From the NCBI RefSeq assembly GCF_011398355.1, contig NZ_AP021889.1, positions 1,798,001 to 1,862,000 of the forward strand: 64,000 nt of DNA, in the 5' to 3' direction. A model generated the notes under the pieces. It saw only the letters and a program-made list of their open reading frames with translations, did no database searches and was not told where the DNA came from. Every line of letters starts with the position of its first letter. The first letter of the stretch is position 1. This DNA comes from Thiosulfatimonas sediminis. Lineage in GTDB: Bacteria > Pseudomonadota > Gammaproteobacteria > Thiomicrospirales > Thiomicrospiraceae. The translations under genes and the position numbers were made by a program. This document shows positions 1 through 64,000 of the stretch, piece after piece.

Positions 1-589
1 GCGCATCTTTAATTCGCTGATGCCCTTTAATTTCTTCTTCGCCAATATTGAGTAATCCCACGCGCGGCGTCGCATTACCATCCACCGCACTGGCAAGTAC
101 TGAACCCATTACAGCAAATTGCAATAGATTTTCGCCCGTACAACCGACATTCGCCCCCAAATCCAAAACATGCACATGGCCTTGCATTGTCGGCATAGAG
201 GTACAAATAGCCGGACGATCAATATCAGGAAGGGTTTTTAAGACAAATTTTGCCACCGCCATCAGCGCACCCGTATTACCGGCACTGACACAGGCTTGCG
301 CCTCATTCTCTTTCACCAAATTCAAGGCAATACGCATCGAGGACTGGCGTTTATTACGCAGCGCTTTAGAAGGAAGCTCATCCATATCAACCACTTGCTC
401 GGCATGAACCACAGTGATACGAGAAGAATCGTACTGATATCCGGCAAGAACTTGCTCTATTTCAGCTTGTTTACCGACAAGAATGACGTGAATGTCTGAG
501 AATTTTTTGAGTGCATCGATCGATGCCGGAACCGTGACCGCAAGACCGCGGTCACCGCCCATGGCGTCAATTGCTATATTGATAGCCAA
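1..589 (-). CDS. plsX: Phosphate acyltransferase PlsX (partial, C-terminus outside window)
   Basis: PlsX makes acyl-phosphate from acyl-ACP at the start of phospholipid synthesis in the cytoplasm. The reverse strand reads from a TTG start at 589 into IAIDAMGGDRG, the family's N-terminal signature, then SAGNTGALMA and a typical central sequence up to the window edge. No ATG lies in frame nearby, so TTG is the likely start. It follows rpmF with only 6 nt between them, the classic yceD-rpmF-plsX order of gammaproteobacteria, so it is probably cotranscribed with both. Confidence 0.95.
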   Translation of the reverse strand, partial: MAINIAIDAMGGDRGLAVTVPASIDALKKFSDIHVILVGKQAEIEQVLAGYQYDSSRITVVHAEQVVDMDELPSKALRNKRQSSMRIALNLVKENEAQACVSAGNTGALMAVAKFVLKTLPDIDRPAICTSMPTMQGHVHVLDLGANVGCTGENLLQFAVMGSVLASAVDGNATPRVGLLNIGEEEIKGHQRIKDA

Positions 590-595
590 GATAAA

Positions 596-772
596 TTACG
601 CCTTATCTTGTACGACTTTTTTACCTTTATAGTAACCGTCAGCAGTCACGTGGTGACGACGGTGTACTTCACCAGTAGTTGGATCTTGGGTTAGCGTAGT
701 TGCCGTTAGCGCATCGTGTGAACGACGCATACCACGCTTAGATGGGGTTTTACGATTTTGTTGAACAGCCAT
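596..772 (-). CDS. rpmF: 50S ribosomal protein L32
   Basis: A 58-residue basic protein starting [20 protein letters not shown], the conserved N-terminus of bacterial L32, and ending in [10 protein letters not shown]. It is a structural protein of the large ribosomal subunit. The cysteines of the zinc-binding L32 form are absent, as in other gammaproteobacterial L32. A strong AGGAGAG ribosome binding site precedes the ATG. It sits between yceD and plsX in the usual operon. Confidence 0.97.
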
Positions 773-793
773 GATACTCTCCTAAATAAATAA

Positions 794-1333
794 TTACTTC
801 TTCAGTCCTTGTAAGGCAGCGAACGGATTCCTGCTTACCGGCTGAGACTCTTGCGAGTCGTTGGTCTCCGACTGCTGATTATCATATGTGTTTGTATAAG
901 CCAAAGAGCTATTTGGATCTACTGGCACCATCGGCACACAGAGTAACAACTCTTCTTCGACCAACTCGTGTAAAGAGAACTTCTCTTGCGTGAGTTCAAA
1001 CACTTCAATATCTTCAGGCAAATCATCAACCAGCGCCATCGTTTCGGTAAACACACCTCTGACTTCCGTATGAATCGGACATTCAAAATTACGTAACGAT
1101 CGTTGACACTGTAAATTCAATTCGGTTGCAAGCTGCATTTCAAACATAGGAAAACGAATAACCTTGTTGTAATAGAACTTGATATCAACCGTCACTTCTC
1201 GACTATCGTTTATATCCGTCGTAAGCAATTCGCCAAGACGCTTTAAACGCGAAAGTTTGACTGTGCCAACATAATGTTTATCATGTTTGACCGCATACAG
1301 TGGATCGATAAAATCGGGTAGCTTATTTAACAT
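794..1333 (-). CDS. yceD: YceD family protein (DUF177), 23S rRNA accumulation protein
   Basis: A 179-residue protein of the YceD/DUF177 family. In Escherichia coli and plants, members are needed for normal 23S rRNA accumulation. The sequence shows the typical central segment LNLQCQRSLRNFECPI and an acidic C-terminal third ending near NPFAALQGLKK. Length is normal. It is first in the yceD-rpmF-plsX operon; the next gene starts 22 nt downstream. Identification rests on the conserved segment and the gene order. Confidence 0.9.
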   Translation of the reverse strand: MLNKLPDFIDPLYAVKHDKHYVGTVKLSRLKRLGELLTTDINDSREVTVDIKFYYNKVIRFPMFEMQLATELNLQCQRSLRNFECPIHTEVRGVFTETMALVDDLPEDIEVFELTQEKFSLHELVEEELLLCVPMVPVDPNSSLAYTNTYDNQQSETNDSQESQPVSRNPFAALQGLKK

Positions 1334-1697
1334 AGGCGCGCATCATACCCACAAGCAGACATTAAGTCAAAAAATAACACACAAAAAAGAAGAGAAAATT
1401 TTGCTTTTTAAATCCCTCTTTTTAACCCTTAGATTGCGTCACTGGCATGTCACACTATGCCAAGGTCAAAAAGACTCTAAACAACCACTTTAAAAAACCC
1501 AAAATCAATAAAAAATAATCAATAAAAACAATAAATTAAAGATAAAAAATCAATAAAATATCATGATTCAAACCAGCGCAATCACACCAAGAAAAATGAC
1601 TTCGTCCACGGATAATTAAACGACCAAGCCATACTTAGCTAATGCATTTAATCACCCCAAAAAAACCTTTACCGACCCAGCCTCAAGGAGAAAAACT
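1334..1697. other. AT-rich intergenic region between divergent yceD and maf
   Basis: About 360 nt with no convincing gene. It must hold the promoters of the leftward yceD operon and of rightward maf. Long A/T runs (1480-1560) make any single -10 choice unreliable. No strong hairpin was seen. Confidence 0.5.
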
Positions 1698-2348
1698 ATG
1701 CAAGATACCCACCGGTTATCCACAAGACACCCACAACTTCTCCCACTCGTTCTGGCATCCACTTCGATCTACCGACAACAGATGCTTCAAAAACTTCAGC
1801 TCCCCTTTATGACTTGCAAACCCGAAGTCGATGAAGCGCCGCTTGCCAACGAGAGCACACAACAGATGGTACAACGGCTATCACTCGCCAAAGCCCTAGC
1901 CCCAGCCCCTGCTTTTCCAGACCATCTTATTATCGGCTCTGATCAAAGCGCGGTGTTAAATGACCATCCGCTCGGTAAACCACACACTTTTAGTAATGCG
2001 AAAGCCCAACTTCAAAGCTTTAGTGGCAAAACCATTACGTTCTACACTGGACTTGCGGTGGTCAATACCAAAACTGGCGACTACTACGAAAAATTAGATG
2101 TCACAAAAGTGGTCTTTCGCACACTGAGCGAACAAGTGATCGAAAACTACCTAACGATCGAACAACCATTAAAATGTGCGGGGAGTTTTAAATCAGAGGG
2201 ACTTGGCATCACTTTATTTGAACGCATCGAGTCACGCGACCCAAATGCGTTAATCGGCTTACCCTTAATCGCTTTAACGGACATATTTTATGAGATGGGC
2301 GTGGAACTGCCACTCGCACCGCAAAACACGCATAACGACACAGAATAA
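1698..2348 (+). CDS. Maf-like nucleotide pyrophosphatase
   Basis: A 216-residue Maf/Ham1-superfamily protein. Family members hydrolyse non-canonical nucleoside triphosphates or 7-methyl-GTP to monophosphates in the cytoplasm. The N-terminal LASTSIYRQQML matches the Maf phosphate-binding signature, followed by the acidic EVDEAP and later IIGSDQSAVL and FKSEGLGI motifs. A good AAGGAG lies 7 nt before the ATG. The 7-methyl-GTP type (YceF) is likely because of the neighbouring rluC and yceD, but the substrate cannot be proven from sequence. Confidence 0.9.
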   Translation: MQDTHRLSTRHPQLLPLVLASTSIYRQQMLQKLQLPFMTCKPEVDEAPLANESTQQMVQRLSLAKALAPAPAFPDHLIIGSDQSAVLNDHPLGKPHTFSNAKAQLQSFSGKTITFYTGLAVVNTKTGDYYEKLDVTKVVFRTLSEQVIENYLTIEQPLKCAGSFKSEGLGITLFERIESRDPNALIGLPLIALTDIFYEMGVELPLAPQNTHNDTE

Positions 2349-2354
2349 AATAAC

Positions 2355-3017
2355 TTAGGTATGTTGCATCAACCACGCATTTAGCTGCTGCAAATCATCC
2401 AATTGCGCGACGGGTTGAAAAACGTCCAGTTGATGCATTTGATGCACACCATGGCTTAGCGCAATACGATCCATACCAATAGCCTGCGCCATCTCCATAT
2501 CAAAGGTCGTATCGCCAATCATCACCGCATCTTCGACCGCAACTTGCAACACATCGAGAATCTGTTGTAGCATCAAGGGATCCGGCTTAGAAGCCGATTC
2601 AACCGGTGTTCGGGTGATATCAAAATAAACCCCAAAACCACACTCCGCCAACACTTGATTCAAACCCTTACGGCTTTTACCCGTGGCGATTGCCAACTTC
2701 ACACCCTGCTGTTTTAGATTAAGCAACAACGCCTCCGCGCCCGCAAACGGCAACATCTCAACCACACTGTCCTCCAAAAAAGACTGCGTATAAGCTTGTG
2801 CCATGCGCACCACCTGCCCTTCCTCTAAGTCCGGATAAAGCCCAAGAATCGCCTTATCCAAACTCAATCCAATAATCTGCTTATTAACGTCATCAGGCAA
2901 TACTGGCAAACCGCATTCAAGCGCCGCAATCTTAATCGCATCAACAATGCGCGCTTCCGAATTCATTAAGGTGCCATCCCAATCAAAGATAGCCAACTGG
3001 TATTTCTTCATTCTCAT
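2355..3017 (-). CDS. HAD-superfamily hydrolase, phosphoglycolate phosphatase-like
   Basis: A 220-residue HAD subfamily IA phosphatase. The nucleophile motif FDWDGTLMNSE lies near residues 11-21, motif II Thr in IATGKS near 113, and the distal acidic motif VMIGDTTFDMEMA near 165. A cap domain lies between motifs I and II. The substrate is not determined by sequence; the usual guesses are phosphoglycolate or sugar phosphates. It is 12 nt downstream of rluC, the same pairing seen in E. coli relatives, so it is probably cotranscribed. Start could also be the ATG two codons later. Confidence 0.88.
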   Translation of the reverse strand: MRMKKYQLAIFDWDGTLMNSEARIVDAIKIAALECGLPVLPDDVNKQIIGLSLDKAILGLYPDLEEGQVVRMAQAYTQSFLEDSVVEMLPFAGAEALLLNLKQQGVKLAIATGKSRKGLNQVLAECGFGVYFDITRTPVESASKPDPLMLQQILDVLQVAVEDAVMIGDTTFDMEMAQAIGMDRIALSHGVHQMHQLDVFQPVAQLDDLQQLNAWLMQHT

Positions 3018-3029
3018 TTCACTTTTCGG

Positions 3030-3980
3030 TTAACTTAATTCTTCAATCAAACGCTTAAAGTCCGACCACAAAGGCGCTTCAAAACGCATTGGCTGTTCAG
3101 TTACCGGATGAATAAACCCTAAAATATGCGCGTGCAGTGCCAACCGTTTCATTCCAACTTTTCGGTAACGCTTATTCACCTCGCGATCGCCATAACGATC
3201 ATCCCCAACCAAAGGACAACCTTGCGCCAAAGCGTGCACCCGTATTTGATGAGTACGTCCGGTTTTCAGACGAACCGCCATCAAGTCACAACCTTTTAGA
3301 TGCTGTTGCAGTTCAAAATAACTCAACGCAGACTTACCATCCTGAGCCACTTTTACATGCCATCCACCATCCTTTAGATGCTCTTTTTTTAACGGCAAAT
3401 CGACTTTTTGCAACCCTTTCGGCCACTGACCACTGACAATTGCCAGATAGCGTTTTTCAAACAAATCATCGCGCATCTGCTGATGCAGTGCTTTCAACAC
3501 TGACGCTTTTTTCGCAATCAATAGACAGCCGGAAGTATCACGATCAATACGATGGACCAACTCCAAACGTCGTGCCAGCGGACGCAAAGCTCGCAAGACC
3601 TCAATCAAACCAAACCGAATTCCGCCACCACCATGCACCGCAACACCAGATGGCTTATTAACCACAATCAAATCGTTATCTTCAAATAATATTGACTGCT
3701 CAATTTGTCGCAACTCATCGGCTGGAATTTCCGAGTTATCCAGCTTCTCCGGCTGCTCGATTCTCAATGGCGGTACGCGCACCACATCACCCGGCTGCAA
3801 ATGATCACTAACCTTACGACGCCCTTTGTTTACGCGCACTTCACCTTTGCGGATAATCCGATAAATCAATGCCTTAGGCGCTTTTCTAAAATGACGCATT
3901 AAGAAATTATCGAGGCGTTGACCACTATCCTCTTCACCGACGTCTAAAAACTGTACTTGCGTGTACGGCTGCTGCGTCAT
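3030..3980 (-). CDS. rluC: 23S rRNA pseudouridine synthase RluC
   Basis: Converts uridines 955, 2504 and 2580 of 23S rRNA to pseudouridine in E. coli. The protein has an N-terminal S4 RNA-binding domain (about residues 15-75, RLDNFLMRHF) and a RluA-type catalytic domain with HRIDRDTSGCLLIA, whose Asp is catalytic. It ends with the usual GRTHQIRVH region. I place the start at the ATG at 3980 because AGGAG lies 5-6 nt upstream; a GTG two codons earlier is possible. It neighbours rne divergently, as in enterobacteria. Confidence 0.94.
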   Translation of the reverse strand: MTQQPYTQVQFLDVGEEDSGQRLDNFLMRHFRKAPKALIYRIIRKGEVRVNKGRRKVSDHLQPGDVVRVPPLRIEQPEKLDNSEIPADELRQIEQSILFEDNDLIVVNKPSGVAVHGGGGIRFGLIEVLRALRPLARRLELVHRIDRDTSGCLLIAKKASVLKALHQQMRDDLFEKRYLAIVSGQWPKGLQKVDLPLKKEHLKDGGWHVKVAQDGKSALSYFELQQHLKGCDLMAVRLKTGRTHQIRVHALAQGCPLVGDDRYGDREVNKRYRKVGMKRLALHAHILGFIHPVTEQPMRFEAPLWSDFKRLIEELS

Positions 3981-4334
3981 CTCCACTCCTAAGTTACTGC
4001 GGTTTTAAACAAGCGCCTATTGTAACGATTTACGTTGATTCTGCGCGCTTTTCTGTAACCTTTAGGCAGCACAACAAACCACCCAGCACAACACCAAACA
4101 CGCCCATTATTTTGACCCAAAAAAGCCACTTATCCGCAAGTCATCGACAACTTATACACAGCTTTTTACACAAATAAAAAGATAGAGATTGCCAAGCCTG
4201 CATTCGGGTGATATATTTGCCAAGCTTTTAAAACCATAAGCATAACCGCTAAGGTTATTTTAAGAGTAGAAAGTGGCGAAATAGACTATAAAAGTTTATT
4301 ATTAAACCCTTAAAACTCAATTAAACACCCAATT

Positions 4335-4363
4335 TTTAACGCTTTTGTATTTAGTCTTATACT
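4335..4363 (+). promoter_or_regulatory. Candidate rne promoter
   Basis: TTTAAC (4335-4340) and TATACT (4358-4363) are separated by exactly 17 nt. This is the best sigma70-like pair between rluC and rne. It implies a leader of roughly 565 nt for rne. Inferred by eye only. Confidence 0.45.
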
Positions 4364-4934
4364 GCCAAATACCACTGCATTTTAAAACTGGAACATAGCA
4401 CCACGGACAGACGACTGTTCTGCTTTAAAGTATGCAAAGTTGTTGGACGCAGCGACTCCTAACTGGATCACCCTAAAAGTCATTCGCGTTTTTTCACGCC
4501 TGACCTGCAAAATCATAAACCGTTTTGTTTCTGATTGCTCTGGTTAAGACCCCCTAAGACGCCACAACAACCATACGAGCAGCGCGCGAAAACCGTTAAA
4601 AATCAAAGCTTTGCTTTGACGGCTAGAGCATAGGCACACAATAAACGATAAACAAAAAGATTGCTTCTGCTCGATACAAATTGTTACCCAATTGACAAAC
4701 TTGATACACGCAGCCGACCGCAACGTTGGCGAAAGAGATCGCTTAGCCCCTTGACCGGGCGGTTTTTTTACGGAATTTATCCACTAAACATCCGAAACTA
4801 AAAGCGAATCACGCAAGATGCATATTTCAGGTAACAAACCGCCTAGACACCCTTTGCAGCCAAAACTCGTCAGCATTTAGCAGAAAACCTGCCCTCTCGC
4901 TGTGTTCTCTTAGCCTCATAGTAAAGAGAAATTA
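4364..4934 (+). promoter_or_regulatory. Long 5' leader of rne (autoregulatory-type)
   Basis: About 570 nt with no open reading frame precede rne. In E. coli the rne leader is long and its hairpins mediate feedback control by RNase E itself. Here 4690-4775 contains GC-rich hairpin-forming stretches (CAACGTTGGCG, then GACCGGGCGG followed by seven T). That last element could also act as a terminator or attenuator. Equivalence to the known enterobacterial element is an inference from position. Confidence 0.45.
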
Positions 4935-7748
4935 ATGAAAAGAATGCTCATAAATGCCACCCAAAAAGAAGAGGTGCGCATTGCCTTAGTCGATGGTCAA
5001 ACACTGTATGATCTCGATGTCGAAACCCCATTGCACCAAAAGAAAAAAGCCAATATCTATAAAGGTAAAATCACCCGCATCGAGCCATCCCTAGAAGCCG
5101 CTTTCGTCGACTATGGTGCTGATCGTCACGGTTTTCTCCCTTTCAAAGAACTTGCAAGCGAATACTTCCCTGATCGCAAACCTGACTCTGGACGCGTCAC
5201 CATTAAAGATGTGTTAAAAGAGGGGCAAGAAATTATTGTCCAAGTTCAAAAAGAAGAACGCGGCAATAAAGGTGCCGCACTTACTACACAAATTACCCTC
5301 GCGGGCCCTTATGTCGTTATGATGCCAAACAACCCTAAAGCGGGTGGCATTTCTCGCCGCATTGAGGGAGACGACCGCAGCGATATCCGCGACACCTTGC
5401 GCGACCTAGAAACACCAGATGGTATGGGACTGATTATCCGTACCGCGGGTGTTGGTAAAAGCACGGATGAATTGCAATGGGGCGTTAATTACCTTGTCCA
5501 ACTTTGGCAGGCGATTACCAAAGCATCGGAAGAGCGTGCAGCACCTTTCTTGATTCATCAAGAGTCCGACATCGTGATTCTGGCAATCCGTGACTACTTA
5601 CGTCAGGACATCGGCGAAATCATTATCGACGATATGGAAACTTTCCATAAAGCGCGTGACTTCATTCAACACGTTATGCCGCAACAAGTCTATAAGGTTA
5701 AACCTTATCAAGATACCATTCCGCTGTTCACTCGTTTCCAGATTGAATCACAAATCGAATCCGCGTATCAGCGTGAAGTCACGCTTCCTTCTGGCGGCGC
5801 GATTGTTATCGACATCACTGAAGCCTTAACCGCGATTGACATTAACTCCAGTCGCGCAACCAAAGGCGGTGATATCGAAGAAACCGCTTTCAACACAAAC
5901 ATTGAAGCAGCCTGTGAAATTGCCCGTCAACTGCGCCTTCGTGACCTTGGTGGATTGGTGGTTATCGACTTTATCGATATGCACTCCACTAAACACCAAC
6001 GTGAAGTAGAAAACAAAATTCGCGATGCCGTTAAATCCGATCGAGCACGAGTACAAATTGGCAAAATCTCACGTTTTGGCCTATTGGAAATGTCACGTCA
6101 ACGTCTGCGCCCATCAATTGAAGAATCCACGCAAATTGTCTGTCCACGCTGTAGCGGTGTTGGGGTTATTCGCGGTGTATCTTCACTCGGCCTATCTATC
6201 TTGCGTCTGCTTGAAGAAGAGAGCATGAAAGAAAATACGCGCCGTGTAACCGTGCAGCTTCCGGTTGATGTCGCCACTTTTCTATTAAACGAAAAGCGCA
6301 ATCAAATCACCAAAATTGAAGACCGCCATAATATGCATGTTTTGATTGTGCCGAACGAGCACCTACAAACACCGCAGTACATTATGGAACGTACGCGCAT
6401 GAATGATGAAATTGAACATCATGCAAGCTACGAAAATAAAATTGAAATCATCCGCGAAGCCGAACTGCATAACGTCAATGAAACACCGCAAGCCAAAGAA
6501 GAACCTGCGGTTAAAAACATTACACCAAGCGCACCGCCACCAACCCCGGTTGAAGTAACCGCACAAACCCAAAACGGCGGCAATGAGGCCGCACCGAAGC
6601 CAGGACTCTTTACCCGTGTATGGCGCGCACTGTTTGGCAAAGCTGAAGAACCTGAAGAAACCAAACCACAAAATAAATCACGTAATAGCCGCCGCCGTAA
6701 TACCAATCGCGATGGCGAGGAACGTCGTCCAAATAACCCTCGTCGCGGCAACAGCCGTCGCCGTAATAGTCCTCGTGACGACACTCGTGATGGTGCGCAA
6801 ACCCCTAATGCACAACGTGATAACTCGCGCAACAACGCAAATAACGACACTGTGCCAACATCGGACGAGAACAATAGCACGAATCTGGAAGATGGCAATA
6901 AACGTCGTCGCAGTCGCCGCACGAACCGTGGTCGCCGTAATAAAACGGAAAATGGCGGTGAAGAACAAAACTTTGCACAAAACAATGACGAGTTTGAAAA
7001 CACAGCAGATCAAATCAGTGAGTTGGAAGTCAACGACAACAACGTAAACGAAGCCGTGAACGATGATGACGAACAACAAGACAATGGCAAAAAACCGCGT
7101 CAACGTCGCCGTAGTCGTTATAACAGCCGCAGCCAGTTTAACTCTCGTCGTCGTGCGCCGAAAGATGCGGAAAACCGTTCAATTCACTCACCTGCACCGC
7201 ATTTAATCAATGCCGATGGAGAGATAATTGAAGCCGTAACTCAAGCTGAAAACACACAAAATGACACCGAGGTTGCAGACGCAACACCGCCGGTTTCTGA
7301 AACGGTTCAAGCAATCGACGAGTTCACAAACACGACTTTAGCGACCACTGCAGCACCGGAACAAAGCATCTACGAGGCAAACACTTCCAGTGGTGATTCG
7401 CAAACCATTTCGGTCGAGCCAACAGAAAATGCGTCTGACGCACAGCGTGCTCAAGTCGAATTACCTCTTGAACCGATTGCGGAACCGGTACTCGACGTCA
7501 TCAAAGATGCGGATGCGAATGACAACGCATCAGGCGTCACGCCAACTGAGTCAATAACTGAATCAATGGTTGTTGACATCGCGAAAGAGACGGCCGATGA
7601 GCAGATTGCCGCAGCAGAACAATCGCTAAACGAGCAATCCGAAACCACTGACCCGGTTGAAACCTTGATCACTCCTGCGAATGACGCCGTTGACGCGACA
7701 GAAGCAGAGAAACAAGACTCGGAAAGACGAGAAACACCGAAAGTCTAA
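4935..7748 (+). CDS. rne: Ribonuclease E
   Basis: The endonuclease that organises the RNA degradosome and processes rRNA and tRNA. The catalytic half has [13 protein letters not shown] at the N-terminus, an S1 domain (about 38-120), metal-binding Asp residues near 301 (AIDINSSR) and 344 (VVIDFIDM), and the zinc-link CPRCSGVG near 402. The C-terminal half (about 500-937) is low complexity: an Arg-rich RNA-binding stretch (580-730) followed by a very acidic tail. No obvious enolase or PNPase microdomain could be recognised. The length of 937 is within the family range. Confidence 0.97.
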
Positions 7749-7788
7749 AGGCACCAAAACACGGATTGTCAAACTGATAATCCTCAAA

Positions 7789-7832
7789 CAACAACGCCCG
7801 AATACGGTAATCGTGTTCGGGCGTTGTTGTTT
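7789..7832 (+). terminator. Terminator of rne (bidirectional)
   Basis: Perfect stem ACAACGCCCGAA/TTCGGGCGTTGT with a short loop, followed by TTTC on the plus strand and flanked by A-rich sequence, so it can serve both rne and the convergent phosphatase gene. Confidence 0.85.
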
Positions 7833-7843
7833 CTACAATTGAA

Positions 7844-8332
7844 TCATTTTAAAAAATGGGTTTTCTTAATCTGCGCCAATAAGCCATTGGATGCCGATTG
7901 CACCATATCAAAAACATAATCAAAACCATCCGGCCCACCATAATACGGATCCGGCACTTCGGTCTCAGTAAAATCTTCACTGAACTGCAAAAACATATGA
8001 ATCTTCTCGCGATGTTCTGGCAAAGCCATCTCATATAAGTTGCGATAGTTAGAATTATCCATTGCCAACACATAGTCATATTGATAAAAATCGCCAAAGT
8101 CCACTTGCCGCGCACGCAAATCCCGCATAGCAATACCACGGGCTTCCGCCACTTGAGTCGCTCGCTTATCTGGTGGATTACCCACGTGCCACGCCCCTGT
8201 TCCTGCAGAATCAACTTCGATCTGTTGTGCCAGCCCCTGATCTTTAACCAATTGACGAAAAACCGCGTGCGCCGTCGGCGAGCGGCAAATATTGCCTAAA
8301 CAGACAAATAATACCGAGACCTTTTTTGCCAT
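7844..8332 (-). CDS. Low-molecular-weight protein tyrosine phosphatase
   Basis: A cytoplasmic phosphatase of the LMW-PTP family. The P-loop FVCLGNICRSP (Cys nucleophile, Arg phosphate ligand) lies near residues 7-17 and the DPYYGG segment with the general-acid Asp lies near residue 130. Length of 162 matches the family. I prefer the MAKKVSVLFV start at 8332 over the ATG five codons upstream. No capsule or tyrosine-kinase genes lie nearby, so a housekeeping role is as likely as a polysaccharide one. Confidence 0.92.
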   Translation of the reverse strand: MAKKVSVLFVCLGNICRSPTAHAVFRQLVKDQGLAQQIEVDSAGTGAWHVGNPPDKRATQVAEARGIAMRDLRARQVDFGDFYQYDYVLAMDNSNYRNLYEMALPEHREKIHMFLQFSEDFTETEVPDPYYGGPDGFDYVFDMVQSASNGLLAQIKKTHFLK

Positions 8333-8389
8333 CTTCTGTCTTCTCATGTTTTAAAATAAGCGCCTTAGTTTACAAGGCCATGGTGAAAA

Positions 8390-9094
8390 ATGCACCCGTA
8401 TCTACGTCCGCCAGCAGCGGTTTTAAAACCTTTTACTTATGATCCAAATTGGGTTGTGTACGCCGATGACGAGATATTGATTGTCAATAAACCCAGTGGT
8501 CTACTGTCCGTACCTGGGCGCGGCGACGATAAACAAGAATGCTTATTAAGCCATCTTCACAACACTTACCCGGATGCGCTGATTGTGCATCGTTTAGATA
8601 TGGACACTTCCGGCTTAATGGTGCTGGCGCGTAACAAAGCAGCACATCGTGACCTCAGCAGACAGTTTCAAGACCGCAAGACCGCAAAACGCTATCAGGC
8701 TCTTTGCTCAGGCATTATTAGTCAAAACAGCGGCCAAATCGCCCTTCCAATGCGTTGTGATTGGGAGCGCCGTCCGCTGCAAATGGTCGATTTTTTGCTC
8801 GGTAAAGGCGCCCATACTCAGTGGCGCCTACTCAAGCAATACACTCATTATTTTAGTGTTGAACTAACCCCTACCACAGGACGTTCACATCAATTACGTT
8901 TACATATGCAGATGCTCGGTCATCCGATTTTAGGTGACAATTTATATGCAGACCATTATGCACTGCATCAAGCGCCTCGCCTCTGTCTGCACGCCGAATA
9001 CTTAGGTTTTACCCACCCAAGCAGACAGCGATGGCTTGAATTTTCGATTGCCGCCGACTTTGCCATTCCAAACACAATCCGCACGACAGCCTAA
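8390..9094 (+). CDS. rluA: Dual-specificity 23S rRNA U746 / tRNA U32 pseudouridine synthase RluA
   Basis: A 234-residue RluA-family enzyme without an S4 domain, which separates it from RluC/RluD. The catalytic motif HRLDMDTSGLMVLA is near residues 66-79 and GRSHQLRLHM near 165. The short length and absence of S4 fit RluA proper; target specificity is inferred from that architecture. It is divergent from the phosphatase gene, with 57 nt between the chosen starts. Confidence 0.88.
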   Translation: MHPYLRPPAAVLKPFTYDPNWVVYADDEILIVNKPSGLLSVPGRGDDKQECLLSHLHNTYPDALIVHRLDMDTSGLMVLARNKAAHRDLSRQFQDRKTAKRYQALCSGIISQNSGQIALPMRCDWERRPLQMVDFLLGKGAHTQWRLLKQYTHYFSVELTPTTGRSHQLRLHMQMLGHPILGDNLYADHYALHQAPRLCLHAEYLGFTHPSRQRWLEFSIAADFAIPNTIRTTA

Positions 9095-9170
9095 AGTCTC
9101 AACCAAACCCGCCGTTAAGTAAATGCAGATGGCATGTTAAATGCTTTGCCTGATAACAATACAAAAATAC

Positions 9171-9199
9171 TTGACACAAAACAGTTAAGCGCCTTTTAG
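9171..9199 (+). promoter_or_regulatory. Candidate promoter for the acidic repeat protein operon
   Basis: A perfect TTGACA (9171-9176) and TTTTAG (9194-9199) with a 17-nt spacer lie about 80 nt upstream of the 9280 start. Confidence 0.45.
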
Positions 9200-9279
9200 A
9201 TGGATTGTGCAGTGGTGAGAGTTACGTAAACTGCATAAGATAACGACACAATCCGGCGATAGATTACGGGAAAATAGCT

Positions 9280-10746
9280 ATGTCTACGATTGATAAAGAA
9301 AAAGACGATTTGGCCACGCAACAAATGGTCGAGATGCTGCAAAGCATGGATAAAGAAACCGATATAGGTTCAACCCCATTGAACAGCGATGAAATCGACC
9401 TCGACACTCTGTTGAACGACATCGACCACATTGAAAATCAATCCGAACCCGAGGCTTATCAGCAAGTCAAAACCGATGACACCTTGCTTGACCGAGATGC
9501 GCTGGATGCTCGCCAAAACAGCGATGACGAACTAAATGAAGCCATGCATGAAATGGACAGCGCGCTTTATACAAATAGCACCACTAACGCAGCCGATGAT
9601 TTTATGGATATGCCAGACTTGCAAGACGCGCCACAAGACCATTCGGATATTTCTGCTGTTGACGACTTACTCATCGACACCCAATCCATGCCGGAAAACA
9701 ACGCCGAAATTGAAGAAGTCACCACACCTGAGCCCGATTCCACCGCCAAATTGAATATCGATTTTGATCACGAACTAGCACAACAAATATTAGCCGCCGC
9801 GCAACAACAAAGTGCCGCGAGCGTGCTCGATGATGCTAGACAACAAGCACTGGATAATGAACTGTCTGCCTTAGAAGAAAACAGCAAGACCTTACTTGCG
9901 CAAACGCTTGAAAATGAATTTGACGACCTTGACGACGACATGGATTTTAAAGTCGACAGTGAAGGTCTTTTGAGCGACCCTGATGACGAGTCAGAACTTG
10001 AATCCGAGTCAGGACTTGAATCCGAGTCAGAATTTGAATCCGAGTCAGAACTTGAATCCGAGTCAGAACTTGAATCCGAGTCAGAACTTGAATCCGAGTC
10101 AGAACTTGAATCCGAGTCAGGACTTGAATCCGAGTCAGAATTTGAATCCGAGTCAGAATTTGAATCCGAGTCAGAACTTGAATCTGAGTCAGAACTTGAA
10201 TCCGAGTCAGAACTTGAATCCGAGTCAGAACTTGAATCCGAGTCAGAACTTGAATCCGAGTCAGAACTCGACACGGTAGAAACGCCTATAGACACATCTG
10301 TCTACTCAGAACCTCAGAGCCCCTCACCAGAAGAAGAATCCAACGCGAGCGATGAAAAACGCCAACTGCTCAAGCTCGTTGAACAAACCAATCAATCGGT
10401 TGACATTATGAGTGCAGCAATTGAACTGGAAAAACAGAGCCACGAAATTATTGAGCAACTAAGCATGACGGCCAAAATGACCACAAAAGTCGCCCTATCA
10501 ACTGCACAAAAAGCACAAGCCACGGCAGAAAGTGCTCAACAGGCGATTGAAAAAACGTTTGCCGCTATCGAACGCGCCCGCCAAATCACCCAACAAGCAA
10601 AATATCAAATCGATATGGCAGCACTTAAACGCTTTGACGACAGTCAAATCGATGACATCCTTGAGCAAATCCAACAACGCAATCAAGCATTACAGATTTC
10701 AAATAGCGAGCTTGCAAAACGCGTTGCCAAACTTTATCAATCTTAG
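9280..10746 (+). CDS. Highly acidic Ser-Glu repeat protein with C-terminal coiled coil
   Basis: I do not recognise a named family. The first 240 residues are acidic and Asp/Gln-rich without a signal peptide. Residues about 237-330 consist of a six-residue ESELES-type repeat encoded by an 18-bp tandem repeat. The last 140 residues are predicted helical, rich in Gln and Ala, with heptad-like spacing typical of coiled coils. The next gene begins a few nucleotides later and has a similar Ala/Gln coiled coil plus one membrane segment. The two products may interact; that is inference. Confidence 0.75.
   Translation: MSTIDKEKDDLATQQMVEMLQSMDKETDIGSTPLNSDEIDLDTLLNDIDHIENQSEPEAYQQVKTDDTLLDRDALDARQNSDDELNEAMHEMDSALYTNSTTNAADDFMDMPDLQDAPQDHSDISAVDDLLIDTQSMPENNAEIEEVTTPEPDSTAKLNIDFDHELAQQILAAAQQQSAASVLDDARQQALDNELSALEENSKTLLAQTLENEFDDLDDDMDFKVDSEGLLSDPDDESELESESGLESESEFESESELESESELESESELESESELESESGLESESEFESESEFESESELESESELESESELESESELESESELESESELDTVETPIDTSVYSEPQSPSPEEESNASDEKRQLLKLVEQTNQSVDIMSAAIELEKQSHEIIEQLSMTAKMTTKVALSTAQKAQATAESAQQAIEKTFAAIERARQITQQAKYQIDMAALKRFDDSQIDDILEQIQQRNQALQISNSELAKRVAKLYQS
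9988..10269 (+). repeat. 18-bp tandem repeat within the acidic protein gene
   Basis: About 15-16 near-identical copies of an 18-bp unit (GAACTTGAATCCGAGTCA and one- to two-base variants) in frame, coding Glu-Leu-Glu-Ser-Glu-Ser. Variants such as GGACTT or GAATTT replace Leu context in some copies. Copy number probably varies between strains by slippage. Confidence 0.95.
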
Positions 10747-10755
10747 GATATGAGC

Positions 10756-11991
10756 ATGAATGATAATGATAAGGTAGATGATCTTCTCGATGCCGTCGCT
10801 GGACTGGATCTTGCCGAAGACAATCTAGTCAATCGCATCGAGCAACAGCAACAGCAACAAAGCGAGCTCAATAACGTATCTGCTGGTGCAAAAATGGACG
10901 CTTCCTTAATCGCTCTAGAAGCGGCTAAAGCCGCTCAGGAGGCGGCAACCCAAAGCCAAGAAGCCGCACAAGCCAGCTTAAAACTCTCTGAAAAAATGCG
11001 CGAACATACTGATGAACTCAGTAACGCCAACTTTAATTGGCGTCAATCGATACGCAATGCCGCAAAAGAGCTTGGCGATAGCAAAAAACTTTTTGGAGCG
11101 ATGCTTATCATCACTCTAATGTTAGCACTCGCCTCAATTGCCCTCATGGGCACGGCCTATTACCAACTTAACAACAAACAAGAACAACTAAAAGGCGAAA
11201 TTTTAGATATTATCCAAACTGAAAACGCCCTTTTCAAACGCGACCTCTCTATCAAAATTGACGACCTAAGTGCACAGATAGAAGCTAGTCGATTCTATGT
11301 CGAAAAAATGGCTAATGCTCAGCCAAAAACCGAAACGGATACCATTGTAGAGAATCACGCCACACCAACCACCACATCAGAAAAGATAACAGCACCAGCC
11401 ATGGATGAGCATCACGCTGACGGCGCAATTCATGCTCCAAGCGAAACCCACAACGATACTCTATTGACTGAACCAGAAACAACGACAGCGCAGCAGTTTA
11501 CTCATCTTGAAAACCACACAGCCAAAATGAATACCCAAGAAATAGAGATCGCAATTCAAAATCAATTGCAGCCAGTTTATGCGACCCTAAACCAACAGAT
11601 CACTCAACTCAGTCAACAACAGCTTCAACTCAGTCAAGCATTAAGCAAACTAACCGAAAAACAATTCGCTAAAAATGCGCCTCAACAAGAAGCACTGACA
11701 CGATTAGAGCTGAACGATAAACAAAGCCAACAACTGGCCGATATTCGCTGGTTAGTTTCAAAGCATGACACCCTACTAAAATCAATTAACGAACAACTTC
11801 AGACACTAAAAACACCCAATACAAATCCACAAAAAGAACAAGAATCGCAGCAAAGACTTGAATCGCAATTCAATCAAATGCAAACCCAACAAAAATTAAT
11901 TGAAGAGCAACTCGCCAAACTGCAACGAAATGTCGAGCTTATTATGCAAAAAGTCGACCAAGAAAAACCCTATAGCTATAAAGCAAAATAA
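10756..11991 (+). CDS. Single-pass membrane protein with long coiled coils
   Basis: Unrecognised family, about 411 residues. N-terminal 110 residues are Gln/Ala/Glu-rich and helical; one transmembrane segment (LFGAMLIITLMLALASIALM, near residue 115-135) follows; the rest is periplasmic or cytoplasmic coiled coil with many Gln and Lys residues. An ATG lies two codons earlier at 10750, but AGGA is better spaced for the ATG at 10756. It is linked to the acidic repeat gene (stop to start about 10 nt), which suggests a joint envelope or cytoskeletal function. Function unknown. Confidence 0.75.
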   Translation: MNDNDKVDDLLDAVAGLDLAEDNLVNRIEQQQQQQSELNNVSAGAKMDASLIALEAAKAAQEAATQSQEAAQASLKLSEKMREHTDELSNANFNWRQSIRNAAKELGDSKKLFGAMLIITLMLALASIALMGTAYYQLNNKQEQLKGEILDIIQTENALFKRDLSIKIDDLSAQIEASRFYVEKMANAQPKTETDTIVENHATPTTTSEKITAPAMDEHHADGAIHAPSETHNDTLLTEPETTTAQQFTHLENHTAKMNTQEIEIAIQNQLQPVYATLNQQITQLSQQQLQLSQALSKLTEKQFAKNAPQQEALTRLELNDKQSQQLADIRWLVSKHDTLLKSINEQLQTLKTPNTNPQKEQESQQRLESQFNQMQTQQKLIEEQLAKLQRNVELIMQKVDQEKPYSYKAK

Positions 11992-12270
11992 CCTCACCAT
12001 TGTCGATTGCGCGCAAAGAGCGCAATTGACGCAACCTAACAACAATTCAATTTGGGCATGTTATCCGCATCGTATTTGCCACGCTCTGCCAAAAAGGCAG
12101 TTAAATCAAAGGATACTTTTAGAGCGACTTCAGATACTTGATGAAAGGTATCACAAAAAAATGATGAAACCGCCCTGCACACTTTAGATATCAGCATTTA
12201 AACAGGTACATAAACAGATTTCGAATGCTGAACCGGCATATTTCCCCACAGTGGCGAATTTTGGGTAATA

Positions 12271-12317
12271 AAAAAGCCCTGACTGAATCGGCTGAAAACC
12301 GCGCCAGTCAAGGCTTT
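12271..12317 (-). terminator. Terminator of the tRNA-fMet gene (reverse strand)
   Basis: Reverse-strand stem AAAGCC-TGACTG/CAGTCA-GGCTTT with a loop of about 19 nt, followed by a run of T, 7 nt beyond the tRNA CCA end. It belongs to the interrupted host tRNA. Confidence 0.8.
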
Positions 12318-12323
12318 GGAATG

Positions 12324-12381
<58 letters not shown>

Positions 12382-12491
12382 ACTTTTATCACAAAACCTT
12401 TTACAGTTCCAAAAATTTGTGATAAATTTATCTCAAACATTTGGTAAAAGCTATATCAGCAGCCTTTATCTATTACTTTGTGAAGGGTTAC

Positions 12492-12530
12492 AAAACCCAG
12501 ATTTTCGGTCAGGAAAATCTGGGTTTTTTT
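12492..12530 (+). terminator. Strong bidirectional hairpin at the element end
   Basis: AAACCCAGATTTTC/GAAAATCTGGGTTT with a 5-nt loop and a 7-T tail on the plus strand. It lies between the att fragment and the integrase and probably insulates host and element transcription. Confidence 0.8.
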
Positions 12531-12654
12531 ATGTCTCAAACTTATTCAATTCCAGACAGTAAAAAAACCTTCAACGCCAATTTTAGGCGAAAGCATGGAA
12601 AAAGTAAACATTCCTCAAACTTGTTGATAACCCTATACTTTTTTATGTGGCTGT

Positions 12655-13503
12655 TTAAAAATCCTCAACATAAGGCCTTAAATCCTTATAGCCATAATGC
12701 GCATAGCGCTGCACCGACTGCAAACTAGACCAACCGCCTAGCTTCTGAAGAATCTCCAAAGGCGTGCCACGCTGAACGTGCCAAGTCGCCCAGGTATGCC
12801 GTAGATCATGCCACCTAAAATCACGAATACCACAAGAGTCAACTGCCTCTCTAAAAGCTTTGGTACTGGCTTTTTTCACCGGATTACCACGAAAAGTAAA
12901 CACGCGATCCGGGTGATTGCCGCGATTACGCTTCAAAATCTCCAACGCTTTTTCCGTTAAAGGCACCATAAAAGGATTATCGGATTTCAGGACATCATCC
13001 CCTTCAACGACAATCACTTTTTCTGAAAAATGAATCTGATCCCAACGTAGCCGTGTTACGTTCGATTCGCGTAAACCGGTTTCAACGGAAAACAGCATCA
13101 TATCGGCTAAATGCTCTGGCAACCGGTGCGCTAAACGCTTCACCTGGTTTCGTGTTAACCACCGCACCCGCGTATTACCCGACTCAGTAAACATTTTGAT
13201 GAATGGCAGCTCACCATCGATCACCTCCCATTCGCGCTTTGCTTTATTCAGCAAAGATCGTAGTTTCTGTAATGTACGATTAATCGTAGTGTTGCTTACG
13301 CCGTCATCTTGCCGTTTAAGAATGAATTCATTGATCATCTTGCGATCGATCTGATCAATAAATGGATTACCAACGACTTCACTAAAACGCTTAAACTGGC
13401 TCAACTCATTGACTGAATCTTTATTATTGGTTTCTTTCTGATAGCGTGCAACGGCGGTATTGTAGCGAAGCCGTTTCGACTGTATTTTTATTCTTTTAGT
13501 CAT
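12655..13503 (-). CDS. int: Tyrosine integrase (site-specific recombinase) of the ICE
   Basis: Catalyses insertion into and excision from the tRNA-fMet gene 275 nt away. It has an N-terminal SAM-like core-binding domain (about 30-110) and a catalytic domain with Arg in ETGLRESNVTRLRW, the HDLRHTWATW box (His-x-x-Arg) and the nucleophile Tyr in SVQRYAHY. At 282 residues it is shorter than many ICE integrases and starts directly with the core-binding region, so the arm-binding domain is small or absent. Its ATG overlaps the end of the relaxase gene by 8 nt, so its translation is probably coupled to the relaxase. Confidence 0.92.
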   Translation of the reverse strand: MTKRIKIQSKRLRYNTAVARYQKETNNKDSVNELSQFKRFSEVVGNPFIDQIDRKMINEFILKRQDDGVSNTTINRTLQKLRSLLNKAKREWEVIDGELPFIKMFTESGNTRVRWLTRNQVKRLAHRLPEHLADMMLFSVETGLRESNVTRLRWDQIHFSEKVIVVEGDDVLKSDNPFMVPLTEKALEILKRNRGNHPDRVFTFRGNPVKKASTKAFREAVDSCGIRDFRWHDLRHTWATWHVQRGTPLEILQKLGGWSSLQSVQRYAHYGYKDLRPYVEDF

Positions 13504-15589
13504 TGATAAGGCGTAAATATTCGTTAATTTGGGAGGACTTCAGGCCAATCTTTTGCGGATCCGGAATCAAAATGCCTTTGATCACTCTAGGCGCATTACG
13601 CCCGGATTTAGAACTAATCTCGTACTGAAAAATATTGTCACCGCGCTGCGTCTTCAGATTGATCTTTTTCTTGGTCAGGTCTTTTTGCGCAATCGTCCAG
13701 GACACTCTTGTTTGACGCTCAAACGTCTTAAAGATTGCCGGACTGACCAGGAACAAACCTTCTTCAACAAAGTGCACTTGGTTCGCTGGGTTATTGGCCG
13801 GAATTTTACCTTCTGCAACCCCTGCCGTCAGCCATTTAATAAACAGCGCTGCCGGACAATCAGGGTCGTCAAACTCAATCTGGCTATCAGCCTGCTCTGC
13901 GACTTTTTCATTATGATATGCAACGGAGTTTGAGCGCCCCTTTGCCGCCTTAGCTTTAATATCCTCAAGCATAGCTTCTCGATCGACACTTGCTAATTCT
14001 GGCTCCACCTGTTTTTTGGATTTGAGTTGAGATTTAGGTTCAGCCGGTTGCGGTTTTTTAGACGCTTTAGCGGCTTTCTCTTCTGGATCCGGTAAAACCA
14101 GGTCTTCAATGGCGTCCATATCATCGAAATCATCGGTTTCAGCAAAGTCACTAAAATCACCAATTAGGTCGTCGGTACTCGGCACCGGCGCAGCTAACAA
14201 CGCATCCAACTCATCAAGTTCCGGAGGCAATGAATCCTCTTGCTTATTGCTCGTCTTACTCTCTTCCGGAACCGTTTTACTCTTCGGCTTCGATTCTGGC
14301 TCATACTTTTTAGGTTCAGCTTTAGCCGGTGGTGGCTTTGGTTCAGATTTCTTAGCTTTGGAATCTGGTTGCGGAACGGCTTTTTCTGGTTCAGTTTTAA
14401 CGCTCTGACTATCAGTCTGATCAATAGGCTTGCCATTGACATCGATAGGGGTCACATTTTGATTCGCCGGTTGCTCCGGTCGATCATCAAGACTTGGCCA
14501 AACTTTAGCGGCATCAAAACACAGTAAGGAAAAATTCATTTCCCAATCATCGATCTGCACCTTGCAGCGCCAGATTGCTTTATCTTCATTTGGAAGCAAG
14601 ACTTTGAACTGCTGTAATTCGTCCATCAAGCGATCGTTACGGCTCGGCACCGATTGCCCATCTTTGCGCATTCGATCCTTCACCTCGTCTAATAAACGCT
14701 TAGAAACGAAATACACACGGTCATTAGCGGTAAAAGCCGCTGCACCTTTGCGGTTAATCGGCATGGCATCTTCAGCAAGCATCTGTTGCAGCGTATGCAA
14801 GAATCGCTCATGAAGCGGACGTTCAGCCGTCGTTGCAACCACTTGCTGCACATCACCACCAAGATTTGCAGCAACACTTATCTGATCAGCTTTTTGAATG
14901 ATCTCTGAAATCAAAGGCGTGGAGCTGTAATCCCCACTCAAGAAATAACATAAGTGCTGAAAGACCAAGGGATCGGCACAAAGCCATTCGATGGCTCTTT
15001 CATCCAAAATCTTGTGCATTACCATCATCGGTAAACGCTCATGTAGCTTGTGAACCCGCCCTTTGTGATAACGGATCTCATACACTTCCGGCATCGAGGA
15101 TGTGGACAGTAAATTCCACCGCAGGCCGGTTTTCGCCACAAAACTAAAATCAGTAACCGGCTTACCAATATCATGCAGGAGTGCCGAAACAAAAACCGCA
15201 TACGTCCAAATATCTTTTTTTCGCTCAATGTCTTCAGCAATAACACCTGGCGGCAAAATCTGCCCCCTGCGGATTCTCAGTGCATTTACAATGACTTCCA
15301 AGTTATGCTCTAGCATTCCGCCTTCATAAGCATGATGATGCACCTCACTCGCTGGTGACAATTGAACAGCTTCAGCATAGCGCTCGATCGGTTTACGATA
15401 ATAATGTTCAAAGTGCTCTGGGGTTAAACCGGCGATTTCACGAATCTCATTCAACTCACTTTGATGTGGTGTCAACAACTCTTTAGCCGTCAACACCCGC
15501 ATCCAATGCACTTTTTTCGGCACGGAAAAAACTTCCTCTACCGGTTTAGCAAATAACCGACCGGCGAAACTCTTTAATGCTTGGTACAT
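13496..15589 (-). CDS. traI: MOBH-family conjugative relaxase (TraI of SXT/ICEclc type)
   Basis: Nicks oriT and leads the transferred strand. The N-terminal part matches the TraI_2 domain: HHHAYEGGMLEHN near residues 84-96 and LLHDIGKP near 138-144 form the HD-type metal site diagnostic of MOBH relaxases. A Pro/Lys/Glu-rich linker (about 350-530) follows, then the C-terminal TraI_2_C domain (about 570-690, DCPAALFIKWLTAGVAEGKI). Length of 697 is close to SXT TraI. It is in an operon with two small upstream genes and the integrase downstream. Confidence 0.92.
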   Translation of the reverse strand: MYQALKSFAGRLFAKPVEEVFSVPKKVHWMRVLTAKELLTPHQSELNEIREIAGLTPEHFEHYYRKPIERYAEAVQLSPASEVHHHAYEGGMLEHNLEVIVNALRIRRGQILPPGVIAEDIERKKDIWTYAVFVSALLHDIGKPVTDFSFVAKTGLRWNLLSTSSMPEVYEIRYHKGRVHKLHERLPMMVMHKILDERAIEWLCADPLVFQHLCYFLSGDYSSTPLISEIIQKADQISVAANLGGDVQQVVATTAERPLHERFLHTLQQMLAEDAMPINRKGAAAFTANDRVYFVSKRLLDEVKDRMRKDGQSVPSRNDRLMDELQQFKVLLPNEDKAIWRCKVQIDDWEMNFSLLCFDAAKVWPSLDDRPEQPANQNVTPIDVNGKPIDQTDSQSVKTEPEKAVPQPDSKAKKSEPKPPPAKAEPKKYEPESKPKSKTVPEESKTSNKQEDSLPPELDELDALLAAPVPSTDDLIGDFSDFAETDDFDDMDAIEDLVLPDPEEKAAKASKKPQPAEPKSQLKSKKQVEPELASVDREAMLEDIKAKAAKGRSNSVAYHNEKVAEQADSQIEFDDPDCPAALFIKWLTAGVAEGKIPANNPANQVHFVEEGLFLVSPAIFKTFERQTRVSWTIAQKDLTKKKINLKTQRGDNIFQYEISSKSGRNAPRVIKGILIPDPQKIGLKSSQINEYLRLIND

Positions 15590-15969
15590 AGCTTTTTATT
15601 AATCCATTGTGCAACATCTGCCAGGCTTAAAACCGGCTTAGCACTGATAAAACAATGAAAGTTTTCACATCGTTCAGCAAAGCAAATAATCGGCTCTTCA
15701 AGCGGATTCCAACGCTCATGTTTTACTAAGCAGGTCGCTTTAATTTTTAGCATTTCATGCTCCACCAAAATACTTGCAATTCGCAACTGCATGGCAGCAT
15801 GACACGCCTCGATCGACTCAAACAATTCGCTCTGCAATTCATCGAAATCGACTTCTAAGCCTATTAACCGGTCAATACCGATCAGATTTAGCTTTAACGT
15901 TTCAACAATCTGTTTAACAACTTGGTATCGATACTGTTCAAGAATAAGCTGATCAATTTTTTTCTTCAT
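15574..15969 (-). CDS. Unrecognised 131-residue protein upstream of the relaxase
   Basis: No family recognised. The product begins MKKKIDQLILEQYRYQVVKQ and has three to four Cys near the C-terminal half (KATCLVKHERW, ICFAERCENFHCF), which could bind a metal. The start at 15969 overlaps the upstream gene by 17 nt, and the stop overlaps the relaxase start by 16 nt. Such tight overlap implies translational coupling and a role with the relaxase or in DNA processing, but that is inference. Confidence 0.7.
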   Translation of the reverse strand: MKKKIDQLILEQYRYQVVKQIVETLKLNLIGIDRLIGLEVDFDELQSELFESIEACHAAMQLRIASILVEHEMLKIKATCLVKHERWNPLEEPIICFAERCENFHCFISAKPVLSLADVAQWINKKLCTKH

Positions 15970-16300
15970 AGCGCCAAAGTTGCTCACTAAACTCTTGATC
16001 ATTCCAAATACACAGGTTGAAAAACGCTCGCGCTTCCGGAAACACAAGTTTTCGATTCTCAAGCCCTTCAACCCGACGGATCCCCAAGTTGACTTGTTCG
16101 GTCGTTAATCCGCGCAATGCCTCAGAAAAAATTCGATAGCCCTCATCAACGCCTTGAAACCGGGCAAAATAATCGGTTGCGCCGAACTGATACAGGCGAT
16201 CAAAAACATTAAAAACACGATATACATGAGCATTTAAAGGCGTCACCTCCGCAGGCTTCACCATTCGCTGACCGTTAACCACATCCTTTCCTTTAGTCAA
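15953..16300 (-). CDS. Small protein resembling phage/ICE replication protein P domains
   Basis: A 115-residue protein. Residues 25-95 contain FDRLYQFGATDYFARFQG, then ALRGLTTEQVNLGIRRVE and FPEARAFFNLC, a layout like the helicase-loader-type P proteins of lambdoid phages and some ICEs. If right, it would recruit a replicative helicase to the element. The match is by pattern only. It is the first gene of the relaxase-integrase operon and starts about 20 nt from a -10-like CATAAT (16,319-16,324) served by the palindrome at 16,353. Confidence 0.6.
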   Translation of the reverse strand: MTKGKDVVNGQRMVKPAEVTPLNAHVYRVFNVFDRLYQFGATDYFARFQGVDEGYRIFSEALRGLTTEQVNLGIRRVEGLENRKLVFPEARAFFNLCIWNDQEFSEQLWRYEEKN

Positions 16301-16352
16301 TAATTAGGGATTTTGCGCATTATGTCAGATAAGACTATTTTCGCTATGAAAA

Positions 16353-16377
16353 CCAAGTGCAAAATTTCTGCACTTGG
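16353..16377. promoter_or_regulatory. Palindromic activator box (copy 1), bidirectional
   Basis: Perfect 9-bp arms CCAAGTGCA and TGCACTTGG separated by AAATTTC. Rightward, TATAAT starts 40 nt from its centre (16,405-16,410) before traT. Leftward, CATAAT starts 41 nt from its centre (16,324-16,319) before the relaxase operon. No good -35 is present on either side, which fits activator dependence. Confidence 0.8.
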
Positions 16378-16492
16378 AATTAATGTAAGTTTTTATCAAC
16401 ACGCTATAATACAACCCGAAAGTCGTAAACTTCATTTTAAAATTGAGTTTTAACAACAAAAAAACATCATTAACATCAGCAAGGAAATTTTC

Positions 16493-17218
16493 ATGAAAAC
16501 AATGAAACCTTTGATTATCGCCCTATCTCTAACTGGCATTGTGACCTTAAACGGCTGTTCGACCGTTGGAACCGCAATTGAAAAACGCAATCTAAGCGTT
16601 CAATCCAAAATGAGTAATTCGGTTTTCTTGGAACCGGTCAGCAATGACAAAAAAACCGTTTACATCCAAATTCGTAACTCTTCGGATCAAAGTATCGATA
16701 CCCAAGCAATGAATCAGCAATTAGCCAAAACACTTCAGTCAAAAGGGTATCGTGCCGTCAACGATCCTGCGCAAGCCAACTACGTTCTTCAGCAAAATAT
16801 CTTGTCTGTAAAAGAGACTAATAAGGATGACGCATACAATTCGATGGATGCCGGATTTGGTGGTGCCACTGCGGGCGTTTTGATGGCCGGATCAACAGGC
16901 AATAATTATGCAGGCGGTGCACTACTTGGTGCTGTAGCAGGCATTGCAGCTGATGCGCTGGTGAAGGATGTTTATTTCAACCTTGTCTCTGATATTCAAA
17001 TCAAAGAAAAGGCGAAAGGAAAAGTAAACTACACAACCCAAGCGAATGCAGGTAGCGGTACGTCGATGAATACTCGTCAAACGATTTCTGGCCAAAGCGA
17101 CTATCTAACGCACAGCACTCGTATTGTTGCGGTTGCAAACCAAGTAAACTTAGCATTTGACGAAGCCAAGCCAATGCTTGAAGATAAGCTAGTGAAATCG
17201 GTAGCCGGTATCTTCTAA
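16493..17218 (+). CDS. traT: TraT surface-exclusion / complement-resistance lipoprotein
   Basis: An outer-membrane lipoprotein that blocks redundant conjugation between cells carrying the same element. A signal peptide ends in the lipobox LNGC (Cys near 22). The mature part aligns by eye with F TraT: STVGTAIEKRNLSVQSKMS, IQIRNSSDQ, the two glycine-rich hydrophobic segments around 120-160, and the ending NLAFDEAKPMLEDKL. Length of 241 is normal. It is the only gene of a rightward unit and shares the palindrome with the relaxase operon; AAGGAAATTTTC precedes the ATG. Confidence 0.95.
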   Translation: MKTMKPLIIALSLTGIVTLNGCSTVGTAIEKRNLSVQSKMSNSVFLEPVSNDKKTVYIQIRNSSDQSIDTQAMNQQLAKTLQSKGYRAVNDPAQANYVLQQNILSVKETNKDDAYNSMDAGFGGATAGVLMAGSTGNNYAGGALLGAVAGIAADALVKDVYFNLVSDIQIKEKAKGKVNYTTQANAGSGTSMNTRQTISGQSDYLTHSTRIVAVANQVNLAFDEAKPMLEDKLVKSVAGIF

Positions 17219-17248
17219 ACCTAAACCGACTTCATAGCTCAAAAGCAA

Positions 17249-17276
17249 AAAGCTAGGTTCATAGCCTGGCTTTTTA
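17249..17276 (+). terminator. Terminator after traT
   Basis: Stem AAGCTAGG/CCTGGCTT with loop TTCATAG and T-rich tail on the plus strand; A-run on the other side allows use by the convergent gene. Confidence 0.75.
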
Positions 17277-17277
17277 T

Positions 17278-17550
17278 TTACCTGCCCAGCAGGTTATCGT
17301 AACAAGCATCAATCTCTTCACTAATCCGCTGAAATATCTCATTTTCAATACGATAAATTTCTTCTTCATTCAGATATTTACGAATAATTTCTGCCAACTC
17401 TTTTGCGGTCAAATAGAAAACAATATCAGCGACTAATTTCTTAGCGACCGCTTCAGATAAGTTGGCCGCAATACACCGGCCATCAAACCAAACCGAAAAT
17501 TTTCCGTCGCCGTCAGGCCTGACGACAAACTGACTCTCACATAAATTCAT
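17278..17550 (-). CDS. Hypothetical 90-residue acidic protein
   Basis: Not recognised. It starts MNLCESQFVVRPDGDG with AGGAG 7 nt upstream and contains DGRCIAANLSEAVAKKLVADIV, then a Glu-rich helical half. No signal peptide or membrane segment. It is a single leftward gene convergent to traT. The layout (short beta N-terminus, helical acidic C-terminus) is seen in many small phage and ICE proteins of unknown role. Confidence 0.65.
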   Translation of the reverse strand: MNLCESQFVVRPDGDGKFSVWFDGRCIAANLSEAVAKKLVADIVFYLTAKELAEIIRKYLNEEEIYRIENEIFQRISEEIDACYDNLLGR

Positions 17551-17670
17551 AATAAACTCCTGTTTTAAATTCAGAACCATCATCCCAGCCCCCGATGATA
17601 GAAAACAAGAGATTCTTTAAAAAGAACAGGAATAAACAAAAAATTTTCGATTTGCTAAAATTGAATGGCA

Positions 17671-17884
17671 TTTTGATGATTTATCATCAGGCCTTTGCTT
17701 ACTGCGGTAAGCACCTTTAAACGCCGCCTAGCGTTGTCAAATAACTAGGCACCATTAGCTGACCTAACGGCTTTATTAGTCAGCAACCGGCTCGCCGGTC
17801 GAAGCCATTTTTTTATCAACCCTATGGGATATGCCAATCCCATAGGGAAACGGCGTATCTCATTTTTACTTTGGAGGTACGCCT
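17671..17884 (+). promoter_or_regulatory. Structured leader RNA 1 (double-pseudoknot type) before a micro-membrane gene
   Basis: Begins with hairpin GATGAT-TT-ATCATC, then CCTTTGC-hairpin-ACCTTTAA. A first pseudoknot has stem AACGC/GCGTT, with loop GCCTAG pairing to a later CTAGGC. A second has stem GCTGAC/GTCAGC, whose loop GGCTT pairs to AAGCC beyond hairpin ACCGG-CTCG-CCGGT. The platform holds GATATGCC (17,828-17,835), GGCGTATCTC (17,852-17,861) and GGAGGTACGCC (17,873-17,883); the middle strand can pair with either neighbour, so the ribosome site can be hidden. About 240 nt are repeated inverted at 26,397-26,637. Confidence 0.8.
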
Positions 17885-18070
17885 TTGAATCAAGAGCAAA
17901 AAACATTTTTGGCAAGAGCGGTAGAAATTACGGCCTTTGGTCAATTTGGCGCATTCGGTTATCCAGCCCTATTGAAGGGTGACTGGATCATCGTTGCAAT
18001 TACTTGCTTAGCTGTCCTGACGCTACTAGCAACAACGTATGCTATACTCTCAATCAATACAGGAGATTAA
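17885..18070 (+). CDS. Small membrane protein, paralogue of the 26,213-26,404 product
   Basis: A 61-residue protein with a TTG start 7 nt after GGAGG; its inverted-repeat paralogue has ATG at the same place. The N-terminus (ARAVEITAFGQFGAFGYPAL) matches the paralogue (ETAKLIAIAQFGYFGYKSL), and one hydrophobic helix (IIVAITCLAVLTLLATTYAIL) follows. Function unknown. It is translated from leader RNA 1 and followed directly by another micro-membrane gene. Confidence 0.8.
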   Translation: MNQEQKTFLARAVEITAFGQFGAFGYPALLKGDWIIVAITCLAVLTLLATTYAILSINTGD

Positions 18071-18072
18071 CC

Positions 18073-18192
18073 ATGACAGCGTATACACTTGTCCATGTAA
18101 TTGGCTTTTCCACTGTGTTTATAATCGCTTTTGGTGCTCTGGCTATTGCTTTGCACCATAAGCATAAACAAGATCAAAAGCATAAACGCTAA
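18073..18192 (+). CDS. Micro-membrane protein, 39 residues
   Basis: Starts 2 nt after the previous stop (GGAGATTAACCATG). One transmembrane helix (VIGFSTVFIIAFGALAIAL) is followed by a His/Lys tail (HHKHKQDQKHKR), so the C-terminus is probably cytoplasmic. Unrecognised; one of nine tiny single-pass proteins in this element. Confidence 0.7.
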   Translation: MTAYTLVHVIGFSTVFIIAFGALAIALHHKHKQDQKHKR

Positions 18193-18202
18193 CTTATACT
18201 AC

Positions 18203-18226
18203 GCCCAGCAAATTGCTGGGTTTTTC
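18203..18226 (+). terminator. Terminator after the micro-membrane operon
   Basis: CCCAGCA/TGCTGGG with a short loop and TTTTTC tail on the plus strand. Confidence 0.8.
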
Positions 18227-18241
18227 ATTTATACCGAAAAA

Positions 18242-18499
18242 TTACTTTTCTAAAATCCATAAACCATTTTTTTTGATTTCGTTGTACATGGCATCAGGGG
18301 CTAAATCCAATTCTCCTGGCCAGGTAACAACGCCATCAACAACCATGACTTGACGAAATTTTTTTGGGTCTTTCAATTTTTCAAAAACGCCATAGAAAAA
18401 TGAATTGGCAAACTCAACCGTTCCCTCTACCCCATCTTTAAATCGAACCAACAAAGCATTATCAGCTTTCACTCTTACTTCTGTAACATCCCATTCCAT
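18242..18499 (-). CDS. DUF2442 family protein
   Basis: An 85-residue protein with the DUF2442 layout: VTEVRVKADNALLVRFKDG, then a beta-rich middle and VVTWPGELDLAPDAMYNEI near the end. DUF2442 genes commonly sit directly after DUF4160 genes, as here (4 nt apart), and the pair has been proposed to act as a toxin-antitoxin-like module. The exact role is not established. Confidence 0.85.
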   Translation of the reverse strand: MEWDVTEVRVKADNALLVRFKDGVEGTVEFANSFFYGVFEKLKDPKKFRQVMVVDGVVTWPGELDLAPDAMYNEIKKNGLWILEK

Positions 18500-18502
18500 A
18501 AC

Positions 18503-18763
18503 TTACTCCAAAGGTGCAATAGGTTTTGGTGCTTGATGATTTGAACAAAGCTCCCAATCTTCCATTAATTCAGTTTGATGCAATTCTACCCAGTCTAAAA
18601 CTAGGTTGGCCGCTCTACGAGGCAATGAGCCTTTAATAATTTCCATTTTCTGAAAATCAACAACAGCTTCATGACCACTGTATTTAACATGAATATGAGG
18701 TGGTGCATGATCGCCATAGAACATCTGAATAATAATTCCGTAGAAAGTGCTTATTGTTGGCAT
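18503..18763 (-). CDS. DUF4160 family protein
   Basis: An 86-residue protein: MPTISTFYGIIIQMFYGDHAPPHIHVKYSG is the family signature, with the conserved His-Pro-His segment. I start it at MPTIST (18,763), because upstream codons lie in the resolvase 3' end. Paired with the DUF2442 gene. The resolvase upstream ends 13 nt away, so all three may share a transcript. Confidence 0.85.
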   Translation of the reverse strand: MPTISTFYGIIIQMFYGDHAPPHIHVKYSGHEAVVDFQKMEIIKGSLPRRAANLVLDWVELHQTELMEDWELCSNHQAPKPIAPLE

Positions 18764-18776
18764 CTGAAAACCTTTA

Positions 18777-19328
18777 TTACTGTAAATACCTAAATAGTGT
18801 TGCTCGCGAAACCCCAAACTGCTCCGCAACCTCTTCAGCAGTTTGTGCTCGATCTGGATTATCCATAATGGCTTTGGCCATAGCAATTTGCTTTGATGTC
18901 ATTTTAGGCTTACGACCACCTTTACGCCCTCTCGATCGCGCCGCTGCCAACCCTGCTTTTGTGCGCTCTGAAATAATATTACGCTCAAACTCAGCCAGGG
19001 CACCAAAAACATGAAACACTAGCTTGCCGGTTGATGTTGTTGTATCGATACCATCAGTAAGCGATACAAACTGAACCCCTCGACCTTCCAAATCTGCCAC
19101 AATCGATATGAGATCCTTCAGCGACCGGCTTAGCCGGTCAAGCTTCCAAACAACCAATTGATCGCCAGGGCGCAACGCTTTTAAAACTGCCACAAGCTCC
19201 GGACGATCTGATTTTGAACCTGAACCAGTTTCTTCATAGATTTGCTCACAGCCATGCGCGTTTAATGCATCAATCTGCAAACCTGTATCCTGGCTTGATG
19301 TGCTTACGCGCGCGTAGCCGATCTTCAA
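18777..19328 (-). CDS. Serine recombinase / resolvase-invertase
   Basis: A 183-residue small serine recombinase of the Tn3 resolvase-Hin/Pin group. MKIGYARVSTSSQD carries the nucleophilic Ser near residue 10, LDRLSRS and the GLAAARSRGRKGGRKP hinge follow, and a C-terminal helix-turn-helix (TAEEVAEQFGVSRATLFRYL) binds DNA. The length is complete. No transposase accompanies it. It may resolve element multimers or invert DNA; inverted 240-nt repeats at 17.65 and 26.64 kb bracket this region. Confidence 0.93.
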   Translation of the reverse strand: MKIGYARVSTSSQDTGLQIDALNAHGCEQIYEETGSGSKSDRPELVAVLKALRPGDQLVVWKLDRLSRSLKDLISIVADLEGRGVQFVSLTDGIDTTTSTGKLVFHVFGALAEFERNIISERTKAGLAAARSRGRKGGRKPKMTSKQIAMAKAIMDNPDRAQTAEEVAEQFGVSRATLFRYLQ

Positions 19329-19436
19329 TTAATCACCCCTCTAGCACCCAAATCCATGTTCATAGAACATTTGAGTATCAAAATAAAAAAACAACCGTTT
19401 TTGGCACTTTGATTTTGACACATATTTTGAAACAAA

Positions 19437-19469
19437 AAAAGCCCTGATTACCAATCATAATCAAGGCTT
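19437..19469 (-). terminator. Hairpin between resolvase upstream region and accessory operon
   Basis: AAAAAAGCCCTGATT/AATCAAGGCTT imperfect stem; on the reverse strand it ends in a T run, so it terminates leftward transcription before the resolvase gene. Confidence 0.7.
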
Positions 19470-19567
19470 CTTGGAATGTTTCAAAAACATACGTTTTTGA
19501 AACATCACACCCAGGCTCACTACCACCGTTTTATCAAAACCAGCTTGTGACATCCCTACGAAACAAA

Positions 19568-19588
19568 AAAACCGCGACAAGCGCGGTT
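19568..19588 (-). terminator. Terminator of the leader-2 operon
   Basis: AACCGCG/CGCGGTT with a 5-nt loop, followed on the reverse strand by TTTTTTTG. Similar CCGCG hairpins end operons at 25.2 and 58.7 kb. Confidence 0.85.
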
Positions 19589-19608
19589 CGTTGAAAAAAA
19601 CGAAATCG

Positions 19609-19752
19609 CTAAAAGATAGCGGTATCGGCGATTTTATAGGCCAGCAAAATCTTCTCAAGTTCTGACAGCGGCAAAGTCATAACAACCTCACCATTTTTGT
19701 AAAAGACAACACTCTCATCTTCGACAAGATAAGAATCATAATTCTGACTCAT
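19609..19752 (-). CDS. Small acidic protein, 47 residues
   Basis: Begins MSQNYDSYLVEDESVVFYKNG and ends KILLAYKIADTAIF. Its ATG overlaps the preceding stop as ATGA, so it is translationally coupled. No membrane segment. Unrecognised; a terminator follows 20 nt later, which supports it as the last gene of a real operon. Confidence 0.65.
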   Translation of the reverse strand: MSQNYDSYLVEDESVVFYKNGEVVMTLPLSELEKILLAYKIADTAIF

Positions 19753-20258
19753 GCAGCTACCCCTCTAGCACCAACATTGAACTCAACACGATAATCGGTT
19801 GAATTACCGCATTTACGCAACTCTTCAATATGAGTGACGTTGTGAGCTATTCGATTGGCGACAAACACATCCTCAATTGACTTAAACAAATCTGACTCAT
19901 TAACTGGAAACCAAAGATCAATCAGCTCCATGCAGTCAATCTCGGTCGCAAATTGCATTTCCCTTGTTAAGTGCGCGCACAAAACGCCATTAACTTCCTG
20001 AACAATGATATTAATCGAAGCCCTGCCATCTACTTCAGGACTTGAGTTAACATCTTGCCAATGCGTAACCATTGCCGATTGACTACCTGACTCTAAAGAA
20101 ACGCTTGAACCCGGCTCTTTTTGTAAAGAACTAAGTTTTTTTGAACAAGATTCAGAATCAAACCCGCAATCAGAAAGCACACCCTCAACTTCTGTTAAAG
20201 AAAAATAAAGAGCATTTGAACGCTCACCCATAGGATGAGAAATAAATAAAAGAAACAT
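19749..20258 (-). CDS. Hypothetical 169-residue protein controlled by leader RNA 2
   Basis: The frame stays open through the leader, but the ATG at 20,258 (MFLLFISHPMGERSNALYF) is the start placed right after the conserved leader platform. The middle is Ser/Glu-rich; the second half has IIVQEVNGVLCAHLTREMQF and FVANRIAHNVTHIEELRKCG. No clear signal peptide, and no family recognised. The gene is the first of a two-gene operon. Confidence 0.65.
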   Translation of the reverse strand: MFLLFISHPMGERSNALYFSLTEVEGVLSDCGFDSESCSKKLSSLQKEPGSSVSLESGSQSAMVTHWQDVNSSPEVDGRASINIIVQEVNGVLCAHLTREMQFATEIDCMELIDLWFPVNESDLFKSIEDVFVANRIAHNVTHIEELRKCGNSTDYRVEFNVGARGVAA

Positions 20259-20475
20259 AATTGTATATCCAAATAAGAGATACACCGCCACCCTCCCGGG
20301 CATTGGTGTACCCCGAAGGTTAAAATTAAATCCGCCTGGTAAACCAGGTTGCAGCCAACGGATCCGATGGGGCTGCTTAAGGGCGCTAAGCGAACTTAGC
20401 AAGGGTTGCTGATCTAACGATCAAACAATTCTCTATACCGGCTCCTGGAACCGTCATAGAGAATTGTTTTTTGAT
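20259..20475 (-). promoter_or_regulatory. Structured leader RNA 2
   Basis: Reverse strand: long hairpin AATTCTCTATGACGGTTCC/GGAGCCGGTATAGAGAATT, hairpin GATCGTTAGATC, CCCTTGC-hairpin-GCCCTTAAG, stem GCAGCC/GGCTGC whose loop GGATCCG pairs to CGGATTT beyond hairpin CCTGG-TTTA-CCAGG, then CCTTCGGGG...GGGAGG with loop GGTACACC opposite GGTGTATC. The platform lies directly before the ATG at 20,258. Close kin of leaders at 48.1, 49.6, 50.8 and 52.0 kb. Confidence 0.8.
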
Positions 20476-20565
20476 CCATTAATTTTTATGGACCAACCTG
20501 CCGGTAGGTCTAAAAAATTAAAATGAAAGTTAACCGGCGCAAAAGCACCGGTCGTAGTTAAAACC

Positions 20566-21231
20566 CTAACGCAAAAGGTCAATATCGCTTTTGTCAAAGT
20601 TATGGTGGATAAGATTATCCTTCAAAACTGAAAAGTCCTGCTGCAACAACTCTGAAATGAATTCAGGATATTCAAACACCTCACATTCATAATCAAAGAA
20701 TTCAGAAATCGCTTGTCGTTTAAAGTCTGGATCAAAATATTGAATAACTTTCAAAGCTAATTCATTCAGATAATCCGGATCAAATTCACAAATTATCTCT
20801 TCCGGATAAAGCAAGTGATAGTCGGTAGCCACTCGATCAAACACAACCATAAGAATAGCTTCTTTAATCAAGTTATCTGCACCAGAATCGGCAATATCAC
20901 CAGGTGAACTAAAATCCAGTCGGCCTTCATCGTAACCTGTATAGTAGGTATCAATGCCGTTGACAAAAACATCCATTTTAGCGAATGGGTTTTCATCAAC
21001 TGTAAGGCCTATTGATTCAGACTTTTTATCAAATCCTTCAACAATTTTTGCTAAGGAATCTGACATTAATCGATTCATGAAAGCATTCGCATTCATGCCT
21101 TCAACCGTCATATCAGAAAGAATTGTTTCGACAAGATCATCAGAATGGGTTTCATTCCAATCACGGTATGAATCTTCAAGGCATGGAACAACAAGGTGCG
21201 CAACGCCGAAAACATCGTTAAAAAATGACAT
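20566..21231 (-). CDS. Hypothetical 221-residue acidic protein controlled by leader RNA 3
   Basis: Starts MSFFNDVFGVAHLVVPCLED right after the leader. Strongly acidic throughout (ICEFDPDYLNEL, FFDYECEVFEYPEF) with no membrane segment or recognisable motif. Strong negative charge is seen in DNA-mimic and anti-defence proteins, but there is no direct evidence for that role. Length and codon use look normal for the element. Confidence 0.7.
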   Translation of the reverse strand: MSFFNDVFGVAHLVVPCLEDSYRDWNETHSDDLVETILSDMTVEGMNANAFMNRLMSDSLAKIVEGFDKKSESIGLTVDENPFAKMDVFVNGIDTYYTGYDEGRLDFSSPGDIADSGADNLIKEAILMVVFDRVATDYHLLYPEEIICEFDPDYLNELALKVIQYFDPDFKRQAISEFFDYECEVFEYPEFISELLQQDFSVLKDNLIHHNFDKSDIDLLR

Positions 21232-21400
21232 GGTATATCTCCTAAATAAAAAAGGGATATACCAGCCCGACAGGGAGTATATCCCTGTGGGGTAAAAAAT
21301 GGTTTTACCGGTTAACCGGTTGCTGACAAAGTAAAACCGAAGAGGTCAGCTAAAGGCGCTTACCGAAGTAAGCAAAGGTTCACTCAATGAGTGATAAACA
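21232..21400 (-). promoter_or_regulatory. Structured leader RNA 3
   Basis: Reverse strand: hairpin TCACTC-ATTG-AGTGA, CCTTTGC-hairpin-GCCTTTAG, stem GCTGAC/GTCAGC (21,345-21,350 and 21,322-21,327). Its loop GGTTTTAC (21,331-21,338) pairs perfectly with GTAAAACC (21,301-21,308) beyond hairpin ACCGG-TTAA-CCGGT: a pseudoknot. The platform has ACAGGGA/TCCCTGT and the strand GGTATATC, which can pair with GATATACC at the ribosome site. Confidence 0.82.
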
Positions 21401-21422
21401 CTGAAATCTTATCAAAAATGAA

Positions 21423-21836
21423 TCAATGCGACGCATTTAGATTGGCTTGAGTGAACTTTTTTTGCACGAACTCCAAATTTAAAATGCGTAACAAGACAAT
21501 CCAACCAACGATAAATGCTACATCTTCAGTGGCTTTTAGCATCCCAAAAAACGCTAGATCGAGGGCAGATAAAACCAGTGCGCCCGAAGAAAAGTAGAGT
21601 GCTGCCCTTAACGCCCAAGGCTTGGTCATTACAAAACCAACAAACCAAATCCCCCAAGCAATACCAAAAATAACCGAACCAAATTGCACAAAAATATTCG
21701 ACGAAATAAGCGAATCATTAAGTGCTATTGCACGATCAATCAGACCTGGATCAGATTGAAACAGATAGATTGAATTAATGATCACTAAGAATAATAAAAA
21801 CCAATGGCCATACTTAAAAACATTTAATTTTTTCAT
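21423..21836 (-). CDS. Four-helix membrane protein, 137 residues
   Basis: Starts MKKLNVFKYGHWFLLFLV with GGGG upstream. Four hydrophobic segments: WFLLFLVIINSIYLF, VQFGSVIFGIAWGIWFVGFV, ALYFSSGALVLSALDLAFFG and DVAFIVGWIVLLRIL. No family recognised. It is the third gene of a unit with a lipoprotein and another membrane protein under a copy of the palindromic box, so it may act in mating-pair contact or entry exclusion; that is inference. Confidence 0.7.
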   Translation of the reverse strand: MKKLNVFKYGHWFLLFLVIINSIYLFQSDPGLIDRAIALNDSLISSNIFVQFGSVIFGIAWGIWFVGFVMTKPWALRAALYFSSGALVLSALDLAFFGMLKATEDVAFIVGWIVLLRILNLEFVQKKFTQANLNASH

Positions 21837-21859
21837 TCTGATAAACCCCAAAACTCAGA

Positions 21860-22234
21860 TTAATATTTGTAACGCTCTCTTTTTGAGCAATGGATTAAAG
21901 CCGATATGAAAAATGAAACAACCCCTACACCACCAACAATAATGCTTGATGCAAAGACAATGCTGTTACCGCCATAGACATAAAGCAGAATCGGGTTTGA
22001 GACCAGGATCAATGCCAAATAAAAGAACACTCTCTTCCACCCACACCACAAACGGCGCGAACTGGCCACAAGAATAAATCCAACAACCGCCAAGCCAAAA
22101 AAGACAGCATAAAAAACGTCCGGATCCCGCTCCATTCCATAAGGCGTGCTTGTATTAAGCACATAGCCAGCGGACAAAGCCAATAATACTGCGGCAGCTA
22201 AACTAAAAATTATTCGTGTAATAAAAGTAAACAT
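21860..22234 (-). CDS. Membrane protein, about 124 residues
   Basis: Starts MFTFITRIIFSLAAAVLLAL (ATG at 22,234; a GTG precedes it). Four hydrophobic segments: FSLAAAVLLALSAGYVL, FYAVFFGLAVVGFILVA, VFFYLALILVSNPILLYVY and IVFASSIIVGGVGVVSFFISA. Unrecognised. Middle gene of the palindrome-controlled lipoprotein operon. Confidence 0.7.
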   Translation of the reverse strand: MFTFITRIIFSLAAAVLLALSAGYVLNTSTPYGMERDPDVFYAVFFGLAVVGFILVASSRRLWCGWKRVFFYLALILVSNPILLYVYGGNSIVFASSIIVGGVGVVSFFISALIHCSKRERYKY

Positions 22235-22244
22235 CACAATCCCT

Positions 22245-22658
22245 TTAACTAAAGCGGTACAACCGCTTTTTCTTCTTGATCAATGTTCGACAACTTGATT
22301 GGTCGGCTGTTTTTTGAAGTCGATAAGAATCGAACTCTTTGATCAACTGGTAGCAATGACCTGAATCCAAATCTGAATAAAATCGGTAAATCATGACGCC
22401 CTGCTTTTTTGGATAAAATCGAACAGTAAAATGATGGCTTCCCTTTGGCAGTAGCAAGTTATCATGCAACGCAATTTGGCCATTGACTGAAACAACATGA
22501 AGATCATTCGACTGAGTTCCATCTAAACCACTGATTACGCTGTACCGATGTTCTTTTTCGACTGGCTCAGAATCAATGGGCTTAGATGGATTAACCGAGC
22601 AACCGGATAAAACAATCATTGAAACCAACAGCAAAACCCTGGACATACAAAATTTCAT
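22245..22658 (-). CDS. Small lipoprotein, 137 residues
   Basis: A signal peptide (MKFCMSRVLLLVSMIVLSGC) ends in a lipobox with Cys at 20. The mature part has GLDGTQSNDLHVVSVNGQIAL, GSHHFTVRFYPKKQG and a basic C-terminus (CRTLIKKKKRLYRF). The pattern of 'value of constant, then H/FTVR' recalls envelope stress or TssJ-like lipoproteins but no family can be named. First gene of an operon under palindrome copy 2. Confidence 0.75.
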   Translation of the reverse strand: MKFCMSRVLLLVSMIVLSGCSVNPSKPIDSEPVEKEHRYSVISGLDGTQSNDLHVVSVNGQIALHDNLLLPKGSHHFTVRFYPKKQGVMIYRFYSDLDSGHCYQLIKEFDSYRLQKTADQSSCRTLIKKKKRLYRFS

Positions 22659-22721
22659 TCAACGCCTCCTAACTAAACTTAAGAGTCATGCTATCAAGCG
22701 AATGAAATTTTGTATGTGATT

Positions 22722-22746
22722 CCAAGTGCGGAAATTCTGTACTTGG
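22722..22746 (-). promoter_or_regulatory. Palindromic activator box (copy 2)
   Basis: CCAAGTGCG-N7-TGTACTTGG with one compensated and one lost pair. Leftward TAGCAT (22,693-22,688) starts 41 nt from its centre before the lipoprotein gene. A rightward -10 at the same distance is weak. Confidence 0.72.
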
Positions 22747-22842
22747 AATTTTGGGGCGTTTAGCAGTGATTTTTTGAGATCCATTGCTAGAATGTCAAAT
22801 TCGACTAGAAATGTAACCGAATAAAAAATCAGAATTCAAAAA

Positions 22843-23496
22843 ATGTTTAAATTTAGAAACAAGAAAATCGACCACAAAAAGAAGCAATTTAGGAACTTAG
22901 TCAATCTTGGCTTACAGATATACAAAGAGAACCCTAATGCTCTTCAAGCCTACATCAATGGACTTGCTCGCAAGGTGCAATATCAACGTTTCGTAGACTA
23001 TGCCATGTCAGATATGCACGCTGCACCTCACAATAGACAAGAGGATTTTTTTGGCAGGTTTTTCAATAAAAATGCAGAATATGAATTATTGGAACGATTA
23101 AGAAGCGACCCACCCGAACAAATGATAGATCTCTCTACTGATACTGTCATTGCTGAACCCTGGCATCATGGAAGATTCATTAGCTGCATGGAAACGATTG
23201 GAGAGCCTGAAAACCCTTGGAAAGAGCACAAAACTAATCACTTAGGGTTCACATTCTTACCATCAAAAATTACCTGGATCGGCGGAGGGAATCATTCCAT
23301 AACGACGGGGATTTTAAAAAACACTGGTACATTCCAAACCACCGAAGTTTATGATCTGAGCAAGATTTTCGATAGTATTTATTCCGATGGAATTTTCTTT
23401 TGGAACAAAGACGCCAAAGAACGAATTTCACAAGTTATATTTTTGGAGTTTGCTGCAATCTATGAAATTGAACGGCAAGTAAGGAGAGTCCAATGA
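22843..23496 (+). CDS. Hypothetical 217-residue protein
   Basis: Not confidently recognised; parts (AEPWHHGRFISCMETIG, GGGNHSITTGIL) recall a family of small stand-alone bacterial proteins of unknown function often met on mobile elements. Basic N-terminus (MFKFRNKKIDHKKKQFRN), no membrane segment. Translationally coupled to the next gene by an ATGA overlap. Rightward, divergent from the lipoprotein operon; the pair is lower in GC than its neighbours and looks like an inserted accessory cargo. Confidence 0.7.
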   Translation: MFKFRNKKIDHKKKQFRNLVNLGLQIYKENPNALQAYINGLARKVQYQRFVDYAMSDMHAAPHNRQEDFFGRFFNKNAEYELLERLRSDPPEQMIDLSTDTVIAEPWHHGRFISCMETIGEPENPWKEHKTNHLGFTFLPSKITWIGGGNHSITTGILKNTGTFQTTEVYDLSKIFDSIYSDGIFFWNKDAKERISQVIFLEFAAIYEIERQVRRVQ

Positions 23497-23708
23497 GTTT
23501 CTACAGAGATCTACTAACAGAACAATATGGCAGTGAAATCGGTTCTATCGTCGGTTGCGGTTTAGATCGATTGGAGCGAAAAGTGTCATCAATTGAGATC
23601 CAAGAAGCCGTCCAATTTTATGAAGCGAACAAAATAACGATTAATCACGAAGCTATAAATCATCGACGAGAAGCAGTGGCAAATTTTGTTCGGGAGCAAT
23701 TTTATTGA
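23493..23708 (+). CDS. Hypothetical 71-residue protein coupled to the 22,843 gene
   Basis: MSFYRDLLTEQYGSEIGSIV, then a Glu/Arg-rich helical sequence. The start overlaps the previous stop by 4 nt and a terminator follows 18 nt after its stop. The size and coupling fit a two-gene defence or toxin-antitoxin-like cassette, but no signature motif proves it. Confidence 0.65.
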   Translation: MSFYRDLLTEQYGSEIGSIVGCGLDRLERKVSSIEIQEAVQFYEANKITINHEAINHRREAVANFVREQFY

Positions 23709-23725
23709 TTTTGGCCAAAATAAAA

Positions 23726-23748
23726 AACCCGATCATTTGATCGGGTTA
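23726..23748 (+). terminator. Terminator between convergent cassettes
   Basis: AACCCGATCA/TGATCGGGTT, loop TT; T-poor on the plus strand but A-rich upstream, so it works best for the leftward genes. Confidence 0.65.
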
Positions 23749-23757
23749 AAGATATGT

Positions 23758-23859
23758 TTATCCTCTCTTATGCTTTCGTAGCTCTTGGATGAAACCAACA
23801 GCATAGAGAGCTAGAAAAAACAAACCAACGCCTAAAAGCGCCCAAGTGAAAGTAGACAT
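23758..23859 (-). CDS. Micro-membrane protein, 33 residues
   Basis: Strong AGGAGG 7 nt before ATG. MSTFTWALLGVGLFFLALYA gives one transmembrane helix, with a short tail ELRKHKRG. It is 12 nt downstream of the leader-4 gene, so it is cotranscribed. Function unknown. Confidence 0.7.
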   Translation of the reverse strand: MSTFTWALLGVGLFFLALYAVGFIQELRKHKRG

Positions 23860-23871
23860 ATACTAACCTCC

Positions 23872-24069
23872 TTATTTATTTTCCAACTCCGATGAAAAGG
23901 AAAATAAGCCTAATACATAGAATAGCAATCCAAGCACCATAGCCTGTAAAGCTTCTTCATGCGTTGTTGCAGGCGAACCTAAAAAGATAGCTGCCAAACT
24001 ACCACCGGCAAGAACAAGTCCAAGCTTCCTCAGGTCTTCCCTAAGCGCTTTAAAGTTAATATTAACCAT
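23872..24069 (-). CDS. Small two-helix membrane protein controlled by leader RNA 4
   Basis: A 65-residue product: MVNINFKALREDLRKLGLVL, hydrophobic LVLAGGSLAAIFLGS, then ALQAMVLGLLFYVLGLFSF. Unrecognised. AAGGAG precedes the ATG. First gene of a two-gene micro-membrane operon. Confidence 0.72.
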   Translation of the reverse strand: MVNINFKALREDLRKLGLVLAGGSLAAIFLGSPATTHEEALQAMVLGLLFYVLGLFSFSSELENK

Positions 24070-24240
24070 GCAAACTCCTTGAAATAAAAATCCAACGAGA
24101 ACACAGCACCCAATGGGAAATGTATTCCCATTGGGGTTAAGGGCATCCTAGTTTTACAACGCGGATAAGCGTTTAAAGATACTGAGCACACTCAGCAAAG
24201 GCTTGATAATAAATCATCGAAACAACCTTTATGATAAACC
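24070..24240 (-). promoter_or_regulatory. Structured leader RNA 4 (divergent member)
   Basis: Reverse strand: hairpin GATGATTTATTATC, CCTTTGC, then hairpin GCTGAG-TGTG-CTCAGT, which keeps the fold of the usual GCTTAC/GTAAGC with different bases; TCTTTAAA; stem AACGC/GCGTT with loop TATCC pairing to GGATG. Then hairpin CCCAATGGGAA/TTCCCATTGGG, whose loop strand AATACA can pair with TGTGTT. Independent base changes at paired positions make this copy especially informative. Confidence 0.75.
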
Positions 24241-24369
24241 AATTTTTTTGGCTGTACCAGAATCCGTAGAACTGACTATTTGCTTGGCTGAAGCAGCCTT
24301 TCTAGTCAACAACTGGCTCAAATCTAGCAAAATCAACACAGTGGTTATGATTAACTTTTCTATTCATTA

Positions 24370-24589
24370 GTCAAATCAGGCACTGGTCTTAAACTGCCTT
24401 CAGGCAGTGCCTTTTAGCGCCGCAGGCGCGGGATGATACACCGGGACGGTGTGCCCTTACCGGATAAGGCCTTACCCATTAAGGCCGCCCTTCCTTTAGA
24501 CCCCTTCCCTTGCACCATTCTTTTAACCAATTCCGTTTAGCGGTCGCCCTCGACCGCACCCCTTATGCCCTTACAAAGCCCTTAAACCC
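24370..24589. other. GC-rich hairpin cluster without genes
   Basis: A gene-free stretch with consecutive inverted repeats: CTGCCTTCAGGCAG (24,389-24,402), GCGCCGCAGGCGC (24,417-24,429), ACACCGGGACGGTGT (24,440-24,454) and TACCGGATAAGGCC. Its base composition differs from the AT-rich surroundings. Such clusters occur at oriT or single-strand origins; the element's oriT is otherwise unlocated. Candidate only. Confidence 0.4.
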
Positions 24590-24886
24590 TTACTCGGAAA
24601 ACTGACGCAGCGGATCTTGTTTCTGACTAAGAACTCGATACACTTTCAAGCAGCATAAATCTGAGGTGAAGTAGATCGTATGGTACTGGTAAACAAAGCG
24701 GCTTAAATCTGGCTTCAACGACGTACAATTAAGGCCAAGATCAGGGTATTGAGCTAACGTATCAAACGCGTTTGACAAGCCAAAATAGTATTTTTCAGCC
24801 TGCACCAATCCAAAATTTTCAATCGTATATCTGGCAATTTTCTCAAGATCGTTTTCAGCTTCTTTCGTAAGTACAATTTCTCTCAC
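24590..24886 (-). CDS. parE: ParE/RelE-superfamily toxin
   Basis: A 98-residue protein: MREIVLTKEAENDLEKIARYTIENFG opens the ParE fold, followed by LAQYPDLGLNCTSLKPDLSRFVYQYHTIYF and YRVLSQKQDPLRQF, the usual ParE C-terminus. ParE toxins inhibit DNA gyrase. The antitoxin gene lies 20 nt upstream. Confidence 0.9.
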   Translation of the reverse strand: MREIVLTKEAENDLEKIARYTIENFGLVQAEKYYFGLSNAFDTLAQYPDLGLNCTSLKPDLSRFVYQYHTIYFTSDLCCLKVYRVLSQKQDPLRQFSE

Positions 24887-24906
24887 TAAAAATTAGCCTT
24901 TCACGA

Positions 24907-25146
24907 TTAGCCTTTCATGCTCGATACGACCGAATCCCAAATCCTCTTCGGTGCTTTCTCACTCAAACCAGATTTTTCAGCATCGTCAATCATCTGAATT
25001 AACTCGGACTCTGCTTCTTTACGCAACATTTCTTTACGCAATAAACTACGAATAAATTCCGAATCATTTCCAAAATGACCAAGCTCAACCTGGCTTTTAA
25101 TCCAACTATCTTGCTGATCGGTCAATGTAATGGTTTTTCTAAGCAT
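24907..25146 (-). CDS. parD: ParD-like antitoxin (ribbon-helix-helix)
   Basis: A 79-residue protein with an N-terminal ribbon-helix-helix (MLRKTITLTDQQDSWIKSQV) and a Glu/Lys-rich toxin-binding tail. It neutralises ParE and represses the operon. A start at 25,146 is supported by AGGAG in AGTCTAGCG context upstream. Confidence 0.9.
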   Translation of the reverse strand: MLRKTITLTDQQDSWIKSQVELGHFGNDSEFIRSLLRKEMLRKEAESELIQMIDDAEKSGLSEKAPKRIWDSVVSSMKG

Positions 25147-25202
25147 CGCTAGACTCCTAAAAACAAGTGTATGAATATATCATACTCAAAATTAAGGCGA
25201 AA

Positions 25203-25226
25203 AAAAACCGCGACAAAGCGCGGTAA
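25203..25226 (-). terminator. Terminator of the leader-5/6 micro-membrane operon
   Basis: ACCGCG/CGCGGT with short loop and seven T on the reverse strand, just after the 25,233 stop. Confidence 0.8.
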
Positions 25227-25232
25227 TTTATA

Positions 25233-25676
25233 TCAAGAAAGTGACCAGGTAACTTGGTCAGTCTTAATATATCCAGCCTTTTGAAGAACATGAGTTTTAA
25301 ATTCAAGTTCCGCAGTGCTAGGAAAGATTTTAATTGAATCCTTCATTTTGCGACCAAGATTCCAAGACAGGTGTTTTTCATTCAGTGGGCGCAAACCGAC
25401 ATAAAACAAAAACTTTAACTGACCTTCACTTGGTTGATCGTGCAGTTCAAACAAGGGTGGCTTGTCTGTCTTTGCACTATCTTTATTTAAAGAAGGTGAT
25501 GGCAAAGCCGGTGCCAAAAAAGCTTGTTTAAGCTCTTTAACCACCGCTGGCACAAGACCTTTATAGCCTTCAATCAAGCCACTTACAAAAGCGTAAATAA
25601 GCACTGAAGCCAAAAAAACCAAAGGTGATCCAGCAATGAAGCCAATAACGGCTGACACGATAATATTTCTAATCAT
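25233..25676 (-). CDS. Membrane-anchored 147-residue protein controlled by leader 5
   Basis: N-terminal hydrophobic region (IVSAVIGFIAGSPLVFLASVLIYAFVSGLIEG, residues 5-37), a Pro/Ser linker, and a soluble C-terminal domain starting LFELHDQPSEGQLKFLFYVGLRP. Unrecognised. It is last in an operon of four micro-membrane genes and is separated from them by its own translational platform. Confidence 0.7.
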   Translation of the reverse strand: MIRNIIVSAVIGFIAGSPLVFLASVLIYAFVSGLIEGYKGLVPAVVKELKQAFLAPALPSPSLNKDSAKTDKPPLFELHDQPSEGQLKFLFYVGLRPLNEKHLSWNLGRKMKDSIKIFPSTAELEFKTHVLQKAGYIKTDQVTWSLS

Positions 25677-25783
25677 GGTATATCTCCAAAATAAAAAAAG
25701 GGATATACCACCCCACCAGGACGATATATCCCTGATGGGTAAAATGGCTAAATTTGGTTAGCCGTGGGTAACTTTGGAGATTT
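25677..25783 (-). promoter_or_regulatory. Leader 5: translational platform without the upstream motif
   Basis: Reverse strand: hairpin GGCTA/TAGCC, then CCCATCAGG/CCTGGTGGG; loop GGGATATA can pair with TATATCCC, and GGTATATC can instead pair with GATATACC overlapping GGAG before the ATG. The CCYUUG core hairpin is absent. Confidence 0.7.
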
Positions 25784-25900
25784 TTACTCCAATAGATTTT
25801 TCTTTTTCCTTTTTAATAGCCGCATTATTTTTAATAGTCGCAACAGAACACCAAAAATTGCGAACACAACTAAAAGAAAAACAATTACCTGTGTACTCAT
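25784..25900 (-). CDS. Micro-membrane protein, 38 residues
   Basis: MSTQVIVFLLVVFAIFGVLL forms one helix, followed by a very basic tail (RRLLKRKKKNLL-like). Preceded by AAGGAAG. Unrecognised; third in a run of four micro-genes. Confidence 0.68.
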   Translation of the reverse strand: MSTQVIVFLLVVFAIFGVLLRLLKIMRLLKRKKKNLLE

Positions 25901-25928
25901 AACTTCCTTTTTAACAAGACCAAGAACA

Positions 25929-26042
25929 TTAGCTTTGATGCTTATCTGTTTTTTGCTTTGAGTCTTTATTTATAAACCAAACCAGAATAACAATGAAAAG
26001 TGCAATTAATGCAGAACCAATTAATCCTTCATTTTCTTCCAT
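25929..26042 (-). CDS. Micro-membrane protein, 37 residues
   Basis: MEENEGLIGSALIALFIVIL then VWFINKDSKQKTDKHQS. Acidic N-terminus, single helix, Lys-rich C-terminus, so probably N-out. Part of the same tandem set. Confidence 0.65.
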   Translation of the reverse strand: MEENEGLIGSALIALFIVILVWFINKDSKQKTDKHQS

Positions 26043-26099
26043 GCTTTTAATCCTCACTACTTTTAGAATAAACTTCTAGCGTATGCAGGAGACCAATCA

Positions 26100-26216
26100 C
26101 TACTCTTGATTATTACGTTCTTGATGTTTTGCCCAAAAGTAGAAACCGAGAGCAAAAATACCAAAACCGATACTGACTGCTAAAACAGCAATGTCCATTC
26201 CATTTATATTACTCAT
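26100..26216 (-). CDS. Micro-membrane protein, 38 residues
   Basis: MSNINGMDIAVLAVSIGFGI plus FALGFYFWAKHQERNNQE: one helix. Its ATG overlaps the stop of the 26,213 gene (ATGA), so it is coupled to leader 6. Confidence 0.7.
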   Translation of the reverse strand: MSNINGMDIAVLAVSIGFGIFALGFYFWAKHQERNNQE

Positions 26217-26404
26217 TTGACTTCCTTTTTAACAAGACCAAGAACAACAGTACCAATTATCGTTAGCATAATAAAAACGCCACACGAAACATAAAATAAA
26301 GCGTGATCCGGCGTTTCTAAGGATTTGTAACCAAAGTATCCGAACTGCGCTATAGCAATTAACTTAGCCGTTTCTGCTATGTACTTCGCCTGATTTTCAT
26401 TCAT
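26213..26404 (-). CDS. Small membrane protein, paralogue of the 17,885 product
   Basis: A 63-residue product with KLIAIAQFGYFGYKSL near residue 14-29 and one helix (YVSCGVFIMLTIIGTVVLGL). It shares sequence and leader with the 17,885-18,070 gene in opposite orientation. Function unknown; the QFG(Y/A)FGY motif is the most conserved part. Confidence 0.8.
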   Translation of the reverse strand: MNENQAKYIAETAKLIAIAQFGYFGYKSLETPDHALFYVSCGVFIMLTIIGTVVLGLVKKEVK

Positions 26405-26637
26405 AGGCGTACCTCCAAAGTAAATTTGAGATACACCGGTTCCCTATGGGATTGGCATATCCCATAGGGTTGATAAAAAATGGCTTCGACCGGCGAACCG
26501 GTTGCTGACAAATAAAGCCGTTAGGTCAGCTAATGGTGCCTGGTTATTTGACAACGCTAGGCGGCGTTTAAAGGTGCTTACCGCAGTAAGCAAAGGCCTG
26601 ATGATAAATCATCAAAATGCCATTTAATTTTAGCAAA
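26405..26637 (-). promoter_or_regulatory. Structured leader RNA 6, inverted copy of leader 1
   Basis: About 240 nt nearly identical to leader 1 but on the other strand. The loop GCCTAG faces CCAGGC instead of CTAGGC, which leaves one mismatch; the second pseudoknot and the GGCGTAT-like/GGAGGTACGCC platform are retained (here GGTGTATCTC). It starts directly after the relE stop, so it lies inside a possible read-through unit. Confidence 0.8.
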
Positions 26638-26638
26638 A

Positions 26639-26923
26639 TTAGATTCGATTTATAGCGGCTTTGTAAACTTGGTTACGGTCTCTTTTGCCGACAGCGATCA
26701 CGGAAACCACCAATTCATTGTCTCGCACTTGGTATACCAGGCGATAACCCACACTGCGTAATTTGATTTTGTAGCAGTCATTCAGACCATTTAGCTTCGC
26801 TGACTCAACATGAGGATTCTCAAGTCGTTCTTTCAGCTTTTTGCGAAACGCTTCTTTAACGGTCGCATCAAGCTTTCCCCACTCCTTCAAAGCGGAATCT
26901 TTGAAAGTAAGGCTATAGCTCAT
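26639..26923 (-). CDS. relE: RelE-type toxin
   Basis: A 94-residue product starting MSYSLTFKDSALKEWGKLDA, with LNGLNDCYKIKLRSVGYRLVYQV and VIAVGKRDRNQVYKAA, the RelE signature of ribosome-dependent mRNA interferases. The C-terminal Arg/Tyr set is present. It overlaps the antitoxin gene by 11 nt. Confidence 0.93.
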   Translation of the reverse strand: MSYSLTFKDSALKEWGKLDATVKEAFRKKLKERLENPHVESAKLNGLNDCYKIKLRSVGYRLVYQVRDNELVVSVIAVGKRDRNQVYKAAINRI

Positions 26924-27173
26924 CAAGATTAACCGAAACTTCTGGCTCATCTTGACGCTCTCGAACCAAAGCCGCTAACTCCAAATCTTCGATTCTATCG
27001 AGCAGCTGTTCATAGGCTTTTGCCGGCACAGCATAAAACACCGGTTGATTACGATTTAAAATCGCCACCGGAAACCCTTCACCTTGCTGAAGCACCGCCA
27101 TCGGGTTCTTCTTCAGCTCCGAAATCCCGGCGCTGACGCCGCTTAAAATAGGATGAGTAGAAACAATCGTCAC
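26913..27173 (-). CDS. Phd/YefM-type antitoxin for RelE
   Basis: An 86-residue protein: ILSGVSAGISELKKNPMAVL and GFPVAILNRNQPVFYAVPA form the Phd/YefM fold; the acidic tail binds toxin. Overlap with relE indicates coupling. Binds its own promoter in known systems. Confidence 0.9.
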   Translation of the reverse strand: MTIVSTHPILSGVSAGISELKKNPMAVLQQGEGFPVAILNRNQPVFYAVPAKAYEQLLDRIEDLELAALVRERQDEPEVSVNLDEL

Positions 27174-27309
27174 ACTAATAACCCTCTTAAATACTTTTTA
27201 ACAGGTCTTATCGTAGCATTTTGCTTGACAAAAAAGAATGTACAAATAACCCGAAAGTCGCCTATACTAAAAAATAGTATATTTTTATTCAGTAAAAGGG
27301 AGTCGTATC

Positions 27310-27723
27310 ATGACACCTCAAAAAGCAAAGCGTATCGGTATTGCCGGTAGCCACGCATTGTGGAAATACCTTAAAACTGCAACTCTTCTGAGTTGGCAAG
27401 GTTTGGTTTGGGTATTTGGTTGGATACGAATTTTCTTTTTAATAGTTGTTGAAATGGCATCCCTTTCTACAGAAAAGAAAACCAATACAATGGCAGAAGA
27501 TGACATTCGTAAGAAAGCAGAAGATGACGATTTTCGCGCATTTACAGACTTTGCCACAGTTTCAGGAAGCAACATTTATCCATCTGATGTGAAATTTGCG
27601 AAAGATATGTATGGCAATATATACAAAGAATTTGTCATATCTGACATAATGAGTGAATCACTAAACACCCCTTCAGACTCAATTACCGAAGAAAAACTGG
27701 AAGAGAATAGAGGTTGGAAATAA
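27310..27723 (+). CDS. Hypothetical 137-residue protein with one membrane helix
   Basis: Basic N-terminus, hydrophobic segment (LLSWQGLVWVFGWIRIFFLIVVEM, about 36-59) and an acidic C-terminal half. Unrecognised. A TATACT lies 42 nt upstream and GGGAG precedes the ATG. It is a lone rightward gene facing the secretion operon; CGGGG/CCCCG hairpin (27,733-27,754) separates it from the convergent traG-like gene. Confidence 0.65.
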   Translation: MTPQKAKRIGIAGSHALWKYLKTATLLSWQGLVWVFGWIRIFFLIVVEMASLSTEKKTNTMAEDDIRKKAEDDDFRAFTDFATVSGSNIYPSDVKFAKDMYGNIYKEFVISDIMSESLNTPSDSITEEKLEENRGWK

Positions 27724-27766
27724 CCATCTAGCGCGGGGCACTTACAAACCCCGCAATTACAATGAA

Positions 27767-29524
27767 TTACTTCGGATTGTATTTGTTTACAAAACCTGTA
27801 TAAGCGCCACCAACTCCCTTAGCAGCTTTCGATGTCTGTGAACCAACTAACCCAGTTGCTTTACCTGCTACAAACGAACCTCCACTTCTTCCTGGATTCG
27901 ATAGGCCGCTAATCGCCTCACTTGTAGCCTGTGCCGTTTCATAACCAGATAAACTCATCATTCTCATAAACACCGTCGGTAAAATAAAATACAACGTAAA
28001 CAAGAAAATCATAAACAGCATGGATTTAAGGCTAATGTCCAGGTCAAGCAAGTTATAGGCATCCGGATAGAGAATACGAATCAACCCTTCTTGCATCATC
28101 GATGCAACGTGCCAGATCAATGGCAGCATCAATGCCCCTAAGATAAACATCGCGTGCTTAATCACCGACCCAGCACTAAACCCCGAAATCGGTAATGTAA
28201 ACGCCATAAACATCAATGACCCAAAGATTAAACCAGCTTGAATCATCATCAACCCTGGTTCCAAAGCACGAAGGATCGTGCTAAAAATCGTCGCCCACTT
28301 AATCGCCGAAAAGAAAACCGCAATATCGCTGACCCAGTTTGCACCATCAACAATCGCTTGCTTTGTTTTTTCCTCTATACCTACAGGGTTAGGTTCGTCA
28401 GGATCCGCAATTAACTCATGCGTACCGTTACGCATTGCCATTTGGATCGTTAAATCTTTTGCCGTTGATGAATCTCCAACCCCAAAATTACTTTCCGTCC
28501 AATCCAGAAAATCCGCCGTATTTTTACTCGCGTACCAAACCAGCCCATCAACTTTATCCCCCAAATCATCCATCGACATGGCATCATTTGCGACCGCATC
28601 AAAGGTAGTGTCACGCAACCCTGGATGCTCGTAAATAACCGACTTGTAATGATCATCATCATTATTGGCCGTCCACCATTGATAACAAGATGGTGTTGAT
28701 GTACTTGTTAAATCTCGCCCATTCTGATCTTGCGCACTTGAGTTGGTAAATGTGGTTTCAATGCCTGACTGCTCTGCATACTCAACCGGCATGGTTAAAG
28801 GATCCCCTAAACACATACCGTCATTAATGTTTTGCTGAGTACACGCCTTATAAAGCCCAGGCGTGGTTAAAAACACACTGTTCCCAACAAAACGTATATC
28901 TTTTTGGCTCAGCTCACCTACCGGAATATCCCCACGATTTTGATAACGCGCCATTGCCGGTAAATAGCAGGATGAGATAAATCGATTAAGTTCATCTTGT
29001 ACTTTTGGATCATCAACCTTCATTGACCCCATGACCGCGAACATTGCCGATGCTTGCTTTGAAAAGTCCAGCCATTCCTTGAGCTGATTCACTGCGGCCT
29101 TCGTCGAATTGATGATCACAAACCATCCCGGCGGGATTGGGATTTCATCGGCAGTCACACCCATGTTTTGCTGTGCCGCAGTGAATTTCTGTGCATTCTC
29201 TTCTGGGTTTTCCGATTGAGAGACATTGGCATTTTGAATTTGCTCAATGTACTCAGCTGGCTTGTACGTCGTTGCCGCGTTGGGCATCCAAAAAAGGAGA
29301 ATAACCCCCATTGCAATGCCTACGTCAAAGAAGTTGCGGCGCATTTCCACAACGGATGCCGTGCCCATTTCCTGAGAAGACAAAGTGCTGCGCCAGTTAT
29401 TAAGCATAATCAGAATCAGTGGCACCAAATGCAAATTTAGTGCCCAGATAAAATAAGTAACCTTACTGTAAAAATCCCATCCAACGGACGTTAAGATAAC
29501 TTCAAGATAGTTTTCTGAGTACAT
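27767..29524 (-). CDS. traG: TraG N-terminal-like inner-membrane protein of the G-type T4SS
   Basis: A 585-residue membrane protein with hydrophobic segments near 20-40, 68-85, and a cluster at 405-510, matching the ICE TraG_N family that stabilises mating pairs and contributes to exclusion. The central soluble region (about 100-390) has Cys pairs. It is the last gene of the 39.2-27.8 kb operon, as in PFGI-1-type elements. Confidence 0.85.
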   Translation of the reverse strand: MYSENYLEVILTSVGWDFYSKVTYFIWALNLHLVPLILIMLNNWRSTLSSQEMGTASVVEMRRNFFDVGIAMGVILLFWMPNAATTYKPAEYIEQIQNANVSQSENPEENAQKFTAAQQNMGVTADEIPIPPGWFVIINSTKAAVNQLKEWLDFSKQASAMFAVMGSMKVDDPKVQDELNRFISSCYLPAMARYQNRGDIPVGELSQKDIRFVGNSVFLTTPGLYKACTQQNINDGMCLGDPLTMPVEYAEQSGIETTFTNSSAQDQNGRDLTSTSTPSCYQWWTANNDDDHYKSVIYEHPGLRDTTFDAVANDAMSMDDLGDKVDGLVWYASKNTADFLDWTESNFGVGDSSTAKDLTIQMAMRNGTHELIADPDEPNPVGIEEKTKQAIVDGANWVSDIAVFFSAIKWATIFSTILRALEPGLMMIQAGLIFGSLMFMAFTLPISGFSAGSVIKHAMFILGALMLPLIWHVASMMQEGLIRILYPDAYNLLDLDISLKSMLFMIFLFTLYFILPTVFMRMMSLSGYETAQATSEAISGLSNPGRSGGSFVAGKATGLVGSQTSKAAKGVGGAYTGFVNKYNPK

Positions 29525-29535
29525 AACATCGCCGC

Positions 29536-30903
29536 CTATTGAAGTGTAGGAGACTTAGCTGAAGGATCGACACCCAACGGGTTAAGCGTTTTTTCAGGCA
29601 ACTCATACACCTCATTCGCCAAATCACTCACCAATTCCTTACGCAAACGATACTCAAACATCGCTCTTTCAATTTCCTTCTCAAGCTCTGCAATAATTTT
29701 CTCAATGTTTTCTTTTGCGACCTTGGATGCACCGATATTCGGCTCTGACATTGAGGCGATCAAAGCGCGGCGTGCAATTAATGCCTTATCAATTTCCATA
29801 TTCAAAGCAATCTCACCCGCAAGCGCATCGACAATTAACGGTTTTGCAGACGAGTTATTAATTCGATTTGCAAAATCTTCTGTTATAAATAGTCCGCTTG
29901 TTCCGAGTTTTGCCAACTGCTTATCACGCTCATCACTCGATCGCGTGTTAATCGCAATACTCAAGCTTTCGTGTACGTTAGACTGATTCATCGAGGCCTG
30001 AGTAAGCAAACCCTTGCCTGCTGCCCGATCGGGCGTGTACTTAGGCTCATCCGTAATAAAGATCTCTTCAAACCCTAGAGTGTCCTTTAACCAAAGCTCT
30101 AATTCCTCTGGTTCCTTGAATATCCGATATAGCTCAGTCGATGTTTGGGTTGTGGTATTTGGTTCATTAATAGCGGTCGCCGGTCGCTGCAACATCGTGT
30201 TATAACCGGCGGTTGCACCGATACGAACCATGTCAATCGCATCTTGATCCTTGCCGCCTACTTTTTTAATGCCTTTTCCTGGAACCGGCATATCCACACC
30301 TTTGTCACCCGATTCCGCTTTCACTTCTTTCACTACCGCCGTCGCTGACGATGGGGTTTCGCTTTGCGTTTTTTCCTGCAAATTGTCACCCATCCCGAAA
30401 AACTCCCAATCTTTATACGGATTTTTTCCGGAAGCGATTTCGGCCTCGATCTGCTCGCAAGATTTTGAACTCATCTTAAACAACTCTTCAGCGCGGTAAA
30501 CATTGGTTTGAAATAACTGATAAATATCAGGGTGGTTACGCTGCAAGTACAACATCGGTAAACCGGAGATCATGCCGGTAATCGTCGATTCCGCGTAATT
30601 CATAATCTTGTCGGCATCGAGATCTTGAAAAAATTCATCGAATGACAAAAACGGATCAAAATTACCGCAACTGTAACCGGCACCAAACTTTAACTGACCA
30701 CCAATTTTGTAGTTTTCATAATTCGTCGCCGGGTAGTTAAGCGGTCTTGAGCCGCCAATCTTGTAGTAAAAACGTGAATTACGATCGACATCAACAACTT
30801 CACTTTCATACAGTTTTTGGCGTTCAGTCGTCGTCAAAGCAAAGGCCGGTTGTGCGACGACTGCCAAAACACCAACAATTAATAATTTTTTACGAAAACT
30901 CAT
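29536..30903 (-). CDS. PFL_4711-family ICE protein (T4SS)
   Basis: A 455-residue exported protein: signal peptide (KKLLIVGVLAVVAQPAFA), then YYKIGGSRPLNYPAT, YSCGNFDPF and long helical regions, the layout of TIGR03755 proteins. These share gene neighbourhood with TraH-like roles in pilus assembly in the periplasm. ATGA-coupled to the preceding gene. Confidence 0.85.
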   Translation of the reverse strand: MSFRKKLLIVGVLAVVAQPAFALTTTERQKLYESEVVDVDRNSRFYYKIGGSRPLNYPATNYENYKIGGQLKFGAGYSCGNFDPFLSFDEFFQDLDADKIMNYAESTITGMISGLPMLYLQRNHPDIYQLFQTNVYRAEELFKMSSKSCEQIEAEIASGKNPYKDWEFFGMGDNLQEKTQSETPSSATAVVKEVKAESGDKGVDMPVPGKGIKKVGGKDQDAIDMVRIGATAGYNTMLQRPATAINEPNTTTQTSTELYRIFKEPEELELWLKDTLGFEEIFITDEPKYTPDRAAGKGLLTQASMNQSNVHESLSIAINTRSSDERDKQLAKLGTSGLFITEDFANRINNSSAKPLIVDALAGEIALNMEIDKALIARRALIASMSEPNIGASKVAKENIEKIIAELEKEIERAMFEYRLRKELVSDLANEVYELPEKTLNPLGVDPSAKSPTLQ

Positions 30904-31415
30904 TTAGCAACCCCTTTAGATTTCAATAGGTCGATAACATAATTAAAATCGGTGCCATCAAGCACCAGTGCTGCACCTTGATTAACCACGGCTGCCGGAT
31001 AAGACTGGAGTTGATAGCGTTCAGCTTGCAACTTCGACAGATAAGCTCGTTGCAACCTCGTCTGGAATTCCACGCTGCCGGTCAACGGATCCAGAATTAC
31101 ACGCGCTTTGCGCTCCATTTCCGCTTCGGTTTCCCCTCTAATCTGTGCTAGCCTTGCATTAATCGGATCGACAATCTGCTCCACTTCATCAACAACGTGA
31201 ATGACAGCCTTTACACCCGGATAATCCCCCTGATCCAACCGAATTACCGGTGTACCGGAAAGCACAAATAACTCAATTGTTTCAATCTCAAATGGCGCAT
31301 CCTGAGCCTTACTTTCAACCTGGCCATCTGCCAAAACTGCCCCAGAAAACAAGACTGAAACAAAACCTAAAGCTTGCACCAGTTTAAAAATATCGCCGAT
31401 CAATTTACGCTGCAT
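30900..31415 (-). CDS. PFL_4709-family ICE protein (DUF1525), thioredoxin-like
   Basis: A 171-residue exported protein: signal peptide followed by APFEIETIELFVLSGTPV and, near the end, YPAAVVNQGAALVLDGTDFNYVIDLL, the family hallmark. Members resemble TrbC/TraW-type periplasmic proteins of F T4SSs. It overlaps the ATPase gene by 11 nt. Confidence 0.88.
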   Translation of the reverse strand: MQRKLIGDIFKLVQALGFVSVLFSGAVLADGQVESKAQDAPFEIETIELFVLSGTPVIRLDQGDYPGVKAVIHVVDEVEQIVDPINARLAQIRGETEAEMERKARVILDPLTGSVEFQTRLQRAYLSKLQAERYQLQSYPAAVVNQGAALVLDGTDFNYVIDLLKSKGVAK

Positions 31416-34290
31416 CTTTCATTCCTTTTCGAGACTGCTTCATTTTTTCAGCAACCATATAAGCTGCTTCAAGCTCGGTAACACCGTGTTTTTCCATCAA
31501 CTCTTTACGCACTACCTTTTCATCTGTTTCTGTTTGCGCAAGCGCCATCGCTAAAGCCGGTGGCACATTGCGGAAAAGCGACAACACACGATCTGACAAC
31601 ACCACGCCTTCTGTGTACTTGCCTGGCTCTTTACGCGCTGCCAGTAACATCGACTTCTGATCTTCATTTAAGGGCTTGAATCGAGAGATCTGATCCACTT
31701 CGTCTTGCGTTGTTGACATCGTTACCCACCACTCCATGTTTGATAGCATTTTGGCGGAGGTATCTTTAAAGTCAGCCAAGTTCTGCGTTGCCAACCAAAA
31801 CCACAAGCCCAACTTACGCGCCATTTTTGTCATGTTTGTAACGATGGGTGCAATCAATGGATTCGTCGTCGTGATATGCCCCTCATCAGCAAGCGCAATG
31901 ATTGGACGCTTGTTATGCTGATTCGCTTCAGCAATCGAGATAACACGGTTAAGCATTGACACCATTGACACCCCAAGCATATCGGCGTACTCGGCATTGA
32001 TCATCATCCCAATATCAAAAATGGTTACATCGGCATCCGGCCAAGGTTCGCCTTGACGGTTAAAGAAATCCCCACGAACGCCGGTACAGAAAATTCGTAG
32101 GTTATCGGCAAATTGCTTCAATCGATCACGTCGAGCATCAACATAGGTTTCAGTATCGAGCGCCATTTCATCCAAGGCATTCGCAATATCTTCGGTTAGC
32201 GTATAACCCTTCTCTTGGGTATCTTTACCGGCTTTGATAATGGCCTGCATAATGTCAAAACGCTCATGACGACGAATCTCATTTAACTCTTTCTCTTCAC
32301 CACCGGTAATCATGGTGATCGCGGCAAGTGTCATTTCCCCTAGCTCATCACGCTGCGCATCATCTTCATCACCTTCCTCAAGATCAATTTCATCTTCTTC
32401 AGCCTTGATGATGAGATCATGTTCGCGCTCAAAAGCCATTGCCTGCTCTTCAGTCATCAATCCAAGCTCTTCTTTCACTTCATTTAAGTCCACTGCTGTA
32501 GCAAATGGATTCAGTGAAATTGGAGAACTCGGAGAAACAATAATCTGATTAACTGTCACGCCAAAGCGTTTCAAAAACTTACCTAAAAGATAAAAAGACT
32601 TACCTTTTTCGATGATGAAAAATTGCGCATTGTAAAAAGCCACATACTGCGCAATCAGATAGTTAAGCAGTGCCGACTTACCCGATCCGGTAGGACCAAG
32701 TATCAACGCAAAAGCGTTTTTCACTCGGTCACGAATCGGGTCAAACGCAAACGGTTCACCGCCTCGGTTGTAGAATAGGAAACCGGGGTTCTCGGTTCCT
32801 CTCGAACGCCCATAAAACGGCACTAATTTTGCGACTTGCCTAATAAAATATTTACGCGCGCGACGCAGTGACGGCTTCTTATCGTGTAGATAGTTATAGT
32901 TGAAAGGCAGTGCTCTAATAAACGTATCTTGAGCCGCCATATCGTACTCAAGCGGCACTGTCTTCAAACTGGCTGAATCAAGCGCAGTCGTCACCATGCG
33001 CGCCTTATAATCCATATCCTTAGCATTATCTGCGGTAACATAAACCCCCATTAGCGATTTAACCACCACATCGCCCTCAGCAATTCTGCGTCGAGTTACC
33101 GCAATTTTTTCGCGCATATAATCCACACGCTCATCATTACCAAGCACCGAACCTTGATACTTTGCAATCTCAGCATCCACCTCATCATCCGCAACAAACA
33201 CCAAAACCTGCGACCAAATCGCACCGATCGGCATACCATCCCACAACGCAATACGCTTATCACCATTCTCAAGCTCTGCTGAGATATGCCCAATATTTGG
33301 GACTGCATTCGCTTCTTGAATCGTAATAAAACGTCGCGCCTTACCAGTGAAATACCAATTCCCTTGGTCATCTGAAAACGGACGAGTACCATGCAAAGAC
33401 GATTCAGCAAGATCCGTATTGGAGTCTTCCATGCCGACCATATCTTCAAAATCGGGCTTATTTGAGTAGCCGTTCTTATCAAGATATTTATTGAAATCCT
33501 GTCCAAAAATTTCTGTGCCGGTCGGCACAAAGAAATGACTGTACCAACGATACATCTCCTCAATATCTAAGCGTTTTAAGCCGATACCTGCGGCCTTAAA
33601 ACGGCTAGTCATCTGATCAACAATCGACTGCAATGGCGGTGCAAAATCCTTCTTGGTATTCGGCTTTTTACGCCACAAATACACTCTGACCTTACGGTAG
33701 CGCACAAACCAGTTTGCACCGGAAACCATTTCATCAACAAATACACCGTTGGGATCCGCAACATCATTCAAGTGTTCTTTTAGAACGCGAATCCACTCTG
33801 TTCTAAAGGCCTGGTTGTCGTGATCAGGGTGCCCATAACCATCGAACTTCTCGGCAAACTCACTGACATCGGCATCATCCTGCATCGTAATCTGCACAAC
33901 CCAAGGACTCGCCAAATCACGCGGAATCGACTCGCGTAATACGCTCATAATCTTATTGTGAAGATTAGCCATAAATGCAGGAGTACGCCCATCTGCCTCA
34001 ACCGGTGTAATTTCAAATGCCGCTCCAACGGTTTTACCATCGCGCAACATCACCTCATCACCAATCATCGTTTTTACTTGCATGAGATCGACAAAAGACT
34101 CACGCTGAGCCAACTCACTTTGTTGTTCAGGTGTTGATGTAATTAGCTCTGACCACTGTTTTTCAGTAAAAGGGATCTTACCCAACCCAGACCAACGAAC
34201 GACTTGTGCATCCACATCCGCATCAGGCTTAGGTTCATTAACGATTGCTTTATTTTGGCCAAGGCCAAAAATACGATCCAAAAACTTCAT
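31405..34290 (-). CDS. traC: T4SS ATPase TraC/VirB4-type (PFL_4706 family)
   Basis: A 961-residue ATPase that powers pilus assembly and transfer. Walker A is LGPTGSGKSALL (near 532-543), Walker B IIALADEGH (about 795-803), followed by motif FWLATQNLADF. An acidic insertion (residues about 630-660) is unusual but present in relatives. Cytoplasmic, peripheral to the inner membrane. Confidence 0.95.
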   Translation of the reverse strand: MKFLDRIFGLGQNKAIVNEPKPDADVDAQVVRWSGLGKIPFTEKQWSELITSTPEQQSELAQRESFVDLMQVKTMIGDEVMLRDGKTVGAAFEITPVEADGRTPAFMANLHNKIMSVLRESIPRDLASPWVVQITMQDDADVSEFAEKFDGYGHPDHDNQAFRTEWIRVLKEHLNDVADPNGVFVDEMVSGANWFVRYRKVRVYLWRKKPNTKKDFAPPLQSIVDQMTSRFKAAGIGLKRLDIEEMYRWYSHFFVPTGTEIFGQDFNKYLDKNGYSNKPDFEDMVGMEDSNTDLAESSLHGTRPFSDDQGNWYFTGKARRFITIQEANAVPNIGHISAELENGDKRIALWDGMPIGAIWSQVLVFVADDEVDAEIAKYQGSVLGNDERVDYMREKIAVTRRRIAEGDVVVKSLMGVYVTADNAKDMDYKARMVTTALDSASLKTVPLEYDMAAQDTFIRALPFNYNYLHDKKPSLRRARKYFIRQVAKLVPFYGRSRGTENPGFLFYNRGGEPFAFDPIRDRVKNAFALILGPTGSGKSALLNYLIAQYVAFYNAQFFIIEKGKSFYLLGKFLKRFGVTVNQIIVSPSSPISLNPFATAVDLNEVKEELGLMTEEQAMAFEREHDLIIKAEEDEIDLEEGDEDDAQRDELGEMTLAAITMITGGEEKELNEIRRHERFDIMQAIIKAGKDTQEKGYTLTEDIANALDEMALDTETYVDARRDRLKQFADNLRIFCTGVRGDFFNRQGEPWPDADVTIFDIGMMINAEYADMLGVSMVSMLNRVISIAEANQHNKRPIIALADEGHITTTNPLIAPIVTNMTKMARKLGLWFWLATQNLADFKDTSAKMLSNMEWWVTMSTTQDEVDQISRFKPLNEDQKSMLLAARKEPGKYTEGVVLSDRVLSLFRNVPPALAMALAQTETDEKVVRKELMEKHGVTELEAAYMVAEKMKQSRKGMKDAA

Positions 34291-34662
34291 TTATCGCTCC
34301 CCTGGCAGCGCATAGTGATCCGTTTCATACAACTTGAATGATGTCGCATAGCCCGGAACCGGTACACCGCTATGAGAGATATGAGGGTACACATACATCA
34401 CTAAACTTGGATTTGGTAACATCGGAAACAACATATCCGTTTCACTCATAACATCCCGCGTATAAGGGTTGTAGTTGTACGCTTGCAACTCTTTTTTCAT
34501 TGACTCTTCAGACTGCAACGACTTGGATTCAGGCACACCTTGGCGCATCAATTCAGCCGTTGACTTTCCATCTTTAGACATTTCTTGCAAGGGCGCATTT
34601 GTTGAGCACCCCGCAAGCAAACTAATCCATATAACCGGTAGCATCATTTTGAGTTGTCGCAT
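34291..34662 (-). CDS. PFL_4707-family T4SS lipoprotein
   Basis: About 123 residues from MRQLKMMLPVIWISLLAGCS (lipobox LLAGC, Cys near 19). Ends in MYVYPHISHSGVPVPGYATSFKLYETDHYALPGE, the TIGR03751 hallmark. A TraV-like outer-membrane role is inferred. The start is placed at 34,662, giving 41 nt overlap with the upstream gene. Confidence 0.85.
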   Translation of the reverse strand: MRQLKMMLPVIWISLLAGCSTNAPLQEMSKDGKSTAELMRQGVPESKSLQSEESMKKELQAYNYNPYTRDVMSETDMLFPMLPNPSLVMYVYPHISHSGVPVPGYATSFKLYETDHYALPGER

Positions 34663-36115
34663 ATCGCACCTTTCTACCCATCGGGTCATAATCAATCTTA
34701 ATTTCCTGTTCAATGTGAATATCAACTGTCTGCCCCGAAGGGGCATAAATCACATCAAAAAACTGCCCCATTCTTTGCTCAAACCAACCACGAACACTAC
34801 TCATACCGTCCGCTACACCGTTGTAACCAGCAAACTTCATTTGATCACCAACCACGTTACGAACCACACCACCCTCAGACGTTGTATTCGTTTGCACTTC
34901 AGCCTCAGCTACCCCACGCGCAAAACCTTCACCTGCACTTAGCAAACCTAATTGAGTTAGCGCTGCCGGGGCATTTGTAATCAGATCACCCGAAATACAA
35001 GGATTTGCATATTCATCACTGATATAGCCAAGGTACTGACCCGGCTTACTTGCCCCACTGCCACTATTACCGACCTGTTTTGATTGATGAGTCACAATAC
35101 GGCCATCGTTAAACACAAAGGTAATCGTATCGATCTTACCGGTGACGCAACGCAGGTTAAGATCGCCAATCGCATCCCCCTGAACAATCGTCTTTTCCAA
35201 ACCTTGCAGCTCATGATCATTTGGCATCACAATATTTCGACCAGTCGAAATCTTGAATCTCCAAGGATCGATCACACGACCATTCACCGGAATACGTCCA
35301 ACCAATGCCGTAACTGCTAAAGAATCCGTAATCACAGAACCGTTTGGGACGGTAAATCTCGGTTCGACACCAGCCTCTAAACCGGCTTTACGCATGGTTT
35401 TTGATCCAATCTCATCAAACAACCCAGGTTTTTCTTGATCAAAATCCGTCAAACCGCCCGGTGTAGGGTTAATCGAACGCTTCACCGCGTTAAACCCACC
35501 CTTTTTATCTGTTGCATACCCTGCATCCATTGGCGGGATCCAAACAATTTGATCTGTAACAACTGATTGAGGCGTACCAGCAGCCAACGGCTTCACCGGC
35601 TTACCGGAAACCATTGACTCAACCTTATTCTTCGCTCCTTCAATGGGCGCGATAAATTCGCCTAACTGATTAAGACCTTGATTTGGGGTTTGAGCTTTAG
35701 AATTGGAGCCTTGCGGAATCACAAAAATCTTGTTTTCCGGGCGATCTAAATTCGCAAGAAGGTCATTTCCCTCTTGAACTTTTAATTGAGCATCATCCGC
35801 TTTCTGGCTGGCTTCTTGCGCTTGCTGCTTCAACTGAGTATTCTCATTCTCAATCTGGCTCATGTTCTCGTTCATTTCTTGCATCGTCGCTTGCATATCA
35901 CGCATATCCACCATCAGCTTGGTAAACTCCTGCGGCAAACGATCACCGTCCACCGGTTCCGCTACTGTCTCACCAACCGATTTCTGAACTTTATCGCCAC
36001 CTTTGCCAACCGTTTTAACCACTGGCTCATCGTCACCGCTTAATATCAAGGCCAATAAACCACCCAGAACCAGTAACGCAACGAGAATAATGACAATCGG
36101 ATTTTTACCTTTCAT
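34622..36115 (-). CDS. traB: TraB/VirB10-like protein (PFL_4705 family)
   Basis: A 497-residue core-complex scaffold spanning the periplasm. One N-terminal helix (IVIILVALLVLGGLLALIL), a coiled coil (about 55-110), then a beta domain with VPNGSVITDSLAVTALVGRIPV and a C-terminal part ending MDIHIEQEIKIDYDPMGR-like. Matches TIGR03752. ATGA-coupled to the preceding gene. Confidence 0.92.
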   Translation of the reverse strand: MKGKNPIVIILVALLVLGGLLALILSGDDEPVVKTVGKGGDKVQKSVGETVAEPVDGDRLPQEFTKLMVDMRDMQATMQEMNENMSQIENENTQLKQQAQEASQKADDAQLKVQEGNDLLANLDRPENKIFVIPQGSNSKAQTPNQGLNQLGEFIAPIEGAKNKVESMVSGKPVKPLAAGTPQSVVTDQIVWIPPMDAGYATDKKGGFNAVKRSINPTPGGLTDFDQEKPGLFDEIGSKTMRKAGLEAGVEPRFTVPNGSVITDSLAVTALVGRIPVNGRVIDPWRFKISTGRNIVMPNDHELQGLEKTIVQGDAIGDLNLRCVTGKIDTITFVFNDGRIVTHQSKQVGNSGSGASKPGQYLGYISDEYANPCISGDLITNAPAALTQLGLLSAGEGFARGVAEAEVQTNTTSEGGVVRNVVGDQMKFAGYNGVADGMSSVRGWFEQRMGQFFDVIYAPSGQTVDIHIEQEIKIDYDPMGRKVRYATTQNDATGYMD

Positions 36116-36954
36116 CGACCTAGCTCCTGATCATAGAAAAACTCTCTTAATGGACGTTTATGGATCATGACAAGAACCGTACCTGCTTTCTTCCCTTCAT
36201 TTGCAGGGAGTAAGCGGTGGTGCATAAAAGTTGCCGCCAACAAATCCCTTGGCGATCGAGCAATCATCCGGGCATCCACTTCAACGGCATAATCAGATAT
36301 ATTTTTCACTTCAATCGCCGTCGCATAAAACTGATCCGTTCGATAGCTAACGATTGGCGTAGCAATCAACGAAGTGCACGCTACACTGCCACCAAAGCAT
36401 CCAAACAAGTTTTTAATCGCGATCGGTTCAACCGAAACCCGGTTAATCAAGCTATGATCTTTAACCAAGCGTTCAGGGCTATAAACGTGCTGAAATACAT
36501 AGCGCGTAAGAAATGGGTAGCTGTTAATATTTTGGCCACCGCCCTCTTGAGATCCACTGGACTTGACCGACTCCATACCTTCAGCTTTTTTAGGCAGGTG
36601 AACATTAACAATTGGATCCACGCCTTCAGCTTTCACACCTGAAACATACACCACATAATTTCGGCCACTTACCTGGTCTTTAAAGATGATCTTCTCCCTT
36701 GCTAAATCATCATTTACGGCTTGAATAAAAACGCGGTTATCGACACTTGAAAGCGTTTTGTAATTCGCCATGCTCTGACCACTGACACCGATCGCAATTG
36801 ACGAACCCGAAGGAAAAACAATTTGCCGCTCAAGACCGCTGCTAACAGAAATATCAACCGGCGTTCCATCCCAATTAATATGTTCGTCCGCAAACGCCAT
36901 ACCTGGCATCAAGCAGCATGACAAAGCAAAGAATCTCATTAACCTTTTCATCAT
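36112..36954 (-). CDS. traK: TraK/VirB9-like protein (PFL_4704 family, DUF3438)
   Basis: A 280-residue exported protein: signal peptide MMKRLMRFFALSCCLMPGMA, then WDGTPVDISVSSGLERQIVF and a C-terminal FMHHRLLPANEGKKAGTVLV, as in TIGR03749. Likely secretin-like partner of the outer-membrane core complex. Confidence 0.9.
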   Translation of the reverse strand: MMKRLMRFFALSCCLMPGMAFADEHINWDGTPVDISVSSGLERQIVFPSGSSIAIGVSGQSMANYKTLSSVDNRVFIQAVNDDLAREKIIFKDQVSGRNYVVYVSGVKAEGVDPIVNVHLPKKAEGMESVKSSGSQEGGGQNINSYPFLTRYVFQHVYSPERLVKDHSLINRVSVEPIAIKNLFGCFGGSVACTSLIATPIVSYRTDQFYATAIEVKNISDYAVEVDARMIARSPRDLLAATFMHHRLLPANEGKKAGTVLVMIHKRPLREFFYDQELGR

Positions 36955-37697
36955 TTTTTAGCCTCACGTTCCTTCTGAGTCTTTTCTTGCTCTTTCTCCC
37001 ACGCCAGCATTTTTTCTCGCTCCGCATCCATATCAATTTGCTCAATCTCAGCAGTAAATTCTTGGTCAACTTTTAAACCCCAAGGATTCTTTTCGGGATC
37101 ATCCGCTTCCATCACAACAAGCAAAGGAATACGTAAAGCCAAGTCCTTAATCGGATAGGGAACATCGGTTTTTTTACCGTGCTGAAACTCTTTCACACGC
37201 ACATCCAGCCAAACCTTCCAGCGATTAGCACCGATTGGCTGCACACAGGCATCGCTATAAGCTCCGCAGCCACCATCAACACTGTAATTACCCAGCGGGG
37301 CAACCGAACGTGTGCGCATATTCAGTTCATTACGAGACTTTTTCAGTAAAAACTCTTTGTACTTAGCAGTAAGGTAACGCTTAGTCAGCAAAGGGCTATA
37401 AGACGCCAGATTTTTTTCAAAATCCGTTTCACCGTTATCTCTCCATAGATTTAGTTGCTGATAGACCGAACCGGCGAAGCTATACACTTCCCACGACTGT
37501 ATTTCACCGGTCGTTACTTCAGCACCATAATTTAATTGGGGTGGTATGGAAATGCGTTGCTTTTCCGGCTCTTGAATAAGCGAAAAAATTACAGCCATAC
37601 CAAGCATAATAAGAAACAATAAAAAACCGACCACAACGCGCAGCGTTAAGATATGTGACCGGTCATTTAGAGTTTGATTGACGTAAGGGTTAGCCAT
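36951..37697 (-). CDS. traE: TraE/VirB8-like protein (PFL_4703 family, DUF2895)
   Basis: About 248 residues from MANPYVNQTLNDRSHILTLR, one N-terminal helix (VVVGFLLFLIMLGMAVIFSL), then a periplasmic domain with IQSWEVYSFAGSVYQQLNLW and the Glu/Lys-rich C-terminus. TIGR03746 layout. The ATG nine codons upstream is rejected because it overlaps the preceding gene's end without a ribosome site. Confidence 0.9.
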   Translation of the reverse strand: MANPYVNQTLNDRSHILTLRVVVGFLLFLIMLGMAVIFSLIQEPEKQRISIPPQLNYGAEVTTGEIQSWEVYSFAGSVYQQLNLWRDNGETDFEKNLASYSPLLTKRYLTAKYKEFLLKKSRNELNMRTRSVAPLGNYSVDGGCGAYSDACVQPIGANRWKVWLDVRVKEFQHGKKTDVPYPIKDLALRIPLLVVMEADDPEKNPWGLKVDQEFTAEIEQIDMDAEREKMLAWEKEQEKTQKEREAKK

Positions 37698-37714
37698 CAA
37701 TAAACACCTTTTGA

Positions 37715-38062
37715 TTAGTACCAATGACCCTTACGGTCAATAAAAGAAGGTTTCATTAAGTTAAAAATCGCCATTTTTCTGGAAGCCCATTGCAAAAAAT
37801 ACTCTGACGGCTTTCCGCGCTTATGACCTTTCAACCACTTCACAACGACAACAACCGTTATAAACGTGCCGAAAACGAGGAAAAACCCAAAAACCAAAGG
37901 TTTTGCAAAAGGAATTACTAGAGCCAGAATTAGTCCAGCGACCGCATTAACTAAGACGGATGCTTTTAAAATAATAATCAGTTCCGGCAAAGTGGAGCCA
38001 CCCACCATGACTGGCTCCACATCCAAAAATGACACTAATAAATCTTCATCTTTGGGATTCAC
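37715..38062 (-). CDS. traL: TraL-like protein (DUF3487 family)
   Basis: A 115-residue inner-membrane protein with two adjacent helices (VLVNAVAGLILALVIPFA and FGFFLVFGTFITVVVVV) and ending GKPSEYFLQWASRKMA. Matches TIGR03750/DUF3487, thought to act with the pilin in membrane insertion. Confidence 0.88.
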   Translation of the reverse strand: MNPKDEDLLVSFLDVEPVMVGGSTLPELIIILKASVLVNAVAGLILALVIPFAKPLVFGFFLVFGTFITVVVVVKWLKGHKRGKPSEYFLQWASRKMAIFNLMKPSFIDRKGHWY

Positions 38063-38075
38063 GAACTTTTCCTAT

Positions 38076-38477
38076 TTATGTAGTAGTACCGACTAATCCG
38101 CTACCAAATCCATACATGTAGAAAGCCATGACACCTGTGATACCGACTGTCAACAAACCAATGATGTTATGCTGAACCCAGGTTCCCATAGAGTATTTCG
38201 TGTTATTTTCATCACTCAGCTGCTGCATACCAGAAACCGCAGCTTTCCCCCAAAAGAAGGCTGCTGCTGTCACCATCAATACACCAGCGATAATGATCAA
38301 ATACCCAAAAACGGTTTGTAGCAATTTTGTAGCATCAGCATCTTTGTCAACCAAACCGCCCAGATCGATGTTAGCCGCAGCTGGCAATGCTGCCATTGCC
38401 ATATCAGGCACCATAAATGCCGCTGCCGCTAAAGCTGAACCTGCGAAAGCAGAAGAAAGATTTTTTTTAATACTCAT
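38076..38477 (-). CDS. T4SS pilin-like protein (PFL_4702 family, DUF2976)
   Basis: A 133-residue protein: signal-like N-terminus, cleavage likely after AMA, then two helices (TVFGYLIIIAGVLMVTAAAFFWG and HNIIGLLTVGITGVMAFYMYG). TIGR03745 proteins are the probable pilin of this T4SS. Confidence 0.88.
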   Translation of the reverse strand: MSIKKNLSSAFAGSALAAAAFMVPDMAMAALPAAANIDLGGLVDKDADATKLLQTVFGYLIIIAGVLMVTAAAFFWGKAAVSGMQQLSDENNTKYSMGTWVQHNIIGLLTVGITGVMAFYMYGFGSGLVGTTT

Positions 38478-38504
38478 AAAAAGTTTCCTTTTAAAAATAG
38501 TTAA

Positions 38505-38744
38505 TTAATAAGTTAAATACAAAAACCCACCGCAGAACGCGAGGAACGTAAAAACCCAAAGTAAATTCCAACTAAAATCACTCAGCGGATCCGGGCTATC
38601 GGAATCGCCATCTTGTAACCGCTTATATTGATTAATGACGTTTGATGAAAAACGCCAAATCAAAATAGCTGCAAAGAGCGATCCAAAAGCGAGGGAAAAC
38701 AAATACTGCGAACCAGCAAGCCCCTCAAAAACCGAAAAGTTCAT
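38505..38744 (-). CDS. DUF3262 / PFL_4701-family T4SS protein
   Basis: A 79-residue membrane protein with two helices (YLFSLAFGSLFAAILIWRF and LLWVFTFLAFCGGFLYLTY), the TIGR03758 layout. Inner membrane. Confidence 0.85.
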   Translation of the reverse strand: MNFSVFEGLAGSQYLFSLAFGSLFAAILIWRFSSNVINQYKRLQDGDSDSPDPLSDFSWNLLWVFTFLAFCGGFLYLTY

Positions 38745-38762
38745 TGAACTACCCCAATCCGC

Positions 38763-39185
38763 TTAACGTCGATAATCATCATTAAGCGGTTCAAAATAAC
38801 GCGGTTGATTTTCCGGGTTGTTTAAGTGATCGAGCATAGAACGCTTAATTTTGTAAAGATCTGCTCTCAACCAATCGTAGCGAAACTTAATACGTTGATC
38901 CGGGCGCTGATATTGCTGCGCACGTTGAATCAACGCATCCGTTTGCTGTAAATGAGAAAGAAGATCCATAAGCGCTTTACGCTCTGCATCGTCAATAGAT
39001 TGAGTCTCATAGTTTTGCGGTAATACCGTTAACTCTGTGTGGCGATTAGGCGCTGATAACTGGCTTACCGATTCCGACAAACCACCATCCAACAAAACCT
39101 CACCCTCACCACCATTAGCGACCACTGCAAAACTGATAACACTCAAGCCAGAAGCAAGAAAAAGCTGTTTGAAAAGTAACTGCAT
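38763..39185 (-). CDS. RAQPRD-family ICE protein
   Basis: A 140-residue exported protein: signal peptide, then ALIQRAQQYQRPDQRIKFRYDWLRADL, the RAQPRD motif region (TIGR01690). The canonical motif appears here as RAQQYQRPDQ. First gene of the second T4SS operon, under palindrome copy 3. Confidence 0.9.
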   Translation of the reverse strand: MQLLFKQLFLASGLSVISFAVVANGGEGEVLLDGGLSESVSQLSAPNRHTELTVLPQNYETQSIDDAERKALMDLLSHLQQTDALIQRAQQYQRPDQRIKFRYDWLRADLYKIKRSMLDHLNNPENQPRYFEPLNDDYRR

Positions 39186-39256
39186 TTTTTAACCTTAGTT
39201 TAGTGTGATTAAACACAGGCTTAGTTTGTCAAAAACGCAAGCAAAACGACTTAAAA

Positions 39257-39281
39257 CCAAGTGCATAAATTCTGCACTTGG
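39257..39281 (-). promoter_or_regulatory. Palindromic activator box (copy 3)
   Basis: CCAAGTGCA-N7-TGCACTTGG, perfect arms that extend outward as TTAAAACC/GGTTTTTAA. Leftward CAAACT or AAACTA begins 41-42 nt from the centre before the RAQPRD gene; this -10 is the weakest of the set. Confidence 0.7.
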
Positions 39282-39604
39282 TTTTTAAAAAGAAAAAAGC
39301 AATACAAAACAAAGATTTAGAAACAAACAAACCCCAAAAAAATTTATCCACACAATTGAGTCGTGCATCATCGATAAACCTAATCTATGCGCGCTTTCGA
39401 TCACAAGGATCGAAAAAGGTCTACCAAGGGCGCGAATTAAATCTAGCATGGGGTCGAAAAGCACTGAACGCGATTAAAGACCGGCATAAACCCAATAATA
39501 TGCAATGCCACGGCTGCGCCTATCTGGGCGCTGCCCAGACCCGAAAAACAGAAAATAAATACTTGAAACAAAATACTTTACAAGATATTCTACCTGACAA
39601 ATAG
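39278..39604 (+). CDS. Possible rightward protein, 108 residues (uncertain)
   Basis: Open from a TTG inside the palindrome to 39,604, with a real terminator behind it. The product is basic (ARFRSQGSKKVYQGRELNLAWG) and has a CHGCAY pair. There is no ATG before codon 78 and no ribosome site, so the start is unclear and it may not be a gene. Unrecognised. Confidence 0.35.
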   Translation: MVFKKKKAIQNKDLETNKPQKNLSTQLSRASSINLIYARFRSQGSKKVYQGRELNLAWGRKALNAIKDRHKPNNMQCHGCAYLGAAQTRKTENKYLKQNTLQDILPDK

Positions 39605-39639
39605 GCTCAGGCCTTTTTGGGAAAAAATCAGAAGATACA

Positions 39640-39666
39640 AGCCAGGCAAAGTACCTGGCTTTTTTG
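39640..39666 (+). terminator. Rightward terminator
   Basis: AAGCCAGG/CCTGGCTT with loop CAAAGTA and six T on the plus strand; it also sits directly after the leftward operon's last stop (39,675). Confidence 0.8.
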
Positions 39667-39674
39667 TTAAGTGA

Positions 39675-40334
39675 TTAAAGATACTTCTTAAAGTATTTGG
39701 CCGAAACCCAAATCGTAAAACTCGCGGGCAAGGCAAATAAAATCATAAATAAACTTGGATGAATAGAGATCGGTAATGACAAATACAGTGCGACCGGCAA
39801 CAACATAAACGGCACAATGTAAGACTTGGCATGATGATAAACAAAAGAAGTCTCTCGACCGCCCGACCAAGTGCGAACATCACGCTCACCCAAACCGTCA
39901 ATCAAGGCATAGACGACAAAAAGCAATAACGCTGGCAATGACATCAAAATAACTGTCAAACGCAACAATCCAGTCTGTATCACCATCAACATCGCAGCGA
40001 TATACTGAACAAGTGGGCTTTCAGCCCCAACAAAATCTACCGTTTTTGCCATAGCAGATGATTGAACAACCACACGATCAAACTCACTTAACATCAAACC
40101 CGCCATATCCGACGGCTGAATAACATAATTCTTGAAGTCACTATTCAACCAACTGATCTCTTTTGCCAAAATCGATTTAGCGTGTTGTGCCCCTGGTTGA
40201 TCCCACCATTCAAAAAAGATTCCAAGCCATTCAATAACCACCGAAAACAACAACGACAAGAAAAAAGCGGTAATGACAAGCGCTACAAAACCAATAAAAG
40301 CAATCGGTAAACTCGGTTTGGATTTTTCAGCCAT
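39675..40334 (-). CDS. PFL_4697-family inner-membrane protein (DUF4400)
   Basis: A 219-residue protein with helices at about 10-30, 115-140, 165-185 and 195-210. WLGIFFEWWDQPGAQHAKSIL and VRTWSGGRETSFVYHHAK are the TIGR03747 hallmarks. Partner of TraD in G-type elements. Last gene of the 47.0-39.7 kb operon. Confidence 0.88.
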   Translation of the reverse strand: MAEKSKPSLPIAFIGFVALVITAFFLSLLFSVVIEWLGIFFEWWDQPGAQHAKSILAKEISWLNSDFKNYVIQPSDMAGLMLSEFDRVVVQSSAMAKTVDFVGAESPLVQYIAAMLMVIQTGLLRLTVILMSLPALLLFVVYALIDGLGERDVRTWSGGRETSFVYHHAKSYIVPFMLLPVALYLSLPISIHPSLFMILFALPASFTIWVSAKYFKKYL

Positions 40335-42422
40335 CTAAGCCGCCCTCGCTACAGATAGCCAGTCGTTATTTCGACTCATCAAACCTTCGCCAGTCGTGTA
40401 CTTCGCAACCATATCGGCATAAATGTCTTTAAATTCTGTCTTAATGTTTGGATCATCTTCTTTCTCAGGCATCGGCATCCGTATCTTGAAAAGCTGGCCA
40501 CCTTCAATCAATGCAAATGCTTGACCTTTAGGCAGTGACATAATGGTCGATACATCGATCATATCGACTTCTCGCTTAGAAGTACGATCTTCGTTTTTAG
40601 AAGTAAAATCGATACCGCTATCAACATCACTTGAGTCATTGGCACCAGTCACAGCCATAATCTCATTCACTCGAACCTTCGGAAGTTGATTAGTCAAAAT
40701 CTCAGCCGTGGTCGGCTCTTTAACCCGCAGCATAATCAAATTATTGAAGTTACCTTTGATCTGATTCGCTTTAGATTTACTACCAATTCGAGCTTCAATA
40801 TCACTTTCGGTTTGCGTGTATGCTGTGACCTGATAACCGGAGCCGCCGGCCTTATTGATCATTGGGATAAACTGATCACCTACCAGCTCATTGAATTCAT
40901 CGGCATGAATGGAGATCTTGCGTCCACCAGTCTGCATTTCCGGCAATCCATGTGCTATACCGTTTTTGTACAAATAACCCGAAACTGAGGTTAAATCTGC
41001 AAACATAGACGCGCCTACTGCACTCGCAACCGTACTATCAGAAAGCGCATCCAAACCAACATAGACAACCGCCTTTTGACGAATCGCACTCAACCAATCA
41101 AAGATCGGACGACTATCAGTGACATCACCGTAATCCGGTGCAATCAATTCCGCTGCACGACCGGTCGTTAACTTTTCAAGCAATGGTGCCAGCGATGAAA
41201 CGATCTTGTCGAAGTAAGATCGGTCATATTTAAATGCGCCCAATAAACCATCCAGAACAGCGTCATAAAAACCAGTATTTTCGCAATATTTAAGCAATGC
41301 AACCGCTTCAAGATTTCGATCTTTTAGGCTAAACGGTAAGGTCTTAGGATCCAAGTTATCTAAAATCTGAAGGTACACTTTTTCCCAGCCTTCCGGAGCC
41401 GTTTTATTCAAAATCATTTTGCCGTACTGCATTAACAACGGCTCAATGTTATTGACGTATTTTCTCACGGAATGGTAGCTTGGTCGGTTGCCAAGCGCCA
41501 CATCCGCCTGCACGATAATATTGGCAAATCGCCAGGCAAACTCTTTAAACGCCGAACTATTCCCCTCACTCGGCAAAGCATCTGAAATACGACCGGCAGG
41601 CTCAGTCGGCTTTGAAAAATTGCCTATGCCGTTATAACGCGCTGAGATTTCCGGAAATCCTAAGTGAAACATATAGAATGGGCGACCGGCACGCTGTGCT
41701 TCGATCTGGCAGCGCATCATTAGATCCGCATCACCTTTTGGATCAAAAACCGCAACCACATCACCACGACGAATATCTTGAGTAATCAAAATCTCAGCTA
41801 AGCGCGTTTTACCGACGCGAGTTGTACCCAGCACGATTGTATGACCAACCCGCTCACCTAGCGGCATATCAACTGGATGTTCACCCTCCAACATTCCGAC
41901 CGCATGAATAGCTGGATTGCCACCGACCGGCGGCAGCGGTCTAAAAGGATTTAATCGACTATTAGACGACAACACGGCAATCAAAAAACTCGCTACTTTA
42001 AGGCGATCTAGCTTTTTCTCAAGCTCGCGCGCCCAGCGATAAGATCTCGATGGCGTAATGTACTTTTCATTTTCCGGCTCCAAGGCATCGAATAAACGCT
42101 GCGTATGTTTTTGTGACCACCGAAACCCCAATCCCAAAAACAAGGTGCGATTAGACACCGGTACTTTTCTTGGGCGCATACCGTAATATGGCAAACGAAC
42201 TAACATTTTTTGATAACGATAAATCTGCCAACCCTGATTAAAGCGAACCAACCCTGCAAAAACAAGAATACCGGCACCAACATAAGCCATTTGCTCGGAC
42301 ATCATAATCATGCCCGGCATCGACGCCATGATAATCGCAATAGAAAAAGCCGCTAAAGCGCTTTGAAACTCGACAGGAGGACGTAACAATGCCTCGATTG
42401 GATATTTTGGTCTGAAGAACAT
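40335..42422 (-). CDS. traD: Conjugative coupling factor TraD (TOL family)
   Basis: The ATPase that brings the relaxosome to the channel. From MFFRPKYPIEALLRPPVEF (ATG at 42,422, TAATG-overlapped with the upstream stop), two N-terminal helices (about 30-75), Walker A VLGTTRVGKTRLAEIL (near 202) and Walker B ISIHADEFNEL (near 505). Length of 695 is usual. A TTG start five codons upstream is possible. Confidence 0.94.
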   Translation of the reverse strand: MFFRPKYPIEALLRPPVEFQSALAAFSIAIIMASMPGMIMMSEQMAYVGAGILVFAGLVRFNQGWQIYRYQKMLVRLPYYGMRPRKVPVSNRTLFLGLGFRWSQKHTQRLFDALEPENEKYITPSRSYRWARELEKKLDRLKVASFLIAVLSSNSRLNPFRPLPPVGGNPAIHAVGMLEGEHPVDMPLGERVGHTIVLGTTRVGKTRLAEILITQDIRRGDVVAVFDPKGDADLMMRCQIEAQRAGRPFYMFHLGFPEISARYNGIGNFSKPTEPAGRISDALPSEGNSSAFKEFAWRFANIIVQADVALGNRPSYHSVRKYVNNIEPLLMQYGKMILNKTAPEGWEKVYLQILDNLDPKTLPFSLKDRNLEAVALLKYCENTGFYDAVLDGLLGAFKYDRSYFDKIVSSLAPLLEKLTTGRAAELIAPDYGDVTDSRPIFDWLSAIRQKAVVYVGLDALSDSTVASAVGASMFADLTSVSGYLYKNGIAHGLPEMQTGGRKISIHADEFNELVGDQFIPMINKAGGSGYQVTAYTQTESDIEARIGSKSKANQIKGNFNNLIMLRVKEPTTAEILTNQLPKVRVNEIMAVTGANDSSDVDSGIDFTSKNEDRTSKREVDMIDVSTIMSLPKGQAFALIEGGQLFKIRMPMPEKEDDPNIKTEFKDIYADMVAKYTTGEGLMSRNNDWLSVARAA

Positions 42423-42838
42423 TATTGATAAACCCAATTGGAGTTAATTAATGCGGGGTAATGCTTAATGCGATAAATCGATACAAGCGCTTGCGCATTC
42501 ACCGGTTCTACCTGAACAGGATAAGCCGCATTACGCAACGCATCGATCTCAGCTAACGACTGTACATTTGCCAAATAACATACTGCACGATACTGCAAAA
42601 GCGCATCTTTACGCTGCTCTAGCCACGAAAAAGATACCTTGTCATAACCAATTACACATCGACTATGCGACTTATCGATCGGCACCGACTCACCAAAATC
42701 AACTTGATAATCAGAAAACACACCAGGCGTTGCCGAAGTGTTAAAAGGCAACATAGATTCAACCATCTTCGCCAACTCATTCGCTTGCGCAGGCAAAGCC
42801 AAGCTAAGGATTAAGACGACTAAAAACTTTATTCGCAT
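42422..42838 (-). CDS. PFL_4695-family ICE protein
   Basis: A 138-residue exported protein: signal peptide MRIKFLVVLILSLALPAQA, then YRAVCYLANVQSLAEIDALR and IYRIKHYPALI. This fits TIGR03765, normally found beside traD. Role unknown. Overlaps the upstream gene by 35 nt. Confidence 0.75.
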   Translation of the reverse strand: MRIKFLVVLILSLALPAQANELAKMVESMLPFNTSATPGVFSDYQVDFGESVPIDKSHSRCVIGYDKVSFSWLEQRKDALLQYRAVCYLANVQSLAEIDALRNAAYPVQVEPVNAQALVSIYRIKHYPALINSNWVYQ

Positions 42839-43289
42839 AAGCTAACGCTCGCTTTCGGCAAGAAGAGCCAGGGCAATGATATTTTGCAATCTGCAAACGA
42901 ATATCATCCTCTGAAAACTGTTTAAGAATATCCGCTGCAACTTGAATATTAGTTGCTGGATCAAACGCCTCATTCAATGTTTTAAACCGATGGCCGTGAT
43001 ACTTCATATTGATCTGCATCACACCAATATCGATGTTTCGCATTCCGCGCTTAAAAGCCTGATCGACCGCTTCCATCGCTTCAATCTTGCTTTCAAACCA
43101 CATACCTTGACCGTTAAAATTCACCGTCCAAGGCCACGGTTTGCCGTAACCTGGCTTTGTTGATTCTTGCTGAGCAATACCATACAAAACCAAAGGATGC
43201 AGATTATTCCGCTCAGCCACCTCAACAAAAAAATTGGCTTGGCTAATTAATGGGAACAAAGTGAAAAAAACAAAGGCTACGGCTTTCAT
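42804..43289 (-). CDS. Lytic transglycosylase (SLT family) of the T4SS
   Basis: A 161-residue exported protein: signal peptide, then the catalytic Glu in YGIAQQESTKPGYGKPWPWT and VGVMQINMKYHGHRF-like GVMQIN motif. It opens the cell wall for the mating channel, as VirB1-like proteins do. Length typical. Confidence 0.92.
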   Translation of the reverse strand: MKAVAFVFFTLFPLISQANFFVEVAERNNLHPLVLYGIAQQESTKPGYGKPWPWTVNFNGQGMWFESKIEAMEAVDQAFKRGMRNIDIGVMQINMKYHGHRFKTLNEAFDPATNIQVAADILKQFSEDDIRLQIAKYHCPGSSCRKRALAYANKVFSRLNP

Positions 43290-43290
43290 G

Positions 43291-44034
43291 TTACTTCATG
43301 GTGTGCACTTGGAGATCACCACCATCCATACTAATGAACGTAGCCGGTGCCTTAATACCGTGCTTCTTAGCAAACTGAGTATCACGGTTCAAAGTGATAT
43401 AGCCATCTTTTGCCAGCTCTTCCGGAATGTAAGCCCTGGCATACTTTTGCAACTGCTCATCCGTCGAATCATCAATCACAAAAATATCCAGCTTAACTTT
43501 GTAGTACCGCACCTGATTGATCAATTGCGCTAAACGCGCATGACATTCATCACAATCGACTTTCGTAAAAAATTGCACACGATCATGTACGCCAATTTTG
43601 TCACCCCGAAGATCATTAAGCTTTGCATAATCAAACATCGATCGCCCCTCATGCAGCTTGCGCAATTCTTGTCGAACCAGACGCATCGATTCAACCGAAC
43701 TATCAACATACTGCACATAACGCTTAGCGAACAACTTAGCGTAACGCTCTCGCTCCTGCGGAGTGCGCGCAAAAATACCAAGCACTTCCGGAGGACTTGC
43801 TTCGGTTTTTGACAACTGCTGAGCAATTGGCTTTACCTTTTGATACAACGCCCAATCCTCATCACTTAGCGCCCAAAATTTTTGCTCGTACTGCTCAATG
43901 TTCAATTCGTCGGGTAATTGTGTGCCTTGCTCTGTCTCAGACGCTAATGAACGATCGACCGAAGTATTTGCAACCTGGGCACAAGCCAAACTAGAAAACG
44001 CTACAAGCCCGACTGGAAGAATAAACTTAATCAA
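43291..44034 (-). CDS. PFL_4693-family ICE protein, thioredoxin-like
   Basis: A 247-residue exported protein. TIGR03759 pattern: KFWALSDEDWALYQK, EVLGIFARTPQERERYAKLF, then FFTKVDCDECHARLAQL. The CDEC pair resembles a thioredoxin-fold active site, so a disulfide role in the periplasm is likely. ATGA-coupled to the upstream gene. Confidence 0.88.
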   Translation of the reverse strand: MIKFILPVGLVAFSSLACAQVANTSVDRSLASETEQGTQLPDELNIEQYEQKFWALSDEDWALYQKVKPIAQQLSKTEASPPEVLGIFARTPQERERYAKLFAKRYVQYVDSSVESMRLVRQELRKLHEGRSMFDYAKLNDLRGDKIGVHDRVQFFTKVDCDECHARLAQLINQVRYYKVKLDIFVIDDSTDEQLQKYARAYIPEELAKDGYITLNRDTQFAKKHGIKAPATFISMDGGDLQVHTMK

Positions 44035-45023
44035 AGCATGACCTCCTTACCATCTTTACGCACAACGACTTTTTCTTTCACAAGATCAACTTTTACAACA
44101 CGCATATCACCTAGCATATCGCCTTCATAATAACGATCGGTTGACCCCTTATAATCAATTTCAACGCCTGCTTTGTATTGCCAGACAAAAAAGCCTTTTA
44201 CTCGTGGAATCTCTGCTTTTTTAACTGCCGCTGCGCGAACGGCTGCTTGACGACGATCATTACGCTCTAACTTATCAACATCCTTTGTTAACGCCGCGAT
44301 TTGCGCCTTAAGCTCAGCAATCTCTTGCTCTTGCTTTTGATCTTCGATGAATTGATTCTCTAGGCTTTTAGTTAAATCATCAATCTTGGAATAAATTTCG
44401 GAAATCTGACCCGTGTAACCTTCGACACGCTTTTTAACCCCATCCAAATCAGCAATAAAGTTATCAAGTGAAAATTCCGGCAACTTGACTTCATACCCTC
44501 CAATGGTGACGGTTTTTTGCTCAACGCCTTCTAATACACGTTCACCCTCAATCTCTGCTGTAGCACCATTTGCAATTTCTTCACGAATCTTTTCACCGTT
44601 ATTGGTTAGTTCCGCTAGCTGTAATGGCTTGTGCTCCGGCATTCCAAGTTCCGGCGGCTCTTTCTCAGATTGTTCAATCAACTCAGAAATCGGCTTAGGT
44701 TCATCCCCATCGGTTGATTGATTTTCCTCATAGATTAAATACCCAACAAAAGCACCGCCTACAAAAACTAATGCAACCGTTGTTTTAACCGCAGCTTTAA
44801 ACAAACGAACAAACAAACCTGGTTTTTTTTCAGGCTTATCAGAAACAGCATCATCATTTATCAAAGGCGGCAATTCACGCTCAGAAGAAGGCTTATCAGG
44901 TTCATCAAGTGACCCTTGAATACGCTCTCTAAGTTCATCCGCCATCCCAACATTCTCAGAACTAACCTCATCTGAAACTGCTTTTTCATCTTCTAACACT
45001 TCTTCTTTTCTTTCACTCGACAT
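44031..45023 (-). CDS. Membrane-anchored coiled-coil protein of the pilus/T4SS block
   Basis: A 330-residue protein: acidic N-terminal region, one helix (TVALVFVGGAFVGYLIYE, about 75-95), coiled coil (about 185-265) and a conserved end (GSTDRYYEGDMLGDMRVVKV). The C-terminal part is like PilP/GspC-type periplasmic domains, but the match is by layout only. It sits between the TIGR03756 and PFL_4693 genes. Confidence 0.6.
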   Translation of the reverse strand: MSSERKEEVLEDEKAVSDEVSSENVGMADELRERIQGSLDEPDKPSSERELPPLINDDAVSDKPEKKPGLFVRLFKAAVKTTVALVFVGGAFVGYLIYEENQSTDGDEPKPISELIEQSEKEPPELGMPEHKPLQLAELTNNGEKIREEIANGATAEIEGERVLEGVEQKTVTIGGYEVKLPEFSLDNFIADLDGVKKRVEGYTGQISEIYSKIDDLTKSLENQFIEDQKQEQEIAELKAQIAALTKDVDKLERNDRRQAAVRAAAVKKAEIPRVKGFFVWQYKAGVEIDYKGSTDRYYEGDMLGDMRVVKVDLVKEKVVVRKDGKEVML

Positions 45024-45046
45024 ACATATTCACCAAAACAATAAAC

Positions 45047-46198
45047 CTAGAACAAATCTTTTAAACATATTGGTGGAATACTGGCTTTTGCAATAACATT
45101 ACCACCACCTAAACAGCAACTATACGGACGCCAATAATTCCAACCATACTGCTCTTCGCCATCATCATTTCGACCATCAGACCAATTCGCATTGGTACTA
45201 CCAAAAGGTTTACACACGCTATCTTCTTTTGGACTAATCATTTGCCACTTATCTGTTTTTTCATTCGAGGCCGGAGTTGGCGCTTTACTGTGAATACGCC
45301 AACCATCACTACGCGTTGCAATATCAATTGCTCTTTGAGCAATAATGGCTGCGGCCTTAGCATCCTCTTGCTGTACGACAAACCCTATTCTTGGCCAAAC
45401 CTGACCCCATGTATTCGTTCCAATAATATTGGTGGATGTACGGGTGCCAATTTCGCGTTTTCCAAACCAGTGATACCCTTTCGCAATGGCCTGGAAACGC
45501 TCAATAAAACCGTATCGCCACTCCAATTGATCTACAAATGAATCGTAATGAGGTTTGAGCGGCGTTACATTCGACGGGCAAAAGCCTTTGAAGTATTCGT
45601 TACCTAAAGCGGCACCAAAAGCTTGACCAACCTCTGAATCAACAAAAAGACCACCACCCTCTTGTGAAGGTGGTGTATAACTCCACCTGTGATCACCATC
45701 ACCAGTTTCATCTTCAAATGACCAGCCGCCAGGAACATTTATATAAGTCCCATCTGTTTTTGGAATTTCTAAACTTCCTGTTTTTTGAAAATTCGTTGCA
45801 AATACCAGAAACGGATGGCCGATAACCGACGTGTTTTTGAAGCGTATTTGACTGCTTTCAAGCTTATTACCCTGCATCAAATTAGCCCCCTCACCGTCAT
45901 CAAGCATACTTAACAAATTACTTTGAATTGCACGGTATTCAGTAAAAGGCTGCTCATCGAGTTCGTCATAAACCGTAACAAGCAAATCGGGCAGGTTGTG
46001 CTTAACTTTAGGTGAAACCCAAGTCTTACAGCCACTAAACAAGCTACACTTCAAATGGAAGCAGGTGCCAGTAAAACAGTAATCCATGCACTCAAGGTTA
46101 AGTGCAGACTGGATTACATTAAGCATATTGAAGTCTTCAGATTTCGCAGCATGAAAAGGCACCAAGGAAATCAACATAGCAGCAACATATTTACGCAC
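45047..46198 (-). CDS. PFL_4710-family ICE protein (TraU-like)
   Basis: A 383-residue exported protein with many Cys. LNLECMDYCFTGTCFHLKCSLFSGC at residues about 34-58 and VWPRIGFVVQQEDAKAAAIIAQRAIDI are typical of TIGR03756 proteins, which are TraU-like. GTG start. Usually adjacent to PFL_4709/4711, but here relocated into the other operon. Confidence 0.85.
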   Translation of the reverse strand: MRKYVAAMLISLVPFHAAKSEDFNMLNVIQSALNLECMDYCFTGTCFHLKCSLFSGCKTWVSPKVKHNLPDLLVTVYDELDEQPFTEYRAIQSNLLSMLDDGEGANLMQGNKLESSQIRFKNTSVIGHPFLVFATNFQKTGSLEIPKTDGTYINVPGGWSFEDETGDGDHRWSYTPPSQEGGGLFVDSEVGQAFGAALGNEYFKGFCPSNVTPLKPHYDSFVDQLEWRYGFIERFQAIAKGYHWFGKREIGTRTSTNIIGTNTWGQVWPRIGFVVQQEDAKAAAIIAQRAIDIATRSDGWRIHSKAPTPASNEKTDKWQMISPKEDSVCKPFGSTNANWSDGRNDDGEEQYGWNYWRPYSCCLGGGNVIAKASIPPICLKDLF

Positions 46199-46202
46199 TT
46201 GA

Positions 46203-47048
46203 TTACTCCACTGATTTAAGCGTCACTTTCGTCTCTCGATATACGCGATCTACCACTTCAACTGGAAGCTCATAACCCTTAAAATTCATACCAGGTTGCT
46301 CGCCACGCTGATAGCCCAATTGACCCTGAACAGATAAAGTTCGATCAGTCATACCAAATTGTGCTTTCATTTTGGCAATACCCTCCTGAGCGCGAATTTG
46401 AGTCATTAATTTTTCCATCGCCTCAATCAAACTGCCTTGCACCGGCTGAACATCCGACAAATAGATGTCAACATTTACACCATTTACCGAATCAACAACA
46501 TACTCAAACGCACGCCACTCATCCGACTGTGCAACCCAATCAAACAAAACCTGTCGAAGTGTGCTGCCACTCTGAACAACCCATAATTCATTTTCACTTG
46601 ATTGCTTGACTGCCTTGCTGATCTGCTCATCAAAACCGACATACTGTGCTCTTGCTGCCTCATCAAGCTTATAGGTCACTGTTCTCAGAACAGGGTTGAT
46701 TGACAATTTCCACACATCCCCTGCTAAGACCTTTAGCGCATCCGCTAGACTCACAGTACCGATGTGCCGATGAACGTCCGGCAACACTTGCTTATAAAGA
46801 ATTTCAATATTTGGATCCACATCACCGACCGCCAAACGATAACCTGAAGGCTTTAATAAATACTCAATGGCTTCGTGAACGGTATAAACTTCTTTGGGAA
46901 ATTTGACTTCAACCTCAGTACCAAGAAGGTTTTGTTGCGCATACGTAGGTTTTGCTGATTCAGTTGTATATCGTCCAATTTGCGAATCCGCAGCAAAAAC
47001 AGACTGCGAAGCCGTAGCAATCGCGGCGGCAAGTAGCACTTTTTTCAT
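46203..47048 (-). CDS. pilL: PilL-like / TcpQ-domain protein
   Basis: A 281-residue exported protein: signal peptide MKKVLLAAAIATASQSVFA, then a PilL_N/PFGI-1 domain (VHEAIEYLLKPSGYRLAVG, residues about 55-75) and a TcpQ-like domain (LWVVQSGSTLRQVLFDWVAQSDEW). Related to type IVb pilus proteins of conjugative elements. First gene of the 47.0-39.7 kb operon, under palindrome copy 4. Confidence 0.82.
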   Translation of the reverse strand: MKKVLLAAAIATASQSVFAADSQIGRYTTESAKPTYAQQNLLGTEVEVKFPKEVYTVHEAIEYLLKPSGYRLAVGDVDPNIEILYKQVLPDVHRHIGTVSLADALKVLAGDVWKLSINPVLRTVTYKLDEAARAQYVGFDEQISKAVKQSSENELWVVQSGSTLRQVLFDWVAQSDEWRAFEYVVDSVNGVNVDIYLSDVQPVQGSLIEAMEKLMTQIRAQEGIAKMKAQFGMTDRTLSVQGQLGYQRGEQPGMNFKGYELPVEVVDRVYRETKVTLKSVE

Positions 47049-47116
47049 GATTTCCTCTATCCCTGCTTTTTTACACGCTTACATCATCGCAAAAACAAAA
47101 AAAAGACTACTCAAAA

Positions 47117-47141
47117 CCAAGTGCAAAAATCCTGCACTTGG
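47117..47141 (-). promoter_or_regulatory. Palindromic activator box (copy 4)
   Basis: CCAAGTGCA-N7-TGCACTTGG. Leftward GATGAT (47,088-47,083) starts 41 nt from its centre before the pilL-like gene. No -35. Confidence 0.78.
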
Positions 47142-47150
47142 TTTACAGAC

Positions 47151-47178
47151 ACAAAAAAAGCGGTCATTGACCGCTTTG
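47151..47178 (-). terminator. Terminator of the leader-7 operon
   Basis: AAAGCGGTCA/TGACCGCTTT on the reverse strand, followed by a T run; it ends the operon 47,192-53,288 before palindrome 4. Confidence 0.82.
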
Positions 47179-47191
47179 TAGAAAGTGAAAA

Positions 47192-47779
47192 TTACAAATC
47201 CTGATCCCAAGACTTCAGCATTGTTAGCTTCGCCCAAGTGTTTAAAACTTCACGCTGCGTTTCAAAGTCTTGAATCCACATGGTCAAATTTCGATCATCC
47301 TTAGCGTACAACCCCCAAAACTGTGCATTTTCAGTAGGAACTTCATAGATATAACCATCCTCATCAGCACAAGCACGAAAACTATAAAGACCACTATCCT
47401 TAAACACACCTTCAAAAGTAACGCCAAAATAACGATTCAAAGCCTGAATACATCGAATCAAAAAACGAGTAATTGACTCATGACCTACATAACGAATTTC
47501 TGCAATCTCTTTGAGACTGCCTTCACTATCCAAATCATATACTTTGATGAACTGATAACTAAAAGAAGCATTACCTTCAGACACACTTCTAAAAGGAAGT
47601 GCGACCAACTGATTAAATTCAGGAAAGGCATATTTTGATAACGCATCATTCGTAATTAACCCACGAATACCGTGCAAAGATCGATTAAAGTAAAAACCAT
47701 CATCCCGGTACAAATCTTTCTCGACACTTAAAGCTTCACGAACCTTAAAACGAAAATCAGCTAAAGAATCAAACTGCAT
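47192..47779 (-). CDS. Hypothetical 195-residue protein
   Basis: Start placed at MQFDSLADFRFKVREAL (47,779), which overlaps the previous stop by 11 nt. It is soluble, with RYVGHESITRFLIRCIQALNR and an aromatic C-terminus. Unrecognised. Coupled to the leader-7 gene. Confidence 0.65.
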   Translation of the reverse strand: MQFDSLADFRFKVREALSVEKDLYRDDGFYFNRSLHGIRGLITNDALSKYAFPEFNQLVALPFRSVSEGNASFSYQFIKVYDLDSEGSLKEIAEIRYVGHESITRFLIRCIQALNRYFGVTFEGVFKDSGLYSFRACADEDGYIYEVPTENAQFWGLYAKDDRNLTMWIQDFETQREVLNTWAKLTMLKSWDQDL

Positions 47780-48068
47780 GATCAAGCCCTCCGATAAACT
47801 CACAGACTTCAGAATAAGACTCAGATTCAAATAAGAAATGAACGGTCACGCCTTCTTCATCAGTTGAAAAAACGGAAAATCGCTCTTTCTCTGGATCCTC
47901 TCTATCATCCGGATTTTTGTGATCAACAAAAAGCTTAACTTTCAGCAATTCATTAACGGCAGATGCACACGTATCATTGCCATAAGAATCATCTTTAAAA
48001 CCATCTGGCAAAGGGTATTCCATACCCGATACACAATGACTGAAACTTGTCACATAACGACTAGACAT
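47769..48068 (-). CDS. Hypothetical 99-residue acidic protein controlled by leader RNA 7
   Basis: MSSRYVTSFSHCVSGMEYPLP, then DDREDPEKERFSVFSTDEEG. Acidic, no membrane segment, no family recognised. Confidence 0.65.
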   Translation of the reverse strand: MSSRYVTSFSHCVSGMEYPLPDGFKDDSYGNDTCASAVNELLKVKLFVDHKNPDDREDPEKERFSVFSTDEEGVTVHFLFESESYSEVCEFIGGLDHAV

Positions 48069-48290
48069 AACATATCTCCAAATAAGAGATACACCGCTGC
48101 CCTTCAGGGCATTGGTGTACCCCGAAGGTTAAAATTGAATCACTGCAAAATGCAGTTGTGGCCAAACGATCCGTGGCGGCCACTAAGGGCGCTTACCGAA
48201 GTAAGCAAGGGTTGCTGATCTAACGATCAAACAATTCTCTATACCGGCTCCCGGAACCGTCATACAGAATGGTTTGAAAAGGAGGGCAAC
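48069..48290 (-). promoter_or_regulatory. Structured leader RNA 7
   Basis: Reverse strand: long hairpin (CAAACCATTCT.../...AGAATTGTTTG), GATCGTTAGATC, CCCTTGC-hairpin-GCCCTTAG, stem GTGGCC/GGCCAC whose loop GGATC pairs to GATTC beyond hairpin CTGCA-TTT-TGCAG; E hairpin CCTTCGGG/CCCTGAAGG with loop GGTACACC opposite GGTGTATC; then TATCTC can instead pair with GAGATA covering GGAG. Confidence 0.82.
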
Positions 48291-48329
48291 CGGTGAACCG
48301 GTCGCCACTTACTCAATTATCTCGCTTGC

Positions 48330-48398
48330 TTAGAAAGCAGCAGGCGAATACAATAAAAAAGCAAGGAAGATGAAAATTGCAGTAAGGGGCATTTTCAT
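48330..48398 (-). CDS. Micro-membrane peptide, 22 residues
   Basis: MKMPLTAIFIFLAFLLYSPAAF after a perfect GGAGG, 7 nt spacing. Essentially one helix. It may be a real small peptide or a translated leader; unrecognised. Confidence 0.5.
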   Translation of the reverse strand: MKMPLTAIFIFLAFLLYSPAAF

Positions 48399-48511
48399 AC
48401 TTACCTCCAAAATAGACGGCATCGAAAGGTGCCGTTTTCCTTTTCTGGCGATCGCCAGACCGGTTGAACGCCCCTACTCGCTCAAAACCATAATCAACCA
48501 AACATATCTTG

Positions 48512-49537
48512 CTAAAGACTTGCTTGTTCAGCCAAATCATCAGCGACTTTATCGATTGACTGAGACTGTGCTTCAACGACCATGCGATTTAATAAGCGAA
48601 CAGACTTCATTGCCTCCTGAGAAGCTTTGAAAATCGCCTTATAATCGTCTTTTAGAACTTTCACCCATGATTTGATGTATTTGACGTGCATATCGTCAAC
48701 TCCACCGCTCTCTAATCCAAGCTCCGCAGAAGCCATTGCTGCACCTAGCTGCGCAACAAGCTCTTCAAAAGCATATTGCGTTGAACCGAAAGCATCGAAC
48801 TTCACAATACCATCCCGGTTGCAACGAGAAGCCGCACCCGTCCAGTGAATCGTTTCATGCAAACGAGTCTGGTAATAAGCCAGCTCAGAATGAAACTTTT
48901 CCTTTTTGGGCAAAGTAATGGAATCGCTAAGCGGTGAATAAAAAGCACGGACACCACCATGAGACAATTCCACCGGATCTTTGGCATGAAGAGATAGAGC
49001 GGATAAATACTGCTCTGCCACTTCAATAGGCGAAAACTCTTCACCAACACCTAACGGCTCAACAACACTACCCTTTGGATCGTAATAATGTTCTTCAAGC
49101 CCCTCGATTTGCTCGACGTTAAAGTAGGGCGCATAACGATACGACCAAATAACATCTTCACCGTCCTCCATTGCTTGCTGAATTCGTTCTCTGTCAGGTG
49201 AAAACAGCTTGCCTTTGGAATCTTTAAGAAACGGTCTAAGCCAAAAAACCAAAGTTGACTTTGATCCTTTGATTACTTTTCCACCAAGCTCAGTAGCTTG
49301 CTTGAAGGTCAACCAACGGTTTGCTTCAAAACCTTGCTCTGCCATGCTCATTGAACACAATAATTGCGAAATTCCAATCAATCGCTGACCGGTTTTTGCA
49401 TTGGTCGCAATAGAACGCATTCGATCCCAAGGAACCGAAAAACTTCCATCAACAAGCCCTTTCTCCAAAGATTCAACGATTTGTTGAGTTACTTTTTTGA
49501 ATTGAGCGTCTTTATCTTTTACCTTTTTAAAAGCCAT
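48512..49537 (-). CDS. ardC: ArdC-like antirestriction / ssDNA-binding metalloprotease-fold protein
   Basis: A 341-residue protein with an N-terminal ArdC ssDNA-binding domain (FSVPWDRMRSIATNAKTGQRLIG and WLTFKQATELGGKVIKGSKSTLVFW, about 25-100) and a C-terminal zincin-like domain with HETIHWTGA (near residue 228). ArdC proteins protect incoming DNA from host restriction in plasmids. Controlled by leader RNA 8, consistent with early expression in a recipient. Confidence 0.9.
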   Translation of the reverse strand: MAFKKVKDKDAQFKKVTQQIVESLEKGLVDGSFSVPWDRMRSIATNAKTGQRLIGISQLLCSMSMAEQGFEANRWLTFKQATELGGKVIKGSKSTLVFWLRPFLKDSKGKLFSPDRERIQQAMEDGEDVIWSYRYAPYFNVEQIEGLEEHYYDPKGSVVEPLGVGEEFSPIEVAEQYLSALSLHAKDPVELSHGGVRAFYSPLSDSITLPKKEKFHSELAYYQTRLHETIHWTGAASRCNRDGIVKFDAFGSTQYAFEELVAQLGAAMASAELGLESGGVDDMHVKYIKSWVKVLKDDYKAIFKASQEAMKSVRLLNRMVVEAQSQSIDKVADDLAEQASL

Positions 49538-49755
49538 AATTGTATCTCCGAATACAAGAGATACACCGCTGCCCTCCGGGGCATTGGTGTACCCCGAAGG
49601 TTAAAAATGGATCACTGCAAAACGCAGTTGTGGCCAAACGATCCGTGGCGGCCACTAAGGGCGCTAAGCGAACTTAGCAAGGGTTGCTGATCAAACGATC
49701 AAACAATTCTCTATACCGGCTCATGGAACCGTCATACAGAATGGTTTGATAAGAA
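49538..49755 (-). promoter_or_regulatory. Structured leader RNA 8
   Basis: Same fold as leader 7 with changes: loop GGATC pairs perfectly with GATCC; E hairpin CCTTCGGGG/CCCCGGAGG keeps pairing despite two differences; the D hairpin is CTGCG-TTT-TGCAG. The platform strand TATCTC faces GAGATA before the ardC-like ATG. Confidence 0.82.
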
Positions 49756-49791
49756 AGAAGGGCAACCGGTAAACCGGTCGCCACTTACTTT

Positions 49792-50031
49792 TTATTTAAA
49801 GGATCGCATTCTCAAAAGAAAATATGTATCCCCCGAATCAAAAATAGCTTCCGCCTCACGCTGGGATAGAATTTTTGATGCAATCAAGAGTTCCAAATTT
49901 TGACCTCGACAGTCAAAAATATAATCGGAAGAACCCCGCTTGCTACCACCCCACCGAATTCCATCAATTTGGAATTTGTTAATACGAGTATTTATCGTTC
50001 TCGATGAAAGATCTGTCATTATGCGAACCAT
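49792..50031 (-). CDS. Hypothetical 79-residue protein
   Basis: MVRIMTDLSSRTINTRINKF, then GSSDYIFDCRGQNLELLIAS and REAEAIFDSGDTYFLL. Basic N-terminal half, possibly nucleic-acid binding. Its GGAGG lies across the previous stop, so it is coupled to the leader-9 gene. Unrecognised. Confidence 0.65.
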   Translation of the reverse strand: MVRIMTDLSSRTINTRINKFQIDGIRWGGSKRGSSDYIFDCRGQNLELLIASKILSQREAEAIFDSGDTYFLLRMRSFK

Positions 50032-50034
50032 AAC

Positions 50035-50718
50035 TCAACCCTCCACCTTAGATTGACAAAGACACTCACCAGACATAAACGCAATCCAAGCAGCTGCCTT
50101 TGGCAACGATTCAAACTGCGCGTGAAGCTTGCCATCCGCTTCAACACCGACACTCATTTCACCACCAAGATATTCAACAATTTTGAATTTTGGCAAGCTA
50201 AAGTTCGGATGTGAATAAGCCACTTCACCAGTAGCCACATCAACAATACGAACGACCTGAGAATCAAGCAAAGAGCCACCGCCATATTCACCATCTGGCA
50301 CAAGCAATGGTATCTTCATCAAACCGGTTGAACGACCAACTCGACCAATAACATCAAACTCTTCAAGCCATGCTCGACCTGAATCAGTGTCACCATAAAA
50401 CACACGAATAACGCGCTCATCTTTACGGCACTTTTCCAAGGCCTTTTTAACTTTAGTCTTGGTGTCTGGATCATACCAAGTTTGCTTAAAGCCACCTTTC
50501 GCACGAAGAACGTCCAGGGCGTTTTCATATTGAGCATACTGGCACAGTTTTCCAATTTCGGACTCTTTAGGGAGTTCCAAATTGAGTAAACTCGACATAG
50601 CTTTTAATTTCTTAAAAAGCACATCAAAGCCCAAGCATGAATAACCGCCACCGGCTGAAATAACAAAAAGACGTTGCGATTGGTTAAGGGTAATTGAATC
50701 ATCAATAGACGAAATCAT
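50035..50718 (-). CDS. Hypothetical 227-residue protein controlled by leader RNA 9
   Basis: Start placed at MISSIDDSITLNQSQRLFVI (50,718), directly after the leader platform; the frame is open through the leader but begins with leader-encoded residues. It contains FVISAGGGYSCLGFDVL (Gly-rich loop, about 18-34), VFYGDTDSGRAWLEEFDVIGRVGRS and a conserved C-terminal segment with CLCQSKVEG. The mix suggests a small regulatory or DNA-processing protein. Not recognised. Confidence 0.7.
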   Translation of the reverse strand: MISSIDDSITLNQSQRLFVISAGGGYSCLGFDVLFKKLKAMSSLLNLELPKESEIGKLCQYAQYENALDVLRAKGGFKQTWYDPDTKTKVKKALEKCRKDERVIRVFYGDTDSGRAWLEEFDVIGRVGRSTGLMKIPLLVPDGEYGGGSLLDSQVVRIVDVATGEVAYSHPNFSLPKFKIVEYLGGEMSVGVEADGKLHAQFESLPKAAAWIAFMSGECLCQSKVEG

Positions 50719-50935
50719 AGATAAATCTCCAAATAAGAGATACACCGCTGCCCTTCGGGGCATTGGTGTACCCCGAAGGTTAAAAATAGATCACTGCAAA
50801 TGCAGTTGTGGCCAAACGATCCGTGGCGGCCACTAAGGGCACTTACCGAAGTAAGCAAGGGTTGCTGATCAAACGATCAAACAATTCTCTATACCGGCTC
50901 CTGGAACCGTCATACAGAATGGTTTGATAAAACAA
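50719..50935 (-). promoter_or_regulatory. Structured leader RNA 9
   Basis: As leader 8 with loop GGATC opposite GATCT (a G-U pair replaces G-C), E hairpin CCTTCGGGG/CCCCGAAGG perfect, D hairpin CTGCA-TT-TGCAG. Platform GGTGTATCTC and GGAGAT before the ATG. Confidence 0.82.
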
Positions 50936-50961
50936 CCAGCGCTTTATGCGCTGGTCGAAAA

Positions 50962-51201
50962 TTAGCCATGCGTCACAACCCACCCCTGCGGATCGTAGCC
51001 AACAATTTCTAATGCCTCTGCTTCAAGCCAGGCTTGAAGCGAAACACCATCGTTAAGCCTTATTTCTCGCTGAAGAGGAATAACGCTGGATTCTTGCTGA
51101 TAACTAACTTCAACAAGATCACCATTAAATACGGCTTCAACAAGATAACCAAACAACTCAAACATCACGACAAAACCGCGATCAACAGCTTGAACAAACA
51201 T
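50962..51201 (-). CDS. Hypothetical 79-residue protein controlled by leader 10
   Basis: MFVQAVDRGFVVMFELFGYL, with QQESSVIPLQREIRLNDGVSL and GYDPQGWVVTHG at the end. Small, mixed alpha/beta. Unrecognised. Confidence 0.65.
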   Translation of the reverse strand: MFVQAVDRGFVVMFELFGYLVEAVFNGDLVEVSYQQESSVIPLQREIRLNDGVSLQAWLEAEALEIVGYDPQGWVVTHG

Positions 51202-51283
51202 AAATATCTCCTAATAAAAAATTAGGGATATTTCCACCCACAAGGGATAGAAAAATCCCTCGTGGGTAATAAAGATAAAATGG
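51202..51283 (-). promoter_or_regulatory. Leader 10: short translational platform
   Basis: Reverse strand: CCCACGAGGGAT/ATCCCTTGTGGG hairpin, then GGAAATATCC facing GGAGATATTT. No CCYUUG core or pseudoknot. The platform covariation (AAATATC/GATATTT) is unique to this copy. Confidence 0.65.
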
Positions 51284-51394
51284 TTATAAATCGAAAATAG
51301 CGATCCAAACCAAAGAAAAAACACCGATTAAACCTAGCGTAGCCGCACTGCGAACAACCCAACTAATAATCAATTCAAAAAATAAGCCGGTCAT
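51284..51394 (-). CDS. Micro-membrane protein, 36 residues
   Basis: MTGLFFELIISWVVRSAATL, then GLIGVFSLVWIAIFDL: two short hydrophobic segments. AGGTGAG precedes the ATG. It overlaps no other gene and lies between two leader-controlled genes. Confidence 0.6.
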   Translation of the reverse strand: MTGLFFELIISWVVRSAATLGLIGVFSLVWIAIFDL

Positions 51395-51405
51395 AAACCA
51401 CTCAC

Positions 51406-51870
51406 CTAAGCAGAAATTAATCTTGCGCCAATGGATTTTTTCACCTCAGCAACCGTTTTAGGCTCCCAGTGAAAATCCAACTCAATAATCGGATGCTCAC
51501 GCAACTCCGAAATCGGAATATACCCAAATTCAGAATTTTGCGGATCACCAAGGTTAGAAAAACCGAATGCCTGACATTGATCCTTAGCAATAGTTAATTG
51601 TTCTTCGCCAGGGTTTTCAACATCCTTTTCAGTAATATACCAGTCACACCCACCTCCAAAATAATGAAGGTAAATGATCGCTTGATCACCTAAGCCATCT
51701 TGACCATAAATCCCAGGCATAGAATCAACAATATCATTCAATTCACGCACCTTATCTTTGAAAAATTGACCTTCATCACGACCAATCACTTCCAGTAAAA
51801 AAGAAGCCTGGCCTTTAGGCAAGAAAGAACAAAAAAGGTTAGAATTTGTAAAAAAATCAGTAAAAGACAT
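51406..51870 (-). CDS. DUF2958 family protein controlled by leader 11
   Basis: A 154-residue protein: residues 35-130 contain HYFGGGCDWYITEKDVENPG, then FGFSNLGDPQNSEFGYIPISEL and IIELDFHWEPKTVAEV, the usual DUF2958 order. DUF2958 genes are common in ICE and plasmid establishment blocks; function unknown. Confidence 0.85.
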   Translation of the reverse strand: MSFTDFFTNSNLFCSFLPKGQASFLLEVIGRDEGQFFKDKVRELNDIVDSMPGIYGQDGLGDQAIIYLHYFGGGCDWYITEKDVENPGEEQLTIAKDQCQAFGFSNLGDPQNSEFGYIPISELREHPIIELDFHWEPKTVAEVKKSIGARLISA

Positions 51871-52145
51871 GGAACATCTCCTTAAAACAAAAAAGGGATA
51901 TTCCTAACCCTGCGGGAGGAATATCCCGCAGGGAAAAATAAAAACTGTTACAACTTAGTTAACTCAGCCGGGGCATTGGTGTACCCCGAAGGTTAAAATT
52001 GGATCACTGCAAATGCAGTTGTGGCCAAACGATCCGTGGCGGCCACTAAGGGCGCTTACCGAAGTAAGCAAGGGTTGCTGATCAAACGATCAAACAATTC
52101 TCTATACCGGCTCATGGAACCGTCATAAAGAATGGTTTGAAACAA
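51871..52145 (-). promoter_or_regulatory. Structured leader RNA 11 (composite)
   Basis: The upstream half is a full core with CCCTTGC-hairpin-GCCCTTAG, stem GTGGCC/GGCCAC, loop GGATC with GATCC. Its first E hairpin is broken after CGGGG/CCCCG, and a second, unrelated E hairpin CCCTGCGGGA/TCCCGCAGGG with loop TATTCC and strand GGAATATCC opposite GGAGATGTTCC follows. The copy therefore looks like a core joined to a new platform. Confidence 0.8.
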
Positions 52146-52469
52146 GATGAGTGAAAGCAAGCTGCTTTTTTCATAACGAAAAACGTCACGAAAAAAGCAG
52201 CTCATACAGTAATAAGCCTAATCCCAAAATTTCTAGCTCACTATCGAATAGACAACATGGCACTTCACAGCACTAAGGGGCGCTGTCTGCAACCGGCGAC
52301 GCGCAAACCGGTGCTGATAGATGCCGATAAACCCGATAAACAGGCTCATAAGCATCGACCAGCACCGGAAAAAAGTATGAAATGATGTTATGGGATGCCA
52401 GCTTGGTGAAAGGGCAAGCTGGCGACAGAGAAGGATTCCGACCTTCTGAAAAACCAAGAGAAAACATTT
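52146..52469. other. Gene-poor stretch after the orphan core
   Basis: Contains a strong leftward hairpin GCCAGCTTG/CAAGCTGGC (52,401-52,428) and only a weak possible 40-residue leftward frame (starts ATGCTTATGAGCCTG, 52,349). I see no convincing gene. Confidence 0.5.
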
Positions 52470-52580
52470 GGTATGGTTTAAGGATCGACCGGCAAGCCGG
52501 TTATCTGCAAAGTGATCCGCAGCGCAGATTAAGGGTACTTACTGAAGTAAGCAAAGGTTCTGGTTAGACTGAACCAGCAC
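52470..52580 (-). promoter_or_regulatory. Orphan core motif of the leader family
   Basis: Reverse strand: hairpin CTGGTTCAGTCTAACCAG, CCTTTGC-hairpin (GCTTACTTCAGTAAGT), ACCCTTAAT, stem ATCTGC/GCAGAT with loop GGATC pairing to GATCC beyond ACCGG-CTTG-CCGGT. No matching platform or clear start codon follows; it may control a small gene between 52,150 and 52,470 or be a relic. Confidence 0.7.
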
Positions 52581-52763
52581 AGGGAAATCGTTGTTTGATG
52601 CAAATTTTACACGAACTAACCCCACATCAAAACAGGAAAAAACATAAAGCGAACGATAAAAAAACAGATAAAGACACATTTCAATACAGAAAAATATTGA
52701 AATATCCCCTTCAAATCAAAGAAAAATAGAGAAAAGCGGCGGTAAGAATTACCGCCACAAAGA

Positions 52764-53288
52764 TCAAAGCTTCCATTCAAAATCTGAAATCTGCTCATAA
52801 CCCACATTCGCAAGCCAGGCTTCGCGTGTTTTCAACTCAGGATCTTGTGGATCAAGAGTAACAGTTGGGTTTTGTTTTTTGAAATAGTCTGTTTTAGAAA
52901 GCTTCTCAGCTTCAAAAACGAGATCACCATTGACTTTCATCATATCAATGGTCAAAAGACGACCTTTGATAGAAGCATACGTTTTATTGTTATGCTCAAA
53001 AGCTTCTGGGAAAATATCCCCAACTTTAGCAGTAACCAAAACTTTTTGCTGATCAGAAATTGATTCTTGCCATTGCTGAAGCAAGCTTAACGCATCACTT
53101 CCGCGAACAATACAATCAACATAAGTATATTCCACATCATCAGAAGATCCTCGCAAAAAAGCCAAGGTAACAGACGTGAAAGGATTACCTTTTTTTGGCT
53201 TTACTTCACGCATACGATTAACGTAAGCAAGACCAGTTAGGTGAAGATTGAAGAAATTAGCTTGGTTGTTATTAGCTGTAGTAGTCAT
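52764..53288 (-). CDS. DUF3577 / STY4534-family ICE replication protein
   Basis: About 174 residues from MTTTANNNQANFFNLHLTGL (ATG at 53,288; an upstream in-frame ATG lies inside the leader). NRMREVKPKKGNPFTSVTLAFLRGSSDDVEYTYVDC is the family hallmark, and the rest follows the OB-like pattern of STY4534. Members are named replication proteins of ICEs. Leader RNA 12 controls it. Confidence 0.9.
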   Translation of the reverse strand: MTTTANNNQANFFNLHLTGLAYVNRMREVKPKKGNPFTSVTLAFLRGSSDDVEYTYVDCIVRGSDALSLLQQWQESISDQQKVLVTAKVGDIFPEAFEHNNKTYASIKGRLLTIDMMKVNGDLVFEAEKLSKTDYFKKQNPTVTLDPQDPELKTREAWLANVGYEQISDFEWKL

Positions 53289-53475
53289 AAGAATATCTCC
53301 TAAGATATAAAAAAATAAAAAAGGGATATATCTCGACCCCAAGGGATAGAAATATATCCCAAGGGGCACTGACTTTTAAAAAGATCCATCGACATCGGAG
53401 CGTCGATTGCAGCAAATGGATCGATGGGCTGCTAAGGGTGCTTACCTAAGTAAGCAAGGGATCGCTCAAAAAGAA
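53289..53475 (-). promoter_or_regulatory. Structured leader RNA 12
   Basis: Reverse strand: CCCTTGC-hairpin (GCTTACTTAGGTAAGC)-ACCCTTAG, stem GCAGC/GCTGC with loop GATCC pairing perfectly to GGATC beyond hairpin ATCGAC/GTCGAT, then platform CCCC-GGGATA/TATCCC-GGGG with loop GATATATT facing a strand that can also pair with the GGAGATAT ribosome site. Confidence 0.8.
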
Positions 53476-53494
53476 CGAAAAAAACAGTTATATT

Positions 53495-55618
53495 TTAAGC
53501 GGTTTTACGTTTCTTTGAAACCGTTTTACGCTTACTTTTTCCACCTTTTTTCATGTACTTGCCAATAAAATCACTGCAAACAGACATACTTTGCAAGCAA
53601 TCCGGTGGAAGCTGAACACCATTCTGCTCAGCAAGCTTAATCGCCAACTCCTTCTGTTTATCCGAGGGCTGGCGCAACTTTAAAACTTCAGGACGGTATT
53701 TATCAATAAACGCCGACAATTTCACCATGCTCTTGCGAATTTCTGGCGCAATCTCAATATTCAATTCAGTCGCCAACAACTCCGCATACTTCAGCTGATT
53801 ATCCGTCGGGGGAAAGGACGCTTTATAAGCATCCGCATTTGCCGATAGAAATTCAGACACAGCCCTGCCGCTCGATAGATCAACCTGATCGACCGATAAC
53901 CCCAAGGCATTAGCCATCTTATTAACCGCTGCAATCTGCTTATCACTCGGCTTATAATCACGCTGATCGGGCGGTAAAAAGAAATCTTCAGCCCCGCCTT
54001 CAAATTCCAATTTATCGCGCACATCGGCAAAGACTTGTCTAAACACTCGATCGATACACGCCTTGTAACTCAGCTCACCATTTGAAACCAGATCCATTTG
54101 ATCTTCAGATTCCGCAGTAAATTCATACTCCATAAACCCAAAACCAGACAATGAATCACGCAACTCAAGGCCAACTTGTGTGGGAGCTAAAGACTTTGAC
54201 TTAGTAACCCCGATATAACCCCTTGTCCGGATATTCGTCATTATCGAAGCCCAGGTAGCAGGGCGACCAATCCCCAGCTTCTCCAACTCACCCAGAATCG
54301 ATGCCTCAGTGTAAAGCGCCGGTGCCTTGGTTTGCTTATCCAATACACGGCTTTCAACAACATCAAAAAACACATCCTGTTCATCATCAATAACCGGCAA
54401 AATGCGATCATCAGACTTGCCGGTTACAACCATAAACCCAGGATCAACGACCACCGAACCTGACGCAGTGTACTCAAACTTACGACACATCGACACCAAA
54501 GTCACCTTGGTATCATTTAGCTTGGCCGGTGCCAACTGAGAAGCAAGTGCTTGCTTATAAATCAACTCATAAAGTTTTGATGCAGAATCAGAAACCCCGG
54601 AAACTGATTCAACCGTAAAGTCGGTTGGACGAATCGCCTCATGCGCCTCTTGCGCATTTGCCACTTTGGACTTAAAAGCATTAGGTTTATCCGGAAGCGG
54701 ATAACATTTCGACAACGCAAACTGCCTCAGCATATCGATCGACTCTGGTGCCAACTCAACAGAATCCGTTCGGTGATAAGTTATGTAAGCCGCTTCATAC
54801 AGCTCTTGAGCTGCTTTCATTGCCTCAGCCATCGGAATACCAATTTTGGTAGCCGCCATCTGCATAGCCGACGTTGTAAACGGAGCAGATGGATTTCGAG
54901 TGCGATTCTTGCGCTCAACCTGAACCACCTCAACCCGATCAACACCAGCTGCTTGCTGCGCCAACTCCCGATCAAAATTGTATTTTGCGCCATCCTTCAA
55001 CACTGAGCCATAATTCCACTCAACTTTAAAATCACCCAAATCCAATTCTGCGCCATAGTATGATTCTGGCTCAAAAGCCTGGTTGTCACGCCAACGATCG
55101 ACAATCAACCGCAACATCACTGACTGAACCCGACCGGCAGATAACCTTTTTTGCATACGGCGCGACAAAACTGGCGACACCATATACCCGACCAATCGAT
55201 CTAACGCTCGTCGAGACTCCTGCGCACGAACCAAGTCCAAATCAATCGAACCCGGATTAGAGACCGCTTTAGTAATCGCCTCTTTAGTAATCGCATTAAA
55301 CTTAACTCGCAAGGCTTCTCGAACAGGAATCTTTAACATGGTTGCAAGGTGCCAAGCAATTGCCTCACCTTCACGATCCAAATCCGTTGCCAAATACACC
55401 TTATCCGCATTAGCCGCCAACTTCTTCAGATTGGAATAAGTCTTCTTACCCTTATCGGTCAAAACATATTTAAGCTTCCAGCTTTCATACTCAATCCCCA
55501 TCGCATCACCGGGCAAATCACGAATATGGCCAAGTGACGCGGCAACCGTCCACCCTGAACCTAAATAGGACTGAATTTTTTTCACTTTTCCAGGCGATTC
55601 AACAATAAACAAATTCAT
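53495..55618 (-). CDS. topA: Type IA topoisomerase (TopA-like, ICE-encoded)
   Basis: A 707-residue topoisomerase I: TOPRIM domain with MNLFIVESPGKVKKIQSYLG and DLDREGEAIAWHL, and the active-site Tyr in AAYITYHRTDSVEL (near residue 283). Instead of C-terminal zinc fingers it has three related helical modules (PSDKQIAAVNKM, PTDNQLKYAELLA, PSDKQKELAIKLA) ending in a basic tail. Relaxes supercoils during transfer replication. Starts at 55,618 (TGATG overlap). Confidence 0.93.
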   Translation of the reverse strand: MNLFIVESPGKVKKIQSYLGSGWTVAASLGHIRDLPGDAMGIEYESWKLKYVLTDKGKKTYSNLKKLAANADKVYLATDLDREGEAIAWHLATMLKIPVREALRVKFNAITKEAITKAVSNPGSIDLDLVRAQESRRALDRLVGYMVSPVLSRRMQKRLSAGRVQSVMLRLIVDRWRDNQAFEPESYYGAELDLGDFKVEWNYGSVLKDGAKYNFDRELAQQAAGVDRVEVVQVERKNRTRNPSAPFTTSAMQMAATKIGIPMAEAMKAAQELYEAAYITYHRTDSVELAPESIDMLRQFALSKCYPLPDKPNAFKSKVANAQEAHEAIRPTDFTVESVSGVSDSASKLYELIYKQALASQLAPAKLNDTKVTLVSMCRKFEYTASGSVVVDPGFMVVTGKSDDRILPVIDDEQDVFFDVVESRVLDKQTKAPALYTEASILGELEKLGIGRPATWASIMTNIRTRGYIGVTKSKSLAPTQVGLELRDSLSGFGFMEYEFTAESEDQMDLVSNGELSYKACIDRVFRQVFADVRDKLEFEGGAEDFFLPPDQRDYKPSDKQIAAVNKMANALGLSVDQVDLSSGRAVSEFLSANADAYKASFPPTDNQLKYAELLATELNIEIAPEIRKSMVKLSAFIDKYRPEVLKLRQPSDKQKELAIKLAEQNGVQLPPDCLQSMSVCSDFIGKYMKKGGKSKRKTVSKKRKTA

Positions 55619-55800
55619 CAAATCAACCCTCGCTTCTCTAATTCAGCACCAATTATTGAATCAACATCCAGACAACCATAAGGAACAGGGACTTCAACAA
55701 TCTGAAAGCTGACGGTTTGATACTCATCTAAATCTAACAACTCTTTTAATTCAAAAGAACCATCATCAAACAATACCACTTCAGCAAAATAATCACCCAT
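55618..55800 (-). CDS. Hypothetical 60-residue acidic protein
   Basis: MGDYFAEVVLFDDGSFELKE, then VPVPYGCLDVDSIIGAELEKR. Coupled to topA by a 1-nt overlap and 2 nt after ssb. Acidic, no motif. The position suggests a helper of ssb or topoisomerase. Confidence 0.65.
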   Translation of the reverse strand: MGDYFAEVVLFDDGSFELKELLDLDEYQTVSFQIVEVPVPYGCLDVDSIIGAELEKRGLI

Positions 55801-55802
55801 GA

Positions 55803-56219
55803 TTAAGCCTCGTAATTGCCTTGCCCTTGCTGACCAAACCCATTCTGATCATCGCGTTTACGCATAACCACATGATCAATGCGATTCATCTTGATCAACA
55901 CATCACCAGCCTGACAATTCACCGCCAAACCCAAACCAACGGTTCCATCATCTTTTTGAAATAAAGAAGGGCGCAAAGCACCTGACACCTGAATACGCAT
56001 CCCTTTCTGCAACACATTTAATGGTGCTAAAGAATCCCCTTTACCCCAAACGGTTACGTTATACCAATTCTGTGTACCCTCACGAACTTGAACACCTTCA
56101 TCTGTCTGCTTGTACTCTTCACATACCAGACTAATTTCAGCCAAGCTTCGATCACCTTGCTGTTTAAAAACCAAATCTTGCCCGATATTTCCAGTCAACT
56201 TAACTTCTTGATTTGCCAT
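55803..56219 (-). CDS. ssb: Single-stranded DNA-binding protein
   Basis: About 138 residues from MANQEVKLTGNIGQDLVFKQ with AGGAGG upstream. OB fold with RSLAEISLVCEEY and WYNVTVWGKGDSL near residue 60-75; acidic C-terminal tip ending GQGNYEA rather than the DIPF-type tip, so interaction with host SSB partners may differ. Upstream codons are rejected because they run through the palindrome. Confidence 0.88.
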   Translation of the reverse strand: MANQEVKLTGNIGQDLVFKQQGDRSLAEISLVCEEYKQTDEGVQVREGTQNWYNVTVWGKGDSLAPLNVLQKGMRIQVSGALRPSLFQKDDGTVGLGLAVNCQAGDVLIKMNRIDHVVMRKRDDQNGFGQQGQGNYEA

Positions 56220-56281
56220 TGATAATCCTCCTATTAATGGAGACTCAATTAAATCAAACCAAAGAAATACAGACCTTAAAA

Positions 56282-56306
56282 CCAAGTGCACAAATCCAAC
56301 ACTCAA
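56282..56306 (-). promoter_or_regulatory. Palindromic activator box (copy 5, degenerate)
   Basis: CCAAGTGCA is intact; the second arm reads AACACTCAA and keeps only part of the pairing. Leftward TTTAAT (56,253-56,248) starts 41 nt from the centre before ssb. Confidence 0.6.
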
Positions 56307-56339
56307 AACAGCAAAAATCAAATAAGAACAATTCTCACA

Positions 56340-56367
56340 AACTGTTACCACTGGTAACAGTTGTCAA
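56340..56367 (-). promoter_or_regulatory. Second palindrome type (copy 1), ssb promoter region
   Basis: Reverse strand: TTGACA overlaps ACTGTTACCAGTGGTAACAG, a perfect palindrome with ACAGTT next to it. It is flanked on both sides by GAGAATT-TTCTT imperfect palindromes. A repressor site over a strong promoter is the best reading. Confidence 0.65.
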
Positions 56368-56852
56368 GAATAATTCTCATTAAGTAGTCTAGGTAATTTT
56401 CGCCAACTCTCAAATTCCTCAATGAACAGCTCAACCCGCTTCATTTCGTGATAAGAATAATTAAGTGCGTAATTCAAATAACATCGCTTAAAATCCATTT
56501 CGACCACATCACGAATTAACTCATCACTAACGCCTTCAGCCTGACGAAGTATCGAAATCACATCTTCCGATAACAATGAAATTGCTCGCGCTGCATTTGC
56601 AAATCCAAAACACTTCGCAGCTGACAACTTCCACTTCAAAGACCTGGCAGCACTGTCACTCGAACGGTGCAAATAAATCGGCTTCAACTCACCTTTCATA
56701 TTCGCTTTGGACTCATCAAGCAACTCATCCACCTTCTGACTCGCCAATTCATAACGTGCATTCATCATTGCAAAATACTGTTTCGCCTCACGAATCGAAC
56801 CAAAATTCAAATACAACTCATCACGCCAAGCATTCAATTCACTACTATTCAC
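56364..56852 (-). CDS. Putative DUF3158-like ICE protein
   Basis: About 162 residues from a GTG start after GGGGGG (VNSSELNAWRDELYLNFGS, 56,852), with a basic, helical, Ala/Leu-rich sequence (SLKWKLSAAKCFGFANAARAI). In PFGI-1-type elements the gene between PFL_4669 and ssb is usually DUF3158, and length and helical character fit, but the assignment is by position. It carries the first promoter-type palindrome upstream and the second inside its 3' end. Confidence 0.6.
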   Translation of the reverse strand: MNSSELNAWRDELYLNFGSIREAKQYFAMMNARYELASQKVDELLDESKANMKGELKPIYLHRSSDSAARSLKWKLSAAKCFGFANAARAISLLSEDVISILRQAEGVSDELIRDVVEMDFKRCYLNYALNYSYHEMKRVELFIEEFESWRKLPRLLNENYS

Positions 56853-56884
56853 CCAATCCCCCCAAACAAGAACAATTCGCACTA

Positions 56885-56911
56885 ACTGTAACCACTGGTT
56901 ACAGTTATCAA
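56885..56911 (-). promoter_or_regulatory. Second palindrome type (copy 2)
   Basis: Reverse strand: TTGATA then ACTGTAACCAGTGGTTACAG, perfect palindrome, again bordered by GAGAATTGTTCTT and GCGAATTGTTCTT. It lies 33 nt before the GTG of the 56,852 gene. A pair with the ssb copy. Confidence 0.65.
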
Positions 56912-56954
56912 GAACAATTCTCAATAACAAATTTTCATTACACAAAAACCAAAA

Positions 56955-56991
56955 AACCGGAATTGGCTCCCCAAAAGCCAATTCCGGTTTT
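56955..56991 (-). terminator. Terminator/attenuator before the DUF3158-like gene
   Basis: AAAACCGGAATTGGCT/AGCCAATTCCGGTTTT with a short loop; on the reverse strand TTTTTTGG follows. It lies downstream of copy 7 of the activator box and upstream of the second palindrome. It could separate two transcription units or act as an attenuator. Confidence 0.75.
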
Positions 56992-57006
56992 CAAATCTCA
57001 ACACCA

Positions 57007-57043
57007 AATGGTAAGGGGAACGGTGTACCGGCTCCCCTTACCC
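57007..57043. other. Inverted repeat in the leader of the DUF3158-like unit
   Basis: GGTAAGGGGA/TCCCCTTACC with 15-nt loop containing ACGGTGTACCGG, itself self-complementary. Alternative structures next to the 56,955 terminator could form a switch. Confidence 0.5.
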
Positions 57044-57171
57044 TTAAGGGCTATATAGGAACCCCCCAACACAAACCACTGAGCCAATTTCAAATTCCCG
57101 AACCCGCAAAATCAACTGAACCAAATTCATGAAATTCATCTTACCCAAATCACTGACTCAACCATGAAATC

Positions 57172-57196
57172 CCAAGTGTTAAATTCCTGTCCACGA
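57172..57196 (-). promoter_or_regulatory. Palindromic activator box (copy 7, half-site)
   Basis: CCAAGTGTT-AAATTCC-TGTCC: the second arm is largely lost, but TAAGAT (57,143-57,138) starts 41 nt from its centre. The spacer AAATTC matches other copies. Weak evidence alone. Confidence 0.4.
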
Positions 57197-57296
57197 CTTG
57201 AAATTACCCATGCCCCGGCTGTCTATATCTTTTCTGGCTTCATTGATGACAGCTTTTTTTCGCTAATCAAGGAGGGTACAGGTAATGTTAACTCGC

Positions 57297-57548
57297 TCAT
57301 TTTTTCTCACCCGCTTTAGACTGAGCTATATCTAAATCCTTGGCTTCAGCTCTGGAAATCACGCTATCTTCCATAGCTGATTTGTACACTGCCATATAAC
57401 CCGCATCACTAGCGTATTGTTCAGCCCATTTTTTGTATTTTTCCGCTTCGTACTTATCCACACCGGCGGTAAAGTAACTGTAAGCCAAAAAGGCCATTAA
57501 AAAAATAAATGAAAAACCAAAAACGTAAAGTTGTTTTAAACTGGACAT
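57297..57548 (-). CDS. Small membrane protein, 83 residues
   Basis: MSSLKQLYVFGFSFIFLMAF, one transmembrane helix (about 7-26), then a helical Lys/Glu/Ala region. Unrecognised; between the KfrA-like gene and the ssb block. Confidence 0.65.
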   Translation of the reverse strand: MSSLKQLYVFGFSFIFLMAFLAYSYFTAGVDKYEAEKYKKWAEQYASDAGYMAVYKSAMEDSVISRAEAKDLDIAQSKAGEKK

Positions 57549-57612
57549 AATAAATTCACCTCATCCTTTTATTGCATTGTAAAAATTGACTTTAACCAAT
57601 TTACTTTAAAAA

Positions 57613-58569
57613 TCATTTATTAGACTTCATCCTATCTAATTCAGACTGAATATGACCTAATTCCAAGTGACAACTTTCCAGCTTTGAATTTAGCGATTTG
57701 TTATCTGCTTGTGCCCCACCCAACTTCTGATTCAGCTCATTAATCTCACAAACCTGCTGAGCCACTTGTTTCTCAAGCTCGGCTTTACGCTCCGCGATTG
57801 AATCAGCTTTAGATTCAGCCTTAGCCAAATCTGCTACAAATCTTTTAATCTCATCCTGCAAGTCTGCAACAGCCTTTTTATATTCCTTGGCAAGAGCTTT
57901 CAACTCTGCATCATGCTCTTCATCACGACTAACTAAACGCTGCTCCAATTTCTGAATTTCAGCTTTAGCCTCAGCTTTATCAGCAAGACTTTGATCCCTT
58001 TCAGATTTTAACGACTGCTCCAACCCAACTACAGATTTTTCAAAACGCTTACACTCAGCCTCAAGCTCTCTAACCTTTAATTTCTCTTCGGATAACTGAG
58101 ATTCCATACTGCTTATATTCTGTTCCAAGCCTGAAACCACCTCATCCATCCGCTCCTTTTCTTCTTCAGCAACCTGGCGGATAGACTCGGACTCTTTAAG
58201 CTGCACTTCAACTACTTCAAAAGCCTCTGAGATCTCAGCTATCATCGCTTCAAATTCTGCCTTATCAGATTCCCACGCCTGAACCGCATCATTCAATGAT
58301 TTATTAGCCAGATCTTGCGCCTGCTGCCAAACACCAGCCATCAACTGCAAACCAAGCGCCTTAATCTCTTCCGGCATATCAGCGGCTAACGTAACAGGCT
58401 TAGCCATCAAGCCTTTCTTCCAATCTCGCACAACAATAGAAGCATCATTCATTGATACGCGCGCCTCGCGCCGTACAGCATCAACGGTCGGCAACTTATC
58501 ATGGCCGCCCTGCTCATAAAGTGCATTTGCTGCTTCAATAATTCGATCTTTAATCTCTGTACTAACCAT
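57613..58569 (-). CDS. kfrA: KfrA-like DNA-binding coiled-coil protein
   Basis: About 318 residues from MVSTEIKDRIIEAANALYEQ (ATG at 58,569, GGAG upstream). N-terminal KfrA domain (about 5-110, VDAVRREARVSMNDASIVVRDWKKG) is a helix-turn-helix, followed by a long coiled coil (about 130-318). KfrA proteins bind their own promoter and build filament-like assemblies that aid plasmid segregation. Confidence 0.85.
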   Translation of the reverse strand: MVSTEIKDRIIEAANALYEQGGHDKLPTVDAVRREARVSMNDASIVVRDWKKGLMAKPVTLAADMPEEIKALGLQLMAGVWQQAQDLANKSLNDAVQAWESDKAEFEAMIAEISEAFEVVEVQLKESESIRQVAEEEKERMDEVVSGLEQNISSMESQLSEEKLKVRELEAECKRFEKSVVGLEQSLKSERDQSLADKAEAKAEIQKLEQRLVSRDEEHDAELKALAKEYKKAVADLQDEIKRFVADLAKAESKADSIAERKAELEKQVAQQVCEINELNQKLGGAQADNKSLNSKLESCHLELGHIQSELDRMKSNK

Positions 58570-58594
58570 AACAAACTCCAAAACCGTTTAATAA

Positions 58595-58620
58595 TAGTAA
58601 TATTATTATTCTTATTACTA
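58595..58620 (-). promoter_or_regulatory. Putative KfrA operator
   Basis: Inverted repeat TAGTAATA (58,595-58,602) and TATTACTA (58,613-58,620) 25 nt upstream of the kfrA-like ATG, AT-rich with many TATTAT-type -10 choices. Fits autorepression known for KfrA. Confidence 0.55.
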
Positions 58621-58715
58621 CCAAAGTCAACCAAAAACCCACGACCCTAATGATGGCCATAACAAATTTGGCCAAGGCACCGGCATCGATAAGGATCAAT
58701 AAATTACGGGCAAAA

Positions 58716-58738
58716 AAAAGCCGCGACAAGCGCGGCAA
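58716..58738 (-). terminator. Terminator of the regulator operon
   Basis: GCCGCG/CGCGGC with a 5-nt loop, flanked by A8 on the plus strand, so T run on the reverse strand. It ends the 58,766-60,062 unit. Confidence 0.8.
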
Positions 58739-58765
58739 AAGTCGAGACTTACGACTGTATGAAAA

Positions 58766-59332
58766 TTATGATGCTAAATATCCTGACGATTTAAACGAAA
58801 TCCAGTTTTCGTAGTTATGGCTTTTATCTTTTTTAAGCTCGGCCATATAAACCACTCGACGCTTCATGCGACCAAACTCTAATCCAGACACATTGTTCTT
58901 ATAGGACTCGATACAGATAAAATTATCTTCGCTCAATCCTTCAGTAATAACGTCTTTTAGCACCCACGGATCCTGGATAAAGATAACCGCCACATTGCCA
59001 TTGGAACGACCATTATCAAATGCATCACTACCCAGCCATTCAGCAACAGAACTAATTTGTCGTTCCGCTTCATCAATAAAGATGATTTGCGAAGGCAATA
59101 TCTTGGTTGGCAGATTATCCTTAGACAAATCGACATACAGACTACGTTGCAATCTAAAATTCAGCTCTTTAGCTAGAACAGTTTTTCCAACACCAGTTTG
59201 ACCGACTACAAACACCACATTTAAAGCAGCTCCATTGACCAATGCTTTGCGCATTGTTCTTTGCACAAGTTCATGCTGTTCACGGCTAAACAACTCCGGC
59301 GTTGCCGGTTGCTTAAAAAAAGATTCAGTCAT
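58766..59332 (-). CDS. AAA ATPase-like protein
   Basis: A 188-residue P-loop protein: Walker A VVGQTGVGKTVLAKEL (near residue 43), Walker B PSQIIFIDEAERQI (near 84). Overlaps the PFL_4669-type gene by 8 nt. The small size and coupling suggest a helper ATPase in replication or partition, maybe with the ICE's replicon. No more precise family recognised. Confidence 0.8.
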   Translation of the reverse strand: MTESFFKQPATPELFSREQHELVQRTMRKALVNGAALNVVFVVGQTGVGKTVLAKELNFRLQRSLYVDLSKDNLPTKILPSQIIFIDEAERQISSVAEWLGSDAFDNGRSNGNVAVIFIQDPWVLKDVITEGLSEDNFICIESYKNNVSGLEFGRMKRRVVYMAELKKDKSHNYENWISFKSSGYLAS

Positions 59333-60062
59333 TCGTCACCTTCTTTTTTCCAAACCCTGCTATTTTGAGTTTCTTGGTTGGAAATAACTCAGGTGTATAT
59401 TTGTTGTTTGCAATATCTTCCGGAAGTTCGCCCATTTGCTCCACAGCCTCCAAATAAGCTTCAGATCGATCGCGAACATCATTAAGCGTTACTTCAAGCG
59501 GTTTAAATCCACCTATCTCATTCAGCACTCGATTGATTGATCCCCGGCAATCACGAATCCCTTTATCAAAATCTTTCGGTGAAATTAAGGCCATGTGGCG
59601 CAGGGTAATTAACCTTGCAGTAATCTCATCAAGCATGACCAAGCAATAAACAATCTTGTAGGTGTATGGCGTCGCAAAATTCAATTCAACCTTAACCGGT
59701 TTAACACTGAGCGACTTGGCGATATTTAAGCGACCTGCAACAATGTCATGCTGCTCATTGATTTCTTTCAAATACGCGGCCAAGTCATTCTCAGTTTCCT
59801 TAAGCTTAGTTTCGACTTTTTGGATCCACCACTTAGCAAAAGGATTACCCGCCAGGCAGCTACCCCAAATAACACGCAATAATTTAGCGTAAACCGACAT
59901 TCCGGGGATGTGGTGCACGCCACTTGCTTTATCTTCCTTTCGTCCCATAAAGATTTTTAACGCTTCTTTGGTATGCAACTTTAACGAAGCATCCGACTTA
60001 ATCGCGCCAGGCTCGTTAAAATCTTCAGAACTCAACAACTCTTCTTTTTTCTCTTCACTCAT
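59325..60062 (-). CDS. PFL_4669 / AcaB-family ICE regulator (DUF1845)
   Basis: A 245-residue protein: LKLHTKEALKIFMGRKEDK, then IPGMSVYAKLLRVIWGSCLAGNPFAKWWI and PVKVELNFATPYTYKIVYC, the DUF1845 hallmarks (TIGR03761). AcaB of IncA/C plasmids belongs to this family and activates the acaDC genes. It is a candidate transcription factor of the element and is itself preceded by a palindrome copy. Confidence 0.85.
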   Translation of the reverse strand: MSEEKKEELLSSEDFNEPGAIKSDASLKLHTKEALKIFMGRKEDKASGVHHIPGMSVYAKLLRVIWGSCLAGNPFAKWWIQKVETKLKETENDLAAYLKEINEQHDIVAGRLNIAKSLSVKPVKVELNFATPYTYKIVYCLVMLDEITARLITLRHMALISPKDFDKGIRDCRGSINRVLNEIGGFKPLEVTLNDVRDRSEAYLEAVEQMGELPEDIANNKYTPELFPTKKLKIAGFGKKKVTND

Positions 60063-60324
60063 AAAAATACTCTTTCATTACTTCATACTGGCCAACTTCA
60101 TTAAAGCCAAGGAAACAAAAAACGTATCGCCTAGTACCAAAGACAATATGACCGATTTCCAAACCGGTTCCCCGACATTATTGATACAGCCAACAACCCA
60201 GCTACCCAGCTACCCAGCTACCGCCGGTACAATGAAACTAAAGTTACTACTGTTTGACACAAGCTACCCAAAAGGTTCAATTTGTGACAAGGTTACACGA
60301 TTTAAGACAATCAAAACCTCAATT

Positions 60325-60347
60325 CAAGTGCTAACTTTTTGCACTTG
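60325..60347 (-). promoter_or_regulatory. Palindromic activator box (copy 6)
   Basis: CAAGTGC-N9-GCACTTG, 23-nt span equal to the other copies' inner part, inside the 3' end of the 60,331 gene. TAACCT (60,295-60,290) starts 41 nt from its centre before the PFL_4669-like gene. This suggests autoregulation. Confidence 0.68.
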
Positions 60348-60585
60348 TTTTTGCTTTACTTCGAGCGTCGAAAAATTCTTGGCCAAGAATGGCTTTTACA
60401 ACGTATTCAATTTCAGTCATTGCAACGCCGTGACGCTTAGCAGCCGATCTCTTTGCTTTCGCCAAGGTGGTGCCTAATTCAACAATCATGTGCAACGCCA
60501 TGTAGAAGGCGTGTTTCTTCTTTTTGTCCTGGATCTTCATCGAATTTAATTCTTTTTTCCAAGTTGCTTTGCGTACATCAGACAT
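60331..60585 (-). CDS. Small basic protein, 84 residues
   Basis: From MSDVRKATWKKELNSMKIQD (GGGGG upstream), rich in Lys/Arg with SAAKRHGVAMTEIEYVV. Probably nucleic-acid binding. Unrecognised. Its 3' end contains palindrome copy 6. Confidence 0.65.
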   Translation of the reverse strand: MSDVRKATWKKELNSMKIQDKKKKHAFYMALHMIVELGTTLAKAKRSAAKRHGVAMTEIEYVVKAILGQEFFDARSKAKTSAKS

Positions 60586-60603
60586 TCTCAACCCCCTTTG
60601 CGC

Positions 60604-60795
60604 TTAATGCTTTTTATTAGGAACAAACTGCAATACAAGATTGCTATCATCACGGTTCATAAATACTAAGCTGCCTTTCCCGCTCAAAAATCGACTTTCC
60701 ACCGAAAACGGAATCCCATCAGGGAAAACTTGATCCAATTTATCAAGCCCTTTTCTCAAATTAGCCAACTGCTTTTCTTTGCGTTCATTACTCAA
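60604..60795 (-). CDS. Hypothetical 63-residue protein
   Basis: TTG start after GGAGG (60,795), with the upstream stop TGA overlapping; NERKEKQLANLRKGLDKLDQ and FSVESRFLSGKGSLVF. Small, basic then beta-rich. Unrecognised. Confidence 0.6.
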   Translation of the reverse strand: MSNERKEKQLANLRKGLDKLDQVFPDGIPFSVESRFLSGKGSLVFMNRDDSNLVLQFVPNKKH

Positions 60796-60796
60796 A

Positions 60797-61033
60797 TCAA
60801 ACCTCCGTACTACCAACCCAAACATCGCCTAAGTATGCATCCGCGCCATTTTCAGTAACCTGTTTTAACATTTCACTCCATCGCCAAAGCAATTCATCTG
60901 ACCATCCTTCAACCGGGCTTTCGACCACCACAACCAGCCGACCATCAAGATCAGTTACTTTCAGTTTTTCATGTTTAACCGGTGTCAAAATATCTTTTTC
61001 GCCTGGTCTTACATCCGTTACAAATTTAATCAT
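60797..61033 (-). CDS. Hypothetical 78-residue protein
   Basis: MIKFVTDVRPGEKDILTPVK, then GRLVVVVESPVEGWSDELLW and GADAYLGDVWVGSTEV. Mixed alpha/beta, no membrane segment. First of a three-gene run below the replicon. Confidence 0.65.
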   Translation of the reverse strand: MIKFVTDVRPGEKDILTPVKHEKLKVTDLDGRLVVVVESPVEGWSDELLWRWSEMLKQVTENGADAYLGDVWVGSTEV

Positions 61034-61570
61034 GCGAAACCACCAAACAAGCGGGGTTCGGGGCGCAGCGCCCGTTTAGGCCGTAGGCCGTCGCCTTGCA
61101 ATGGATGCCAAAAGTAACGTGTCGCGTCGCACTGAAAAAAAGCCAAAACCGCGCCCAACCGCGCCCTAACTAGCAATTTAAAATCTAAACACAGGTGGTT
61201 AGCGGCGTTAGCCGCGTTTGAATAAGGATTGCCTGAGCGTAGCGAACTTGGTAGCAGCTCTGCTGCACCTTTCCAACGCAGGCCGTCAGGCCGAGTAAGG
61301 CCAGCCTTTGGCTGGGGCGGAACGACCGTAGGGAGTGGAGGGTAGGCGCTCATTTTTGCCGCGCAAGCGGCACCTATCTGCTCAAGCCGGTAGGCTGAGC
61401 AAGGCCGAACCTTGTTCGGGGCGAAGAGAGCTTTGCGAACGGAGGGCTGGCGCTCGCGTGCGTGTATACGCGCGCGCCCACGCGCCCACGCGCGGGGATT
61501 AAAATAGATTAAATAAAGATTAGCGGGTTGTGGATAAGTGCCTTCAAGCCATGCAGGGTAAGGGTTTGTG
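61034..61570. other. GC-rich non-coding region next to oriV
   Basis: No credible gene. It has many near-complementary repeated words (GGCCGTAGGCCG, CGCGCGCGCCCACGCGCCCACGCGCG, and paired AAGCCGGTAGGCT/GCCGAACC) and ends in a GC tract at 61,450-61,495. It may hold an oriT or a DnaA-like boundary; nothing decisive was seen. Confidence 0.5.
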
Positions 61571-61574
61571 CATT

Positions 61575-62005
61575 TGCCCTTGGGGTTCGATTCACGATAC
61601 CTTGGGGTTCGATTCACGATAGTCTTGGGGTTCGATTCACGATACCTTGGGGTTCGATTCACGATAGTCTTGGGGTTCGATTCACGACACAAAAAATATA
61701 TTTTTTCGCGAACATAAGCGATTAAATATTTTTGATTAGATTTGTTACGATCAAGATCATGCGTACCTCGATTCACGATAGTCTTCGGGTTCGATTCACG
61801 ATAGTTACAATATTGTAAAAAACATTTTTCAGTACCGAAAATTAGGCTCGATTCACGATACCTTGGGGCTCGATTCACAATAGTCTTGGGGTTCGATTCA
61901 CGACACAAAAAATATATTTTTTCGCGAACATAAGCGATTAAATATTTTTGATTAGATTTGTTACGATCAAGATCATGCGTACCTCGATTCACGATACCTT
62001 GAAGT
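61575..62005. repeat. Iterons of the replication origin (oriV)
   Basis: At least eleven copies of a TTCGATTCACGATA core, mostly at 22-bp spacing (four consecutive copies from 61,580), with flank GGGG. A block of about 110 bp including a TTTTTTCGCGAACATAAGCG segment occurs twice (61,672-61,782 and 61,890-62,000). This is the classic array for a Rep protein of the TrfA group. Confidence 0.9.
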
Positions 62006-62030
62006 TCGAGTAACGTTACTTTTACGAGTT

Positions 62031-62900
62031 TCATGACTCCACCTTTTTTAGGTGCTTCTTTTGACTTTTAGTAGGGTACTTAAACGCTTGTATCAGATCT
62101 CCGTTTACTTCATAACGCTTTAATTGCCCTACTTCAATTAATTCATCATGTGCTTTTTTTATAGCCTTTTTAAAATCATATAAAGATTTTGTTTGGCTCC
62201 CGCAAAGCCTATGAATGCTCTCTATTTTCATTGGGTATGGCTTAGCATGACTGCTATACAATCCGTGTAGCCAAAGCGACAAAGGCTTATCTCTAAGCTT
62301 TTGACGCTGATCAAAGTCTAGCTTCGACCATCCGCTATCAAATAAGCAGATCAAACCACCATTGAATTTAAAACGGTACTCATCCGTTTTTTCGTCTAGT
62401 TCACCGCTAATTCCGCACAGCTGGCCAAAGTAGGTTTTCTCACCTTTAATCGTGATTTCAACATCCGCTGATCGCAGTCGCGCAAGTCCTTTTTTGAGAC
62501 TATCGTAGTCTCTCTTAGACGTCCCTTTTCCCAGTTGTTTGAGTATTTCATAGGCAGAAAAAAGCGCTTCATTCCCCAACGGATTAGCCCTTGAAAGATG
62601 CAATAACGCTTCCCACAGATTTAAATCTGCTTGCGTCAATTGGATGCCGGTGTAACGAATTTCGTAGCCTTCCAGCGTTGCAATTAACTCTCGTTCACAA
62701 AAACGCCTATTTCGCCCCTGAGTGGCGCTAAAAAGCGCCCCTCTGAGTACGGCATTAGGTGCACCCCAACTCATTTCTTCCCAACCAGGTAAGCACATTT
62801 GTTTTGGTTGTTTTTGTTCTGGCTTAACAGGTTTTGAATGATTTGAAGTCGGGATTTTCTCCCTCATTTCATCCAATTTTTGCTGAAGATTAGCATTCAT
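62031..62900 (-). CDS. trfA: TrfA-like replication initiator
   Basis: A 289-residue Rep protein: FCERELIATLEGYEIRYTGIQLTQADLNLWEALLHLSR (read in parts) is the TrfA signature, followed by RSADVEITIKGEKTYFGQLCG and two winged-helix-like regions. It binds the adjacent iterons to start replication. The presence in an ICE implies plasmid-like replication of the excised form. Confidence 0.85.
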   Translation of the reverse strand: MNANLQQKLDEMREKIPTSNHSKPVKPEQKQPKQMCLPGWEEMSWGAPNAVLRGALFSATQGRNRRFCERELIATLEGYEIRYTGIQLTQADLNLWEALLHLSRANPLGNEALFSAYEILKQLGKGTSKRDYDSLKKGLARLRSADVEITIKGEKTYFGQLCGISGELDEKTDEYRFKFNGGLICLFDSGWSKLDFDQRQKLRDKPLSLWLHGLYSSHAKPYPMKIESIHRLCGSQTKSLYDFKKAIKKAHDELIEVGQLKRYEVNGDLIQAFKYPTKSQKKHLKKVES

Positions 62901-62903
62901 ATC

Positions 62904-63482
62904 TTAGATCTCCTGCAAGCATTGTTTTAAGTCTGCACCTGATCGATATTCTTCAATGACCGTCCAGACCACTTTTAAATTCGCATCGATACCTTCTTTA
63001 ATCAAAAGATCACAAATCTCGCAGTAGTCCTTTGCACCAATATCTTTGGTGGTCAGCTCGCTTACCAGATGGTATTTTTCAATAATTCTGTCTTCTAGTT
63101 TTATGCTAACGACGCGCTTCATTCTTTTCGCATCAACACCCGTAGCAATTCTTCTTGCACAGGCTTCTCGCTTACTGATACCAAAAAAGTGATACAAGAA
63201 ATCATTTGGTGCGCCCAGCGCTATGCAACGCTCAATTAGCTTTGACTCACCTACCATTTGCTTGATGAATGAAATAGACTCTTCATTCGCGACCACACGA
63301 AACGGCTGTATTCTTGACTTTGAAAGCCGCTCTATATGAATTTGTTCTAAGTTAGAAAAAACATTAATATCCTGTTCATTCAACCCCCATTCAGCCATCA
63401 ACTCTTTAAGGCGACCGTCCGCCGATTGCTGGCAAATCTCACGAATAAGTAGGCTTAGAATATCGCGCTGAAAGTTAGCCAT
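62904..63482 (-). CDS. bisC: BisC / FlhC-like transcriptional activator subunit (DUF2857)
   Basis: A 192-residue protein: N-terminal helical half, then IRFANEESISFIKQMVGES-like, FHHFFGISKREACARRIATGV and a C-terminal CEIC pair (near residue 152). Layout matches DUF2857 proteins such as ICEclc BisC, distant relatives of FlhC. With BisD it activates ICE transfer genes. Overlaps the BisD-like gene by 8 nt. Confidence 0.72.
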   Translation of the reverse strand: MANFQRDILSLLIREICQQSADGRLKELMAEWGLNEQDINVFSNLEQIHIERLSKSRIQPFRVVANEESISFIKQMVGESKLIERCIALGAPNDFLYHFFGISKREACARRIATGVDAKRMKRVVSIKLEDRIIEKYHLVSELTTKDIGAKDYCEICDLLIKEGIDANLKVVWTVIEEYRSGADLKQCLQEI

Positions 63483-64000
63483 TTTGCACCTCCCACAACG
63501 CTATTTTTTCTTTAGTAGCGCTCTCGATAAGCTTGCGAGTAATAACGCCCAATTGGCTGTACTTGTTGTTGAGAATGTCACTCGATGATAGCGGCAGGTT
63601 AAAAAATAATGCCGCAGTAGTGACATACTGGCCAAGATCACTCAGATCATCAAAACGCTCTTCTACTAATGCCTTCAGATCGTTTTCATGTGCAATCAAA
63701 TCACTGTATTTCGTGACTTGATTACCCAATGTCGCACCGCAATTCAAATACAGCGCATACCAGACTTGCCAAATACGTTTAAACTCTGGTTTTTCGTCAT
63801 CAATACCGCAATTAGTAAAATGGATTTCTTGCGGTAAATCGGCAAGCGCCCAACCAAACCCGCGGTTTGTTTTAATGACAATATCCTCAATACCGGCTTC
63901 TTCAGCCAATAGTACCGCCTGCTTAAGTGCAATTTGTCTCAGAAGATCTAAATCATCCTCTTCAACTCCTGGTTCAGCTCCTTCAAGAAGTTGTTCGACC
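63475..64000 (-). CDS. bisD: BisD / ParB-like activator subunit, C-terminal part (truncated by window edge)
   Basis: The open frame runs past position 64,000. The visible 174 residues contain LLRQIALKQAVLLAEEAG, NRGFGWALADLPQEIHFTN and IWQVWYALYLNCGATLGNQV, an all-helical end. Position directly upstream of the BisC-like gene and the helical ParB-domain context support a BisD (PFGI-1 ParB family) assignment; the ParB domain itself lies outside the window. Confidence 0.65.
   Translation of the reverse strand, partial: VEQLLEGAEPGVEEDDLDLLRQIALKQAVLLAEEAGIEDIVIKTNRGFGWALADLPQEIHFTNCGIDDEKPEFKRIWQVWYALYLNCGATLGNQVTKYSDLIAHENDLKALVEERFDDLSDLGQYVTTAALFFNLPLSSSDILNNKYSQLGVITRKLIESATKEKIALWEVQNG

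What the first reader, a model, noticed from the sequence alone, without database searches (positions are those of the whole stretch)
17671..53475. A family of about twelve structured leader RNAs controls accessory genes of the ICE
Near-identical or diverged leaders sit directly before the start codons at 17,885, 20,258, 21,231, 24,069, 26,404, 48,068, 49,537, 50,718, 51,870 and 53,288, with two platform-only copies (25,677, 51,202) and one orphan core (52,470). All full members share: a 5' hairpin, CCYUUG, a short hairpin (GCTTAC-NNNN-GTAAGC), CCYUUAR, a stem whose loop pairs beyond the next hairpin, and a translation platform. Most copies are inside polycistronic operons and right at the start codon, so an RNA role is favoured. 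I do not recognise this motif. It might sense a metabolite, protein or the ssDNA/transfer state.
Basis: partly seen in the sequence, partly recalled or inferred. Interest (0 to 1): 0.95.

Follow-up and report, generated by a model that had tools for sequence, protein, structure and literature searches.

The report
RNA switches controlling mobile-element gene translation
A DNA element that moves between bacteria carries about a dozen copies of a folded RNA switch just before its accessory genes, apparently keeping their protein synthesis off until needed, and the same switch occurs in related elements, some of them next to a known but poorly understood RNA family.

Summary
Confirmed: 12 structured leaders (10 full, 2 platform-only) plus one orphan, in a PFGI-1/SPI-7-class ICE region. 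All 11 core matches found in the genome lie there. H1 covaries (covariation score 0/500 shuffles). In the window group the loop pseudoknot and both platform pairings fit their own leader better than other leaders (0/20000 permutations each).

Hairpin A holds a decoy Shine-Dalgarno; an anti-SD segment pairs either with the decoy (B) or with the real SD and start region (C). By one post-hoc threshold it precedes 12 of 12 window leader genes and 0 of 29 other window ORFs scored; in four named elements 16 of 32 DUF3577-block genes and 0 of 36 others. (2) The upstream domain shares its layout and position with radC RNA (RF01754), which precedes DUF3577 in two other elements with the same platform; the window copies themselves do not match RF01754.

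Best reading: a default-off translational switch of an ICE regulon. The trans-acting factor is unknown; my candidate is the DUF3577 protein (SSB-like fold, poor model), acting like T4 gp32.

The parts
17675..17884 (+). Full leader of the TTG-start gene at 17885: H0 17675-17688, core 17689-17720, two pseudoknot modules, platform A 17820-17829/17838-17847, B 17826-17835/17852-17861, C 17852-17861/17874-17883
20259..20470 (-). Full leader (type 1, long 5' hairpin), core 20377-20408; platform A 20319-20311/20300-20292, B 20314-20305/20286-20277, C 20285-20278/20270-20263
21232..21395 (-). Full leader, core 21350-21381; pseudoknot GGTTTT/AAAACC; platform A 21292-21283/21275-21266, B 21286-21276/21263-21253, C 21264-21252/21243-21231
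24070..24220 (-). Short leader, core 24173-24204, small pseudoknot; platform A 24135-24126/24118-24109
25677..25740 (-). Platform-only leader of 25676; helix B followed by T7 also scores as terminator-like
26405..26613 (-). Full leader, core 26568-26599, inverted near-copy of the 17885 leader
48069..48280 (-). Full leader (type 1), core 48183-48214; platform A 48128-48120/48109-48101, C 48095-48085/48079-48069
49538..49752 (-). Full leader (type 1) of the ArdC gene, core 49655-49686
50719..50930 (-). Full leader (type 1), core 50833-50864
51202..51270 (-). Platform-only leader of 51201
51871..52140 (-). Chimeric leader: type-1 upstream domain (core 52046-52077), then type-2 platform A 51933-51924/51917-51908, B 51927-51917/51905-51895, C 51904-51892/51883-51871
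52230..52610 (-). Orphan: TGTGTAAAAT box, core 52529-52560, P2-pseudoknot-P3, then about 250 nt of further sequence conserved in G024 and in part in Methyloprofundus; probable separate noncoding RNA or site (inferred)
53289..53480 (-). Full leader of the DUF3577 gene, core 53432-53463; pseudoknot GATCC/GGATC; platform A 53366-53357/53346-53337, B 53360-53345/53338-53323
52764..53288 (-). DUF3577 protein, 174 aa (Pfam 118.8 bits; the NCBIfam STY4534 model matches at 117.1 bits, below its cut-off of 160); predicted SSB/PriB-like OB fold (low-confidence model); candidate trans-acting factor
48512..49537 (-). ArdC-type antirestriction protein behind a leader
55803..56351 (-). ICE SSB gene (no leader noted; not scored for a platform); rival candidate for the trans-acting factor

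Best explanation
The leaders are cis-acting RNA switches that hold accessory and establishment genes of PFGI-1/SPI-7-class ICEs translationally silent by default. Shown by sequence and statistics: an upstream pseudoknotted domain (H0, CCYUU, H1, CCYUUA, P2 whose loop pairs beyond P3) followed by a platform of hairpin A, a decoy SD in A's loop (B 5'), an anti-SD (B 3' = C 5') and the real SD/start region (C 3'). B (anti-SD on the decoy, SD free) and C (SD paired) share the anti-SD and exclude each other; A and B overlap only at the GGG end of the decoy, so they compete or could partly coexist as a pseudoknot. Predicted: A+C is the usual ground state, hence OFF; freeing the decoy gives B, hence ON. 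Inferred: a trans-acting factor reads the upstream domain and sets this choice, or coats the U-rich linkers to the SD. The upstream domain has the radC RNA layout. Most likely factor (inferred, about 0.25): the SSB-like DUF3577 protein, itself behind such a leader in most elements examined, acting like T4 gp32, so that free protein represses and ssDNA made during transfer or replication titrates it.
For: Own versus other-leader pairing: anti-SD:SD 0/20000 permutations in 22 window-group leaders and in 17 class leaders; decoy:anti-SD 0/20000 and 48/20000. Pseudoknot: 0/20000 for 13 window+G024 and 0/20000 for 12 other leaders; nine radC RNAs 3/50000; these segments were cut by hand. H1: 0/500 on four of five measures. 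Cost of opening the SD: median 9.8 kcal/mol against 4.2 with shuffled upstream sequence; 17 of 40 leaders beat all 30 shuffles, 28 of 40 beat at least 27. Census: 12 of 12 window leader genes, 0 of 29 other window ORFs; named elements 16 of 32 DUF3577-block genes, 0 of 36 others; shuffled controls 39 of 2180. DUF3577 genes with the platform: 19 of 21 class loci, 5 of 7 named records scored. radC RNA before DUF3577 in G321 (131.7 bits) and Stutzerimonas (101.7 bits), and before a RadC gene in G321. DUF3577 fold: the best PDB matches of both models are SSBs.
Against: No expression, probing or binding data exist here. How the upstream domain would move the A/B balance is not visible in the sequence, and two window leaders are platform-only. 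In MFE folds a few leaders (20258, 50718, L067) prefer B, not A+C (by eye). SD pairing probability does not separate leaders (39 of 40 at or above 0.5) from shuffles (182 of 200). Twelve of 40 leaders do not beat 27 of 30 shuffles in opening cost. DUF3577 models are poor (pLDDT 54 and 51); the VIA list mixes SSB/PriB with other OB-fold proteins such as toxin B subunits and tRNA synthetases, so it speaks for an OB fold more than for an SSB; profile comparison with ICE SSBs gives no match and no PDB sequence matches beyond chance. G003 has an orphan domain but no DUF3577 match. Platform thresholds, gene lists and hand-cut segments were chosen after seeing the leaders.
Confidence: 0.65

Rival explanations
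1. Small-molecule or ion riboswitch: the pseudoknotted upstream domain is an aptamer for a metabolite that signals donor or recipient state.
For: Aptamer-plus-expression-platform layout, a compact pseudoknot, conserved unpaired CCYUU/CCYUUA.
Against: Target genes that match a named family are mobile-element DNA-handling genes; most match none, so no metabolic theme appears. Eleven core copies in one element suit an element-encoded factor better. The pseudoknot sequence changes freely.
Confidence: 0.12
2. DNA element: single-stranded-DNA promoter (Frpo/ssi-like) or transfer site that folds in the incoming strand and drives leading-region genes.
For: Genes include antirestriction and other DNA-processing genes; hairpin-rich repeats; five type-1 copies have an extra near-palindromic 5' hairpin and no TANNNT box in the 75 nt checked; ordinary promoter-like matches are not in excess.
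Against: Anti-SD:SD and decoy:anti-SD covariation concerns the ribosome site. One leader in the window and one in G024 lie on the opposite strand from the rest, so not all can act on one transferred strand, unless that segment has been inverted.
Confidence: 0.1
3. Transcription attenuator: helix B plus the U-run is a terminator, and the upstream domain decides termination.
For: In several window copies B is followed by T6-T7, and two score as terminator-like (53340-53323 and 25733-25699).
Against: GC-rich relatives such as L061 and L063 lack the U-run. The helix-C complementarity to the SD would be unexplained.
Confidence: 0.08
4. Passive lock without a ligand: SD sequestration simply stops translation of read-through transcripts while the element is integrated; opening depends on transcription from a different start or on co-transcriptional folding.
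For: Platform-only leaders exist; A+C is the usual predicted ground state; the platform is more widespread than the window-type core.
Against: The upstream domain is present in 10 of 12 window leaders and, with compensatory changes, in other elements, and B is maintained by covariation; a lock alone needs neither.
Confidence: 0.2

Closest known systems
radC RNA motif, Rfam RF01754 (Weinberg et al. 2010, PMC2864571; only one passage, the table row, was seen: Y, y, ?, Proteobacteria)
   Same: Hairpin, then CCC-rich strand, P2 with a loop that pairs just beyond P3 (pseudoknot supported here, 3/50000); several copies per element; precedes DUF3577 and a RadC gene in G321 and DUF3577 in Stutzerimonas; 6 of 9 copies followed by the platform at sum >=45 and a seventh at 43.5.
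   Different: No window leader reaches RF01754 even at E<=5 in the two stretches scanned. The window core is CCYUU-H1-CCYUUA; the 3' hairpin of the Rfam model between pseudoknot and platform is absent; the Rfam model stops before the platform.
DUF3577 RNA motif (Weinberg et al. 2017; recalled name only, nothing of the paper seen, not held)
   Same: By its name it lies upstream of DUF3577 genes.
   Different: Could not be compared; no Rfam family other than radC matched 20 loci (19 of the 21 DUF3577 class loci plus L038) at gathering.
T4/T2/RB69 gene 32 leader (PMC3014915, passages read)
   Same: Pseudoknot upstream of the start, U/A-rich stretches running to the ribosome site, a gene for an ssDNA-binding protein behind it.
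   Different: The ICE leaders add a decoy-SD/anti-SD switch and serve about 12 genes; DUF3577 is only SSB-like by a poor model; binding untested.
Ribosomal-protein autoregulatory leaders (e.g. S15 pseudoknot; mentioned in a passage of PMC3014915, otherwise recalled)
   Same: Pseudoknot-based translational control by a product of the operon.
   Different: No ribosomal gene seen behind a leader; the control elements are on a mobile element.
Frpo/ssi single-strand promoters of conjugative plasmids (recalled)
   Same: Repeated hairpin-rich elements before antirestriction and leading-region genes.
   Different: Covariation here lies at the Shine-Dalgarno, and orientation is mixed.

Membership tests
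radC RNA (RF01754) | Reaches the curated covariance-model score (40 bits) | tested here: not met
   cmscan of the window: no match at gathering; none at E<=5 in 48000-53600 and 17600-26800
radC RNA (RF01754) | Hairpin, CCC-strand, P2, P3 in this order (pseudoknot P2 loop to 3' of P3 added here) | tested here: met
   Descriptor hits in window and relatives (of nine radC RNAs seven gave a descriptor hit with a CCC anchor); pseudoknot permutation tests
radC RNA (RF01754) | 3' hairpin of the Rfam consensus downstream of the pseudoknot | tested here: not met
   Alignment of the Rfam match compared by eye with window leaders, which have only a short pyrimidine-rich linker there
radC RNA (RF01754) | Lies before DNA-handling genes of mobile elements | tested here: met
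   Window: DUF3577, ArdC; G321: DUF3577 and RadC
Translational switch (SD sequestration) | SD complementary to a leader segment, maintained by covariation, with an alternative partner for that segment | tested here: met
Translational switch (SD sequestration) | Measured change of translation on switching | not testable with these tools
   needs reporter fusions
gp32-type autoregulated leader | Regulated gene encodes an ssDNA-binding OB-fold protein | tested here: inconclusive
gp32-type autoregulated leader | The protein binds its own leader | not testable with these tools
   needs binding assay
ssDNA promoter (Frpo/ssi) | All copies on one strand, the transferred strand | tested here: inconclusive
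   17885 in the window and 1827717 in G024 are opposite to the others, but the transferred strand was not determined and a local inversion is possible
Riboswitch | Binds a small ligand | not testable with these tools
   needs in-line probing
DUF3577 RNA motif (Weinberg 2017) | Published consensus | not testable with these tools
   paper not held; name recalled

The most novel reading that the evidence does not exclude
PFGI-1/SPI-7-class ICEs have a translational regulon that senses single-stranded DNA: an SSB-like protein (DUF3577), encoded behind one such leader, binds the pseudoknotted leaders and shuts translation of itself and of the antirestriction, repair, methylation and other accessory genes; incoming or replicating ssDNA titrates it and the decoy-SD switch opens the whole set. 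radC RNA would be one branch of the leaders of this regulon.
Probability: 0.2. Interest if true: 0.9.

Novelty: new variant of a known kind. Interest (0 to 1): 0.72.

Why it matters
It suggests a function and a mechanism to test for an RNA family known since 2010 (radC), extends its layout to leaders that Rfam misses, and reports a decoy-SD platform before DUF3577-block genes in gamma- and betaproteobacterial elements (for example ICEHin1056). If the switch responds to ssDNA or to an ICE protein, it would be a post-transcriptional layer that times establishment genes during transfer; I saw no description of such a layer in the listings of my searches.

Tried and rejected
Rfam at gathering over the window gave one tRNA match (12334-12381), and E<=5 over the two leader stretches gave only matches that I take for chance. 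A DNA pattern for the core across genome contigs: 21 stretches, of which I accept only L038 (Methyloprofundus MAG, three copies) by score and flanking structure; the next scores were L044 30.7 and L041 28.6 bits, rejected by eye for lack of P2 and pseudoknot. One stretch in viral contigs, judged chance. Plasmid collection by blastn with the leader: none. The G085 match and the G152 match (24.3 bits; sequence read) lack the second CCYUUA, or P2, and look spurious. A class-wide covariance model was abandoned because MAFFT alignments put P2 out of register; descriptor and permutation tests were used instead. The search for related loci for DUF3577 in viral contigs: 49 pattern stretches, none a relative; PDB by sequence: only a chance-level match, E 0.24. 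RF01754 was found in 1 of 369 class genomes. The radC-only pseudoknot test with four sequences was not significant (1668/20000); with nine it was 3/50000. The 25 segments were picked by hand; near-identical window copies and several relatives were left out. SD pairing probability was uninformative, so opening energy was used. The first platform scan at low thresholds gave 12-25 hits per shuffled window, so a stricter sum was used, chosen after the fact. Of 80 CDS of the named elements scored, 68 entered; none of the 12 left out met the criteria (largest sum 44.5, TraX, with B and C below 12); transposase, resistance and some other annotated genes were never scored. L074 and L090 DUF3577 leaders failed the descriptor, although they look platform-like by eye; L075 had no candidate start with an SD; L088 scored 43.5. 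L092 (Tistrella) was fetched but not resolved. The second fold was no better in pLDDT than the first. R-scape was not available. Literature: 'radC RNA' or 'radC motif' 0 papers; DUF3577 5 papers, of which I read passages of one (PMC3334931) and only listings of four; STY4534 1; broader searches listed 14 of 14, 15 of 51, 1 of 1 and 12 of 135 papers, none of which, by title and start of abstract, is on such leaders.


Full report
Observation. The window lies in a single-contig 2.72-Mb genome and carries a PFGI-1/SPI-7-class ICE: TraC PFL_4706, TraD and PilL2 above NCBIfam cut-offs, a topA-type topoisomerase, PFL_4669, an SSB and DUF3577 (the NCBIfam STY4534 model matches below its cut-off). Its ends were not mapped. 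Several families of direct repeats recur before start codons. A covariance model of the 32-nt core finds 11 copies in the window at 40.8-51.5 bits, the next hit being 11.6, and the same 11 in the genome (150 of 569 candidates scored).

Upstream domain. In transcript order: hairpin H0; CCYUU; H1 (6 bp); CCYUUA; stem P2, whose loop pairs with the strand just beyond hairpin P3. H1 on 25 matches (23 distinct) from the window, G024, G003, Methyloprofundus and G301: all 138 cells paired, four of six pairs with changes on both sides; four of five measures exceed all 500 shuffles, the number of further pair types does not (271/500); sliding the partner by 1-3 columns leaves at most 42% paired (the alignment is fitted to the model). 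The pseudoknot changes wholly while staying paired: GGTTTT/AAAACC, GGATC/GATCC, GATCC/GGATC, GACTTCAA/TTGAAGTC, GGTTCC/GGAGCC; over 25 hand-cut leaders none of 20000 permutations reaches the pairing of each leader with itself.

Platform. Twelve window starts (10 full leaders, 2 platform-only) have hairpin A, a decoy in and around its loop, an anti-SD segment, and the SD region (coordinates). Examples: 51870, anti-SD GGAATATCCC pairs with decoy GGGATATTCC or with the SD region AAGGAGATGTTCC; 17885, GGCGTATCTC with GGGATATGCC or GAGGTACGCC. The anti-SD is common to B and C, so these exclude each other; the GGG end of the decoy also closes A, so A and B compete there. Own anti-SD:SD duplexes are stronger than cross pairs (0/20000 in each of two groups); decoy:anti-SD 0/20000 in the window group and 48/20000 in the class group (39 of 40 leaders used, L081radC left out). 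In MFE folds most of the 40 leaders adopt A+C; 20258, 50718 and L067 prefer B and L081 neither (my reading). Opening the SD costs a median of 9.8 kcal/mol against 4.2 for shuffled upstream sequence; 17 of 40 beat all 30 shuffles. The plain pairing probability of the SD does not differ from shuffles.

Specificity. With one threshold (set after seeing leaders), the platform precedes 12 of 12 window leader genes and 0 of 29 other window ORFs that I listed; in four named elements (ICEHin1056, P. veronii plasmid, S. baltica pSbal02, Stutzerimonas megaplasmid) 16 of 32 genes of the block after the topoisomerase or pilus genes and 0 of 36 others; shuffled controls 10/240, 7/580, 6/720 and 16/640. In ICEHin1056 it precedes DUF3577, DUF3560, radC and one hypothetical gene, the four scored genes that follow the topoisomerase directly, and none of the ten scored up to and including it.

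Relatives. The R1 core is in 4 of 191 relatives including the own genome: G024 has nine copies in two clusters spaced as in the window, with DUF3577 and a topoisomerase; G003 one orphan; G085 one spurious match. In 369 class genomes it is in three: own, G301 before DUF3577, and G152, which on reading looks like chance. DUF3577 is found in 19 of 369 class genomes, the own one included. The platform precedes DUF3577 in 19 of 21 class loci (several identical to one another) and in 5 of 7 named records scored, two of the five betaproteobacterial.

Link to radC RNA. In G321 the DUF3577 leader is RF01754 (131.7 bits) and the genome has four copies within 45 kb, one before a RadC gene; the P. veronii stretch has two and the Stutzerimonas stretch three. 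These nine share H-CCC-P2-pseudoknot-P3 (3/50000 permutations), and seven have the platform, six at the threshold and one just below. The window copies do not match RF01754, so I do not file them as members; they are built like it and sit where it sits.

Limits. Permutations treat leaders as exchangeable; related leaders share both sides, which makes the test conservative within groups, but base composition differs between groups (hence the tests per group). Segments, gene lists and thresholds were chosen by hand. No experiment was possible.

Noticed in passing
52230-52610 (-); G024 L033 around 10689-10720; L038 2255-2690: The orphan domain has a conserved TTNGTGTAAAAT box and about 250 nt of further conserved sequence with predicted stems; in all three elements examined it lies between DUF3577 and the next leader gene: a probable noncoding RNA or transfer site.
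   Followed up: partly
17651-17893 (+) and about 26396-26637 (-): Two leader regions are 95% identical over 243 nt in inverted orientation, flanking an 8.5-kb segment; recombination between them could invert it.
   Followed up: partly
51871-52140 (-): Leader built of a type-1 upstream domain very like that of 48068 joined to a type-2 platform: leaders seem modular and may recombine.
   Followed up: partly
20259-20470, 48069-48280, 49538-49752, 50719-50930, 51871-52140 (-): Type-1 leaders have an additional long near-palindromic 5' hairpin of unknown role and no TANNNT box in the 75 nt before the core.
   Followed up: no
39230-39298 and 47090-47158: An 80% identical 69-nt repeat with a hairpin AACCAAGTGCA/TGCACTTGGTT at two places in the transfer region.
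   Followed up: no
22843-23496 (+), 18777-19328 (-), 26639-26950 (-), 16493-17218 (+): Further genes in or near the ICE: DUF6710 protein, serine resolvase, ParE-type toxin, TraT-like protein.
   Followed up: no
L034 4445-4476 (G003): A lone diverged domain with complete pseudoknot in a genome without a DUF3577 match, with recombinase-like coding sequence further downstream (by eye): a possible ICE remnant.
   Followed up: partly
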